This document shows, one piece after another, positions 1 to 64,000 of a stretch of DNA of 64,000 nucleotides. The translations under genes and the position numbers were made by a program. The notes under the pieces are model-generated. The model was not told the DNA's origin and did not search any database. It saw nothing but the letters and a program-made list of their open reading frames with translations. Origin of the DNA: Selaginella tamariscina (Eukaryota > Streptophyta > Lycopodiopsida > Selaginellales > Selaginellaceae); the NCBI GenBank assembly GCA_003024785.1, contig PUQB01000680.1, positions 62,001-126,000 of the forward strand, in the 5' to 3' direction. Each line of letters opens with the position of its first letter. Position 1 is the stretch's first letter.

Positions 1-1184
1 GTTTTCTAGTTTCCGTTTCTTGGCTATGTCTCTGGTTGTGAATCTGGTGTGTTGCCCCTAAACCCAACACCAAGGTAAAACCGACAATTTGCTTTTGTTT
101 CACAAAGCCTCAACGTCATACGGTTGTGTAACCGTTATTCTTCCATGATAGAGCCCTTCTCGGAGGTATGCCAAAGAGGATATGTTTCCTTCAAGGTTTG
201 TTCCCTTGCTGGCTAGCCATGGGAAGGTGTCGGGGAGCGCGGCTTGTGAAATGGATGAAGACTCACAGAAAGGCTGTAGGTCATTGTGGTTTCAACTAGT
301 GGATAAGGGAAAACGAGGAGTCTCGAAGGTGGATCTAGAGACATAAGAGCAATTGGAATGCATTTGTTCAGGAGAAATTAATATTACTCATTCAGCAAAA
401 TGAATGTAGAATTATTGATTGCAAACAGTGATTTGCTGTCAAACTTTTTCAGAATAGGTTATATAAATTATATGTTAATGAATTTAATTATAACGTAAAA
501 CTGCTAGCATATGCCATTAATTAAGTTAGTCTAATTAATCATAATAAATGTTAATTTTGAGTTGCTGGTCAAAATGACTGCGCCTCATTGCACTGGACCA
601 CTGGATCCGGTCGTGAGTTGTTGCGTTGGTGTCCATCTTAAACCTACTTAAGAAGTTAAAGGTAGGGCCAATTATTCCAAAGTCAAATGTGTTTTTGAAT
701 TTAGCTGAAGAACTGCTCTTTCTTATTTCGTATCGCACTCAGGTGGCCCACTTTGTTGTGCAGTTTGGTTCATGCATTACAAAGCTCATGGAGGAGGTGG
801 GGGTTGGTGTGATGGAGTGATAGTGGTGGATGAAGCCCAGGAGTTGCTACACTATATGAGAGGCCATTTCAGCACTCCTTAGGAGGGGCAGTTGTTTTAT
901 CTTAGCTCTATTTGACTGTTGAATAGCCTCTTGCTATGAAACTTTGTGCTAACGAAATGTCAATGAAATGATGCAGCTGTGAGTGTCAGGGCATTGAAGA
1001 AAAAGGTACTGCAGAAGTCTTGGGCGTGCTTGGACGCCAACAATGTACATGGTGAAGTACACCCTAAAAAGGCATTTTCGGTGCAACCATTATACGATGA
1101 AAGAAGCACTTCATTTACAACATATGTATGGACTAGATTATTAAGTAAATAAGGGTTTAAAGGGCCATACATGATATTTATGCT
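1..1184. other. Intergenic sequence, no gene recognised
   Basis: Moderately AT-rich DNA. Short open frames on both strands show no recognisable domain, no convincing splice pairs and no RNA gene. I see nothing here that can be supported as a feature. Confidence 0.5.
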
Positions 1185-1830
1185 ACGACGAAAGCAACAG
1201 ACAACAATGTGCGATGAATTACAAAGTAATGATTTTTATAAAGATGTTGAAGTGAGTTTTGAAGGTTAAAACATTATCACTCATGGAATATGTTTATCCT
1301 TGTGCAAGTTACACCTTCGCAGATGTTTAAGCCGGCAAGAGTTAGGTGGTAATTACAATCTATATATTGTCCAACCGACTTTGACTATTTTCATTTTTAC
1401 GATATTGTTCGATGACATAATTTTAAACAACATAAAGACTAAGGCTAAGGTTGACTGACGAATTTAACTTCAGTTTATTTAGGTTTTCATTTTTTATTTT
1501 TACAATGAGTTAAAATTTATTAATAATAAAAACATCCCTGTTTCCACGATGTGCATGCGTGTATGTTTGTATTCGCACCTGTAAAGTCCACATTCCATGC
1601 ATGCACGTAAGAAATCGGAATTGATGCTGTTTATGAATATTCTTGGTATATACGTTGAGAAGTATCAGATTCTCGAATATACTTTTTCAAGCACGGACAA
1701 TGGACATATGTACAAATATAGAACATTTGAAGAGGCGCGCTGGCCAACTAGCAATGTGCGAGATATGAAGATCTATAATTAAATATTATTTTATTGTTAA
1801 TTTATTATTTATTATTAATTAAATATGTCA
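1185..1830 (+). repeat. Dispersed repeat, copy 1 (partner at about 38.88-39.76 kb)
   Basis: The stretch from 'gacgaaagcaacagacaac' to about 1830 matches 38890-39760 in the same order and orientation, with indels. Shared landmarks are 'atcactcatgga.tatgttta', 'tgactgacgaatttaa', 'gtattcgcacctgtaaagt' and 'tagcaatgtgcgagatatga'. No coding frame is conserved between the copies, so it is a non-coding dispersed repeat or a segmental duplication. Copy 2 also contains a local tandem duplication that is absent here. Confidence 0.7.
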
Positions 1831-3245
1831 TCTTTATTAAGGAAGTTCATCAAGCCGTGTCCATCGAGAACGAGGTGTAAGAAATGAACTGCCATAGCTA
1901 GACATCCACAGCGGAACTTCACCAAGTGTATCTTCGCGAGAGAACTTTCACAAGGATCCATAACGTATACTGCGAGCAGTCACTAAGCTTTGTTTAAATA
2001 TATAAAGGTTTCTCTAACCTGTGCTTTCCTGTGTCTGTTAACCAGACTCTACCAGCCAGTACGGGATATAGAGACAGTTTTAGCCGAAGGCTTTTGGAGA
2101 CCTGTTCCGCTCCGTGCGTAGCATCTCGGAATAACAAAAATTTGATGTGTACTCAGGCTTTGTGTACATAAGATCGATATTTGTAAGTTGAGTACAAGGA
2201 GTTTGCTTGTTCTCTCCGTACAGCGGTTTGATTTCATGGAAAGATTTCTGAATTACATTGTACTACGAAATGTTTGAATGTGATGACATTGTGCTAACGA
2301 TAGCAACACTAGAAAGTACGTGTGTGTGTGTGTGTATGGATTAAGGTGTGATATAATGAGAATAATGTGAGCACATGTTGCATGTATGCAGTTCACTACG
2401 GCAAGACCGGCATTTTAAAGTATACATATACATAAACTGGTTTGACTTTGGGAAGGAGTTTCCGCCGGGCAAATAATTAAGAAATTTAAAGATTCTATTC
2501 ATGGTTTCCAATGTTTGTATATGTCTACAAGCAAAACAGCGTTTGTATATGTCACATGTACGTTAGGGAGTTCTATTTTAAAATATTAAATATTATATAT
2601 GAATGTTTAATGTTAGCATGATTTTTTTTTTATGGATTTCTCTTCGTATTCGTAGACACTCGCTCTTTCTTTGATGTAAAGATACTACCATGGATCGATG
2701 TACTTTCTTAAAGATTCATCAAGTTCTCACATTTACTCATATGGGTCTAACGATTTTTTTATATATTAATTTATGTAACTATTTAACGATATTCAAAAGA
2801 AATATTAATATATTTTTATAACTATTTTGATACATGAATGTATCACGAAGGCTAATTGTCCTTATGTGTTCTGTGAACCTGTCAACAAGTGTCTTACACG
2901 CACATGCCCAGTAAATATATTTAACAAGGCGTCTGGTGTTGAATCATATGATATTTAAATTGTTCAATGACAACATAATAATACGCCAGTACAGAGGGCA
3001 GAGGGTTATCTCACTTTTGCTTGCGTTATTTCTGGACAGATTTGTTTTTTCTTTTTTAAATAGACAGAGAATGGTAAAACCTTAAATAAATAATCTTAAG
3101 ACAAATCCTTGAGAATTTGCATTGATCATTTAATGCAGTTAATGATAAATTTGTGGAAGTAAGCCGTTCGAAATCTGAAGAGTGAGCAAAGAATAATTTA
3201 GTGGTGTAGTTTGTTTTGGTTAGTGAAGTTTATACATTTTTTTTA
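1831..3245. other. AT-rich intergenic sequence
   Basis: No domain-bearing frame was found. There is a short TG run near 2322-2334. Nothing else supportable. Confidence 0.45.
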
Positions 3246-3249
3246 TTTT

Positions 3250-4085
3250 CTTATAATTTTGGAAAATGTCATATATACCCTCAAAAATTATCATATTTAA
3301 ATATATACCTTTATAAATTTTAAATTTACATATATACTGTTGTGAAATTTTAAATTTATATTTATGTCTTGAATTTTAATTTGTATTTTAATAAATTATG
3401 TATTTAACTTATAACATATTTAGAATAAAATAAAATAAAGTTTATTAATTGTTAAATGTTAAAGATGTTATAATAGAAAATGTTAAGAAATAATATATCT
3501 TTTAAAATAATTATATTTTATTTTTAATTAATTGCACTTTAAAATTAGATATAATAAATAAATTAATCATAAATTTGTTTGATTTAAAAAATGTATATAT
3601 TGTTTAATTTTATGGAAAATTTCATATATATCCTTGAAATTTATCATATATTTCTTAAATTTTTAAATTTACATGTATACTCATGAAACTTTAATTTAAA
3701 ACTTTATACACTTTAAAATTAAATTTTAATATATTTTATAAATAAAATAAAACATTATAATATTAATTTATATCTTATTATATTTTAATTTCAATTTATA
3801 ATCAATTAAACATATATATCTAGTATAATATAATTATTTAATATATATTACTATGACATTTTAACATTTAACAGTTATAAACTTTATTTCATTTCATTTA
3901 AAATGTGTTATAAGTTAAATACATACTTGTATTAAGTATTATTATTTAAAAATTAAAATACAAAGTTTGAAGTTTTTCAATGGTATAATACAAATTTAAA
4001 CTTTAAAAAGGGTATATATGTAAATTTAAAATATTTAGGGGTATACATATGTAAATATAATAAATTTCAAGAGAATATACAAAAT
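3250..4085. repeat. AT-rich inverted-repeat (foldback/MITE-like) element
   Basis: The left part, from about 3265 ('catatatacc', then 'ttttaaatttacatatata'), is an imperfect reverse complement of the right part up to about 4080 ('ggtatatatgtaaatttaaa', 'ggggtatacatatgtaaat'). Related motifs recur near 3620-3700. The segment is about 830 bp, almost entirely A/T, with no coding frame. A non-autonomous element with long degenerate terminal inverted repeats is the simplest reading, but base composition alone can produce similarity. I identified no clear target duplication. Confidence 0.4.
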
Positions 4086-5551
4086 AGTCCTTAATATTGA
4101 TTTGTGGCTTTCATTATTTCATAAAGAATTGATAAAGTTTCACTGGCAGAGACATTTTAGTGATGTAGTTGTTTTCTTATTAGTGAATTTATGAATTCTT
4201 TTTATAAAATTTTATTTATTGTTTAGAGAAGTGAATGTGATCATTTTATTTATTTAATTTATTATTAATGCAACTTGTATGTATCATTAGTACATCGACC
4301 ATGGTTATGGTTCATATAAATTTATTGAAGCTCATTTTCCAGTGGCTACCACGTCATGTTTTTGTAAGTGCATCATCTATGTGTCTTTTCCTTTCATGGC
4401 GTTACGAACACCTTACTTAATGAATATTAACAAGGACATTTATTATTCTTGACTTTCGTTATTAGCAATTTAATTCATCAACATTTGTTCTTCTTTAGTT
4501 ATCATTTTGTAAATGCTTATTACTCATGTGATTTTATGGAAAAAATGAATGTAAGTTCCTCATTTTGATTGATATGTTATTTTGTATAAAAAAAAGAAAA
4601 ACTCATATGAAAAAAATCCAAATGATTAATAAAATAATTTTCTATGTTAAATTGAGAAGATTATTAAACTTTATAGGATCTATCCCTTATAACAAGTTCT
4701 ATTTTTGTTTTAAAACGAGAGTTTACCGTCACTTCTAATTCAGTGAAAAAATAACTTAAGTTATCTTTTTCACACAAGGTTCCAAGGTATATGCAATATT
4801 ATATGCCACATAGACTCTACCATATAGGTTGCTAGAATTTACTTGGCACCAAGTGCACTAATTTGGGCGCCAAGATTTACCTGACACCATGCGCACTAAT
4901 CTTGGCATGAACATTTAATATAAATGCCTTATGAGACATACTAATCGAATCGTATTATGTCATTAATTGAGATTCAAGACTTAACTTTTTGTGTTCTTCT
5001 TTGTCTCCCTCTCCCCTTATTATTATTGTTCGTTTGTTTCAAGTGTGATGGTGAATGAAGAAAGATGGCTGCAAATTGTTCCATGTGTTGCAATTGACCG
5101 TGACAAATCAAACCACTCTCTTATGGGAAATTCACCAACATATGCAGTAGAATGCCAGTATGTAGTAAAGTGCCAATTAACACCTTTCGATTTTGAATAT
5201 GCGTGTTCGTCTAAAGTTCTTTAAGGGGAAGTTGGAATAAACGTGTACCATTTTCTTAATTCAACCACCGTTTGTTGCTTTTCACATCCCTCTCCCTCTC
5301 TCTCTCGCACACACACACACAGTTTAAGAGTTTAATGTTTAAGCCTTACACATTAATGAAACATTTTATAGATCCAATCTCCATGGGGCCTCATGATAGA
5401 AACCTAGTGTTAGTTATATGCTTGAGTATTACATAATGCATGTGAATGCAATGCTAATTGCAGTTAAAAATGCATATAATATTACCCATTCACACATTCT
5501 TTAATGGATTAATTCAAAATCTCTATATGGGGAAGTCCTTTATTCTTAATA
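4086..5551. other. AT-rich intergenic sequence with small repeats
   Basis: No gene recognised. A short local duplication ('ggcaccaagtgcactaat' and 'gacaccatgcgcactaat') lies near 4845-4905, and a CT/CA microsatellite at about 5288-5322. E1 copy A begins abruptly at about 5552. Confidence 0.45.
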
Positions 5552-8196
5552 GTGCACGGTAGATGTAAGTCCCTGCAACCTCCATGTTGATTATCGCAGC
5601 CGCCTGAATCACCGCTGAAACAGAAGGAGAACTTGCGAAGACGACCATGAAACCACTCGCTGCCAAGTGCATTCCACTGAACTACAAGGCCTCCTCAAAC
5701 TTCACTGGATCTAACTGCACAATGTCCTTGTTGATGCTAGCACTCCATATACAAGCTCATTGGGCAAGTCGAATGATGAGTTGAAGCAGTATTCCCTACC
5801 ACTTTCCTGGAACACCGTTTGTGACTCAGCCGTATGTAGTTTGTCAACCTGTTGTCGGAGCTTGGTGTACACCTTTATCTGGGAAGCACCCAGCTCAAAG
5901 AAAGACCTACTCATCTCCTCCATATCGCACACAGCCAGGTTGTAGGATCCACAGGATGTAGCCAGTGTCGGGATGAAGGTTCTCAGGTCATCCTTGATGT
6001 CCAATCCAGCTACAAGTGGTTGCACCTCATTGAGTGTAAAGTTGATTGCCGACGGAGGTGCTGTAGAAGAGCTTGGTCCCGCTCCCGATCCCTTTGCAGG
6101 TGTAGATGTCTTCCGCACCGTCTTCTTCATCTTGCTCTTCTTGATAGCCTCTACTTCATCCGGCTCTCAAACAATCGCTGGAAGATCATTGGCATGCACG
6201 TCGAACAGTGAGCTCTCCCAAGCTGGTGGCTACTGCGATGGACAGTCGAGCCAAAATGGAACATGCTCCGTTCGAATGGTGTTAGAGCTCCTCTGCTCTT
6301 CGACCACATGTGAGGCTCGCTTGTATGATCTGTCCACAGCTTCATCGTCTGAGACGGTGCCATTTTCTTCGCTAGTATGAACCTGTAACACAAAGTTAGT
6401 CAGTAGCAATGTTGGAATGAAAGCTTACCTCCATATCATCCGACGCGCAGACTCCTCACGCTCCAGAAACTCATTCGGCTCCATCGAATAAGTGAACCAT
6501 ATGCAGTCATGGAAGGGCTGAAAGACCAGCACTTGCTCCGAGTTCGCATCTCGTCAAACCAGCTCATGAAGTCGACATCCGTCCAACTTCTTCACCATCC
6601 TCTCGCAGTCCCTTAAGGATCTGAATGGCTTCCTCGCGCACAGCCTTCCAATATAAGTCCAAGGTGAACCACTTGATCCACTCTTTGTCCTGCATGCCTG
6701 GTAGCCCAAGTGTCTATTGTTCTGCCTTGGATTCGAGACGAGTGAGCTTGTTCAAGTATCGGAGTCGCAGCATGTTTGAAATCTTGCCTTTGACATCGCG
6801 TACAGCTTCTCAATGCCCATCCAGCGACACTGCTTATGAGAGATGTTCGTCACCTTCTGGAACCACTCCTCCCCCAACTCTGGGTCTATGATAGAGAGGA
6901 ACTTGTGCATACGCTTGTCATGCTTCTTGTACACTACTGCTTCAGGTTCAGCTCAAGTTGTGGATTGCCTTTAGCATATACTGTTTAGATCATCTTTTAA
7001 ATGTTAAACTATCTCAAAAAAGTTTAAACCTATCAATCAAACCGAAGGTTACCTTGAAAAGGATCTTTGCGCAGATCAGGTTTGGAAGAGGATGCCAAGC
7101 CGTCTTTCCTGTTGCACTCTCCTTCCACTTCCGCACCTCAAGACGATCAACCTCGTGAGTGACTCGAGGATTTTCTGAGTTCCTTCAGTACTAGTGCAGA
7201 CCGCCTTTACAGCGAGGAGAATATGTGGTAGCGTTGTTTCCACAGATGTTGCTGAAGATCTGTTCATTGAAACTGTAAGTCTAGACCTTAATGAAAAGAA
7301 AAGAAAATACTCACATTTATCGATTGGAACATCGAAACCAGTTGAAGATTGTCGAGGTTCTATGTGGAAATGAAACTCGATCGAACGCAAATAGCCCATG
7401 CTGGTTGTCCTCTGCATCCTCCGGTAGAGCTTCTGCAAAGCCTGTAGCCTATGGTTCCCGTCCCAGCAGCTGAACTTCCGGTTTGAGAGCCTCGAAGCCC
7501 ACTGTTTGTACTCCGGCTGAGTAAGAGCTTGCTCGAAAGACCGGTGCTGCTCGTACTGAACCGTGTCCTTCGACAGCTCCGATAGCTCCTCAGTAGTGAG
7601 TGGATCTCCGATGGACAGAATGAACAAGGCCGTGTTGCGTAGATAAAGCCTTCTTCAACGATGACACCAGCTGTCCAAGTCCCCTGGGTTCACTCGTCGA
7701 ACCACCTCGTTCGAATGCATTCTACAGATTGGCACATCAGGAGGATCACCAAGTCCCTTGATAGTAATTTTGTCAAGCAGGTTGCTGAGCTCTCCAAATG
7801 CAGGCTGGCCGGTATGCTGTATAACTCCTTCGGCTCCTTATCGCTCTTCGCCTTCTTGCCTTTTGGATCAGCTTTCCACGGCCTCTCTTTTTGCTGACTG
7901 CCTCCTCCAAGTCGTCCTCGCTAGCTTCAACTGCCTCTGTCATCTGCACTTGCTCGTTCAGGACTGTAACCTCACGGATGAAGGAGGCAACTGCGACGAG
8001 CTCTCCGGGAAATCTGTGATGGTTGATGGAGGCTGCTCCTGCTCAACTGGTACTACTTGAGACTGAGTCACTGGAGGATCCTCCTTTGCTACATTAGATT
8101 TCCTCTCTTTCCTCGCTTGTGCTTCGATATCCTCTTCTCTTCCCGTGGCTCTTCATCAGGCGCAGTCTCTAGTAGACGTTTTGAAGCTCTCACCAT
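5552..8196 (-). pseudogene. ParB-like / DNA-methyltransferase-like cargo gene, truncated copy (E1-A)
   Basis: The minus-strand gene starts with an ATG at 8196 (MVRASKRLLE in copy B). In order it encodes a basic/acidic low-complexity N-terminus; a ParB/Srx-like domain (about 7740-7450) with the motif SCWDGNHRLQAL; a charged middle region; and the start of a methyltransferase-like domain with 'FDLPNELVYG' (about 5780), which sits where DPPY/W-type motif IV is expected. The sequence ends at 5552, before motifs X and I. Several frames are broken by single-base gaps. Copy A retains a short segment just after 'SIGD' ('LTTEELSELSK') that is deleted in copy B. The intron at about 7270-7325 (minus-strand GT-AG) is shared with copy B. 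The gene cannot make a complete protein. Confidence 0.65.
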
Positions 8197-8274
8197 TTTG
8201 TAAACTCTGGAAAGCAAACACACAAGTCAATTGATTCAGGAGACAAAAGGAAAAATAAAAATCAAAGATGACTA

Positions 8275-9030
8275 ACCTTGTGGCTGCCGACTCAAGCTAG
8301 ATGGTGCCGACCCTCTCAGTCGGCACTGAGACAGGTTGGTGCGACCCTTCAGTCAGTACAGCAAAGTAGATGAGCAAACCTGCCGACTGAGACAGGTTGG
8401 TGCCGACCCTCTCAGACGGCACTGAAGAGATAATGTAAGAAGTATGCCAACTGAGCTAGGATGGTGCCGTCCCTCTCAGACGGCACAAATGGGAAGACCC
8501 TTTAACTCTGGAAAAAAAAAAAACATTGTGATATGGATACTTGAGGCAAATCAAAAAATAAAGAAATTGAACAAACCTTGTGGCTGCCGACTGAGAAGGA
8601 AGGTGCCGTCTCTCTCAGTCGGCACAAATGGGAAGACCCTTTAACTCTGGAAAAAAAAACAATTGTGATATGGATATTTGAGCAAATCATAAAATAAAGA
8701 AATTGAATAGACCTTGTGGCTGCCGATTGAACAGGATGGTGCCTCTCTCTCACACGGCACAAATTGGAAGACCCTTTAACTCTGAAAATAAAAAACACAT
8801 TGTGGTATGGATATTTGAGCAAATCATAAAATAAAGAAATTGAATAGACCTTGTGTCTGCCGACTGAGCCAGGATGGTGCCGTCTCTCTCACACGGCACA
8901 AATGGGAAGACCCTTCAACTCTGGCATAAAAAAAAACACATTGTGATATGGATATTTGAGCGCAAATTAAAGAAAAAGAAATTACAAACCTTGTGGCCGT
9001 GACTGAGCAGATGGTGCCGACAATCTAAAT
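8275..9030 (-). repeat. E1-A leader array: about 136-bp exon-intron-like repeat units with inverted repeats
   Basis: About five units (cores near 8585, 8720, 8857 and 8994, with a variant proximal part at 8285-8480) recur every 135-137 bp. On the minus strand each unit reads as an exon-like block of about 70 nt (starting 'agttaaagggtcttcccatt', ending 'gccacaag'). It is followed by an intron-like block of about 66-70 nt (starting GTTTGTTC or GTCTATTC, ending in a T-run plus CCAG). Each exon-like block holds GTGCCG...CGGCAC and GCCGACTGAG...CTCAGTCGGC arms. The array lies immediately upstream of the cargo gene start and probably forms its spliced 5' leader. Confidence 0.65.
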
Positions 9031-9486
9031 CGGCACAGAAATCTCGATTGATTTACTTGGGCGCTGCACGAATCGACTCGAAATGGATGGCGCTCCTCTC
9101 GCCCCTTGGAGGAGATTTCAGATATCAGATCTGAGATAGAAAAAACCTAGCCGCAATGGAAACAGTAAACCCTATTACCAAAAAACCCTAGCCGCAATGA
9201 AAACATGAACCTACGGAATAAATGTGACATTAATATTTAGGGTTAATATTAAAATATGTGAATAATTGGTAAAGGTGAAGATATTTCAAATCATAAAAGG
9301 TAATAATTAAATTAAATGGTGATACTAGAGGACAGCATTAAGAACATAGCTGGGCAGCGTAGAATTAATTATATACAAAAGTGTATTCACGTTTATTATC
9401 AACGATTATAATTTTTTTTGGCGAACGAGAGTGTTTAATCTTTTGCTTTGCTTTCCTAAACCACCGAGCTTTCTCCTTGCGTTGTC
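9031..9486. promoter_or_regulatory. Presumed divergent promoter region of E1-A with telobox-like motifs
   Basis: This interval separates the cargo leader array (minus) from the transposase start (plus). It contains 'gtaaaccctatt' and 'aaaaaaccctagccgcaatg' (about 9166-9200), which resemble the plant telobox AAACCCTA. 'agccgcaatg' occurs twice. The promoter role is inferred from position only. Confidence 0.35.
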
Positions 9487-10655
9487 ATGGCCAGAGTTAC
9501 TTATGAAGGCATTGACAAAGATTTCCCATCGATGAAGATGGAAATGCTTTTGTGTTTGAACATGATCTTCACTTTGCTTTCACATTCCTTGTTGGTTCAG
9601 TATACATGTGGTTTAATTGATGTCAGTTTCTGCGAGTTCTGGAGAAGATGTGGAGTTATTACCAGAAGGCAATGCATCAAACCAGTTTATCTTTTACACA
9701 TTGTGCCCAGCAAAGGGCCCGTTGTTCAGGTTGCAGACAAAGGAGCGTGAAGAATCCATGCTGGTGTGTCTTTAAGAGCAGACAAATGTAGGATAGGGAA
9801 GGATCTCATTGGTTCATCTGAAGTTAAACGAGTCTTTGAACTACCGGAGATATACAATGGAAATGTCATTTACGAACTTCCTCCAAAGAAAAAAGCACAA
9901 AGAAGTACTTGGGGATGAATCGCAAGGATGGTTGCTACCATTGGACACACCCGAGCACAACACACTGGCATGTTCCGGTGCGAGTCAGTCGAAGTTCATG
10001 TGTCAGACATCTCAAATGCATCAATCCTACCTGCCCCTACTTGGCTTTTGAGAAGAAAGCAAATAAATGTCACTTCAAGGGTGCTGTGGAGAAGGCAAAG
10101 ACAACTGAGTCAGGCAAAGTAAAAGGCATGAAATGTAAGCATTGTGGAGAGGAGCATTGCTAGTGCACACTTGTCTGGCTTATGTGTACTACATTCTGCC
10201 AGACGACATTTCTTTTACAAGGTTGTTCATTCACAGAGGTGTTCATTAGCATCCAGTCAGCCCCTCAGTGTCAGCTTCAAACGTTCAGCGTGCCAGATCT
10301 AGTGTCAGCAACGTGGTAAAGAGCAGTCTGCGAACCAATCAACGAGTGATTAAGTTTCAAGCTGCACGTGAGCTCATCTTTGAAGAACTTTTCAAGGAAG
10401 GAGGAGAAGTCTCGTACACTAGTTTACTCTCAAAACTTAAACCTCTTACAAACCATCGAAGGTATTTTTTTTAGATCTCTACGTGACCTTTCTTTAGGAC
10501 TCGGGACTGGATTACACAATCAAGACAAAAGAAGACACACTTTAGAGAGGGTTACGAGGGTCTTCTGGAGTTGAAGACAAAGTTGCCAATACCTTTCATT
10601 CACGTCATACATGTTCCAGGGATGGAACTGCATGGTGCTGAGGAGCAGCCTTGAT
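9487..10655 (+). pseudogene. E1-A MULE-like transposase, 5' part (zinc-binding N-terminal region)
   Basis: The gene begins with an ATG at 9487 (MARVTYEGIDKDFPSMKME). After a frame break it continues at about 9815-10163 with a Cys/His-rich region: 'KDGCYHWTHPSTTHWHVPV', 'CINPTCPYLAF', 'MKCKHCGEEH'. This looks like a zinc-binding DNA-recognition module. Next comes 'ELIFEELFKEGGEVSYTSLL' (about 10368-10430). The reading is cut at about 10655 by the E2 insertion and resumes at 23415 with the catalytic core. Copy B carries the same zinc-binding region at 44310-44790 (minus) without the first exon. Family assignment rests on the catalytic part. Multiple frameshifts make this copy non-functional as written. 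Confidence 0.6.
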
Positions 10656-10669
10656 ATGCATGTTGTAAT

Positions 10670-11130
10670 AAAGTGGGCATGATACGTGAAAATGGGAATA
10701 TAAAATAAATTACTAATTAATACTTAAGTTTTAATTATTAATTAATCATTTAATTAATATGTAATTAAGCCTTAAATATTAATTAATTAATTAATTAATC
10801 CTTCAATAACCTTACTTAGTAAGGAATATTCCTAAAATATCTTAGAATATTCATATTATTCTAAAAATAGTTTACAATAATGAAGAAATACTATCAAACA
10901 TAATTACAAATGAAATCATTTTCTTATCAACATGTTAATTTATAAATACTTTCTTCCTAACATACAGAGAAATCTCCTCATTTTGTCTAAATCATCACTC
11001 TCCGGATTAATCAAATCATTTTGGTCAATATCTTGATGTTGTTGCCACCACTAACACTCTCACGAATGCAATTGGGAGTTGCCATCCTTGTTAATACATA
11101 AGATGTGATAAGAGAAGGTCTGCATAAAGG
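10670..11130. other. AT-rich left subterminal region of E2
   Basis: TTAATTAA-rich sequence (10680-10810) with no coding frame. It resembles the AT-rich opposite end (22800-23414), as expected for subterminal regions of a DNA transposon. Confidence 0.4.
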
Positions 11131-11135
11131 CTCAT

Positions 11136-12128
11136 CTAAAAATGACGTTCCTTAAGAATAATATTATAAAGCGCCCGGTTGCTATCCTTCATTTTATAAA
11201 ATTCAAAATCACGAGAAAGAAAAGCTTCAGGAAATGTATGATACGGTGGATACTGCTCACAAAAATTTTCGAGATTCTTCTTTCTGAGGCACGTATCCAA
11301 GTAGTTCACTAGCTCATCCATGATATCGGTATCAGAATATGGATCGAAAGTGATTGGATGAATACAAGCAATGTTTTGGTTGAGCATAGCCTTCTGAGGA
11401 GAGTCGTCTACTACTAAGATATGTGCATTCTTCATTATCCTTAAGCGACTGATCTCCCCATGAGTCCCAATTATTCTTTCATTCTTGAAGAAGTATGGCT
11501 TGCTTTCCTTTCTTATATTGTGAAATTCGAGAGGTTTATAACACATTCGCTGGTCAAAAATCCAATCTTTACGAATCACCTCTTCTGCAACACTACAATG
11601 TTTCTTAAGCAAATTCAACAGCGGTGTTAAGTTATGAATCTGCATGCATGACCAAATCCCCACAAGCGCACCCATCTCCTTAAGCTTTTGAAAGAGACGA
11701 TCCAACCCTGGACGAAAAATAATATCATATCGAAATTTACCATGACAAGGAATGAAATCTCCTTGTTTGATTTCTTTTTTCCTATCCTCGGGCCTTTGTC
11801 GATGAAGCAGAACACCATTGACATCCAACAACACAATATGGCCATGAGTAACATGAGATAGCGTTGCCTCTTGAATACTTTGCAAATCACTTGTTTGCTC
11901 CCTTTCACATTTATCCGTTGCCACTATCTCGTTGCCTATCCCTTCATCATTTAATTGTACATCATCCTTACAAGATTCAGATATTGCATGCGCTGAAGAA
12001 ATTGATTTCGGAACTGAAGCCAATAAAAATGATGATGAAAAAACTGAAGTGGCCCCCATGGTAACGATGTTTTGAGCTGCATTATTATCCATTTCCTGCA
12101 TGAACTCTGTCATTCTGACATGTGGCAC
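11136..12128 (-). CDS. FCP1/NIF-type HAD phosphatase-like protein carried in E2
   Basis: An uninterrupted 330-residue frame. The N-terminal 90 residues are low-complexity and acidic. The FCP1-homology (HAD) domain follows, with HIVLLDVNGVLLH (D102, N104) where the catalytic DxDx(T/V) motif is expected, 'FRPGLDRLFQKLKEMG' at about 138-153 and the acidic motif VVDDSPQK (about 239-246). The second acidic residue of DxD is Asn, as in plant FCP1-like proteins with an LDLNGLL motif, so catalysis is uncertain. HAD phosphatases of this family usually dephosphorylate protein Ser/Thr, for example the RNA polymerase II tail. A possible upstream exon (about 12163-12200, donor GTAAGAG, acceptor ..GTCAG at 12117) would add residues. 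It is the only long intact frame in E2. It may be captured host sequence or true cargo. Confidence 0.7.
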   Translation of the reverse strand: MPHVRMTEFMQEMDNNAAQNIVTMGATSVFSSSFLLASVPKSISSAHAISESCKDDVQLNDEGIGNEIVATDKCEREQTSDLQSIQEATLSHVTHGHIVLLDVNGVLLHRQRPEDRKKEIKQGDFIPCHGKFRYDIIFRPGLDRLFQKLKEMGALVGIWSCMQIHNLTPLLNLLKKHCSVAEEVIRKDWIFDQRMCYKPLEFHNIRKESKPYFFKNERIIGTHGEISRLRIMKNAHILVVDDSPQKAMLNQNIACIHPITFDPYSDTDIMDELVNYLDTCLRKKNLENFCEQYPPYHTFPEAFLSRDFEFYKMKDSNRALYNIILKERHF

Positions 12129-12458
12129 AAGAAATTGTCGCCAAACCCCTCTCTTACCTCATGCCAATGCTGAAAATCCATGTTCTCAATTGTTTCATTA
12201 CATCTGCAAAATGATAATTAGCTGACCTTAAAATTATCAAGGTATATTATTTACCTTGTTAATGTGTGACCCATGTTTGAACTAAAAGCTTCATTAATCC
12301 TTGAGAATTTATTTTCTGTACAAATATAAACGAAATATACAAAAATGCCTTATGTTACACTCATTTACAACTATTCGTCACTCTAACAATTCATTAACAA
12401 TTCTTCTTCGCTATTACCTTCTGAGTGAGGCGAAGAAGGTCTAAGCCGCTTGTGAGAT

Positions 12459-15200
12459 GGTTCAAGATCTTCTGCATCTTCTATTGATGTTTCCATGGGT
12501 AATGGAGTGTGCAATGTTCTGTACTCCTCGAGATAACTTCCGGTCTAATATCTGATTGAAGTTCGTCTCAGACTCCGACATTGAACCAGATTCGTCTTCA
12601 GAGCTATCGCACTTATCTGGAGGGAACTTTCTCAAATACTCCTTTATGGATTCGTTGGGGTAGTCAGTTGAGAACCTATCTATCCACTTGTTCAGGTCCT
12701 CAACCATGGTCTTATCCTTTTCAACGGCAAATACATGTATGCCGAAGGTAACACTCCTTCAAGACGGACCCCCTAGTGCAGTAGTCAAAAACCCACGCAT
12801 CACTGTGAGGACCCCTGATCAAGTTGACGATGCTCCGTGCCGCTTGACTTGTGATGTTTGGATAACGTACATTGCCGAATACGTCACTCTCACCTATCGG
12901 TGTATCGGATGGAGGTTCAGGGCCGTTGGAGTGCAAACAGATGCCTGGCCAGTCATTTGGAAGTTTGAAACTGTTTGGCGCATTCCTAACAACCAAGTGA
13001 ACAACCGAATCAATGCACTTCGGATCAGCATCATTCATATAAAATCCTGTCCAACGATGTTTATTCCTCTTGGCAAAGGAGAAGGCAAAGGTATCGGTGA
13101 CATGAGCAAGAATCAAGAAATAAATACCTGAAAACGTAGATATCAGTCAAGAGTGCAAGTATGAATTCAATAATAAATACCTTCTTTGTACATGCTTGCA
13201 CGGCTAAGTTTCTCCACCAAATCCTCTAGTGTCCTGTCTGTCGAAGGATTTTTTGACACCCGCCGATCCATCACGAACAATTGAAACGGTTTCCTACAAG
13301 CAGTGATGGTACCCCATAAAGTCTCCGAATCCAACAAAACATCTGTAGGGCTTGTCGTGATTCGTAGCATCCTCCTTTATAAGGTTCAACTCGGTTCTCC
13401 GCTGCTGAAGGACTGCCATAAGAGAAGGCGTCATCGCAATGTTCTCCTTTTTGGCGTTGGCGTGCAATAGATTCTTGCCCAGATCTTCCGATTGATTCAC
13501 CCATTCGACAAGCATATCATCGTTTGTCACATGCAAATATTTGTTGACCTCTTCGTATGTTGAAGCCGAAATCCAACCCAGTTTGTGGCAGTGTATTCCC
13601 AACCACTCCTTGAAGTGCCTGACCGTCTTCAACTCCATTGCCTTGAGATGAAAAGGAGAGGTGGGGCTGCTGTTGTTAATCTGTAATTTGCCATCAATCA
13701 CCAAATCAGCCAAGACTTCCATCTCCTCCATCGTTGTTCCATTTAAAGGCTTCAACCATGTGAGCTTGAAATCGTTGTCTACATCCTTTATAGATTGAAC
13801 AGACTTAGCCTTCGGCGTCTTACTGGGTTTCTTTGCAGACTTCTCTGAGGGCTCCACTTCACTTGTCTGCTTCTTCTTCAGTGTTCCTTTTGCAAAGGAT
13901 TCCATAATCCCCAACCATTTGCAAAGATCCTATCCTCGGGACAAGAAATCAACATCATCAAAAAGGATGTTTCCTTCCCGCCCACCTGGGCAAAATCAAC
14001 TGCTACAATTTCTTCAACTCTCTGAGAAAAAAGATTAATATACCGGCGAGATAAATCCCGCCCAAACAATTTGCTTACCCGGTAGTCCGCAGATTGTGTA
14101 TTCCCTGCGGTAGCTCTTTGTGGTCGCTGAAGAGATTCCCACACGGCTCGCGTGTGTTTGAACTTCTCCCATATTTTGCTGTTGTAGTGGTTGGTGTCTG
14201 CAGCGTCCCATTCCGCCGATAACTTATGGTACTGCTCGATTGTGAGATTCGGCTTCGCTAAAAACGCCGATCTTTTCGTCAGCTTCTCACGGGTATGCTC
14301 GGAAAGTTTTGTTGCCATCGTTCCTTTGTTGTGTTCGTCGAGAAGTCGTTGGGCTGCCGTTATTGTGTGCTGGGCCACTAATGATGTAGTACTTAACTGA
14401 TTTTCTATTCTCCGTCTGAACCTTCCTCATTTGTTCTGGTGTTGTGATCCACACTTTGTCAGCGCCTTTGTTTTTCGTAGTATGCGCACAAAACAGCATT
14501 ATGTGGAACGGTGTAAGAATTGTCGTCCTTCATCTTCTCCATGAGCTCAGCTACACGTTCCTGATTCAGTGGCCTGTAATGAAGTTTGGGTTGACGCTCC
14601 CGAAATTTGCTAAGCAAATTGAACGTGATCTGTAAAGAACCTGAGACCAAGCCACCCTCTCAATCTCCTTTATGATGTCGCAGTGTTCTTCTTCAATGTG
14701 AAGAGGGACGATTGCTCCACTTGCTGATTTTTGTATTGTGAAACAATATCTCCTGACAATACACCTACTCGATAGTCAGAAGATCTTCGAAGTAGACATC
14801 CAGATGGATCTCAAGCTTTCGTGAGTTGAAGAAGAACTCCAAGGTCAACATCATTAGTGAACACGTGAACGTCATTATCACAAGTAACAAAACCACCCGA
14901 AATTAATGTTGTAACTGGCAACCTCTGGATCCGAGAACGTGACATTGGATGAACGAGGCATATGTGTCGAGCATCGTTCAATCTGGGTTCACAACATGCT
15001 TTCGGATGCTTGACTAGCACACCCACTTTCCATTGTTTGCTTGTCCATGCGATGTGACAGAGGTTAGTTTGACAGCAACATGGTTGTTCCAATGCGCTTC
15101 CCGTTTAGTTTGAAATATGGCCAAGTTGATTCCAGAATTCCCCTGCCCATTCTTCTCCTGCTCTCGTCTTCAATGTGACTTCAATTCCACATCTGAATAC
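12459..15200 (-). pseudogene. E2 cargo: ParB-like plus MTase-like multi-exon gene, frames broken
   Basis: Read on the minus strand. A ParB-like part at about 14650-14300 contains 'RPLNQERVAELMEKMKD' and then 'YYIISG' followed one frame away by 'QHTITAAQRLLDEHNKG', the counterpart of the ParB DGxHR motif. A helical charged region and a Lys/Ser-rich linker (13914-13800) follow. Next is 'DVLLDSETLWGTI' (about 13345-13310) at the motif IV position. After a 57-bp intron (13131-13187; GTATTTATT...TTTTCAG) come 'IYFLILAHVTDTFAF', then 'DAWVFDYCTRGSVLKECYL' and, after a one-base shift, 'GIHVFAVEKDKTMVEDLNKW'. These match motif I and the following acidic strand of a beta-class N-MTase. The C-terminus is acidic. 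DPPY is not present, so methylation activity is doubtful. The single-base shifts could be sequencing errors. Exons upstream of 14700 are not resolved. Confidence 0.55.
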
Positions 15201-15605
15201 AAAAATGATTAGTTCAAGCATATCGAGTATAACAGATTTTATTTTAATTCTTACCAGAATTTTGACGACGACTCCATACTAATGACTCGATCTCCTTGTT
15301 TAATTAAATCGTCCTTCTGGAAAATAATACACTATGAATACAAATTATATAAAAACGCACACACACTTGTATAAACCCGAATATACAAAAATAATACAGA
15401 GAGAAGTAGACGGAATTAACTATCCAAAGCTCACCTTTGTGCTAGTTTCAAAGGAAAGATAACATTTCGTTTTAGAACACCACAAATGTGAGCTCTGGAC
15501 AGTTTTACATAGTTTCCTAGCTTTTACTCGAAATATTATGATAAGATGATAAAAGTAAATAAAATGAGATATACAACTTATATATACTACACATATTATT
15601 CACAT
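15201..15605. other. 5' region of the E2 cargo gene
   Basis: No domain-bearing frame. A minus-strand acceptor-like 'tttttgtattcag' at about 15195-15207 suggests that leader exons lie here, between the coding part and the palindrome array. Otherwise it is AT-rich. Confidence 0.35.
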
Positions 15606-15611
15606 GGAAGG

Positions 15612-16590
15612 TGCGGCGGGATTAATCTTGCCACTCCTTCAATGCCTCCTGAAAGAGTGGGCGGGATTAATCTCGCCACCTTTCTGGAGGCCTTGAACGG
15701 AGTGCGGAATTAATCTGCCACCCTTCTCGGTCTCAGAGAGAATTGGGCAGGATTTATTTGGCACACCCTTCAGTGACTCCAGAAAGGAGGTGGGATTAAT
15801 TCGCCCACCATGTAAGGGATGGTTAAATGGAATTTTGCCACCCTTCCCCGTTCTTCCATTGGTATGTTGTAAACCTTCTACGTCTCAGACAGAAACGTTG
15901 GGATTGGTCCGACTCACCAATGGAGAAAAAAAGGAGGTGGTAGGATTCATTTCCAACAGGCAATTGAAGGCTCGCGGGATTAATCCCGCCGCCAGGGTTC
16001 ACTCGGTCCCTATGCGGCGGGATTAATCCCGCCGGACGCCAATTCCCTGCTCGAAATCGGGCGGGATTAATCCCGCCGCCTAGGCCCTTTAGGCAGGCCT
16101 TGGCGGCGGGATTAATCCCGCCCAATTCCGTGCAGGCAGCGGATTAATCCCGCCGCCCCGGCCCTTCACTTGGGCCCTAGGCAGGGATTAATCCCGCGCG
16201 TACGCATGCCCTGCGCGGAATCGGCGGGATTAATCCCGCGCTTAGGCCTTCAGGCAGGCCAATGGCGACGGGATAAATCCCGCCCAATTCCGCGCAGGGC
16301 ATGCGTACACGGCGGGATTAATCGGCCAGGCCCTTCACTTGGGCCTTAGTCGGCGGGATTAATCCCGCCGGACGCCAATGCCTGTGCGGAATCCGGCGGG
16401 GATTAATCCTGCCGCCTAGGCCCTTCAGGCAGGCCAATGGCGGCGGGATAAATCCCGCCCGATTCCGCGTAGGACATGTGTACCCGGCGGGATTATCCCG
16501 CCGCCGAGTGGCTAATTATATAGCGTTGGGATTAATCCCACCGCTACACACGTCTCACCATATAGCAGCGGGATTAATCCGCTGCTACAC
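15612..16590. repeat. E2 palindrome array, left block (about 20 units)
   Basis: About 20 copies of the perfect 18-bp palindrome GGCGGGATTAATCCCGCC or close variants, spaced mostly 40-47 bp from 15973 onward and more loosely before that. Spacers contain secondary motifs such as 'cttaggcccttcaggcaggc' variants. Units nearest the cargo gene (15612-15810) are more degenerate than central ones. The block lies directly upstream of the minus-strand ParB-like gene. Iterated palindromes next to a ParB-like gene recall parS clusters in form; binding is inference. Confidence 0.9.
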
Positions 16591-16975
16591 ACACACACAC
16601 ACAGATATATACAGATTATACAGATACTGGTACACATAATATATGTATGTATACATAGGTATATATATATATATGTGTGTATATGTATATCGTGTGTATG
16701 CATGTGTGAAACAAATAAAATCATACAGATAAACAAACACACACACACATATATATACAGGAGTGTGCGTGTGTGTGCGAGAGATACAATTATCAAATCA
16801 ATAAAATTATACAGATACACACACACACACATATATATAGATAAATAAATAGAATATATATATATATATATCTGTGTGTGTGTGTATATGTATATTAATA
16901 TCTGTGTGTGTATATGTATACGAGTGTGCGTGTGTGTGAGAGATAGAGATCTATAGAGAAGAGAGAGAGAGAAGG

Positions 16976-17007
<32 letters not shown>

Positions 17008-17175
17008 ATATATGTATACGAGTGTGCGTGTGTGTGCGAGAGATAGAGATCTAAATTATATTATTAAGATACACACACATATAAATATATATGTGAATAA
17101 AAATAAATAAATATCACAAATAAACGCAGAGGAGTGTGCGTGTGAGAGAGAGAGAGAGAGAGCTCACCTGTGTGA
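16586..17175. repeat. Microsatellite cluster
   Basis: Runs of (AC)n, (TA)n, (TG)n and (AG)n, for example AC at 16586-16602, TA at 16977-17002 and AG at 17144-17162, interspersed with repeats of 'gagtgtgcgtgtgtg' at 16762, 16922, 17019 and 17131. The latter make a loose higher-order repeat. Confidence 0.8.
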
Positions 17176-17345
17176 GAGAGAGAAGGGATTTCGCTGCCGC
17201 CGCCGCCGCTGCCTTACAACCTAGGAATACCAAAACCCTAAAAGGAATAGAATATATATTAACCCTAATCAAATATTCCTTTTAAGAATATACTTAAACC
17301 CTAAAAAGAATAAACATAGATTCGCCTTAAACGAATATTCTTCAT
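17176..17345. promoter_or_regulatory. Telobox-like cluster between the two palindrome arrays
   Basis: After a CCGCCG run (17196-17212) the sequence has 'aaaaccctaaaagg', 'ttaaccctaatc' and 'ttaaaccctaaaaag' within about 80 bp (17230-17300). These match the plant telobox core AAACCCTA, common near plant transcription starts and bound by TRB/AZF-type factors. Its place in the central non-coding part of E2 suggests a shared promoter zone; this is inference. Confidence 0.4.
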
Positions 17346-18965
17346 ATTATCAGCGTGTCGTGTGCGTGGTGTATCACATACACCCCAAGAATAAATCATG
17401 CAAGGTTTAACACGTGTGTGTCCATGAGAGTGTTAAAGTTTCACATGCAGCGATACATAATACACACATAGTATTATACACATAGACATACATACATATT
17501 AGTATATATTAATATTAGAGAGACAGAGTAACAGGATCAGTATGGTGTGTATGTATGAGAGAAGAGTGACAATACATATTATGGATCATGCATGGTGTGT
17601 ATGTTGAGAAAAAGAGACAGTACATATTTACATGGATCACATGTGTATGTATGAGAGAAGATAGAGTGTTAACAAATTAAATCATACACATTGGATATAT
17701 TAGTACACACATATACATACACACGTGTATACACACAGAAATACATATATATTACATGTGTAAATTCAATGTGTTACATCACACACACTGAGTACATATA
17801 GATCATACATGCGTTGAATGTTTTTCAATAAAGAAGCAACATATAATTTCTCAAGTTTGGTTTAGGGCAATGTGCATGTGTGTGCATATGTGTCTCTGTA
17901 AGTGCTTCTAATGTGTGCACATGTATATATAAATTTATGATTGTGTTATATATAATATGTGCAAAACAAACATCGAATAATTAAGAAAATAATATTAATA
18001 TACACACTATGAACATATTTTAAATTATACATAATAATATATGATTTTATCTAATATAGCCATATATAGTTTTAATAATATATATTAATTTAATATTGAT
18101 AATAAGGTTTAACACTAGAATATTCTTGAAATAATAACAAATTAATTGAGAAAATCCCATTAATATATACGAATACTGAGATAATTAAAATAAGACTAAT
18201 TTAATTATGATAATTAGGTTTAATATGGAATATTCTTCGAATATTAAGAAAATAATAAAGAATATCCCATTAATAGTAGGAAATGTAAATTAATTACTCG
18301 AGTAATTAAGAAAATAATAAATAAACAGACTATGAATATATTTTAAATGATACATAATAATATATCAATTTATTTATTGTATTAGTATATATATATAATA
18401 TAAACTTAATAATATATACTTGAATATTAAGAATGTAGAATAATTACAAAAATTTCGTAATATTAAACAGCTTGAAGCACTTGAATGACATTAAATGCAA
18501 TTTTAAAACACTCATTGGAATTAAGTATATATGTCAGACTGTCGGTTATTTGTTTCAACTCATCTTAAATTTTCTTTTCTGTTATTTCAAAAATTTCGAA
18601 TTTCTGACATAAGTATTATCAGTCTGACATGTAAATTTGAAAATACATTTAATTTCCCACTCAAATTCAGATCTGGTTCTTTCTCCGGCAAGGGTTTCTT
18701 CATTTTCACTCTTCAGATTTTCTTTTTTCTTCTTAGTGATCAGCTCAGGAGCGACATTAAATTGGGTGCGCTATTGTTTATAGGAAAGCACGGCGCCTTC
18801 AGTGCTGTTTACAAGTAAGTATTATAAACAAATTTAGATATATTATAAAGATTCACTCTCTTACATTCTCTCTTAAATTTTAAATTTAGGGATTTAGGAA
18901 TGCATTAGGATTACAATATATTTGTTAGGGATTTATCCCGTTTAAATATACTTTTAACTTAGTAT
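17346..18965. other. AT-rich central region of E2, possible leader exon near 18530-18814
   Basis: Mostly AT-rich with scattered TG/CA repeats and no domain-bearing frame. A segment at 18531-18814 is less AT-rich and ends 'gtttacaag' before GTAAGTATT, a good donor site. It may be a non-coding leader exon of the transposase gene, whose first recognised coding exon opens after an acceptor at 19960. Confidence 0.35.
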
Positions 18966-18969
18966 TCTC

Positions 18970-19815
18970 GGTTAGCCGGGCGGCGGGATTAATCCGGCCA
19001 TTTTTTTTGCTCTTTGAAGAGGTGGCGGGATTAATCCCGCCACCATCTCTTTCATAGCTATGGCAGAATTAGTTCGGGCAATGCTTTCCGCCTCTTAAAA
19101 AGAGCGGCGAGATTAATCCCGCCGATAACTCTCTCAACTGATAAATGATTTACTTGAATTTATTAAAAGAGTTGTCGGCGGGATTAATCTCGCCAACCAT
19201 TTTAGGAGGCAGAGAAGGGGTGGCGGGATTAATCTCGCCACTACTTCCCTGTTTTAAATATTTGTGGGCAGAATTCATCCCGAATCTCTTTGAAATCATA
19301 GTTTCGGAGAGAGTTGTGGGCGGGATTAATCCCGCCGCTTTCCCCGTCGTCAGAGTTGTGGGCGGGATTAATCCCGCCGCCTATTCTCCGTCTTCAGTGT
19401 TGTGGGCGGGATTAATCCCGCCCCCTCCCTCGTCGGAGGAATTTGCGGCGGGATTAATCCCGCCGACTCTCACAGATGAGGAAGATCCGCGGCGGGATTA
19501 ATCCCGCCGGTACTTCCTAGTCGGAGGGAGCCCGCGGCGGGATTAATCCCGCCACACTTCCTCGTCGGAGGGACCCGCGGCGGGATTAATCCCGCCGCTA
19601 CTTCCTCGTCGGAGGGAGTCTGCGGCGGGATTAATCCCGCCGGTACTTCCTCGTCTGAGGGAGCCCGCGGATTAATCCCGCCGCCTCTCCGACGGGGTAG
19701 AGTCGGCGGCGGGATTAATCCCGCCGACTCTCTCCGATGGGGTAGAGTCGGCGGCGGGATTAATCCGCCGACTCACTCTGAAGGGTAGAGTCTGCGGCGG
19801 GATTAATCCCGCCCA
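18970..19815. repeat. E2 palindrome array, right block (about 19 units)
   Basis: About 19 copies of GGCGGGATTAATCCCGCC and variants. From 19317 to 19815 they are nearly perfect with a very regular 43-44-bp period; the two degenerate units are at about 19065 and 19265. Spacers contain a second inverted repeat, 'cttcctcgtcggagggag' and later 'ctctccgatggggtagag'. The block lies just upstream of the transposase gene, so the two blocks flank the central region and face the two divergent genes. Confidence 0.9.
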
Positions 19816-19960
19816 TCAGTTATATTAATAAAGCATGAGATATTATTTTATATATAATTATGTATTATTGCACATGCATATTATTAAGCAACTGCAGTTA
19901 TGATTTCTTACAAATATTGCATAAACAGATATCATAAATAACACAATTTTTTATGTGCAG

Positions 19961-22797
19961 GACAATATGTATAATACTGGAGATAAAGTATGTCTTCTTC
20001 GGAACAACGAGATAGTTGGCACTGGAACTGTGGAAGTTCGAGATGATAATGCATCATGTCACAATATTGCCCAAGGATCTTGTGTGTACGTATGGGTGAA
20101 CACCATTTTCAAGCATGTTGAGGTTCCTGGAATGGAATTTGAGGAGGGTTCTCCTGTATTGTGGAATTTGGATGAAGTCAAGGCTGACACAGAATATACA
20201 GAGTCACAAACAAACAGTAGCACGAGTTTTCCAGATGATGGCTTGCCTGCTGTGATGGATGAGGTGATTCTCTTTCTTCATGAGATTGAGGTTGGGAGAG
20301 GCATCATCACAGCTATAAATCCAATGGAAGCAGTGTCAGAAGAGAAACTAGGGTCCGACTTCGTGGGTGTAGTTGTGACAGAGGTTTCACCTAATGGCAC
20401 TTTGCATCCTGGATCCCTCGTGAGGTGGCGAACATCTGAATTAAGACGGCAAGATGGTTCAACATATTCTGGGTTGGATTTCAATAATAACAACCCGGAA
20501 GAACAACTCATATTTGAAGAGGTTCCTTGCATTGGTCCTATTAAAAGAAAAAGGCGATTCATGGGTTGCAGATCTTCCCCTACATGTTTCAGCAAGAGGA
20601 TGAAGATGGATCCTACATCTTCCGAAAGTGTTACGAGCATTTCCACGATTGACTGGCAAGAAGAAGTGTTGTCAGATGGCAGACCGGAATGAAATTACCC
20701 AATGTAGACATGTCTTTCGTACGCTCACCCAAAAGCAAAGGCATGAGTTTGTATATGCTGCACTAACTGGGTGTATTGATGGAATGGCTTCGGACACAGG
20801 TTATCAGAGTACATCCATGGTATTTAATAAGGTGGCCATCTGCTTCAAAGCTTGGTACAGTATATATGGGATCCCAAAGACCACGTTCTACCGTCGGAGG
20901 GATGAGTGGTTAGATGGAGCGCGAACCTCAGTACATGGGAACACTGGCTTGGTCAAAACCCGCTCTCACATTATGGCAGCCATAGAGATACTCAAGGCTT
21001 TTGTGGAAGCAAATGCAGACAGGATGCCTCACAAATGCCGAACCACAAATGCAGGGGTCAGGGAAAATCTCAAGGTTTTGCCTTCGATCTACACTCAATT
21101 GAAGCTGTGTGAACATGTGAACAAGTGCCTCAGCTTGATGGGGCTGCAAGCAATCTGCACTGGTACCTTCAACAACATATGGAATACTCATTTTAAGGAT
21201 GTGGAGATTGCAAAACACTCTAGCTTTTCCAAGTGTGACACTTGTACATCATTGAAGGCTGCAGAGGCTTGTGCAAAAACCTTGGTGAGATCACTGCCAT
21301 TCAAAAGAAGATGGAGGCCCACATGATTGCGCAACAAACTTGCCGGTCTCAGTACTATGCACACCGCATGCTTTCTGTGTCACGCCCATCAGAGTACCTG
21401 TGCTTGATCCATGACAAGATGGATCATTCAAAGACCAGCATTCCAAAGCTCGTTGCAACACCAAAGTGCCTTGGAAATGTCATGAAACTTCCGATTTCAT
21501 TGACATGTGCTAACACATGGACACGGTTGTGAATCATATGGACACTTTTCACTTCCACATTGGTCTAGCGACTCCAATTTCACTATTGGGTCGTTGGCCA
21601 TGTGTTTCAGAAACCTTGAAGCCCACTCACAGACAAGTCCTATCGGTGATCTCAAAGTGAAGAAACAACACCTTCAACCTTTACATAATGCTCTCATGAA
21701 CACGTCTGCACTTGAGGCTACTTGGGAATATGAGAGGCATTGTCAGCAACCTGCACAAAAAACAGATGGCCCTGTTGAGAGTTCAGGTTCAGTGGAGGGA
21801 TCTAGCTCAAATAGTGTACATGTGTCCTCAACATCAAATAAGCTTCCTCGTCATTTGCTTTTACAGATGGATAATTGTGCAGGCGAGAACAAAAATAGGT
21901 AAATCATTTTACTTAAGGGTTTCTCAAGCTCATACTTACTTTTATTTTCTAGATATGTGCTAGCATACTTGTCAATGCTTGTTGCCAAAGGTGTGTTTGA
22001 AACAATCACGCTCAGTTTTCTTATGGTTGGTCACACTCATGAAGATATTGATGCGTTCTTCAGCAAGGTCTCCAACTCTACAAAAAGGACAAGTGCACTT
22101 ACCTTACCGCATATGATGAATCTTTTTGAAAATTGCATCTCCAAAAAAAGTTGTGCTTTGCTTGTGACTGAGGTGCCAGACTTCAAAAAATTTCTCAAGG
22201 AGTATATAAAAGAGGGAGTGATTCTTTAGTTGGTCACCTTGTGCCGCTACAATTCTTTTTCTCATACGAGATGGTATACCTATTATGCAGTACAAGTTAC
22301 GGCCATCAGAGCAGGAGTGGTTACCGAAAGAGGGGTTAATGCTCTTCAAAAGTGGAGAGAATGGAAAGCCACTTCTCCCAGAAGGACAACCAGACCCTAT
22401 TCCATTGAGTGCCCAGCTCAAGGAACAAGAGGTTATTATTGATGGCATCAAAAATATGTGGCATGGGTTCAAAAATCGATGCCAAAGAATTTGATAAGGC
22501 AACTGGTTACTCAAACTATATAAGCATGTGGTTGACTATTGGGAGACTGTTGTTCGAGAGTTGGAAGGGCCTACTATCACAAGTACAGAATTGCAACCCT
22601 TTCTGGCCTAAAACAAGGTGGCGAGAAGATTAAAATGACATCACTGAGCACAGACGACATAGAAGCCAATAGTGATGTGGAAGTGCAAAACCCCACACTT
22701 GACACACCTGAAGTAATCACAAAAAATAGTATTGTTAAGGTTGCATGGTTCAAACCACAAAAAAGGCGACACGAGAAGGAGAGCGAAAAGATATAAT
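19961..22797 (+). pseudogene. E2 transposase, DUF7869-type, multi-exon with frame breaks
   Basis: The coding exon opens after an acceptor at 19960 (ttatgtgcag), and the likely start is ATG at 19967 (MYNTGDKVCLL). An upstream in-frame ATG at 19955 lies inside the acceptor. The N-terminal module 'VCLLRNNEIVGTGTVEVRD' and 'GSPVLWNLDEV' resembles SH3-like domains of plant transposon proteins. After a stop/frame change near 20690 come 'GIPKTTFYRRRDEWL', a Cys cluster 'SKCDTCTSLKAAEACAK', 'IHDKMDHSK' (about 21410), 'LQMDNCAGENKN' (about 21870) and, after a 54-bp intron (21899-21952), 'GHTHEDIDAFFSKVS'. These Asp/Glu blocks are the DUF7869 core and look like a DDE/DDD catalytic set. The C-terminus has 'QYKLRPSEQEWLPKEG'. 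Frame breaks near 20690, 21290, 21530 and 22230 leave no single intact frame. Confidence 0.7.
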
Positions 22798-22799
22798 GG

Positions 22800-23414
22800 A
22801 TGCCTATAGAAAACATGGTCTCCTAATCAAAAAGACCCAGCATGTTTTATAAATGTTAAATCCATTCGATATGGGTGGATTCAAGAAGCGTTGATAAAGT
22901 CACGATTAACAAAACTGCAAGGGAATGTATGTTTTCTGAAGCTTAAAGCAATTACAAAATTATAAAATATCATATATTTAATATTCATAATTATTATAAA
23001 CTCTTTAATAATAGTACAAATGTTTACTTAACTATAAATTTAAAAAATGATATGGAAGATTGACTATATTATTATAGGATTTATATATAATTATTACTAC
23101 TACAAATTTTTAATTAATAATGTTATATTTAAATATTAATATTTTAATAACAACATCAATATTATATAATGTACCCTTATGCTCTTCCTTAATTATTATA
23201 TTAGGCAATATATTATATAATTAACCTTCTACTTTTATAATGTTATTAATTTTTGTTCAATGAATGCTATAATTTATTAAAGGGTAAATACAAATAGAAT
23301 ATTTTAAAGAATATTCTATTTTCAAACATATATTCTAAAGAATATTCCTTTAATATTAGAAAATGCTAATTAAATAGCTAAAATGCTAATTATAGGAAAG
23401 GGACTATAGCCATG
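22800..23414. other. AT-rich 3' terminal region of E2
   Basis: Non-coding, very AT-rich, ending ...'tatagccatgccc'. Its first 280 bp are nearly identical to 63720-64000, confirming membership of the repeat family. Confidence 0.6.
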
Positions 23415-25105
23415 CCCATTTTAGTTACAACTTGCATTGATCTTCAAAATGACATTTGAGGGACCGGTTCAGAGTTGACTACATCAGAAGGTGTCAAAGT
23501 GGAGGAGACCTTTATGATCAATGGGTTGTTCTAGACCACACGCATCGTATACCAGACTGGCGACAATTGGAATACACCTTTATGACCCATTATAAGTTGT
23601 AGAACTCTTCATAACACTTTGTAATCTTTGTTATTTAATGCTCTCTTACAGTGTCAGATCCATGGTGACTATAGCTTACGCAGATATGTGCCGCGAAGAT
23701 AATGTTGTAGTGCTGAAGTTCTTGAACACAATGCTAGAGGTTTGTAAGAAACAGGGTTTAGAGAATGTCAACTTTGCTGGTTTCATATCGGATGAGGCTG
23801 GAGCAATATGGATAGCCTTGCGCCAAGTATTCAACAACGGAGAAAAGATGAAAGGGAGGGAAAGAAGCTGTCTGTTTCACTTTATGCAATCCGTGCGTTA
23901 GGTGACAAAGAAATGAATCGCAGAAGAAACACATGAAGCTTGCTCGTGCCTGGCCTGAAGCACTGAATGAACAATCTAAGAAAGAACAACTAGCAATTCT
24001 CAAGTCTTTTTGGGAAGGACGAGCATCAAACATTCGTGCTTTGAAGACATGGTTGTTTTGGTGGATCATGCATGAGGACCACATCTCCATGGCGGAACTG
24101 GGAGACATAACAGAAGAAGGACTCACAAGCGTTCCAACTACAAACAATGCTGAAGTGATTCACGCGAGAGCAAGAAGAGCAAGATTGGCCAAAAGAGTAC
24201 CACTGCTGAAGGCAACAATGTTAGACCTCACCGATGCAGTTATGCCGAGTGCGAAGGTGAAAGCGGCAATAGAAGGGAGGTATACAGGGTCAGGTCCTTC
24301 GAAGGAAACTCTGTTGAAACGAGTGCAACGTAAACTCTCTGAGGGAAAAAGTGTATCTCCATCAACAATTATCAATTTGGTGGAAGATGAGGAACACTTG
24401 ACCAGCCCGGTTCACAGTACCACTAACGTTCGAGTGCAAACTGTTAGGAGAACAATCACAAGAACAGAACAGTCTGATGCTCGACGTTCACACAGACATG
24501 ATGTAGAGTACACAGAGCGGGTGGTCCAAAACAACAGGAGAAAGAGGTTAAAGTTCGAAGAGGTTTTGGAGAGAGAGATTGCACAAACAGAGTGGGCCAT
24601 CAGACGAATTGGAGCATCCAGTAAGGTTAAGTGTTTGGGGATGAATCAGGAAGGAACTGCTCTGTGTGGAAAACCAATCGGTTATCCAAGCAGAGTGCCA
24701 GCACCAGGATTCTATGGAAAATAATGTATAGTGATGCCTTGGGGAATGAGGAGTATGTACAACAGATGATGTGGTTCTGCCCAAAAGATTCAAGGGTGTT
24801 TCACACGGCTAAACGGCAAAATTCTTCAGTCAAGAATTCTAACACCACCAACGGTTTGGCCTGTGCTCAAGGAAATGAAGCTGACAAGTGAGGAGGTCAG
24901 AGAACTACAGGATGCAGGCTTTGTTCTGGATGGTTTACAGGGGACGGTAGGAAGAGTAGATGAGGGTCAGAAGGACAAAACACCATCGCCACCACGTGGA
25001 GTGGATCTACAACAATTCCACCTTTCGAAGGACGCATGGTCCGGACTCCAACAAAAATGTCTAAGGAACAAGAGAAGAATTTCCACAAGGCCAAGACATT
25101 TTTAG
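23415..25105 (+). pseudogene. E1-A MULE-like transposase, catalytic and C-terminal part
   Basis: Segments in order are 'DLYDQWVVLDHTHRIPDWR' (about 23505-23565); an intron-like gap (about 23593-23651, ending CTCTTACAG); then 'MVTIAYADMCREDNVVV', 'AGFISDEAGAIWIALRQVF' and 'RSCLFHFMQSVR'. The arrangement hydrophobic-xx-D-E-A...C-x-x-H matches the second catalytic Asp and the CxxH signature of MULE (MULE/FAR1-type) transposases. A stop ends this frame at 23899. The next frame (23933-24724) is mostly charged helix, with a nuclear-type basic stretch (RRSHRHD..NRRKR) and a Cys-containing 'KCLGMNQEGTALCGKPIGY'. The tail (24725-25105) shifts frame again. The protein would cut and rejoin DNA at the E1 termini. 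It is split by E2 and broken by stops here. Confidence 0.65.
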
Positions 25106-25479
25106 GTTGAGTGCGAAATGTTGAAGTGACAGTTAGAGGACGAAAGGAGGCTTCTTTGTGTCGGCAGGAAATGACTCTGCAAAGGTAACTATTAGTACTT
25201 ATCCTACATGCAGTTGTTCTACCTTTCAAAGAGCAAAAATTGGAGCCCATGTGTACACATGTACTTCGTCTACAGCCGTGTGCTTGGCTTGAACCCGGAC
25301 GTCACGTATTTTTTACAAAAGTGATCACTCAGTGAGATGGAGGTCCACCGTTGCTAGTGAATTGCAGCAGAGTTCTTGACCCACCGGTGCTAGAGATAAA
25401 TGGTTTACATAAAAATGCTTTGTTTGAATAGTAATTTATTGAACTTTTTTATAAAGTATTAAAAAAAATTCTAAAAATT

Positions 25480-25650
25480 TAAATGATTTATTTGTTGATC
25501 GGCAAATATTAAGCCAGTCGGCATATTAAAAAAACTTATATCAAAAAATATTCTTAAGAATATTCTAGAATATGCTAGAATATACCTAGAATATCCGTGA
25601 ATATACTAGAATAATACGAAGCCTCCTGAGCCGGAGCCTCCTTTTCGCCG
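25480..25650. repeat. E1-A terminus with subterminal repeats
   Basis: Contains 'aagccagtcggc' (reverse complement of GCCGACTGGCTT), several GAATATTCTAGAATAT-type palindromes and the terminal 'gagcctccttttcgccgaga'. Read in reverse it is near-identical to 42834-43025 of copy B. Confidence 0.75.
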
Positions 25651-28632
25651 AGACCCATATAACTGCAGTTTGATGAACATATTGATCAATATTAAACAAT
25701 AAATAGAACGCAGTTTGATGAACATAAAACAATCAATATAAATTTCTGTAGAAGTTGCGCGACCCAATCTACCTGTAGAATTCACCTACTTGCAGAAGTA
25801 TATATGCATGGTTGATTGTTTATGTCTTGACCATTCCATAATCCATACACATGATGCTATATGTGTATACTAGCCTTATGATTTATAGGTGGCTATAGTT
25901 ACTTAATCTATATACATTAGATTTAACATTAAACATTAGCATATTTTTAAAATATATTTTAATAATATATTCCTATAGTATATTCGTGTCATGTGAAATC
26001 TATGCTTATACATAAATTAAAAAAACTTAATGCATTTAGATAATATACAAATCTTCTTATAGTTTTTTCTTAGATTTAATTTGTTAATTAATTATGGTTT
26101 AATTAATTATAGCTAATACAAAAAGAGAGTTGTATAGCCCTGCGATTTTTCCGATGAATGAAACAGATACATTTGTATAAATGCTAAGAATCCCATATTT
26201 TATAACACCTTAGCTCTCAGAGTTGTTGTTAGTGTAAAATAAATTAAATTAATTTAATATAATATATTGTATTACATATCAGTAGTGTTACTTTTACAAA
26301 TTTCCATATTATTATTATAATTCAAGCCATAGTTTCACCTCTAAAACAGAAAACCTGAAAATAATTTTTAAAAATTATTATTAAAAAAATATAATCTAAG
26401 ATTTATTTAAAATATATACCCTTTAGTAATAAGTGGTCTCCTAAAGTGATTTGCTAATTTCCTTTTAAAATAAAAAATAATACTTTAATATTTATTTTAG
26501 AATTGATAAAATGAGAAAAAAGATTTTAATAACATAAATAGATTAATAGTGTAAATAAATGCTCAATGTTGTGTGATGATTTTCCTTTGCATAAGCCAAA
26601 ACCTTATCTATCAATCTTCTTAATCATATTTATTGTAATCATATTCGAACTACGTACAATATCTTTATTTTATGATCATCTTCTTTTTTATTTTCTTTAA
26701 TTAATTATTTTTTTCCCCCATTAATAAGAACTTACTATTTCATTCTTTGACTAAAAAGTAAACTCATAATATTTTACAATTTCATCACAAACCGAGTTGA
26801 ATTAAATGCACAAAATTTTAAATGATTTTTACTTGATTTTTAGTATATAATGATGCAATAAATATAACTAGTTATATTAATTATTTATTATAAGTACTTT
26901 AATTAATTATGTAGCTTTTATATCAATATAACATGGAATTTAAGGATTTGTTGAAACAAAGTTTTGAATGATTTTTACTATATGATGATGTAATACAAAT
27001 GTACAAAGAAAACTTATTTATTATAAATAGTTTAGCTAATCATATAACTTTTTTACCATGTCATTGGTTGTTTCGTAATTATATAATAAAAAATTATTTA
27101 TAACACATTGTTTCTCGTTACATTGCATATTTAATAATAAATTATATGATTTAAATAGTTTTTCTCATTGAAAAACTCTTCCACACTTGGTGCTTTTTGT
27201 TCTATAATAATTCCTTGTAAAGAATATATTGAAAAAACAATTCCTTAGAATAGTTCATTTCTATAATATAAAAAATAAAAGAAACACAACAGTAATTATG
27301 TAAATAATATATATAATATTTCAATTTAATTTAATATATTTATATACTTTAACCTTTTTACTCAATTTAGTTAGTATTCATTCAATTTAGTTTATTTATA
27401 TATTTATCCAACCCACGGGTATGGTGCATATTAATCAACACATATAGTGTTCAAAGAAGTCTCACTTACTATAATAATAACCTAGCTGCAAACAACTTAT
27501 AAATGTAGTGCTTATATACGAAGTATATTTTATATAATTCTTAAAATAACTTAAACTATATACACTTTGACCTTATATAACACTAGTGTGAATGTCGTTA
27601 TTTTTACGTGTCTATATTGATTTGTGTGTAAATGTATGTGTGTGTGACGGGTTGTGTCTGTATATATATACTTGTATGTATGTGTCTATGAATATTTTAC
27701 TGTGTGCTACATCAATATAATTTTATTTTAGTTAAATAGTTCACAGTAAAGAGAAAAGATTACTCTAGCCAAGTTCATTGAGATTCTTAATTTAATTTAC
27801 AAGTGACTGAATAAAACTATCTTTATAGAATAAATAATAATTTTGATTTTTTTATAGTTTTTTTGGACTTTCAATTTGATATATAATAAGCCAGTGATTT
27901 TTTTCCGTTCCCATCTATTAGGCGTCCTTGTGTTAAACAAGTTACATAGACAACCGTACACATACATATCGTACACGCACGTCACATATATAACAATCAA
28001 GAGACATTATATCACACAGAGGAGCATATGCGTAAGGGTGTAAAAAGGGCGAATTAAGGGTCCTTGAATGAATTAAGCAGGATCTGTATTGCTTTGGAAG
28101 GAGTCTGTTAAAGAATGCGTTAATGATCACAGTAGAATTTTAAACATATGCGTGGTGTAAGTTGAAATATAATACATAAATAATATAATAAATTACATCG
28201 TATGTGTATGTATTATGAATACGCACACACACACACACACACACACGTGGAATACCATTTTGTGAAGTCTCCACATCATCACACCAAGCCTCCCCAAGCT
28301 CCATATGTACTTGCTGGGCATCCTGTATATACATTATACATAGAAGAGCTTATATTTCAGACTTAAATATAGGCTACACAGGGTACTTAGGATGATTACA
28401 TAATCCGTGAAAGAAGTTTATTAATTAATTAATGTTAATTAATTTCATTATAATTAATATTAATTTATTTCATATAATTATTTGATACACAAGCTACAAA
28501 CAATATATAAGTTATTATATTAACTATTTAATCAAATAGTATATATATGTGTATACAAACTCTCATTACTTTGTTGGAATATGCCACGTAGGATTAGTCC
28601 CTGCATTTTATGATACATCATGCAATTTTATA
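25651..28632. other. AT-rich intergenic sequence upstream of the cysteine synthase gene
   Basis: No recognisable gene. A 16-bp direct repeat (gcagtttgatgaacat) occurs at about 25667 and 25711. A (CA)n microsatellite is at about 28216-28245, and TG/TA-rich patches near 27600-27700. The last few hundred bases presumably hold the promoter of the next gene. Confidence 0.5.
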
Positions 28633-31157
28633 ATGGCTGATCAGGTCAAAGATTTATCGGACGAGGAAGGAGCTATGGCGACCATGGATGCCGGATTGAA
28701 GGCGCTGGGTCTCGGTCGGCGATTGGAGAAGCCGGGTATTCTGCGGCGCAGGGTGTCTCAGATCGAACTATTCCGGTGGAAATCTGCGGGCGAGCTTGGG
28801 GAATTCTGCGAAATCTGCTGCTGTAAGCGTTGAATCGGAGGCTGCCGCCACGGATTTGGAAGGATTGAGGATGTTACACAGGTTAGCGCTTTAAAATCTA
28901 TGTTTTCTGCGTTGTTTTCTTTCTGCTTAGCTTTTTGCTTCCTGTGTATGATCATGTACTTCGAGGGTATAATGTAGTGTTTAGTTTTGAGATATCGATG
29001 CAGTGTCACACACACACCTCATATAATATCTTATTGGTTTATTTTCTATAAATCATGCATTGCATACCTAAGTATCATTCATTATCTTCTTGTTTCACAA
29101 CTTCTGACACTTTTCTTTTACACTTGGTTAAACACAAACATAGGATGTTATTTAACTTGTGTGTTTTGCTTTTCTTTTGTAGTTGATTGGGAGGACCCCG
29201 ATGGTTTATTTGAACAGCGTGGTTGAGGGCTGTGTAGCAAATATTGCGGCCAAGCTTGAAATTATGGAACCGTGTTGCAGTGTCAAAGACAGGTATATCA
29301 TTTTAATTCATCTTATATACTAAATGTATGCATATGAAGTATCTAAACGGACTCTCTTAATTCTAAGCATTTTCTGTTTGTTTTCCTTCAGGATAGGATA
29401 CAGTATGCTTTCAGACGCTGAAGCTAAAGGTGCAATAACTCCTGGAAAGGTACTAGCATTTCAAATTTATATCTTAATTATAACATGTAAGTATGCTAAC
29501 AATAAACGTTTATGTTTACCATATACAGTATACATTTGTATTCATGCATGTATCTATTTTCTTCTTCACATGTGGTGTGTGTTTATCTAAGATTTTATTA
29601 TTCTGTCTTCTAATTTATACACGAACACGGTGATTAGAAACACAGTTATACGTATAATAATTATGTACATGATAAATTAGATGAAACACACAGTGTCACA
29701 TGTATGCTATCTTTTAACATATATGTTTGTAATATAGAGTGTCCTCGTTGAGCCCACCAGCGGATAGGATTAGCATTCATAGCAGCTGCCAAGGATACAA
29801 GCTGGTATTGACGATGCCAGCATCTACGAGCCTCGAGCGAAGAATCTTGCTCAAGGCATTCGGAGCAGAGCTTGTCCTCACTGATCCTGCCAAGGCATGA
29901 AGGGTGCTGTTCCAAAGCCGAAGAAATTGTTACCAAGACTCCAAACGCTTATATGCTTCAACAGTTTGAGAACCCTGCCAATCCCAAGGTAATATATCCG
30001 TACTATATATAAATATATCGTAAATAATATAAGTATACAATATTCAGCTCTCATATGTTGTTAGTGATAATTGCGTGTGCTGGAAATTTGTATGGGTTAT
30101 ACACGCTCACACCCACACAATTATGTAACACTGCGGAGTAGTGCTATTTATGAGCTATATTTCATTTATTTTCTTTTAATTTTTGTTTCTTAAATAGATT
30201 CGTTTCGACCTGAGATCTGGGAAATACCCGTGGAAAAGTGGATATTCTCGTGTCTGGTATCGGAACTGGTGGTACTGTGACTGGAGCTGGTACTTTCCAA
30301 TGTTAACGTAATAATCCGAGCAACAGTATATATATTTATAATACATGCACATTTGGATTGTGTTTATTAATTCTTTCTCTGCAGATATTGGTGTTGAGCC
30401 CACGGAAAGCAATGTGTTATCTGGTGGCAAACCAGGTTGGTCTTTATACATTTAGTATTCTAATAGCATACATACTATGCCCATATATATTTATTAAACA
30501 CATGTACACGTATATATTTACTTAAAGAATGTTATTGCAGGTCCACATAAGATTCAAGGTATATTCCTGGATGTCTCGATCCTTGACGAAGTTATCCAGG
30601 TAAATACATGTATCCAGTTATAGTAATCCTTCTAAAGTTATAGATACTCTCAGAACGAATTTGATGATATCCTCTCTGTTTATCTATTTTAACTGATTAA
30701 TTTTTCTCATAGATATCCAGTAACGATTCAGTTGAAATGGCAAAGCAACTTGCATTGAAGGAAGGCTTGCTGGTAATTTTGTGCACATGTGTTTAATTGT
30801 TAATTGTATATGATTTAACGATTTGATGTTTTAGTTGGCATTTCGTCAGGAGCTGCGGTTGCTGCAGCTATCAGGTGGCAAAGAGACCAGAGAACGAGAA
30901 TAAACTCACTGGGTAAGCACTCTCTTATATAGATAGAGAGAGATACATACATACAATATATATGTACGCCCACACACAGACGTGTGTGTGTCTCTAAAGA
31001 GTCGTAAATATTGTTCCTCTCTCTCTTGCGCTTCTGACAGATTATATATATTAAACATATTATATGTTAGTATTAATAAGTGAAATATTATGCAGGTGGC
31101 TCGGTTCTGTTTCAATCAATCAGAGCAGAAGCTGAGAAAATGCAGCCAGAGATTTGA
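28633..31157 (+). pseudogene. Cysteine synthase (O-acetylserine (thiol)lyase), multi-exon, damaged
   Basis: This PLP enzyme makes cysteine from O-acetylserine and sulfide. Exons are recognisable at 28633-28881 (possible transit peptide, ending in '..EDVTQ' in the enzyme frame), 29183-29292 ([11 protein letters not shown]...SVKDR, with the PLP-binding Lys), 29392-29449, 29738-29988 ([20 protein letters not shown]), about 30197-30310 (SGIGTGGTVTGAG), 30385-30435, 30541-30600, 30713-30772, 30835-30909 (GISSGAAVAAAI) and 31097-31157. All splice sites are GT-AG. Damage includes single bases missing from G or A runs in several exons, a gap in the PTSGNTG loop, loss of about eight residues (GAGFIPGV in the family) near 30565, and loss of the FPS.GERYLST segment near the end. 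The single-base gaps could be assembly errors; the longer losses suggest a real pseudogene. Family membership is certain; functionality is not. Confidence 0.85.
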
Positions 31158-31367
31158 GTTAATAATTAATTATTCTATGAAAATCAACTAATAAACCCTA
31201 TGCCAGTGAATAAGCTCATTTTTGGTGTTAAATTAGTTTTATGCATAAATGAAAATAATGTGCATTTTAATTAAATAAGGTTAATGTCTACTTGTTCAGA
31301 TTAATGGTTAAGATCATTTAGGTTAACCCCGATTGAGGTAGATTTAGGGGCGGCGGATCGCCAAGGT

Positions 31368-33483
31368 ATGCGCCCACATCAGGCAACGGTAGCGCAAATA
31401 AAATGCTTCCAGTGCAAACTCTCAGCTGAGGGTGTCCGGAGCACACAGATCTCGATTCGTGTTATCCAAACACAGCCAACATTCAGCAAAGAAAAAAACT
31501 GTCTGACGAAGAGGAAACGCCTGACTCGGCAGAAGCGGCAGAAGAGGAAACGCCTGCTCCTAGCAAAACACGAAAGGCGAAGGTAACTACTGACAGAATT
31601 TCTTTAGAATATATTCATGCTTTGTTTTTAGGGACTGGGCAAGGCGGATTATACCAAAGCCGCAAAAAAGATCCTGACGTGTCCACCAAATCAAGCCACA
31701 GAAATCCATCATTGGCAAGGCTTTTCATAGAGGAGTTACATACTGTTGTATTTTGTTTTCTTGACAAGTGCAATGCAGGTGGGGAAAGGGATGCCATCTA
31801 ACGATAAGATGGATCTTTTGCAAGAGGCGAAACTTAACAACACGGTGGTCACTAAGGCACTCAAGTTCGGACGCGTGCTAAAGAATGTATTTCCAGTCGT
31901 CAATGGAGAAGGTTATAGCGAAGAAAACGACAGACCTCGCGTAATAGGCCTCGTTGCAGGATTTGTGGCTCTCGTTGGAAAACCAGAGGTATGTGTTAAG
32001 TAAGTATATTGCATGCTGTTTATGCTAATTAAGTATTGCAGGTTGTTGTGCAGAACGGGCCGGTTCGATATTTTGTGATGAAAAGGGTTGATGGCCTCGA
32101 CGTTCCGGTGGAAACGAGTCCCCTGGACAGTCTGCACGAGGCAAGTCTGAGGTTCTAGAGATGTCTCTTGAACATGGGGATTCAACGTCCAAGGTATTTA
32201 CTGATTTACTGATTTGATGTGTTAATGGCTTTTGGTTCTTCCAGAAATGGAAAATGGATCTTCTTATGTTCTCAGAAGTGGAAATCAATGGTTGCAAGGT
32301 GTGGGTACCAAGAGATTTGGTGGAGGCCAAGGGCGATGATGCAAGTATGCTTGACTTGTATCAAGCTTCGTCTTCGGGCTTCAGGTTACAGCTGAAGAGG
32401 CTGCAAGATGAGTTAGATATTGATCGGCTCTATCTTGAAGTTTGGGGAACGCAGACATATTATTATGGGATTCAGACATTTTTGGGTATATCACCGTGAA
32501 GAACGGTGTTGTACAAAGAATACGACAAATATCAGCAACACTGAACAAGCGCAAGGGATTAAAGAATTTTCCAATGGATTCATTTTTCCGGTGAGTTTGA
32601 TAAGAGACTTCGTGAGATAGTTCTTATCGGTGTTTCTTCTTATGCAGTTGCCCACAGACGCTGAAGGAGTTTCAAGATGTATGATAAAAGGCACAGAAAT
32701 TCTCGGGCAAGTACCATTGTGATTTGCCGTCTTTATATACCAAGAAGACTTCCCGGTGGGCATTGTTTACTTCTCTGACAAGCCTCGTTTGATGCCAACT
32801 GGCCGGGTCGGAGAGGATGTGACCTTCCAGAAAAATGCGCTTTTGTGCAAGCACATATTCGAATTCTTGGGTCAAATGCAGTATCGAGGGCAACGATTGC
32901 AATGAGAGGCTTCTCCATAACTACAAGATGTTTAAGCAAAGAGTGAACGGGAAGGTGTTGACAAGCCTGTCGAATTACCAGGTTAGTTCCCTTGATCTAT
33001 TGTTGTGGTTACTCTGACATTGGTTTTTGTGTAGTGCCAAGGTACAAGATAGTTAAGCAGCCGACGGAACAAAGTTTTAAAGTGGGGGATCTGTGGGTTG
33101 AACCATCTTCTCCAAATGATTATGCAGGTGAAAGAAGCCAAGGTGATGTTGTCCGGAACACGGCAAGCTCGTCAGCCATTGTGACAGGTAAGAAGTTGTA
33201 TAGATTTGCGTACGTCTTGCTAAGGCATGTTTTGCAGTGGATGATGTGTGGAGAAATCCACCATCAAAGGAAGAAGTTGAGCAATGGACGACCTCGGAGG
33301 TTGCCAAACTTCTTACCCTTGTGTGTGGAAACCGCTATAATCGTGATGCCTTTATGAATCGCCGGTGGATGGATCACTGCTGATGGAAATGATAAGAGTG
33401 AGCTTAACGACTGGCTTGTCACTCTGAATATAGTTACGCTGGATCGAGTTCGAATCAGAAAATGGTTTAAGGAGCTTAAATAA
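31368..33483 (+). CDS. Unrecognised multi-exon gene
   Basis: Several exons with good GT-AG borders encode a hydrophilic, probably nuclear protein that I cannot place. Blocks in order are an acidic/basic N-terminus ('SDEEETPDSAEAAEEETP', 31500-31560); 'GLGKADYTKAAKKI' (after an acceptor at 31632); 'DKMDLLQEAKLNNTVVTKAL' to 'RVIGLVAGFVALVGKPE' (31786-31989); 'VVVQNGPVRYFVMKRVDGLD' (32041-); 'WKMDLLMFSEVEINGCKVWV' (32250-); 'VGIVYFSDKPRLMPTGRVGE' (32755-); and a C-terminus 'EEVEQWTTSEVAKLLTLV' to 'RIRKWFKELK' with a stop at 33483. Some exon frames are interrupted by one-base shifts. The first exon and true start are unknown; 31368 is simply the first ATG of the first plausible exon. A Ty3 element is inserted 24 bp after the stop. 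Confidence 0.45.
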
Positions 33484-33507
33484 TTTAGTCTGTTCAAAAT
33501 TTTGTAC

Positions 33508-33703
33508 TGTAAGATATTGTATATTAGGTATATACGCATGTGTATATACACACATGCGTAGTGACACATGGGTGGTGATCTGGCCCCCATGTGTTAGTGC
33601 CATGTGTTGCATGTGTGCCACGTGGCAGGAGGTCTCCTGTATATAAGCAGGGTTTTTGTAAACTAATACATCTGACATTTCATTTAATATATCTGCTCTT
33701 TCA
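33508..33703 (+). repeat. 5' LTR of the 4.9-kb Ty3 element
   Basis: Starts TGTAAGATATTG and ends ATCTGCTCTTTCA. A TATA-like 'tgtatataagcag' lies at about 33639. It contains an inverted repeat 'acgcatgtgtatatacacacatgcgt'-type core (given here only as CGCATGTG/CACATGCG arms). Confidence 0.9.
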
Positions 33704-33755
33704 TTGGTGAGAAGTTAGGTATTCCTTTCTTCCACATTTTCTTTTTCTTATTTCC

Positions 33756-34830
33756 ATGGCAATGAACATGGAGACGGCTTTTAACATTATTGTTACTGCT
33801 ATTGATGCACAAACTAAATTGTTGGAGCGCTTCGTTGAGGGTCCGTTCTCCTCTTCCCTGTCTGAGCCTCATGCCGGGGGATCTGCTTCTAGTACTCCTT
33901 CATCTTCTTCACATGCCACAAATCCGAGGGTTCGACCTCGATCTTTTATGGTGATCCGGGAGATGTATACCACTGGTTTAATCATTTCCAAGTCATTGTT
34001 CGTTACCATGATTGGGATGAGGCCCGTGCTCTCAGAGAATTCCCTACATGTTTGGAAGGCCCTGCGCTCAAGTGGTATAATGGATTGGCTGCGGAGATTC
34101 AAGCCAATAGTAAATCGGTTAACGGAATGCCTCAAACGTACGTTTGACAAAGTTGAGGATTCAGATGATGCTCTAACAACTGCATGCGATACGACAAACA
34201 TCCTGGTGAGTTTGTTATGCGGTTTAGTATTAGGTTCGGGGATTTAGTTCGGCGTGCATATCCTAACATGCCTGAGCCTATTAAGCTCGGTATGTTTATG
34301 GCTAACTATCGACCCGAACTTGTTTGATTCGTTCGGGCCTCTTCGTCCTACCACATTGGAGGAAGCTTTTGCACTAGCTCAACGTTTTTGAGTTGGTGCC
34401 TGGTGAGGGCCGTGTTCCCCTTGGGTTACCTGCTCCTCTTGTTCAGCGTGCTGATCCAATGGAGGTTGATGCTGCTGCATATGTGCCCGCACGGCAGCCT
34501 TTCGTGGTTGACCTCGGGGCCCACCCCATGGACCACCTCCACGAATCGCCTGCACCTGCTCCAGTACCTGCCCGTGGTGGTCAAAATCCACGAATTCGTG
34601 ACAGGAGGAATCGGAACAATGCAGGTCACCCAATCAAGTTCATTGTTGGGCCTGTTGGGCCTGGACATACTTGGCGGGCATGCGATGTGTATCCTGATTG
34701 GCGTCCACCACATCCAGGCTGGCGACCATATGTTCCGGATGGTGTGCCTGTGGCGGCCATTATGTCTGATGATGAGCTTCCAGATGATGAAGCCTCTCTT
34801 GCAGGTGGATCTGTTGCGGAAAACCAGTAA
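33756..34830 (+). pseudogene. Ty3 gag-like region (broken)
   Basis: Frame at 33756 (MAMNMETAFNII) and following fragments encode a capsid-like region; at least three frame changes occur before 34830. A proline-rich segment (34390-34830) precedes the protease. No CCHC zinc knuckle is visible. It lies 50 bp downstream of the LTR and the presumed primer-binding site (33704-33720, 'ttggtgagaagttagg', tRNA not identified). Confidence 0.6.
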
Positions 34831-34899
34831 TCGTACGGGCGACGGAGGGATCCCGTGCGATGGAGACTTCACCTCCATGCTTTTTTCCGCTATGCATAT

Positions 34900-37800
34900 C
34901 AAGGGTTTGCAAGTTCCACCAGATCATCCAGTTTTCACATTTTCTGCACGAGTGAATGATCTTTCAGTCACAGTGCTTGTGGATACAGGATCCAGTATGT
35001 CTTCCATAACTTTTCTCTAGCGCATCGGTGCTCATTACCCTTAAGACGTGCAGATAAGGTCTTGCACATTTTATATGGTAATGGGCAGTCTCGTGCAGTA
35101 TCACAGTACACCACTTCGACTACGCTGGTTTGGGTGCCAACTGTAAGTTTCCCTCTGGGTCTCTTAGGGTTGTCCCTTCCCAGGTCTTTGACATCATTCT
35201 GGGATGTGATTGGTTAAAGCAGTCGAAAGGTACATGTGATTTTTCACTCTCTCCTCCTGTATTACGCTTGGAGTCTGTGTCTTGCAGTCTGTTCCTTTAC
35301 GTCCAGAGAAGCTTGTTGCTGTTTGTATCACGCATACAGCTCCTTTGATTCCGGTCTTGGGGTGGTGTTCATCTCAACAGGTTCAAATGCCGGATCCGTC
35401 ACCTGAGTGTCGAGCACACTGCATCGAACAACTTAAGAAACAGTATGCAAGTTTGTTCAAATTTGATCTGTCCCAAGGTGCACGTGTGAAGACTCGACAC
35501 TGTATACCCACCGGCAATGCAAAGCCTTTCAAAGTCCCGGTTCGACGCAGGTCACCAAAGGAGTTATCAGCCATGCGAACAGCTGTTACTGATATGATTG
35601 GTAAACGAGTGTGTCGTCCATCACGGAGTCCATGGGCATGTGAACCTCATTTGGTTCCCAAGCCTGATGGATCTCTCCGATTTTGTGTGGATTACCGACC
35701 TCTTAACGATGTTACCATCAAAGATGTCTATCCACTTCCGAACTCTGCCGATCTATTAGATCGTTTGGGTCAGAGTCGATGGTTTACTAAGTTGGATTTG
35801 GCATCAGGATATTGGCAGGTTCCTATGGCTGAGGAGGATATTCCAAAAACGGCCTTCCGGACACCATTTGGTCTTTACGAGTTTTTGGTCATGCCTTTTG
35901 GATTGACTTCAGCTCCTGCCACCTTTCAACGCATGATGGATGAGCTTCTTTCCGATATGCCTGATATCACTGCCGATTTTATCGACGATGTGCTCATTCA
36001 TGGGTCTGGTTCTTGGGAGGATCACATTCGTGATGTACGGCGCGTTCTTGATCGATTTCGAGAAGTTGGCCTGAAGTTGAAACTTGAAAAGTGTGTGTTT
36101 GGTTCGACCGACACCACTTACTTGGGTTACCGTATATCTCGAGAGGGTTTACAGGTGGATCCAATGAAGTTGCGAGCTGTTCGAGAGTTCCCTCGTCCCG
36201 TACAGTACAGGAAGTCCAGCGTTTCTTGGGCACGGTGCAGTACTTGGGTCGATTCATCGATCATCTCACTGATCGAACTGCCCCTCTTCGGGAGTTAGTT
36301 CGTCCACAGGTATCTTTCAGGTGGACTCGCAGGTGTCAGCAGGCATTTGACCAGTTAAAAGAGTTCCTGACAACTCCACCATTGCTTCAATACCCAGATT
36401 TTACTCGTCCGTTCATTTTACGAGTAGATGCCTCAGATGTTGGTATTGGTGGTGTATTGATGCAAACTGATGCTGTGGATTCTTCAATTCGACACCCGGT
36501 GGCTTACATTAGTCGAGTACTCACGCCGGCTGAGCGGAATTATTCCACTACTGAAAAAGAATGCCTTGCTGCTGTTTGGGGTTTTGAACGACTTCATGCC
36601 TACTTACATGGGAGTGAAACACTTTTGGAGTGTGATCATGCTGCTGTCACTTCCTTATTAAAACGGAAGAATTTAGTGGGTCGCGTAGCCAGATGGGCAT
36701 TACGTCTCCAGGTATATAACTTTAAGGTGGTGCACAGGCCTGGGCGAACAATGGTGGATGCGGATGCACTTTCTCGAGCACCCCTCTCCGATTCCACTTT
36801 GCCTGCTCATGCAGTAGCTGCAGCATTCGGTTTGATACAAGCCCCTCAGGTATTCGATGCCGACTTACCATCCTTGGAACAGTGGCAGGATGCTCAAAAA
36901 CATGAACCATGGACGAGGCAATTACGCGATGCGTTTGCAATCCGTCTTCCGAACCTCGGTTTCGACAATATCATGCTCAGTTTCGACTTCAGGATGGTTT
37001 ATTGTATTTTATTGGGACAAATCCAGAGACAGATGGCGTTTGGCTGTACCCTCTACATATGTTCCACACCTTCTTCGAGCATATCATGATTCACCTATTG
37101 TTGGAGGTCATCTTGGTCACCAACGAGTGTTGGAGAAGCTGCGCCGATCATTTTATTGGCCAGCATGCGTGGTGATGTGATCAGGTATATTCAAAGTGTC
37201 CCACTTGTCAAACTCGGAATTCCTCTACGACTCGGGCCATGGGGTGTTGGAATCCATCAATGTCTCTCGCCCTTTTGAGTTAATTGCAGTGGATTTAATG
37301 GGACCTTTTCCACGTTCTTCTCAAGGTAACCAGTACATCATTGTTGTATCCGATTATTTAACTCGATGGGTGGAGGTTGGTGCTCTTCCGGATGCAACTG
37401 CCATGTCAACAGCTTTGTTTCTGTTCGATAATGTGGTTTTGCAGCATTCTTGTCCAGAGCGGATGTTATCAGACAATGGCCCCGCTTTCATTGCAGAGGT
37501 ATTCCGAGTGTTGTGTGAGAGGTTAGGGGTAAAACATTCATTTGCCTCTCCGTATCATCCACAAACTGATGGTTTGGTGGAGCGATTGAATCGGACCTTC
37601 AAGGGTATGATCTCGAAGTATGTGAACTTCAATCACACGGACTGGGATTGGTATTTGCGATGTTTGAGATTTGCTTATGTAACAGGCATTCAGAGTTCGA
37701 TTGGTATCTCTCCATTCAAGGCATTGTATGGATATGATCCTAAGTTGCCTAGTGAATTGGGGTTATCATCGAATCTGCCACGTGCCGAGGATGCAAAGAT

Positions 37801-38220
37801 GTGGGCTCGACATTTGGATGCTGTTTTGCCTCTTCTGCGTGCAGAGTCTGCTGAACATCTTGGTCGAGCTCAAATGCGGCAGCAATCTTCTTACAATGCA
37901 CGACATCAAATTCCACCAGATTTTGCTGACGGTGACTTAGTCCTGGTACGTTTTCCCAAGCTGACTGCACCTGGGCTTGCAACTGGTTTATTACATAAGT
38001 GGCTTGGTCCCTACCGAGTACTCCGAAAGGTTGGTCCTCAGGTATATCAAGTACAGTTGGTGGGATCTCATGAGGTTGAGATAGTTCACGTGGTTCGAAT
38101 GAAACGGTTTGTCGTTCGAGACTCGTTGAGTACATTTGGTCATACCTTAGATGGCCCAGCTCACACGGATCCAGGACCATCAGATCCATCACCATCTACA
38201 CAGCCGCAGAGGGGAGGATA
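34900..38220 (+). pseudogene. Ty3 pol region: protease, RT, RNase H, integrase (frame-shifted)
   Basis: Protease 'VTVLVDTGSSMSSIT' at about 34965-35010. Reverse transcriptase at 35540-36120 with 'KLDLASGYWQVPMAEEDI', 'MPFGLTSAPATFQRMM' and FIDDVLIHG, a YxDD variant with Phe. RNase H at 36390-36790 with 'LRVDASDVGIGGVLMQ' and 'LLECDHAAVTSLL'. Integrase at 37260-38100 with 'IAVDLMGPFPRSSQGN', 'MLSDNGPAFIAEVFR' and 'SPYHPQTDGLVERLN', then 'WLGPYRVLRKVGPQVYQ'. The enzymes copy the element RNA into DNA and insert it. Frame breaks at about 35020, 36210, 36990 and 37190 separate otherwise well-preserved domains, so decay is recent or partly due to sequence errors. Confidence 0.85.
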
Positions 38221-38221
38221 G

Positions 38222-38417
38222 TGTAAGATACTGTATATTAGGTATATACGCATGTGTATATACACACATGCGTAGTGACACATGGGTGGTGATCTGGCCC
38301 CCATGTGTCAGCGCCACGTGTCGCATGTGTGCCACGTGGCAGGAGGTCTCCTGTATATAAGCAGGGTTTTTGTAAACTAATACATCTGACATTTCATTTA
38401 ATATATCTGCTCTTTCA
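38222..38417 (+). repeat. 3' LTR of the 4.9-kb Ty3 element
   Basis: 196 bp, same length as the 5' LTR. All five differences are C here and T in the 5' LTR. Confidence 0.9.
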
Positions 38418-38879
38418 GTACTAAGCCAAGTAATGAATTTATAGTCAAGAGGATTTAGTTTTAAAAAGCAAATTCTTACTAATTAAAAATACTTAATAAT
38501 TTATAAATTTATTTTAAAATCAACAATGTGATATATATATATATATATAATGTAATGTATTTAATATAATATTTATAATTAAACAATATATACACACACA
38601 CAACGCAAATATAATAAAAATTTATGTAAATCTAAAATTGCATGAATAAAATAGACAAAGATTATTTCACATGAATTGTTGAAAGGGCAGATGAATTGAT
38701 AATAACACCAGTATATATTTTAATATATGTCAAGGTAAACTCATTATTATATATTTTCTTACATGTAAAATATAATCTTACATAAACGTAGTTCGACAAG
38801 GTGGTAAACTTGGACGGGTCTAGGAAACTCCACTGGTTATATTCGTTTGGTTGTACAAACTCATCTTGGAGGTAGATTT
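38418..38879. other. AT-rich flank, downstream of the Ty3 insertion
   Basis: No gene seen. A (TA)n run lies at about 38532-38548. Confidence 0.4.
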
Positions 38880-39760
38880 TCAAGAAGTGCGGCGAAGTGA
38901 TCATATGACGAAAGCAGCAGACAACGATGTGGAAGCGCACGATGAACTACAAAGTAATGATTTTATGAAGATAGGGTAGAACATTATCACTCATGGAGTA
39001 TGTTTATCCTTGTGCAGGTTACACCTTCGTCAGGTGTTTAACCCGGCAAGAAGTCAGGTGGTATCCTAAACGAAGAATTACAAAAGGCCTCAACCTTAGT
39101 CTGAGGAAACAAGGAGCTTCCTTACATATTTGTAACTTTCTTAACATATTCTTCTTTCATGGGCAAGAGGTCAGGTGGTATCCTAAACGAAGAATTACAA
39201 AAGCCTCAACCTTAGTATGATGAAACAAGGAGCTTCCTTACATATTGTAACTTTCTTAACATATTCTTCTTCATGGTCAAATCTGGATATTCTGCCCCAT
39301 CAATTGCGGTATCTATATATATATATATATATATATATCCTACGAGAAAACGCAGATAATAATAATCAACCGACTTTGACTAGTTTCATTGTTCGATGAC
39401 ATAATTTTAAATAACATAAGGTTGACTGACGAATTTAATTTCAGTTTATTTATAGGTATTCATTTTTCATTTTTCATTTTTACAATGAGTTAAATTTCTT
39501 AATAATAAAACATCCCTGTTTCTCACGATGTGCAATGTTTGTATTCGCACCTGTAAAGTCCACATTCCATGCATAGCTGCACGTAATATTCTTGGCATAT
39601 ACGTTGAGAAGTACCAGATTCTCGAATATCTTTTCCAAGCATAATATGTATAAATACAGAACATTTGGAGCAACTAGCAATGTGCGAGATATGAAGATAT
39701 ATAATTAAACATTATCTTATTATTAATTATTTATTATAATTAAATATTGTCATCTTTATT
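38880..39760 (+). repeat. Dispersed repeat, copy 2 (partner of 1.18-1.83 kb)
   Basis: Same order of landmarks as copy 1. Differences include the 119-bp tandem duplication (39045-39285), a TA microsatellite at 39313-39338 and small indels. No conserved coding frame. Confidence 0.7.
39045..39285 (+). repeat. 119-bp direct tandem duplication
   Basis: Two adjacent copies of a block containing 'gtcaggtggtatcctaaacg', 'caaccttagt' and 'aaggagcttccttacatatt', beginning at about 39049 and 39168. They differ by a few single-base changes. Confidence 0.8.
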
Positions 39761-40089
39761 AACCAAACTTGTCTTTTTGTGAACACCAAGTCAACAAACA
39801 TGCAAGCTTTCTGACTCAACCACGCTAGAAGACACACACACACACACACATTAACATATATAATATATGTTAATTATACACGAGCTCCATCCATTCTTTG
39901 ATCAAGCTTTTATTGCTGTAGAAGCACATTTCGTCATCTTCCTACATTTAAGTATACTATTTCCCCATGATCATGTACTTAGAAAATGTGGTTACTTTTC
40001 TATAATTTAATTTCCATGGGTGTGCTTTAATAGGCTGAGCCAGCGTGCACTATTATCATAAATGTATGCACATATAAACTACATCACAA

Positions 40090-40300
40090 TAATGCCTGGA
40101 TCAACCAATCAAAGGGAAGCTTAGTTATTGATATAATACTTCATATAAACTATGCTAGAATTTAAAAAAACACTTAATTAGTAATATAATCAACCAATCA
40201 GAGAGAAGCTTACTTATAATATAATTATTCCTGGATCAACCAATCAAAGAGAAGTTTAGTTATTATATAATAATTCCTGATCAACCAATCAAAGAGAAGC
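40090..40300 (+). repeat. Short tandem repeats with CCAAT motif upstream of the B-box gene
   Basis: 'gatcaaccaatcaaagagaa' or a close variant occurs four times (about 40099, 40189, 40234, 40279), each followed by 'gcttagttatt'-like sequence. CCAAT lies in every unit. It sits 280-480 bp upstream of the B-box start codon, so a regulatory role is possible but unproven. Confidence 0.65.
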
Positions 40301-40578
40301 TTAAATAAAAATGTTTAATTAATTTGTTACAATACTAATCTAATTATCTGAGCTGTGTACCAAATGTTCTGTCCTTTCAGAAATGGAATCTCTAGTCACA
40401 ATCAATCGCAAACAAAAAATAGCTGGATGTGCCTCAGTCACACTAACAGAGACAAACAGATTTTATGCACTTAAGTCTGTTTAGCGAATGTGTCGGTGTG
40501 TTCGACTGTAGTTTCTTTCTGTAATCACCAATCCCCCAGATTATAGATAGATAAGATTTCCCCAATTTCTCCCATCTA

Positions 40579-41694
40579 ATGAGAATTCAGTGTGACAGTT
40601 GCCAAGCAGCTGAAGCTGCAGTTGTATGTTGTGCAGATGAAGCTGCCCTTTGTAAGGAGTGTGATGTTCAAGTACACGATGCAAACGAGCTCGCGAGTAA
40701 GCACCAGAGAGTGCCTCTCTCCCGGCCTCCTACAGACACTCTATGCGATATATGTCAAGTAAGTATAGAATTCACCAGGAAACTCAAACAACTACCACAC
40801 ATACGCACGCACAAACATGTATGTATGCATGAGTAAGCATATTTCTTTTTGCACCTTGTGATAATTTACATATTTTTACAAGCTTATTTTGTTCTGTGTA
40901 GAGGACCGAGCACTTATTTGCCACGGTTGTGACATGTCCATTCATCGATCTAACCCCTCGACCCCGAACCACCGCAGATTTCTTGTAACCGGCGTTACTG
41001 CCCATTACACACGCTGAGCACCGTCTCAAGCCAGTCAACCAGCCAGTCAAAACCGGTCAACCGGTTCGAAAACTTCACCACCTGAAGAGCGTACCGACGG
41101 TAGATCGCACTGCAGCTACGGTAGTATTCAGTAACACATCTACTGCAGATACCGTCAAAAAAAAAGTATTTTCGAGTTTCTAAACACAAGCTGTGCCGGT
41201 TGGAAATGTGATGAGCTTCTCAACACGTCGGACAGTAACTTCAATGCTTTCGGTCTGGATCCATCTCCTAAGGTGTGTGTGTGGTGTGTGGTGCGTGTGT
41301 GCGTGTGTATTCCATATATGCCACGTAAGTGAAGTCATGTGTATACATAGAAGTGTGTCGTATCAAGGAAGTCATGTCAAGAATATATGTGTACATATAT
41401 AGTTCTTACACAGATTTTTCACTTACTTTACCTAGGAAGTCAAATACACGCTATCTCATTTATATTTATTTTGTTATTTTTCATAAAATTTGTTTTATTT
41501 TGAGGAATATACTTATTATATTCAAAATGCAGTTCCAGCAACTCTGAGGAACAGATATACTCCAGATCCGTACCAACTCTCCGTTTAACCAAGAGTACGG
41601 ACGAGTTTTACCAGCTGGATTACATTCCGTACCTGAGGTACCGCCTGCCATGAAGAGAAGGAGAACAACTTACTCAGAGCTCATCTTTACATAA
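40579..41694 (+). pseudogene. B-box zinc-finger protein (BBX, double B-box type)
   Basis: Exon 1 (40579-40758) encodes B-box 1: MRIQCDSCQAAEAAVVCCAD then 'ALCKECDVQVHDANELASKH', ending in 'LCDICQ'. Exon 2 (40902-41272) encodes the second half of B-box 2: 'EDRALICHGCDMSIHRSNP' and 'NHRRFLVTGV'; then a Ser/Pro-rich region and 'CDELLNTSDSNFNAFGLDPS'. Exon 3 (41533-41694) ends 'AMKRRRTTYSELIFT'. Plant BBX proteins are nuclear transcription regulators in light signalling. About ten residues normally linking CDICQ to EDRAL (the family's EKAAFVFC-like segment) are absent, putting exon 2 out of frame; a stop occurs after 'TGVTAHYTR'. Either a short exon was missed, the sequence is defective, or this is a recent pseudogene. 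The start codon fits family N-termini. Confidence 0.8.
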
Positions 41695-42313
41695 TTCTTT
41701 TCTTTTTTTTCAAGTATAAGCAGTGAGCATAAGTGTATTTCATTGTATGTATCAGAAAGCTTTGTATTTATTTATGTAATTATTCAAAGAACAAACAAAA
41801 AATATAAAAATTGTAATTCTAAACATATTTTGATATAATAAATTTGTTTATAAAAGTTATTACTAAAATGATGAAATGATACTCTTTTACATCCATTGCT
41901 GTCTGTGATATCAAACGGGCACCAAACGTGGGAAATAAATATTGGCCATCGATATGTATGTCTTATAATGTATTTTATATTATTATAATTAATTTATTCT
42001 AATCTAATTTTAATTATTGAAACGCAACTAATGTATATAATATTATCTTATTTAGTTTATTAATTAATTTAAATAGATTTTACTGTATATGTCTGCATTC
42101 CGTACTACGTGCATATCGTTGTTTGTGCATACAGTATATATATATAATATATATATATACACAAATTAAGATATACACACACTATGTATATGCATCATAA
42201 TCCTAAGGTACGCTTTGAACAAACTATTTAATGAATGAGTATCGATGGTTGAGATCTTGTTTTCACACTCTATCCACGTGAAGTCGTGATAAGAACCCAA
42301 CAACTAAAATTAC

Positions 42314-42363
<50 letters not shown>

Positions 42364-42824
42364 TCACGTACACATACATACCACATACGGGATCCAAATA
42401 CATATATAATACAATACATAGCACATGTATAATACAATACATAGCACACAGACATCCATCGTAAACATCTATATAACATCGACTGTAAAATCCTTCTTAA
42501 GATGTATTCAAAAGATCTTATGGTTTAAAATCACAAACAATGTGTCAATAACCATCTCTCTCTCTCTTCTCTTCTCTCTCCTTCTCTCTCTCTCTCTATA
42601 TAATATATATATATATATATAACACAGGCACACAAGATGTCTGTTGTTTCATTGGAGACAATCCTTATATGAATGCTGCCAGTGTTTGTATGCAGACGTA
42701 CAGACACAATATGAAGGACATTATGCTCTTCCTTTACAACCGACTGATATTGAAGACTGTACTTCAAATGTATATGTAACACGCGCCGTATATGTGTGCG
42801 TGGTTGCATGTGTATGTGTGCGTA
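41695..42824. other. AT-rich intergenic sequence with microsatellites
   Basis: No gene recognised. TA runs at about 42135-42160, 42305-42355 and 42600-42620; CT run at 42549-42598. Confidence 0.5.
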
Positions 42825-42833
42825 TTACACAAT
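42825..42833. repeat. Probable left target-site duplication of E1 copy B
   Basis: TTACACAAT here corresponds to TCACACAAT at 50961-50969, 8 of 9 matching. A 9-bp duplication is typical of MULE insertions. Confidence 0.5.
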
Positions 42834-43025
42834 GGGGTCTCGGCGAAAAGGAGGCTCCGGCTCAGGAGGCTTCATATTATATTAGAATATTCACGGATAT
42901 TCTAGGGTTATTTTAGCATATTCTAGAATATTCTCAAGAATATTCTAGAATATATAAGTTTTTATATGCGACTGGCTTAATATATGCCGACTAGCTTAAT
43001 ATATGCCGACTGGCTTAAAAAACAT
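42834..43025. repeat. E1-B left terminus and subterminal GCCGACT repeats
   Basis: After the terminal inverted repeat come GAATATTC-type palindromes (42890-42955) and then three 20-bp tandem copies of a unit like GCCGACTGGCTTAATATAT (about 42968-43020). Confidence 0.75.
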
Positions 43026-43059
43026 TATCTAAACCTAAACCATCTATCCTTGTAGCACC

Positions 43060-44831
43060 GGTGGGTCATGAACTCTGCTGCAATCACCAGCAAACGGTGG
43101 ACCTCCATCTCATGAGCGATCGCCTTTGTAGAAATATGTGACGTCCGGGTTCAAGCCAAGCACACGGTATAGAAGTACAGTGTACACATGGGCTCCAACT
43201 TTTGCTCTTCTGAAATGTAGAACAACTGCATGAAGGATAAGTATTAATAGTCACCTTTGCAGAGTCATTTCTGCCGACACAACAAAAGCCTCCTTCCGTC
43301 CTCTAGCTGTCACTTCAACATTTCACACAACCTAAAAACGTCTTGGCCTTGCGGAAATCTCTTGTTCCTTAGACATTTTGTTGGAATCCGGACCATACGT
43401 CTTCGAAGGTGGAATTGTTGTAGATCCAGCTCCACGTGTGGCGATGGTGTTTTGTCCTTCTGACCCTCATCTACTCTTCCTGCCATCCCCTATAACCTTC
43501 AGAACAAAGCCTGCATCCTGTAGTTTCTCTGACCTCCTCACTTGTCAGCTTCGTTTCTTGAGCATAGGCCAAACCGTTGGTGGTGTTGGAATTCTTGACC
43601 GAAGAATTTTGCCGTTTTGGCGCGTGAAACACCCTGAGTCTTTTGGGCAGAACCACATCATCTGTACATACTCCTCATTCCCCAAGGATCAATGTACATT
43701 TGTTTTCCATAGAATCCTGGTGCTGGCACTCTGCTGGATAACCGATTGGTTTTCCACACAGAGCAGTTCCTTCCTGATTCATCCCCAAACACTTAACCTT
43801 ACTGGATGCTCTGATTCGTCTGATGGCCCACTCTGTTTGAGCAATCTCTCTCTCCAAAACCTCTTCGAACCTTAACCTCTTTCTCCTGTTTGTTTGGACC
43901 ACCCGCTCTGTGTACTCTACATCATGTCTGTGTGAACATCGAGCATCAGACTGTTCTGTTCCTTGACTGTTCTCCTAACAGTTTGCACTCGAACGTTAGT
44001 GTACTCGTGAACTCCGGGCTGGCAAGTGTTCCTCGCCTTCCACCAGATTGATAATTGTTAATGGAGATAAAGTGGGGTCTAAAGTGTGTCTCCTTCTGTC
44101 TTGATGTGTAATCCAGTCCCGAGTCCTAAGAAAAGGTACGTCAGTGTGTAGAGATCTAAAGAAAAAATACCTTCGATGGTTTGTTAGAGGTTCAAGTTTG
44201 AGAGTAAACCAGTGTACAAGACTTCTCCTTCTTCCTTGAAAAGTTCTTCAAAGATGAGCTCACGCGCAACTTGAAACTCAACCCTCGTTGATGGTTCGCG
44301 GACTGTTTTTTACCACGTTGCTGACACTAGATCTGGCACGCTGAACATTTCAAGCTGACACTGAGGGGCTGACTGGATGCTGATGAACACCTCTGTGAAT
44401 GAACAACCTTGTAAAGAAATGTCGTCTGGCAGAATGTAGTACACATAAGTCGGACAAGTGTGCACTATCAATGGCTCCTCTCCACAATGCTTACATTTCA
44501 TGCCTATTACTTTGCTTGTCTCAGTTGTCTTTGCCTTCTCCACAGCACCCTTGAAGTGACATTCATTTGCTTTCTTCTCAAAAGCCAAGTAGGGGCAGGT
44601 AGGATTGATGCATTTGAGATGTCCGACACATGAACTTCGACTAACTCGCGCCGGAACATGCCAGTGTGTTGTGCTCGGGTGTGTCCAATGGTAGCAGCCA
44701 TCCTTGTGATTCATCCCCAAGTACTTCTCTATGCTTTCTTTCTTTGGGGGAAGTTCGTAAATGACATTTCCATTGTATATCTGCGGTAGTTCAGAGACTC
44801 GTTTAACTTCAATTTTTTCTTTGCGGCTCAA
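43060..44831 (-). pseudogene. E1-B transposase remnant (no catalytic core)
   Basis: On the minus strand, 44831-44310 is an open stretch with the zinc-binding region ('KDGCYHWTHPSTTHWHVPA', 'CINPTCPYLAF', 'MKCKHCGEEPLIVHTC'). After 44090 it jumps directly to sequence matching 24355 and onward of copy A (charged C-terminal region, 'TNRRKRLRFEEVLEREIAQT' at about 43890, and 'CLGMNQEGTALCGKPIGYP'). The SDEA...CxxH catalytic part and the first exon (MARVTY.. in copy A) are gone. It cannot be an active transposase; a DNA-binding fragment could in principle be made. Confidence 0.7.
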
Positions 44832-44834
44832 TTA

Positions 44835-45180
44835 TCCGTATCACAATGTTTTTTTTTCAGAGTTAATGTGTCTTCCCATTTGTGTCGGAATCCCAAAGAT
44901 AAAGGGTCTTCCCATTGTGCCGACTGAGAATGATGGCACCATCCTAGTTCAGTCGGCAACCACAAGGTATTTTCGATTTGTTTATTTTTTTCTTTGCGGC
45001 TCAAGTATCCGTATCACAATATTTTTTTTTTTTTCAGAGTTAATGTGTCTTCCCATTTGTGCCGACTGAGAGTGACGGCACCATCCTAGTTCAATCGGCA
45101 ACCACAAGGTATTTTGAATTTGTTTATTTTTTGCTTTGCGGCTCAAGTATTTCTTTTTACAGAGTTATAATGTTAACTTA
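44835..45180 (+). repeat. E1-B leader array, exon-intron-like units
   Basis: Two and a half units related to the 136-bp units of copy A. Exon-like blocks 'agttaatgtgtcttcccatt'...'ggcaaccacaag' alternate with blocks starting GTATTTT and ending in a T-run plus CAG (for example about 44969-45037). Exon-like blocks contain GTGCCGACTGAGAG, GACGGCACC and TTCAGTCGGCA. Orientation matches the cargo gene at 47592. Confidence 0.65.
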
Positions 45181-45535
45181 ATAAAATGGCAAATATGAAT
45201 TCTATACTTTGTATGATAGAAAGAAAAAAAAGAACTAACCTTTGTGATACACCAATCGCATGTGTTACTGGCAATAGTGGCATATATTCCACCCTTATAG
45301 TTAGTTATCCTTATATAACCTTAACAAATCCTTTTGGAATGACAAAAAAGGATTCAACAATCCTTTTTTGGAATGGCAAAAATAGAACGTGATTAACACT
45401 TGATTAAGAATATTTATGAAAATGATTAACACTAAATCCTAAAATCGTTAACTAAACCTACCATATAAATTAAGGATTTAGCTACAAAAAAGTACATATA
45501 TACTGCATGCCAATATTTATAAATGTTTATAGAAT
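45181..45535. other. Spacer within the E1-B array
   Basis: AT-rich, no recognised repeat or gene. Confidence 0.4.
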
Positions 45536-46140
45536 TAACAAGTTGGTTAGCCCTTGCGGTTTGTAACACAGAGGTTGCGGGTTTGATTCTTGCTAACATA
45601 CTTTTTTTAGAAAAAGGGTTTAGGAACGTGATTACCACACTAAGCTAGGTTAATATGCACCACATGCCAATATGCTCTTGTGTTTACAGAATTGACAAGT
45701 TGGTTAGCTCTTGTGGTTTGTAGTGTAGAGGTTGCAGGTTTGATTCTTGGTACTTACTTTTTTTCCCAGGAAACTTTAGGAACGGCACCATCCTAGCTCG
45801 CCGTCTGAGAGGGTTGCACCAACCTGTCTCAGTCGGTAACATACTTTTTTTTAGAATCTGAGAGGGTTGGCACCAACCTGTCTCAGTCGGTAACATACTT
45901 TTTTTAGAAAGGTAACATACTTTTTTTTTAGAAAAAGGGTTTAGGAACGTGATTACCTGGTTAAGCACGGGAGTAGGGACGGATTAGGTAGGACGTGATT
46001 AACACACTAAGCTAGGTCAATATGCACCACATGCCAATATGCTCTTGTGTTTACAGAATTAACAAGTTGGTTAGCTCTTGTGGTTTGTAGCGGAGAGGTT
46101 GCGGGTTTGATTCTTGGTAACTTACTTTTTTTTCCCAGGA
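45536..46140 (+). repeat. tRNA-like (SINE-like) repeats at the start of the 125-bp array
   Basis: Three copies (about 45540, 45697, 46060) of a segment running from 'aagttggttagctcttg' (A-box-like) to 'gaggttgcgggtttgattc' (B-box-like), about 60 nt and tRNA-sized. Each is followed by 'ttggtaacttacttttttt'. They look derived from a tRNA gene, but the acceptor stems are not evident, so they are not functional tRNA genes. Confidence 0.5.
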
Positions 46141-47130
46141 AACTTTAGGAACGGCACCATTGATTCTTGGTAACTTACTTTTTCCCAGGAAACTTTAGGA
46201 ACGGCACCATCCTAGCTGCCGTCTGAGAGGTTGCACCAAACCTGTCTCAGTCGGCAGATATGCTCTTCTACATCTCGGGTTTCAATTCTTGGTAACTTAC
46301 TTTTTTCCCAGGAGAGTTTAGGAACGGCACCATCCTAGCTCGCCGTCTGAGGGGTTGGCACCAACCTGTCTCAGTCGGCAGGATATGCTCTTCTACATCT
46401 CGGGTTCAATTCTTGGAACTTACTTTTTTCCCAGGAAGAGTTTAGGAACGGCACCATCCTAGCTCGCCGTCTGAGAGGTTGGCACCAACCTGTCTCAGTC
46501 GGCAGATATGCTTTTTACATCTCGGGTTCAATTCTTGGTAACTTACTTTTTTTTCCTAGGAAGAGTTTAGGAACGGCACCATCCTAGCTCGCCGTCTGAG
46601 GGTCGCACCAACCTGTCTCAGTCGGCAGGATATGCTCTTCTACATCTCGGGTTCGATTCTTGGTAACTTACTTTTTTTTCCCAGGAAGAGTTTAGGAACG
46701 GCACCATCCTAGCTCGCCGTCTGAGAGGTTGGCACCAACCTGTCTCAGTCGGCAGGATATGCTCTTTTACATCTCGGGTTCAATTCTTGTAACTTACTTT
46801 TTTCCCATGAAGAGTTTTAGGAACGGCACCATCCTAGCTCGCCGTCTGAAGGGTCGGCACCAACCTGTCTCAGTCGGCAGGATATGCTCTTTTACATCTC
46901 GGGTTCAATTCTTGGTAACTTACTTTTTTTCCCATGAAGAGTTTAGGAACGGCACCATCCTAGCTCGCCGTCTGAGAGGTCGGCACCAACCTGTCTCAGT
47001 CGGCAAGATATGCTCTTCTACATCTCGGTTCGATTCTTGGTAACTTACTTTTTTCCTAGGAAGAGTTTAGGAACGGCACCATCCTAGCTCGCCGTCTGAG
47101 AGGTCGGCACCAACCTGTCTCATCGGCAGG
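46140..47130 (+). repeat. E1-B tandem array, about 125-bp units
   Basis: At least seven units with 'aacggcaccatcctagctcg' at 46323, 46447, 46572, 46697, 46822, 46948 and 47072, period 124-126 bp, plus partial units before. Each unit contains inverted-repeat arms (GCCGTCTGAGAGGT...ACCTGTCTCAGTCGGC), a B-box-like 'cgggttcaattcttgg' and a 'ttactttttttcccag' tract. Confidence 0.9.
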
Positions 47131-47581
47131 ATATGCTCTTCTACATCTCTGTGCCGACTAAGAGGGTCGGCACCAGCTAGCTTGAGTCGGCAGCCACAAG
47201 GTTAGTCATCTTTGATTTTATTTTTATTTTAGGAGATCCTAGCTCGCCGTCTGAGAGGGTCGGCACCAACTTGTCTCAGTCGGCAGGATATGCTCTTCTA
47301 CATCTCTGTGCCAACTGAGAGGGTCGGCACCAGCTAGCTTGAGTCGGTAGCCACAAGGTTAGTCATCTTTGATTTTTATTTTTATTTTAGGAGATTCTAG
47401 CTCGCCATCTGAGAGGGTCGGCACCAACCTGTCTCAGTCGGCAGGATATACTCTTCTACATCTCTATGCCGACTAAGAGGGTCGGCACCAGCTAGCTTGA
47501 GTCGGCAGCCACAAGGTTAGTCATCTTTGTTTTTTTTTTATTTTGTCTCCTAAGCAATTGACTTATGTGTTTGCTTTCCAG
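47130..47581 (+). repeat. E1-B proximal repeats, 157-bp units, ending at the cargo start
   Basis: 'ggatatgctcttctacatct' recurs at 47129, 47286 and 47443 (period 157). Each unit has an exon-like block ending 'cagccacaag' followed by GTTAGTCATCTTT...TTTTAG. The last block's intron-like segment (from about 47516) ends TTTGCTTTCCAG at 47581, ten bases before the start codon, which supports reading the array as spliced leader. Confidence 0.75.
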
Positions 47582-47591
47582 AGTTTACAAA

Positions 47592-50500
47592 ATGGTGAGA
47601 GCTTCAAAACGTCTACTAGAGACTGCGCCTGATGAAGAGCCACGGGAAGAGAAGAGGATATCGAAGCAGAAGCGAGGCAAGAGAGGAGAACCATCTAATG
47701 TAGCAAAGGAGGATCCTCCAGTGACTCAGTCTGGAGTAGTACCATTGAGCAGGAGCAGCCTCCATCAACCATCACAGATTTCCCGGAGAGCTCGTCGCAG
47801 TTGCCTCCTTCATCCGCTGAGGTTGCAGTCCTGAACGAGCAAGTGCAGATGACAGAGGCAGTTGAAGCTAGCGAGGACGACTTGGAGGAGGCAGTCAGCA
47901 AAAAGAGAGGCCGCGGGAAAGCTGATCCAAAAGGCAAGAAGGCGAAGAGCGATAAGGAGCCGAAGGAGTTATACAGCATACCGGCTAGCCTGCATTTGGA
48001 GAGCTCACGAACCTGCTCGACAAAATTACTATCAAGGGACTTGGTGATCCTCCTGATGTGCCCATCTGTAGAATGCATTCGAACGAGGTGGTTCGACGAG
48101 TGAACCCAGGGGACTTGGACAGGCTGGTGTCATCGTTGAAGAAGGCTGGTTATCTACGCAACACGGCCTTGTTCATTCTGTCCATCGGAGATTGACTAAG
48201 GACACGGTTCAGTACGAGCAGCACCGGTCTTTCGAGCAAGCTCTTACTCAGCCGGAGTACAAACAGTGGGCTTCAAGGCTCTCAAACCGGAAGTTCAGCT
48301 GCTGGGACGGGAACCATAGGCTACAGGCTTTGCAGAAGCTCTACCGGAGGATGCAGAGGACAACCAGCGATGGGCTATTCGTGTTCGATCGAGTTTCATC
48401 TCCACGGAGAACCTCGACAATCTTCAACTGGTTTCGATGTTCCAATCGATTAACATGTGAGTATTTTCTTTTCTTTTTGTTAAGAGTTAGACTTACAGTT
48501 TCATTGAACAGATCTTCAGCAACATCTGTGGAAACAACGCTACCACATATTCTCCTCGCTGTAAAGGCGGTCTGCACTAGTACCGAAGGAACTCAGAAAA
48601 TCCTCGAGTCACTCACGGAGGTTGATCGTCTTGAGGTGCGGAAGTGGAAGGAGAGTTCAACAGGAAAGACGGCTTGGCATCCTCTTCCGAACCTGATTGC
48701 ACAAAGATTCTTTTCAAGGTAACCTCCGATTTGATTTATAGGAAAGAAGTTTTTAACTTATTCTATGTGCAGAACAAGATCGACGATGATCTCGACAGAG
48801 CAGTCACTAGTGCTAAGGGCAATCCACAGGTTGAGCTGAAACCTGAAGCAGCTAGTGTACAAGAAGCATGACAAGCGTATGCACAAGTTCCTCTCCATCA
48901 TAGACCCAGACTTGGGGGAGGAGTGGTTCCAGAAGGTGACGAACATCTCTCTCATAAGCAGTGTCGCTGGATGGGCATTGAGAAGCTGTATGCGATGTCA
49001 AAGGCGAAGATTCCAAACATGCTGCGACTCCGATACTTGAACAAGCTCACCCGTCTCGAATCCAAGGCAGAACAACAGACACTTGGGCTACCAGGCATGC
49101 AGGACAAAGAGTGGATCAAGTGGTTCACCTTGGACTTATATTGGAAGGCTGTGCGCGAGGAAGCCATTCAGATCCTTAAGGGGTTGCGAGAGGATGGTGA
49201 AGAAGTTGGAACGGATGTCGACTTCATGAGCTGGTTTGACGAGATGAGAACTCGGAGCAAGTGCCTGGTCTTTCAGCCCTTCCATGACTGCATACGGTTC
49301 ACTTATTCGATGGAGCCGAATGAGTTTCTGGAGCGTGAGGATCTGCGCGTCGGATGATATGGAGGTAAGCTTTCATTCCAGCATTGCTACTGTCTGACTT
49401 TGTGTTACAGGTTCATACTGGCGAAGAAAATGCACCGTCAGACGATGAAGCTGTGGACAGATCATACAAGCGAGCCTCACATGTGGTCGAAGAGCAGAGG
49501 AGCTCTAACACCGTTCGAACGGGAGCATGTTCCATTCTGGCTCGACTGTCCGTCGCAACAGCCACCAGCTTGGGAGAGCTCACTATTCGACGTGCACGCA
49601 ATGATCTACCAGCGATTGTTTGGGAGCCGGAGAAGTAGAGGCTATCAAGAAGAGCAAGATGAAGAAGACGGTGCGGAAGACAACTACACCTGCAAAGGGA
49701 TCGGGAGCGGGACCAAGCTCTTCTACAGCACCTCCGCCGGCATTCGACTTTACAATCAATGAGGTGCAGCCACTTGTAGCTAGTTTGGACATCAAGGACG
49801 ACCTGATGACCTTCATCCCGACCCTGGCTGCATCCCGTGGATCCTACGACCTAGCTGTGTGCGACATGGAGGAGATGAGCAGGTCTTTCTTCGAGCCGGG
49901 TGCTTCCCAGACAGAGGTGTACACCAAGCTCCGACAACAGGTTGACAGACTACATACGGTTGAGTCACAAACGGTGTTCCAGGAAGTGGTAGGTGAATAC
50001 GGCTTCAACCTCATCATCCTCGACTTGCCCAATGAGCTTGTATATGGAGGTGCTAGCATCAACAAGGACATTGTGCAGCTAGATCCGGTGAAGTTTGAGG
50101 AGGCCTTGCAGTTCAGTGGAATGCACTTGGCAGCGAGTGGTTTCATGGTCGTCTTCGCGAGTTCTCCTTCTGTTTCGGCGGTGATTCAGGCGGCTGGTAA
50201 TCAACTTGGAGGTTGCAGGGACTTACAGCGTCTACCGTGCACGAGGCTGGGGATACCGTGACAAAATTAAGGTAAGCTAGCTATTCAAGTTCAAGTTTAA
50301 CTTGGTCTATGTGGCAGGATAACTTGTTAGTTCTCTTGGTGCTGCAAAGCTCTGAGAAGAAGTCGAAGAGGCCAAACCCTCTGGCGTTGACGAACACGAT
50401 CCTCGTCGACACGCCGACCGTTTTCAGGAGGCTTGGTAAGGAAGTACTTTGCTTTTATCCTAATGGAAGTTTGTGCAGGATGATGATTCAACCGAAGAGT

Positions 50501-50752
50501 GTTCGACTCATGCAGCTTTTGATCGAGCGTCTCAGTAGACCTGGCGACCTAGTCTGGGATATTGGTTCCGGAACCGGGTCATCGTTGTTAGCTGCCGTCG
50601 AGCTCGGAAGGAATATTATAGGAACCGAGAAGAGTTTCGAACTCTCTAGGTTGGCAACAAACAAGCTCGCAGAGAACATTAGACCAGAGAATTACCTACT
50701 CAAACACACGTCCAAGCGTAACTGGTGGTTCGAGAACTGCAGCTTTACTTAA
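47592..50752 (+). CDS. ParB-like / beta-class DNA-methyltransferase-like cargo protein (E1-B), six or more exons
   Basis: Starts MVRASKRLLETAPDEEP; the leader acceptor at 47581 supports this start. Domains are a charged N-terminus; a ParB/Srx-like domain ('DVPICRMHSNEVVRRVNPGD' at 48055-48115, 'KFSCWDGNHRLQALQKLYRR' at 48288-48345); a long charged middle (48512-49620); and an MTase-like domain with 'NLIILDLPNELVYGG' (motif IV position, about 50010-50050), 'VAGTYSVYRARGWGYRDKIK', 'IQPKSVRLMQLLIERLSRPG' (motif X) and 'DLVWDIGSGTGSSLLAA' (motif I, about 50550). Order IV-X-I is beta class. DLPN replaces DPPY/W, so catalysis is doubtful. Introns are 48457-48511, 48719-48772, 49365-49410, 50272-50317 and 50436-50478 (43-55 bp). 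One-base shifts near 47745, 48000 and 49630 and a small deletion at 48195 break the frame as written. Bacterial and phage proteins often join ParB to N-MTase domains. Confidence 0.7.
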
Positions 50753-50839
50753 GATGAAAAGAAACTTTAGCTAATGTATATTGAGTAATAAATTAAGCTA
50801 ATATAAAAAAAATAAGATAGAAATACAACAGTTTTATAG

Positions 50840-50960
50840 AATTCTTTTTTGCCGACTGAGGCCAATACTGCCGACCAGAAAGAATATTCAAAATATTCTA
50901 GAATATTCTGAATATTCGAGCCCAGGCCTCCTGGGCCCCAAGCCTCCAAAATGGCGGCAC
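50840..50960. repeat. E1-B right terminus
   Basis: Contains 'gccgactgaggccaatactg' and a second 'gccgacc', GAATATTC palindromes and the terminal 'aagcctccaaaatggcggca'. It is followed by TCACACAAT (50961-50969), the probable right target duplication. Confidence 0.65.
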
Positions 50961-50969
50961 TCACACAAT

Positions 50970-51379
50970 AGCTTACGATATCGGAGGGGAGGCCTATCAC
51001 ACTTTGATAGTGCGAGAGAGGCCCCTCACAGCTAAACTCTAATACTTGACTTGGACGCTGCACGTATGTACAAGTGTGTATATACAATATTCACAATTCA
51101 TACGCGTACGTGTGTGAAACCAGTAAAATAACACGTTACAACTGATACACACCACATATAAGCATAAATGCATATATATATATATATATTATATATATAT
51201 ATATATGTAAGGTGATTATATTATTCTAAGCATAATGTGTGTATTTTCATAATATATATTTACAGATAACAAGGTGATTAATAACAATTAACTAGCTTCT
51301 ATTGAATTACGAAATGTGCAAAATTTGAAATAGCAAACTAACTAATGAAGTAGATAATCAGATATGTTGAATATAATTA
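50970..51379. other. Intergenic sequence
   Basis: Between E1-B and the reticulon-like gene; contains a TA microsatellite at 51172-51205. Nothing else seen. Confidence 0.4.
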
Positions 51380-52741
51380 CTAGCCTCGGTGTTGTTTACT
51401 GGCTCTTCTTGGAGAAGAGCGCGGGATCTTGCTTATGAATTGTGCATCCAGCTTAAAGTACTGCCCCTTCGCTTCATCAAACACCCTCTTCAGCAGTCCC
51501 TCGATTTGATCCTGGTACTTGTCGTACAGAAGCGGGAGTGTCTGAGCTCCAACCACAACTGTACACACATAGATATAGCTTATATACAAAAATCATACGT
51601 ACAATACTCACGTATACAATAACCTACATATACATATACACATACATAAGCAAATACTTACGTATATAAACGAGTGTGAGAGATTGAACCATGCACCGAG
51701 CTTCGATAGGATACAGCACAACCGTCACCTAAAGAAATCATATAAAAACATCAGCATATGTTTCATATGTATAAAGTAATGTTAATAGTCAAATATTATT
51801 ATTATGTAGTATACGCAATTAATTAGTACTTAAATGTGTTGGATATATATGGATATGTTAGACGAACGGTTAGGTAACATATGTAAACTTACTGTATATA
51901 AAATCATGATCGTTAACTAAGTTAAATAAACGTCGTCATAATTGATTAACCTTGATGAAGACCCTGAAATCCTTGCCAATGGCAACATCGTGAGCTGCGA
52001 GGAGGGCCTTGTTCATCTCCACACGAGCCGATGCGAAGTCGTGAACCATTTCCTCAGTAAGGACGATCGTGGTGCCCTGAACACATAATATATTAATACG
52101 CTTGTTCAATACGTTATGCTTTATATATAATACAACATACCATGTTTCACACGTAGTTCGATTAAATATATAATATTATATGTTTATAAATATATGTATC
52201 TATATAGCGCATATACATATTGGCAAGTTTTATGTATCCTGTTTTATATAATATGAGCATATTGCATACAAATACTAATATAAACATGCATAGACACAAG
52301 CGTATCACACGCATGATGCTTTTACATATAATATACATTACATGTATAACGTTCAACATGTTACTTAAATTTCTTGCTATATACATATAAACGGCCATAC
52401 ATTTACACAAGATAGATGGAAATACACAGACAGCATATATACATACATACTCATGTATATGTGTGCACATATATCAACATATATGCAATAAAATAACAAA
52501 TACGTCCTATATACAAAGCACGTAAAATCCAAATATAAATACATGTAAAATATAAACGTACACATACACACACACACACCTGTTGAGAAAGGATGCGCCT
52601 GCTGCCCAGAGAAAAAGGATAAGGGTGACGAACAGCAACACATTGCAAACAAGAGAGAGCAATGTGTATCCCGACCACTCGAACAGGAACCACGCCACTG
52701 TTGCCCAACTAGCAGGCTCATCGATATATGCACGTCCGCAG
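51380..52741 (-). CDS. Reticulon-like protein (plant RTNLB type), 5' exons not found
   Basis: Minus-strand exons with GT-AG borders: 52741-52580, 52076-51951, 51728-51662 and 51560-51380. The first recognised exon gives 'TVAWFLFEWSGYTLLSLVCN' and 'LFVTLILFLWAAGASFLNR', the first hydrophobic hairpin of the reticulon domain. The second gives 'TTIVLTEEMVHDFASARVEM' and 'HDVAIGKDFRVFIK'. The last gives 'GAQTLPLLYDKYQDQIEGLL' and a Lys/Arg-rich C-terminus. Reticulon proteins sit in the endoplasmic reticulum and bend tubule membranes. The first exon appears to lack the usual LWR.....SG segment between 'ADV' and the hairpin, and exon 3 (67 nt) is shortened relative to the family's second hydrophobic hairpin; these gaps resemble those in the cysteine synthase and B-box genes. 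The N-terminal exon was not identified. Confidence 0.75.
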
Positions 52742-53820
52742 CTACATAAAACAAAACCTTATATACTTATATATCTTCGCATGAAAAGAAAATCTTTATA
52801 TGTTATACCTAAATGGATATAATGTATACAAAACAAAAATGGATATAATGAACTAATGGATATACAGATTTCTATATTCCGAGCTCTCACATTGGTGGAG
52901 GTGAGGGGCACCTCTAATTGTCCCTACGGAGTGCTCGGATTTGTGTCTTTTTATTAATTTTCTTTGTCTTCTTAGGTTTAGCTTTTCCATTGTTTAGATC
53001 TATTCCTTTCTTATAGATTTTTTCTTTCTTTGTCCATGGATCCAAACATGCAATCCTTTGTCTGTAGAGTAGTTACTCATGCAATTGTTGGAGGTCATGC
53101 GGATGCAATTGCACAATCAATTTCAGATGATGGCAGCATTCATAGCCCAAGGTACTCCTTTGACATTATTATATTTATAATTGAACATTTTTATGCAATC
53201 ATTTTCATTAGATTTCAAGTTGATGGTGACGTACAATTCTTATGGCTCACACTGGTTTGAACCATGATGCTAGCTCTTGGTTTATGCAAATAATTAATGA
53301 AATAAGACATTTTTTAGCATTTCTCCGTGTTTAAGAATATACATAACAACACAAACATATTTCACTAATTAACATGAAATTAATTAGAAACAACAATTTG
53401 TTCATTCTTCAAATCACGAATGATTAAATTCCTTAATCTTCTTTGCTTAAATTGTAATTTTCTCTTTGAGAAGTGAATATGACTACATAGAGGCTGAGAA
53501 AACTACAGCTAATGAGAGGATCGCTTTCATTGGTAAATGCACATTCTCAAGTACTTCACAATTTCATTTCTTAATTCATCAACACTCATGCTTGATAAAT
53601 TTATCAACATTCAGGCTTGGTAAATTCATCAAGTCTTGCACAACCCTTCAATGTTCTTTATATATTTATTAAAAGACATGAAAAAATTAGTGAATGAGAG
53701 AAAAGAAAAAACAATAGAATAAAAAGTAAAATAATATTAAGGTTTGATAAACAATAAAATCTAAGTCAGTTACCCTCATTAGTGATGTATTTATCCTCTT
53801 GTACTTGACTTAGATTAACC
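52742..53820. other. Mostly non-coding; one possible short exon
   Basis: A frame opening with ATG at about 53036 (MDPNMQSFVCRVVTHAIVGG) reaches about 53153 before AT-rich sequence. I do not recognise it, and it may be part of an unknown gene or chance. The rest is AT-rich. Confidence 0.3.
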
Positions 53821-55640
53821 TCTGAGCTGGATGCATGCATGTCATGAATGACCCTTGGAGAAAGGTATAATAATAACCTTGAGTCCATAGACGAGGGCAT
53901 CTACTCTCTCAAAGGGTTGGTGAGTGTCACTTAGTGAAGTTATTCGACTCATGTCCATCAAAGTCACTTTGAGTTCATGGATGAGGGCATTTATTCTCTC
54001 AAATGAGTAGTGAGCATCACGATTCTTATCTGGTGGAGTCATTCAACTTAGGTAGATCAACTGGCTTTTAATCTTTATGACTAAAGGGAGGGCCTTTCAA
54101 AGCTTCCAGACTTTGGTACCATGAAACCCAATAGGAATGTGTATAAAGATCTCTTCGCCAATTCTTCATGTAAGGCTATCTTAACATCCATATGATGGAC
54201 CTTCCAATTTCTGCCATTGGCAAGAGCCAGAATCACCTGCACACTTGTCATCTTGACTACATGTGAAAGATTTAATCATAGTCGATGCCTTTATTAACCA
54301 ACACTGCTATAAGGCTCGTCTTGTGGCCAAAGGCTTTACATAGGTGTGGGTGCGTTTGAACACCCATTTAAAATCCATAAGCTTGTGTCCTCTTGGGGTA
54401 TTTAAAATTCAAATGTTAAAGTTTGATTCTCGATGAGAGAATCTATCTCGTTCTGAATGGTGGCACAATAAAACTAGGAATTAGCCCCATGGGCTGCTTC
54501 ATTATACATCCAAGGGACGGTATCATCTACTAACATGCATAATTCTTGATCAAAACACGGAAGTCGCATCTTTCAAAACCTTGCATGATGGCCTACATAA
54601 ACGAGGATTATCCAATATTTCAACAAAGTCGGACATGCCCAATAGTGACAGACAAGGTTGACAACCACTATTTCTTCAAGTTGCAGAGCCTCGTTAGCGA
54701 GTTGGGCATCTTTTAGTGGATGATGATGCTGAAGTTCGGCCTCATCATCCGCATTAGCACCACCATATCATTCTCGTGGTGAGGGGGTGCCCAAGCCCGA
54801 CATCATCACCCTCAATAACACCATTACCATTGAAATTTCAAAGAAAAAAGGAATAATAGATACCACAAGATCTTCATTGATGAAACTCGTAAATGGTGAT
54901 TTCATTACTTCACGGGTGAAGTTGTTCTCAGCAAAGATAACATCAGTGCTAACGAGGGTGTCTTTGGAAAGTGGGTCCCAAAGTTTATACTCTTTGTAGT
55001 TGCGTTCCCCATCACTTGCATAACTAACAAAAATAAACTTCTTACTCTTTGGATCAAGTTTTTTCCACAATTGGTCATGAATGTGAGCAAAGGCTACATA
55101 GCCAAGGATGAGTCACATCTAGCTTTTTTCCAGACCACATTTTCCCCTTTAACACAATAGTAGGAAGTTGATTTTGCATATGCAATGCCACAACAACTGC
55201 CTCTTGCTAAAATTCCTTATCCAACTTTACACCAAGTAAGAGGCTTCATGCTGCATTTAACAATGTTCGATTCTTCTATTTGGCAACTCCATTCTGTTGT
55301 GGAGTGTAGCATGATGTGACTTCATGTTGGATTCCATAGGCGCAACAAACATCACAAAAGACATTATTAAGATATTCCTTATCATCATTAGTTCTTAGCG
55401 CCTTGATCTTTTGATCCAACTAGGTCTTTACAAAAGCCTTGAAATGTTTGAAGGCCTATACAACTTCATCTTTGCTCCTTAGGAAGAAGACACACGTTTT
55501 GTAGCTAAAGTCATCGATGAGAGTCAAAAATACTTTGCACCAAAATGGTTGGGCAAAATTTGAGTGAGTGAGTTCAAAAGGGTGACTTGGCATGTCCAAA
55601 TCCCCAGCTTGTCCAAATCCATTTTCCAACATGGTATCAT
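53821..55640 (-). pseudogene. Decayed Ty1/copia retrotransposon fragment
   Basis: Minus-strand remnants in the order expected for copia pol: integrase 'FLTLIDDFSYKTCVFFLRSK' (about 55540-55470), a 'TPQQNGV'-like stretch near 55305, the integrase/RT joint 'KLDPKSKKFIFVSYAS' (about 55060) and 'STDVIFAENNFTREV', then RT fragments 'VVKMTSVQVILALANGRNWK' and 'MDVKIALHEELAK' (about 54265-54155). Multiple stops and frame changes. No complete LTR pair is visible. Confidence 0.75.
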
Positions 55641-55649
55641 AGCTATGGT

Positions 55650-56260
55650 TAGGCATGTGTGGTGTGTTCAAGCTTAGGGGGGAGTGTTGGAACTATGGTT
55701 GGATGGCCTGTGGTAGGCCTGGAGTGGCAGGTAGGGATGTGTGGTGTGTTCAAGCTTAGGGGGAGTGTTGGAACTATGGTTGGATGGCCTATGGTAGGCC
55801 TGGAGTGGCAGGTAGGGATGTGTGGTGTGTTCAAGCTTAGGGGGAGTGTTGGAACTATGGTTGGATGGCTGTGGTAGGCCTAGAGTGGTAGGAGGGCATG
55901 TGGTAGGCTTGGAGTGGCAGGTAGGGATGTGTGGTGTGTTCAAGTTTAGAGGAGAGTGTTGGAACTAAGCTGAATTGTGTTCAAGTGTAGGGGGGAGTGT
56001 TGGAACTATGGTTTGATGGCCTATGATAGGCATGGAGTGGCAGGTAGGGATGTGTGGTGTGTTCAAGTTTAGAGGAGAGTGTTGGAAACTAAGCTGCATT
56101 GTGCACAAGCTTAGGGGGGAGTGTTGGAACTATGGTTTGATGGCCTATGGTAGGCCTGGAGTGGAGGTGGAGTGTGTGTTCAAGCTAGGGGTAGTGTTGG
56201 AACTATGATTGGATGCCTTGTGGTAGGCCTGGAGTGGCAGGTAGGGATGTGTGGTTGAAT
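55650..56260 (+). repeat. 81-bp tandem array containing PPT/LTR-start-like sequence
   Basis: About eight units with 'ggggagtgttggaactatgg' at about 55682, 55762, 55843 and onward (period 81, later units with indels). Each unit holds 'gtgtgttcaagcttaggggg' followed by TGTTGGAACTATGG, which looks like a copia polypurine tract plus LTR start. It lies at the edge of the copia fragment. Confidence 0.85.
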
Positions 56261-56264
56261 AACA

Positions 56265-56325
56265 CACACAACCCGGGCGGTAGAGCGCTATAGGAGGTCC
56301 TGGGTTAATTCCAAGCCTGTCCAGA
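56265..56325 (+). other. tRNA-like segment
   Basis: 'gggcggtagagcgctatagg' followed by 'ggtcctgggttaattcc' resembles the D arm to T arm of a tRNA, but the structure is incomplete (T loop 'ggttaattcc' lacks the usual C). Probably a tRNA-derived remnant or a retroelement-associated fragment. Confidence 0.3.
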
Positions 56326-56344
56326 TCCATTTTCCAACACAAAC

Positions 56345-56800
56345 AACATCACCTTGGCTTCTTTCACCTGCATGACCATTCGGACAAAATGGTTCAACCC
56401 ACACACCACCACTTCAAAACTTTGCTCTGTGCGCTAGTTGTTAGGCACCACTACGTACAAACTAGAGACCTCACAAAACCACCCGACTCCCCCGAGCTGT
56501 CTCTAGTCTCCACACATTGCTCTCCCAAAAATGCTTCCAATCTTAGGGTGCCCTTATTCTCTTAGATCTAGGTATAGCTCTTTAGGAATATTCTAACTTA
56601 TACCTTTCTAGGGAATATTCTTTGATTCGTTATACAGGTCGTAACAATCCTCCCCCCATTAGCAAGTCCTTGTCCTCAAGGGCAGTATAACTTACTCAAC
56701 TGGTCTTGTATCATTAGCCTCGTACATCCACAAAGAATCTACCCGGGACTCGTTCCTTGTGAGTACTCTCTTTAACTGGCTAACATGAAACACTGGGTGC
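56345..56800 (-). mobile_element. 3' end of another Ty3 element on the minus strand
   Basis: Read in reverse, 56800-56640 gives a pol C-terminus ('PVFHVSQLK'-like, interrupted), the acidic tail 'EDKD' and a polypurine tract (tggggggagga), then an LTR beginning TGTTACGACCTG (about 56648) and running to lower coordinates. The fragment is cut at 56800 by the chromodomain Ty3 element. Confidence 0.55.
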
Positions 56801-57424
56801 TGTCACGACCCGATACAGAATACAGGTTTCCGGATACAGGACATGGGTTGCAGGACTTTCCTACAGGATTCCGGATACAGGATATGGGTTGCAGGATTTT
56901 CCTACAGGATACTCCTACCAGGATTCTGGACACAGGATTCGGTTGCAGGATATTCCTACAAGATATGCCACAGGATATGCCTAGAGGATAAGGGACATGT
57001 GGACTCATCTTAGCCTCTGCATGCATGCAATCACTTTTGCATGCATGCAACCACTTTTGCATGCATGCCTAGATTAGCTCTTGGAGTTGTGAGCATAAAA
57101 GCTCCGACCTAATTGTTGTACAATCAGTTACTATCAACACCAGTCTTACTACGATCAATTCCGTCTTGTCTTGTTCTTCGTCTTCTTGTTTCCTGTCTGT
57201 TCCTGTCTCGCTCCTGTTTCCTGTCCTGCCCCTGGATCCTATCCTGCTCCGGGATCCTGTCCTGTTCCTGTCTCGCTCCTGGATCCTATCCTGATCCTGT
57301 CTTGCTCTTAGATCCGTCCTGTTCCTATTTCCAGTTCCTGTCCTGCTCTCGGTCCTGTTCCTGAGTCAGGCCTTCCTGTCCTTGGAATCATGTTCCTTCC
57401 AGGTTCCTGGATCGTGGCTTGACA
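56801..57424 (+). repeat. 5' LTR of the chromodomain Ty3 element
   Basis: 624 bp. Rich in 'acaggat' repeats (56815-56990) and a CCTGTCCTG-rich pyrimidine stretch (57180-57365). 'gcatgcatgcaa' occurs repeatedly at 57020-57065. A TATA-like 'gagcataaaagctc' is near 57090. Confidence 0.9.
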
Positions 57425-57520
57425 GTTTGATAGTAACTGCTTCATAGTTCTCCGTTTTCTAGCTACCTTTTTCTTGATTCCTTTCCTTCATTTTCCTCCT
57501 TTTTTTCCTTTCCTAAGATC

Positions 57521-58494
57521 ATGGCTGATTTTGAGCGTTTTCAACACGAGCACCAAATGCTACTTCACGAGCTGGCCACTTTGCGCCAAGTGGTCACCGA
57601 CCTGCAAGGTTCCACCACTGCGGCACATGCAGCTGCTGATGCATCCTCCAAGGCTGCTGCGCAGGCTCTCTCTCAGGCATCGGTGGTTTCCTCTTCATCA
57701 AACTTTTCTTCGAAGCCGAAGGTTAGCATGCTAGAGAAGTTCAGTGGTAATCGTGCCGATTTCCAAGGTTCCTGAATCAGATCCGGCTCTTGATCCGTAT
57801 GCAACCACGGCGCTACTCGACTGATGCTCAAAAGGTGGGTCTTTTGGCATCCTTACTAAGTGGATCTCCACGGGCTTGGGTTGCCCCCTTGCTGGAGCGT
57901 GACGATCCATTGATGGAAGACTTTGAAGGTTTCGTGGCTGCCTTTGAAGCCTGTTTTGGAGATCCTGATAAGTACCGTTCTGCATGCACGAAGTTACGGA
58001 AGCTCACTCAAGGATCCCGACCAGCTTCCGTCTATGCATCCGAATTTCAGCAACTTTGCACGAACATTCCATGGGACGAGACTGCATTGATCGAACACTT
58101 CCGTTTTGGGTTGAGGGACGTGAAGGACCTTCTCCTTACGTTACCGGATGCCCAAACATTAGCGGAGATCATGCAACAAGCTGTTCGTTGCGACAACCGT
58201 TTGTTCGAGCGTCGTCAGGAAAGATCCCGTCAACAGTTCCTGCAAACCAATCCTGCAGCTGTGGTACATGTTCCTGCACCACCTTCTGGAGTAGTTCCTA
58301 TGGAGGTTGAGAAATCCAAGCGTGGCTCTCTTTCCGCTGCCGAGAAGCAACGTCGTCGCAGTGAGAACCTGTGCTTGTATTGTGGTGGAGCAGGACACAA
58401 GGTGGCAGATTGTCCTATTAAAGCCAGGAACTTCAAGACGCGTGAAGTTGAAGCTGAAGTTCAGTCGGAAAACTCCAATGTCCACTTCGTCTAG
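57521..58494 (+). pseudogene. Chromovirus gag
   Basis: Starts MADFERFQHEHQMLLHEL at 57521. The frame changes at about 57770 and continues to a stop at 58494. Capsid-like region with 'GSPRAWVAPLLERDDPLMED' and 'AFEACFGDPDKYRSACTKLR'; a CCHC zinc knuckle CLYCGGAGHKVADCP at about 58370-58415 binds RNA. A single frameshift separates the two parts. Primer-binding site region 57425-57442 follows the LTR; the tRNA is not identified. Confidence 0.8.
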
Positions 58495-58499
58495 GAGCC

Positions 58500-61400
58500 G
58501 CGAAGTTGGACGTAGGTGCAGGCTCCATTGGTGCTGCTCATACCATCCCATCACTTAAGTTTCCTGTACACATTCATCTTAATAATCGAGAGCTCATGGA
58601 GTTTGCCTTGTTAGACACTGGTGCAAATGCATGCTTCATGGATGACACGTTTGCAACTCAACATGGCATTTCGGTGGTGAAGTTGAAGCGTGCAGTTCCT
58701 GTAGAGGTGGCCGATGGGCGTCTAATTGCTTCTGGTGCAGTTACCCATGCTACCGAACCTCTCTCCTGCAGGTATGGCACATTCAACTGTTCAATTTCCT
58801 TCAACTTGATCAAGACTCGGTCGACTCCCATCATTTTGGGCATGCCATGGTTCGTTGTTGCAAATCCGCAGATCGACTGGAGGTCTAGGACGCTCACGTT
58901 TTCCTCTCCAACTAGGATCAATCCTGTACCTTCCTGTGCAGGATACATCCTTAGTATCTGAGGCAGTACAAGCTACAGGATTGACCGTGCCTGTTCCTGT
59001 ACCAGTGTTGAAGACTCCTCCTCGACAGGATTCACCTCATGCAGTTCCTCAGCACATCCGCAGGCTCTCCCCTCCTGTAAGTTTGCGGTGTCCTGTACAG
59101 GGTTCTTCCAATCCTGTATCAGTGTCGAAGGTTCCTCCTCAACAGGATCCACCTCCTGTTGATTCGTCAGCACATTCGCAGGCTTCTTCCACTCTTGCGC
59201 AACCACGGACTCCTGTACAGGATTCTTCCAATCCTGTACACTCATCAACACCACACAGGTTTTTTCCAATCCTGCTTCTTTCTGTTACCCTGCTCTGTTC
59301 CATCCCCCAAGATCCTTCCTCTTTTTCAGTCACAGCTCCCTCCTTCTCCTCTCCGAGTTCTTACCACTACCATGCATGAACTCGCCACTGATCCTGCTCC
59401 CTTCCACCTTTTTGCCTTTCAAGTAACTCCTACGTCCTCTTCTACCTTTCCTGTATCCGACTCCCCTGTTTTTCTCCTTCTCCTTCTCCTTCTCCTTCTC
59501 CTTCTTCTTCCCCATCCAAGTACCACGACTTTAAGGACGTTTTTGACAAGCACAAGGCTGCAGTTCTTCCTGTTCACAGGTCCTACGACTGTCCTATTGA
59601 TCTTGCGGAAGGAAAGACTCCACCATTCGGACCGATTTATGCATTGTCACCCACAGAGTTGGAGGTTCTTCGTCAGTACATCGAGGACAACTTGGCATCC
59701 GGCTTCATTCGTCACTCAAAGTCCCCTGCAGGAGCTCCTATCTTCTTTGTCAAGAAGAAGGATGGGAGTTTACGTTTGGTTGTGGACTACAGGGGTTTGA
59801 ATCAAGTCACCATTCGGAATCGGTACCCGTTGCCATTGATCCCGGAACTTCTCGATCGGCTGCGAGGAGCAAAGGTGTTCACGAAGATCGACTTACGAGG
59901 AGCCTACAACCTTGTACGGATTCGTCCCGGCGATGAGTGGAAGACTGCCTTTCGTACAAGGTATGGACATTTTGAGTACACGGTAATGCCTTTCGGCCTT
60001 ACCAATGCCCCAGCTGTTTCCAACACATGGTGAACGACATTTTCCGTGACTTCTTGGACCAGTTTGTGGTGATCTACCTCGACGACATCTTGATTTTCTC
60101 CAAGGACCAGGCGGCACATGACAAGCATGTACGACTAGTTTTAGAGCGGCTTCGCGAGCATGGCCTGTACGCGAAGTTGGAGAAGTGTTTTTTCGATAGG
60201 GATTCGGTGGAGTTCTTGGGCTACATCGTCTCTCCTGCTGGCGTTTCCATGGACATGCACAAGGTGAAGACCATCGTGGAGTGGGAGAGGCCCAAGTCGG
60301 TACGAGATGTACAATGTTTCCTTGGCTTTGCAAACTTCTACAGGCGGTTCATACAGGACTTCTCCAAGCGTGTACTTCCACTCACAGAACTCACCAAGCG
60401 CACAGGACTTTTCTCTTGGTCCGACAAGGCGGAACACGCGTTCACAACACTCAAGGACGTTTTCACGACAGCTCCGATTTTAGCACATCCTGACCCTTCT
60501 CATCCTTTCTTCATTGAAGCAGATGCCTCGGATTTTGCAGTAGGATCCGTCCTATCGCAAGTTGGAGAGGACAAGTTGCTTCATCCTGTAGCTTTTCACT
60601 CTCGTAAGTTCCTGTCGGCGGAGATCAACTACGAGATTCATGACAAGGAACTCAAGGCCATTGTGGATTCGTTTGAGGAGTGGCGGCATTTCCTGGAAGG
60701 TGCTGCACATCCTGTACAAGTTCTTACGGATCACAAGAACCTGGAGTACTTTCAAACGGCTCGGGTCCTCAGTCGGCGACAGGCTAGGTGGGCAGAGTTC
60801 CTATCACGTTTTGACTTCGTCATCGTCTACAGGCCCGGCTTTCGGAATGGCAAGGCGGACGCATTGTCTAGGCGCTCTTACCTTGCACCAAGCCCGGGCG
60901 ATCCTGCATTTGACGTCAAAGGCAAGTGTTGTTGGGTCCTGATCGTTTCCGGCTTGCGGCACTGCAGGTTCATCAGGCTCCAGCAAATTCAACACTCCTA
61001 CAGGACGTCCGTTCGCAGTTGGCTACAGACGACTTGGCAAAGAATGTGTTCTCACACATTCATCCTGACGTTGCAAGTTCCTCTTCCTCCAGTTCCCGTC
61101 CAGACTACAACCTGTTCACCATACAGGATGGACTCCTGTACCGGGAAGGTCTCCTGTACGTTCCTGTTGGTATTTCCAGGACTCGTGTGGTACAGGATTG
61201 TCATGATACCCCGGCTACAGGACATTTTGGTGTGGCCAAGACAGTGGAGTTGGTGACTCGCAACTATTGGTGGCCTGGGTTGCGAGGTTTTGTGGAGAGG
61301 TTTGTACGGAGTTGTGACACTTGTAGCAGGTCGAAGATGCCTCATCATGCACCCTCTGGTCTTCTTCGTCCTCTTCCTGTTCCGTCTGCTCCTTGGAGAT

Positions 61401-62480
61401 CCATTTCTATGGATTTCCTCACAGATCTTCCTCCTTCTCGTGGATTTGATGCAGTTCTTGTGGTGGTTGACCGTTTCACCAAGCAGGCTCATTTCCTACC
61501 CTGCAACAAGACAGCTACAGGTCAGACAACTGCCGAGTTGGTGATCCGCGAGGTGTTCCGACATCATGGTCTTCCTGAGAGCATTGTTTCCGATCGAGGT
61601 CCACAATTCATGTCCAAGTTTTGGCGAGAGCTTCTTCGGAGTCTACAGGTCAAAGCGGATCTTTCTTCAGGATATCACCCACAAACCGATGGGCAGTCCG
61701 AACGCACAATTCAGACCTTAGAACAGTATCTTCGTTGCTTCATCAGTTACCAGCAGGACAACTGGTTGGACTCCTCCAATGGCGGAGTTTGCCTACAACA
61801 ACTCCATCCACGCATCTACAGGACAGACACCTTTCTTTGCTCTTACAGGCCACCATCCACGTTTTGACTTTGCTCCTCCCGCTTCTCCTTCTTCCGCTCC
61901 TGCAGTACAGGATCGTCTTCAGCATCTTCGGCAGGTACAGGATGATCTCCAGGTTCATCTTCAACAGGCACAGGAACGATACAAGCATCATGCTGATGCT
62001 CACCGTCAGCCGGCACCTGCATACAAGATTGGTGATCTCGTGTGGCTTCTTCGTCGACACATTCGCACCAACAGGCCTTCTTCTAAGTTGGATTTTCAAC
62101 GATTGGGCCCTTATAGGATCGTGGCGGAGGTAAATCCTGTAGCTTTCCGACTCGAGTTACCATCCACGGTGAAACTTCATCCTGTGTTTCACACCTCTTT
62201 GTTGGAGCCGTATCATCCTTCTTCTCTTCCCGGTCGTGTTTCTTCTCCTCCCCCTCCTGTGGTCATTGACACGGAACCTGAGTACGAAGTCGCAGCCATC
62301 CTTGACTCTCGTCTTCATCGTCACCAACTCCAATACTTGGTGGATTGGAAAGGGTACCTGCCTACTGATCGCACTTGGGAACCTGCATCCAACTTACTCC
62401 ATGCTTCTTCCAAGGTTGCTGCCTTCCATCGGCATTATCCTGCTAAACCAGGTCCCAAGACTCGTGGAACTCGTCTTTAG
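58500..62480 (+). pseudogene. Chromovirus pol with chromodomain
   Basis: Protease 'FALLDTGANACFMDD' (58601-58645); Pro/Ser/Thr-rich linker with broken frames (58960-59510); RT at 59640-60240 with '[15 protein letters not shown]', '[11 protein letters not shown]' and 'VVIYLDDILIFSKD'; RNase H at 60510-60850 with 'FFIEADASDFAVGSVLSQ'; integrase with HHCC-like 'CDTCSRSKMPHH' (61314-61350), 'SMDFLTDLPPSRGFDAVLVV', 'SDRGPQFMSKFWREL' and 'GYHPQTDGQSERTIQTLEQY'; then 'WLLRRHIRTNRPSSKLDF' and a chromodomain 'YEVAAILDSRLHRHQLQYLV' to 'WEPASNLLHA' (62281-62410). Frame breaks near 58961, 60025, 60930 and 61775. The chromodomain probably directs insertion to particular histone marks. Confidence 0.85.
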
Positions 62481-62491
62481 GGAGGAGGTGC

Positions 62492-63110
62492 TGTCACGAC
62501 CCGATACAGAATACAGGATTCCGGATACAGGACATGGGTTGCAGGACTTTCCTACAGGATTCCGGATACAGGATATGGGTTGCAGGATTTTCCTACAGGA
62601 TATTCCTACCAGGATTCCGGACACAGGATTCGGTTGCAGGATATTCCTACAGGATATGCCACAGGATATGCCTAGAGGATAAGGGACATGTGGACTCATC
62701 TTAGCCTCTGCATGCATGCAATCACTTTTGCATGCATGCAACCACTTTTGCATGCATGCCTAGATTAGCTCTTGGAGTTGTGAGCATAAAAGCTCCGACC
62801 TAATTGTTGTACAATCAGTTACTATCAACACCAGTCTTACTACGATCAATTTCGTCTTGTCTTGTTCTCGTCTTGTTTCCTGTCCTGTTCCTGTCTCGCT
62901 CCTGTTTCCTGTCCTGCCCTGTCCTATCCTGCTCCGGGATCCTGTCCTGTTCCTGTCTTGCTCCCGGATCCTATCCTGATCCTGTCTTGCTCTTAGATCC
63001 GTCCTGTTCCTATTTCCAGTTCCTGTCCTGCTCTCGGTCCTGTTCCTGAGTCAGGCCTTCCTGTCCTTGGAATCCTGTTCCCTTCCTGGTTCCTGGATCG
63101 TGGCTTGACA
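62492..63110 (+). repeat. 3' LTR of the chromodomain Ty3 element
   Basis: 619 bp, near-identical to the 5' LTR with a few substitutions and short indels in the CCTGTCCTG-rich stretch (62875-62950). Confidence 0.9.
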
Positions 63111-64000
63111 ATCAGAGCATGAGTGGTTATCGAAAGAGGGGTTAATGCTCTTCGAAAGTGGAGAGAATGGAAAGTCATTTCCCCAAAAGGACAACCAGAC
63201 CCTATTCAATTGAGTGCCCAGCTCAAGGAACAAAAGGTTATTATTGATGGTATCAAAAAATATGTGGCATGGGTTCAAAAATCGATGCCAAAGAATTCTA
63301 ATAAGGCAACTGGTTACTCAGAACTATATAAGCATATGGTCGACTATTGGAGACTGTTGTTCGAGAGTTGGAAGGGCCTACTGTCACAAGTACAAAATTG
63401 CAACACTCTTTTTGGCCTAAAACAAGGTGGTGAGAGGAGATTGAAATGACATCATTGAGCACAGACAACATAGAAGCCAATAGTGATGTGGAAGTGCAAA
63501 CCCCACACTTTGTTGGACAAAGGAACCAAAAACCTAAAGCATACTTTGATTGCTGCCAGGATCTTTAAAAACTAATGATGGTTCTCATTACTCCAGATGC
63601 GTCATATAATCAGCCTATTTGGATGTGTCAAATTATCGACAAAAATAGTATTGTTAAGGTTGCATGGTTCAAACCACAAAAAAAGGCGACACGAAAAGGA
63701 GAGCGAAAGATATAATGGATGCCTAGAAAAAAATGATCTCCCAATCAAAAAGACCTAGCATGTTTTATAAATGTTAAATCCATTCGATATGGGTGGATGT
63801 CAAGAAATGTTGATAAAGTCACAATTAACAAAATTGCAAGGGAATGTATATTTTCTGAAGCTTAAAGCAATTACAAATTATAAAATATCATATATTTAAT
63901 ATTCATAATTATTATAAACTCTTTAATAATAGTACCAAATTGTTTACTTAACTATATAAATTTAAAAAAACGATATGGAAGATTGACTATATTATTATAG
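63111..64000 (+). mobile_element. E2 second copy, 3' fragment (window-truncated)
   Basis: From 'atcagagcatgagtggttat' onward it matches 22303-23080 of E2. It covers the transposase C-terminus and AT-rich 3' region, but retains about 140 bp (63508-63650) missing from the first copy, encoding 'NQPIWMCQIIDKNSIVKVAW'. The 5' side is cut exactly at the chromovirus LTR; the right side runs off the window. Confidence 0.8.

Follow-up and report, generated by a model that had tools for sequence, protein, structure and literature searches.

The window, a stretch of 64,000 nucleotides from Selaginella tamariscina, holds members of two transposon families, here called E1 and E2. E1 is present twice, in opposite orientation; copy A is broken and split by an E2 element (Table 1). 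As the original prediction stated, each family combines a transposase gene, an array of inverted repeats and a divergently transcribed second gene (the cargo). The two transposases, which the same prediction took to be different, indeed appear unrelated: that of E1 is MULE-like and associated with 9-bp target duplications, that of E2 belongs to DUF7869 and is associated with 4-bp duplications. Both E1 and E2 are abundant DNA transposons of this plant genome (first-look tallies of candidate copies gave 877, 815, 3086 and 2327).

Table 1. Features of the two transposon families, in window coordinates.
Feature	Position	Strand	Remarks
E1 copy A, part 1	5552..10655	-	Cargo truncated (from 5552); array at about 8253-9037; 5' part of transposase from about 9500 (+ strand)
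E2 element	10656..23437	+	Inside E1 copy A
E2 third gene	11136..12158	-	NIF/SCP-type phosphatase-like; PF03031, E = 3.8e-12
E2 cargo gene	12420..15280	-	N-terminal domain common to E2 transposase; ParB-like stretch RPLNQERVAELMEKM...IISGQHTITAAQRLL
Single E2 palindrome near-match	14046..14061	.	In cargo gene; stretch read as coding in copy L035
E2 array 1	15616..16585	.	Upstream of cargo gene; GGCGGGATTAATCCCGCC palindromes at intervals of mostly about 44 bp
E2 array 2	18983..19815	.	GGCGGGATTAATCCCGCC palindromes, upstream of transposase gene
E2 transposase gene	19925..22800	+	DUF7869 (PF25273)
E1 copy A, part 2	23442..25660	+	Remaining transposase and terminal repeat
E1 copy B	42834..50960	+	8.1 kb, both ends present
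E1 copy B transposase	43060..44830	-	MULE-like
E1 copy B arrays	44900..47545	.	Inverted-repeat units GCCGACTGA...TCAGTCGGC, between the divergent genes
E1 cargo gene	47592..50752	+	992 aa by majority over 20 copies; interrupted by 5 introns (46-56 bp)

Copy B of E1 is flanked by a 9-bp duplication with 8 of 9 positions matching (42825-42833 and 50961-50969). The target duplication could be measured in 16 of 21 E1 copies: it is a perfect 9-bp repeat in 11, matches at 8/9 positions in the window copy, and was not found in 4. Its length falls within the 8-11 bp of MULE target-site duplications, as given in PMC6446971. The transposase shows DDE-like residues and a CxC...CxH motif, both spotted by eye; Pfam returned no MULE match for it and a SWIM match below the cut-off (E = 0.04). 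In copy B the gene has an internal deletion of ~1 kb at 44069/44078 relative to the other copies. Nested and truncated copies invalidate a first selection test on this gene; the 13 of 20 copies retained afterwards have few shared changes, 8 in exon 3 (omega 0.38, P 0.15) and 5 in exon 1 (omega 1.62).

The E1 array is built of units of about 137 bp (TGCCGACTGA...TCAGTCGGCA), whose number varies between copies, with 5-9 inverted pairs in the tabulated ones. The copy L023 contains 15 exact GCCGACT/AGTCGGC motifs, against a mean of 0.08 and a maximum of 2 in 1000 shuffled sequences. Tabulation was possible for 14 of 21 copies; in these the motif is absent from both coding regions and is confined to the space between the genes and to the neighbourhood of the termini (1-3 near the left end and 1-2 near the right end). 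The subterminal motifs would equally suit binding sites of the transposase, serving synapsis or autorepression, with the cargo as an accessory transposition factor or a protein unrelated to the array; in CACTA and Ac elements, subterminal repeats bind transposase. The E1 arrays themselves, however, are central, upstream of the cargo gene and away from the expected synapsis sites.

The E1 cargo combines a ParB-like motif (CWDGNHRLQAL) with a C-terminal N6_N4 methylase fold. The C-terminus matches Pfam PF01555 (E = 1.1e-8, 35.8 bits, cut-off 26.7), the match spanning profile positions 164-219 of 221, and among solved structures it matches MboIIA (E = 6e-4). The catalytic motif of N6/N4 methylases is (D/N/S)PP(Y/F/W). 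In the E1 cargo motif I is retained, and DPPY is replaced by DLPN in 21 of 22 rows of the alignment (majority row included), the other row being gapped. Opposite DLPN, CcrM has its DPPY, in an alignment piece that is not significant alone. Judged by these motifs, the E1 cargo is probably a dead methylase; since its methylase part lacks the catalytic motif, the element itself probably does not methylate DNA. An active enzyme that marks the element's own array with 6mA or 4mC would agree with the PF01555 match and the intact motif I, but is disfavoured by the almost invariant DLPN and by the E2 cargo, which reaches no Pfam methylase model and no solved structure; we consider it very improbable.

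The E1 cargo gene is under purifying selection. Among substitutions common to several copies, 24 of 44 are synonymous (11.3 expected, P 4.4e-5, omega about 0.29), against 12 of 45 among singletons (11.5 expected); the contrast is weaker when the two window copies are added (omega 0.63 for 128 singletons and 0.36 for 60 shared substitutions). All selection tests were run without CpG mutation context. No domain common to the E1 cargo and the E1 transposase was found with cargo residues 1-330 and 301-700 (63 and 83 of 100 shuffles were equally good).

The ends of E2 form an imperfect inverted repeat of 27 bp, ATGCA(T/A)GTTGTAA...GGGCATG, with TGAT flanking as the target duplication. Two exons of its transposase match PF25273 with E = 1.1e-26 and 1.6e-10. 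The N-terminal domain of the transposase is also found in the E2 cargo (0 of 200 shuffles equally good), and weakly resembles Transposase_23 (PF03017) of the TNP1/En/Spm type, with scores below the cut-off of 21 (12.8 and 12.1 bits; E = 0.11 and 0.19). The C-terminus of the E2 cargo is methylase-like by eye only, with no PF01555 match in Pfam up to E = 5 and no hit among solved structures at a limit of E = 10. The third gene has DVNGV at the phosphatase site motif DxDx(T/V).

The differences among eight near-identical E2 copies are too few for a selection test. In a comparison with a copy diverged by 3.8%, the pooled exons of the E2 cargo have 41 synonymous changes out of 98 (26.6 expected, P 0.001), with only 2 of 4 exons passing alone; the phosphatase-like gene gives no selection signal, as 6 of its 21 differences are synonymous and 5.0 would be expected. 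Some frameshifts in E2 cargo copies may be assembly errors and not decay, because the indel varies between copies at the one site displayed, because 1-bp events make up 59 of the 76 private short deletions (33 of the 76 adjoin the same base), and because one copy has an open frame of 516 codons.

The repeat of E2 is an 18-bp palindrome, with 34 near-matches in the window (at most 3 mismatches in the 16-base core), all of them within E2. One is located in the cargo gene and the others are clustered upstream of the cargo gene and upstream of the transposase gene, with a regular spacing (25 of 32 gaps are 41-46 bp, measured over 15000-20000). In the 300.7-Mb genome there are 27,128 exact copies of the palindrome and none of the reversed control. 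When array pairs were chosen by the palindrome alone on one contig, cargo-side and transposase-side flanks were found in 5/5 of those probed. The cargo-array-transposase arrangement recurs among the sampled copies of both families and is not an accident of the window, in agreement with the pairing that had been predicted. Two candidate loci for the same cargo next to a different transposase (L018 and L019) were rejected, both being E2 insertions in E1.

These arrays bear on two of the alternatives. Neutral tandem-repeat expansion, with the cargo as a passenger gene amplified along, would explain why the unit number of E1 varies, as repeats readily expand; the purifying selection on the E1 cargo, the regular spacing of the E2 palindrome and its position upstream of both genes in every pair probed make this account improbable. 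As for transposase binding sites, the position of E2 array 2 upstream of the transposase gene and the N-terminal domain which that transposase has in common with the cargo would fit them, whereas the E2 window copy has no palindrome near its termini. Over both families we hold this explanation to be doubtful, though a serious competitor.

The original prediction described both cargos as similar to ParB and to methylases. The methylase part stands for E1, through the PF01555 fold, and does not for E2, for which no methylase model was matched in the scans made (Pfam, and pieces in NCBIfam and PHROGs); the ParB part is a motif seen by eye in both cargos. PF02195 (ParB) was not matched in Pfam by the whole E1 cargo, the E2 cargo in two pieces or the ParB-like pieces, and no ParB model emerged from NCBIfam (two ParB-region pieces of the E2 cargo) or from PHROGs (pieces only). 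A link to ParB through YbdM was rejected, as the pairwise alignments are out of register for both cargos (9 and 2 of 200 shuffles equal); the YbdM relatives listed span a range too narrow for a ParB comparison. Single-sequence structure models of the ParB-like pieces (mean pLDDT 34 and 45) are too poor to use. No DNA-binding domain was recognised by profile in either cargo. Among 5.8 billion proteins no homologue of the two cargos was found (E 0.001 and E 0.01), the E1 query starting in low-complexity sequence; distant homologues may be missed, since this search requires shared exact words.

The two cargos resemble each other only along the ParB-like stretch, where they align colinearly, and the resemblance is marginal (1 of 200 shuffles equals it). 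This, and the physical proximity created when E2 inserts into E1, would favour one ancestral module of cargo and array exchanged between the families over two independent origins. On the other hand, 3 of 60 shuffles equal the alignment of the whole cargos and 12 of 200 that of the methylase parts, and no resemblance between the array sequences is visible by eye. We regard such an exchange, which is compatible with the model proposed below, as unlikely.

The recurrence of the arrangement in both families, together with purifying selection on the E1 cargo, makes it likely that cargo and array are functional, as had been claimed for them as a unit; the binding of the array by the cargo is what we infer. 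We propose that each family carries its own two-part switch, consisting of the cargo protein and an inverted-repeat operator array at a divergent promoter. The cargo would descend from a prokaryotic-type N6/N4 DNA methylase, of which E1 retains the fold and E2 presumably had it, and would by now probably lack methylase activity. The promoter carrying the array would drive both the cargo and the transposase. The cargo protein would recognise the array, in E2 possibly via the domain in common with the transposase, and would hold the promoter open in the face of host silencing, or make it more active, in the manner of VANC in VANDAL and TnpA in Spm; the direction of the effect and a connection with DNA methylation are conjectural.

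This two-part switch is favoured by the confinement of the E1 motif, by the E2 palindrome upstream of both genes, its abundance over the control and the five flanked array pairs, by selection on the E1 cargo and its loss of DPPY with motif I kept, by the N-terminal domain common to the E2 cargo and transposase, and by the anatomical parallel with VANC. It is weakened by the subterminal E1 motifs, which fit a transposase-binding site equally well (not so in the E2 window copy), by the lack of a domain common to the E1 cargo and transposase and of a profile-recognised DNA-binding domain, by the reduced selection contrast with the window copies, and by the unconfirmed ParB likeness and poor structure models. 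A self-encoded, array-recognising switch similar to VANC or TnpA, with a cargo that is probably methylase-dead and keeps the promoter open or raises its activity, is our preferred reading, held tentatively and at somewhat less than an even chance. An anti-silencing role of cargo and array is plausible. The fuller version, in which a catalytically dead protein derived from a prokaryotic-type methylase, of non-VANC origin, binds a palindromic operator array at the divergent promoter and excludes host silencing in two superfamilies of one plant, with the E2 array-reading domain in both transposase and cargo and about 27,000 operator copies spread over the genome, seems to us rather unlikely as a whole.

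To our knowledge, the escape of plant transposons from silencing is understood in detail for few systems. If the proposal is true, it would add a second type of escape, with a different protein, in two unrelated superfamilies of an early-diverging vascular plant; an array with a protein reading it would be a recurrent solution, and the protein/operator pairs are directly testable. The exact copies of the E2 palindrome would constitute potential binding sites genome-wide and could affect host gene regulation.

No such element is named in the titles or abstract openings of the literature searched. In Pfam the E1 cargo yields PF01555 and the E2 cargo no convincing family. Prokaryotic and phage proteins that join ParB to an N6/N4 methylase have ParB first, and in the cargos, too, the ParB-like stretch precedes the methylase domain, but without a ParB profile match; the phage matches listed (20 of 295 records and 60 of 522) involve the methylase end only. 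In maize Spm, the accessory protein TnpA binds repeated, subterminal motifs of the element and activates it. The E2 transposase N-terminus recalls this system through its sub-threshold Transposase_23 likeness, whereas the E2 sites lie upstream of both genes. Cytosine methyltransferases captured by dinoflagellate and charophyte retrotransposons, described in PMC5890265, likewise place a DNA-methyltransferase-derived gene in a transposable element; those are C5 enzymes in retrotransposons, in contrast to the N6/N4-type fold without a catalytic motif in the DNA transposon E1.

The predicted parallel with VANDAL elements holds in anatomy. According to PMC5735166 and PMC10398659, VANC is a second element-encoded protein of Arabidopsis VANDAL21 and VANDAL6 for which loss of DNA methylation has been demonstrated; the comparison of E1 and E2 with VANDAL is one of anatomy. 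In the same papers, the VANC motifs are short and family-specific, form dense non-coding arrays within introns and ahead of the transposase gene, and differ in repeat number between copies. VANC21 motifs are arrayed in the same orientation, unlike the inverted pairs of E1 and the palindromes of E2, and VANDAL is a MULE, which E2 is not. Common to these systems are the second protein encoded by the element and the family-specific non-coding arrays, with unit number variable between copies, and in E1 also the 9-bp duplications.

In both transposon families, the MULE-like E1 and the DUF7869-containing E2, the arrays lie between the transposase and a divergently transcribed cargo gene, as first noted, and the arrangement is seen again in sampled copies of both families; E2 has its array in two blocks. 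From the 300.7-Mb assembly (1391 contigs), 20 further E1 copies were fetched, each selected by a cargo match, and the two copies in the window (mutually inverted in self-comparison) bring those examined to 22. Array sequence and cargo occur together in 20/20 of these cargo-selected copies. Transposase sequence is present in 18 of the 20 fetched stretches (only partially in copy L026), and in copies L018 and L019 an E2 insertion occupies its place; E2 is nested within E1 in 3 of the 22 copies (these two and the window). Perfect 9-bp target duplications surround 11 of the 16 measurable E1 copies. By eye, the E1 transposase has DDE-like residues together with a SWIM-like finger; its one Pfam match, to SWIM, is below threshold.

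Features located in the window
Feature	Position	Remarks
E1 copy A	cut off at 5552	interrupted by E2
E2	10656-23437	inserted in E1 copy A
E2 third gene	11136-12158	NIF/SCP-type phosphatase-like; open over 340 codons
Spacer separating the two E2 arrays	16585-18980	partly simple repeats
Second apparent LTR element	33505-38417	199-bp direct repeats, 97% identical (self-comparison)
B-box gene	40555	identified by eye; points to a land plant
E1 copy B	42834-50960	both ends present; 9-bp duplication matching at 8/9 positions
Array of E1 copy B	44900-47545	longer, with other unit types, than in most fetched E1 copies, as is the array of copy L012
Apparent LTR retrotransposon	56796-63110	direct repeats of ~630 bp, 97% identical (self-comparison)
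Second E2 fragment	63111-64000	directly abuts the LTR retrotransposon

The E1 array is built of ~137-bp units (TGCCGACTGA, then its complement 32 bp further), with 5-9 inverted pairs. The core GCCGACT was tabulated in 14 copies (7/21 were omitted, their end or gene start not being locatable); in all 14 it is found in the array, one to three times by the left end and once or twice by the right end, and is absent from the coding parts. Its further presence near the termini would equally fit the main rival explanation, namely that the transposases bind the arrays, above all in E1. A 27-base piece of the unit has 902 genome matches (462 + 440; reversed control 0). Among the first 100 matches listed (contigs up to C225), exact 27-mer clusters are correctly placed by two of three cargo matches (C113, C120) and two of three transposase matches (C14, C132), and the remaining cargo (C100) and transposase (C91) matches have no exact 27-mer among those listed.

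The E2 palindrome GGCGGGATTAATCCCGCC and its near-copies, spaced mostly by 41-46 bp, are grouped into a block upstream of the cargo gene and another upstream of the transposase gene. Its 27,128 exact genome copies, at 13 (contig C450, ends not included) to 15 (window) per element, suggest ~1,900 element-equivalents, assuming similar arrays throughout. On contig C1, where clusters were picked by palindrome and not by gene, the 11 groups among the first hundred matches listed comprise, by eye, 6 pairs, 3 single clusters, a spread group and a lone palindrome. All five probed pairs (of the 6) are bordered by the cargo side at one end and by the transposase side at the opposite end (for one pair, what the probe on the cargo side hit was the array and the leader just upstream of the cargo gene). 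Of the two single clusters probed, one is bordered by the cargo flank at one end, with no match at its opposite end, and the second lies between E2 spacer and transposase; the third single cluster adjoins a transposase match. Five of five E2 copies (four further and the window) are flanked by 4-bp duplications and end in a terminal inverted repeat of 27 bp, which in the C628 copy is without its last base on one side. Sola elements make 4-bp target duplications; the E2 termini are presumably unlike theirs, and the superfamily is left unassigned. The E2 transposase contains DUF7869, and in L019 one of its exons stays open over 433 aa. In the phosphatase-like gene DVNGV replaces the expected DxDx(T/V), and its product may therefore be a dead enzyme, too.

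Of the ParB/MTase likeness first noted for the cargo, the methylase part is supported for E1. The E2 cargo has no convincing Pfam, NCBIfam or PHROG family (the NCBIfam scan covering two short pieces). In the majority reading the E1 cargo has 992 aa and its gene five introns, each 46-56 bp long; its C-terminus matches N6_N4_Mtase (Pfam, E = 1.1e-8) as well as structurally solved methylases. All 22/22 copies keep the ParB-like CWDGNHRLQAL intact and 20/22 methylase motif I (2 gapped), and the catalytic motif reads DLPN in 21/22 (1 gapped); the majority reading is itself one of the rows in these counts. Substitutions common to at least 2 of 20 copies, the record of lineages that went on transposing, are synonymous in 24/44 cases (11.3 expected, P 4.4e-5), and singletons in 12/45 (11.5 expected), without synonymous bias (Fisher P 0.01 for the contrast, which weakens once the two window copies are added). 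The bias of shared but not singleton substitutions argues that the E1 cargo probably mattered for propagation of the element. In E2, 516 cargo codons are open across the ParB-like part in one copy, and the pooled exons, compared with a diverged copy, are constrained (omega 0.52, P 0.001). The two cargoes are similar in the ParB-like stretch (1/200 shuffles as good), less so over the whole length (3/60), with no clear similarity between their methylase parts (12/200). The E2 transposase has two N-terminal repeats, and the N-terminal region of the E2 cargo is similar to the second of them (0/200 shuffles as good; 57/200 for the first repeat), the best hint that both proteins might read the same sites.

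The symmetrical sites arrayed at the divergent promoter would act as an operator, and the protein of the adjoining constrained cargo gene, derived from a DNA-modifying enzyme but now lacking the catalytic motif, would be the regulator. Such a mechanism for cargo and array is a tentative reading that falls just short of an even chance, and a specifically anti-silencing action is rated lower still. A known parallel is offered by VANDAL elements, whose arrays of short motifs are the target of VANC proteins (PMC5735166, PMC10398659).
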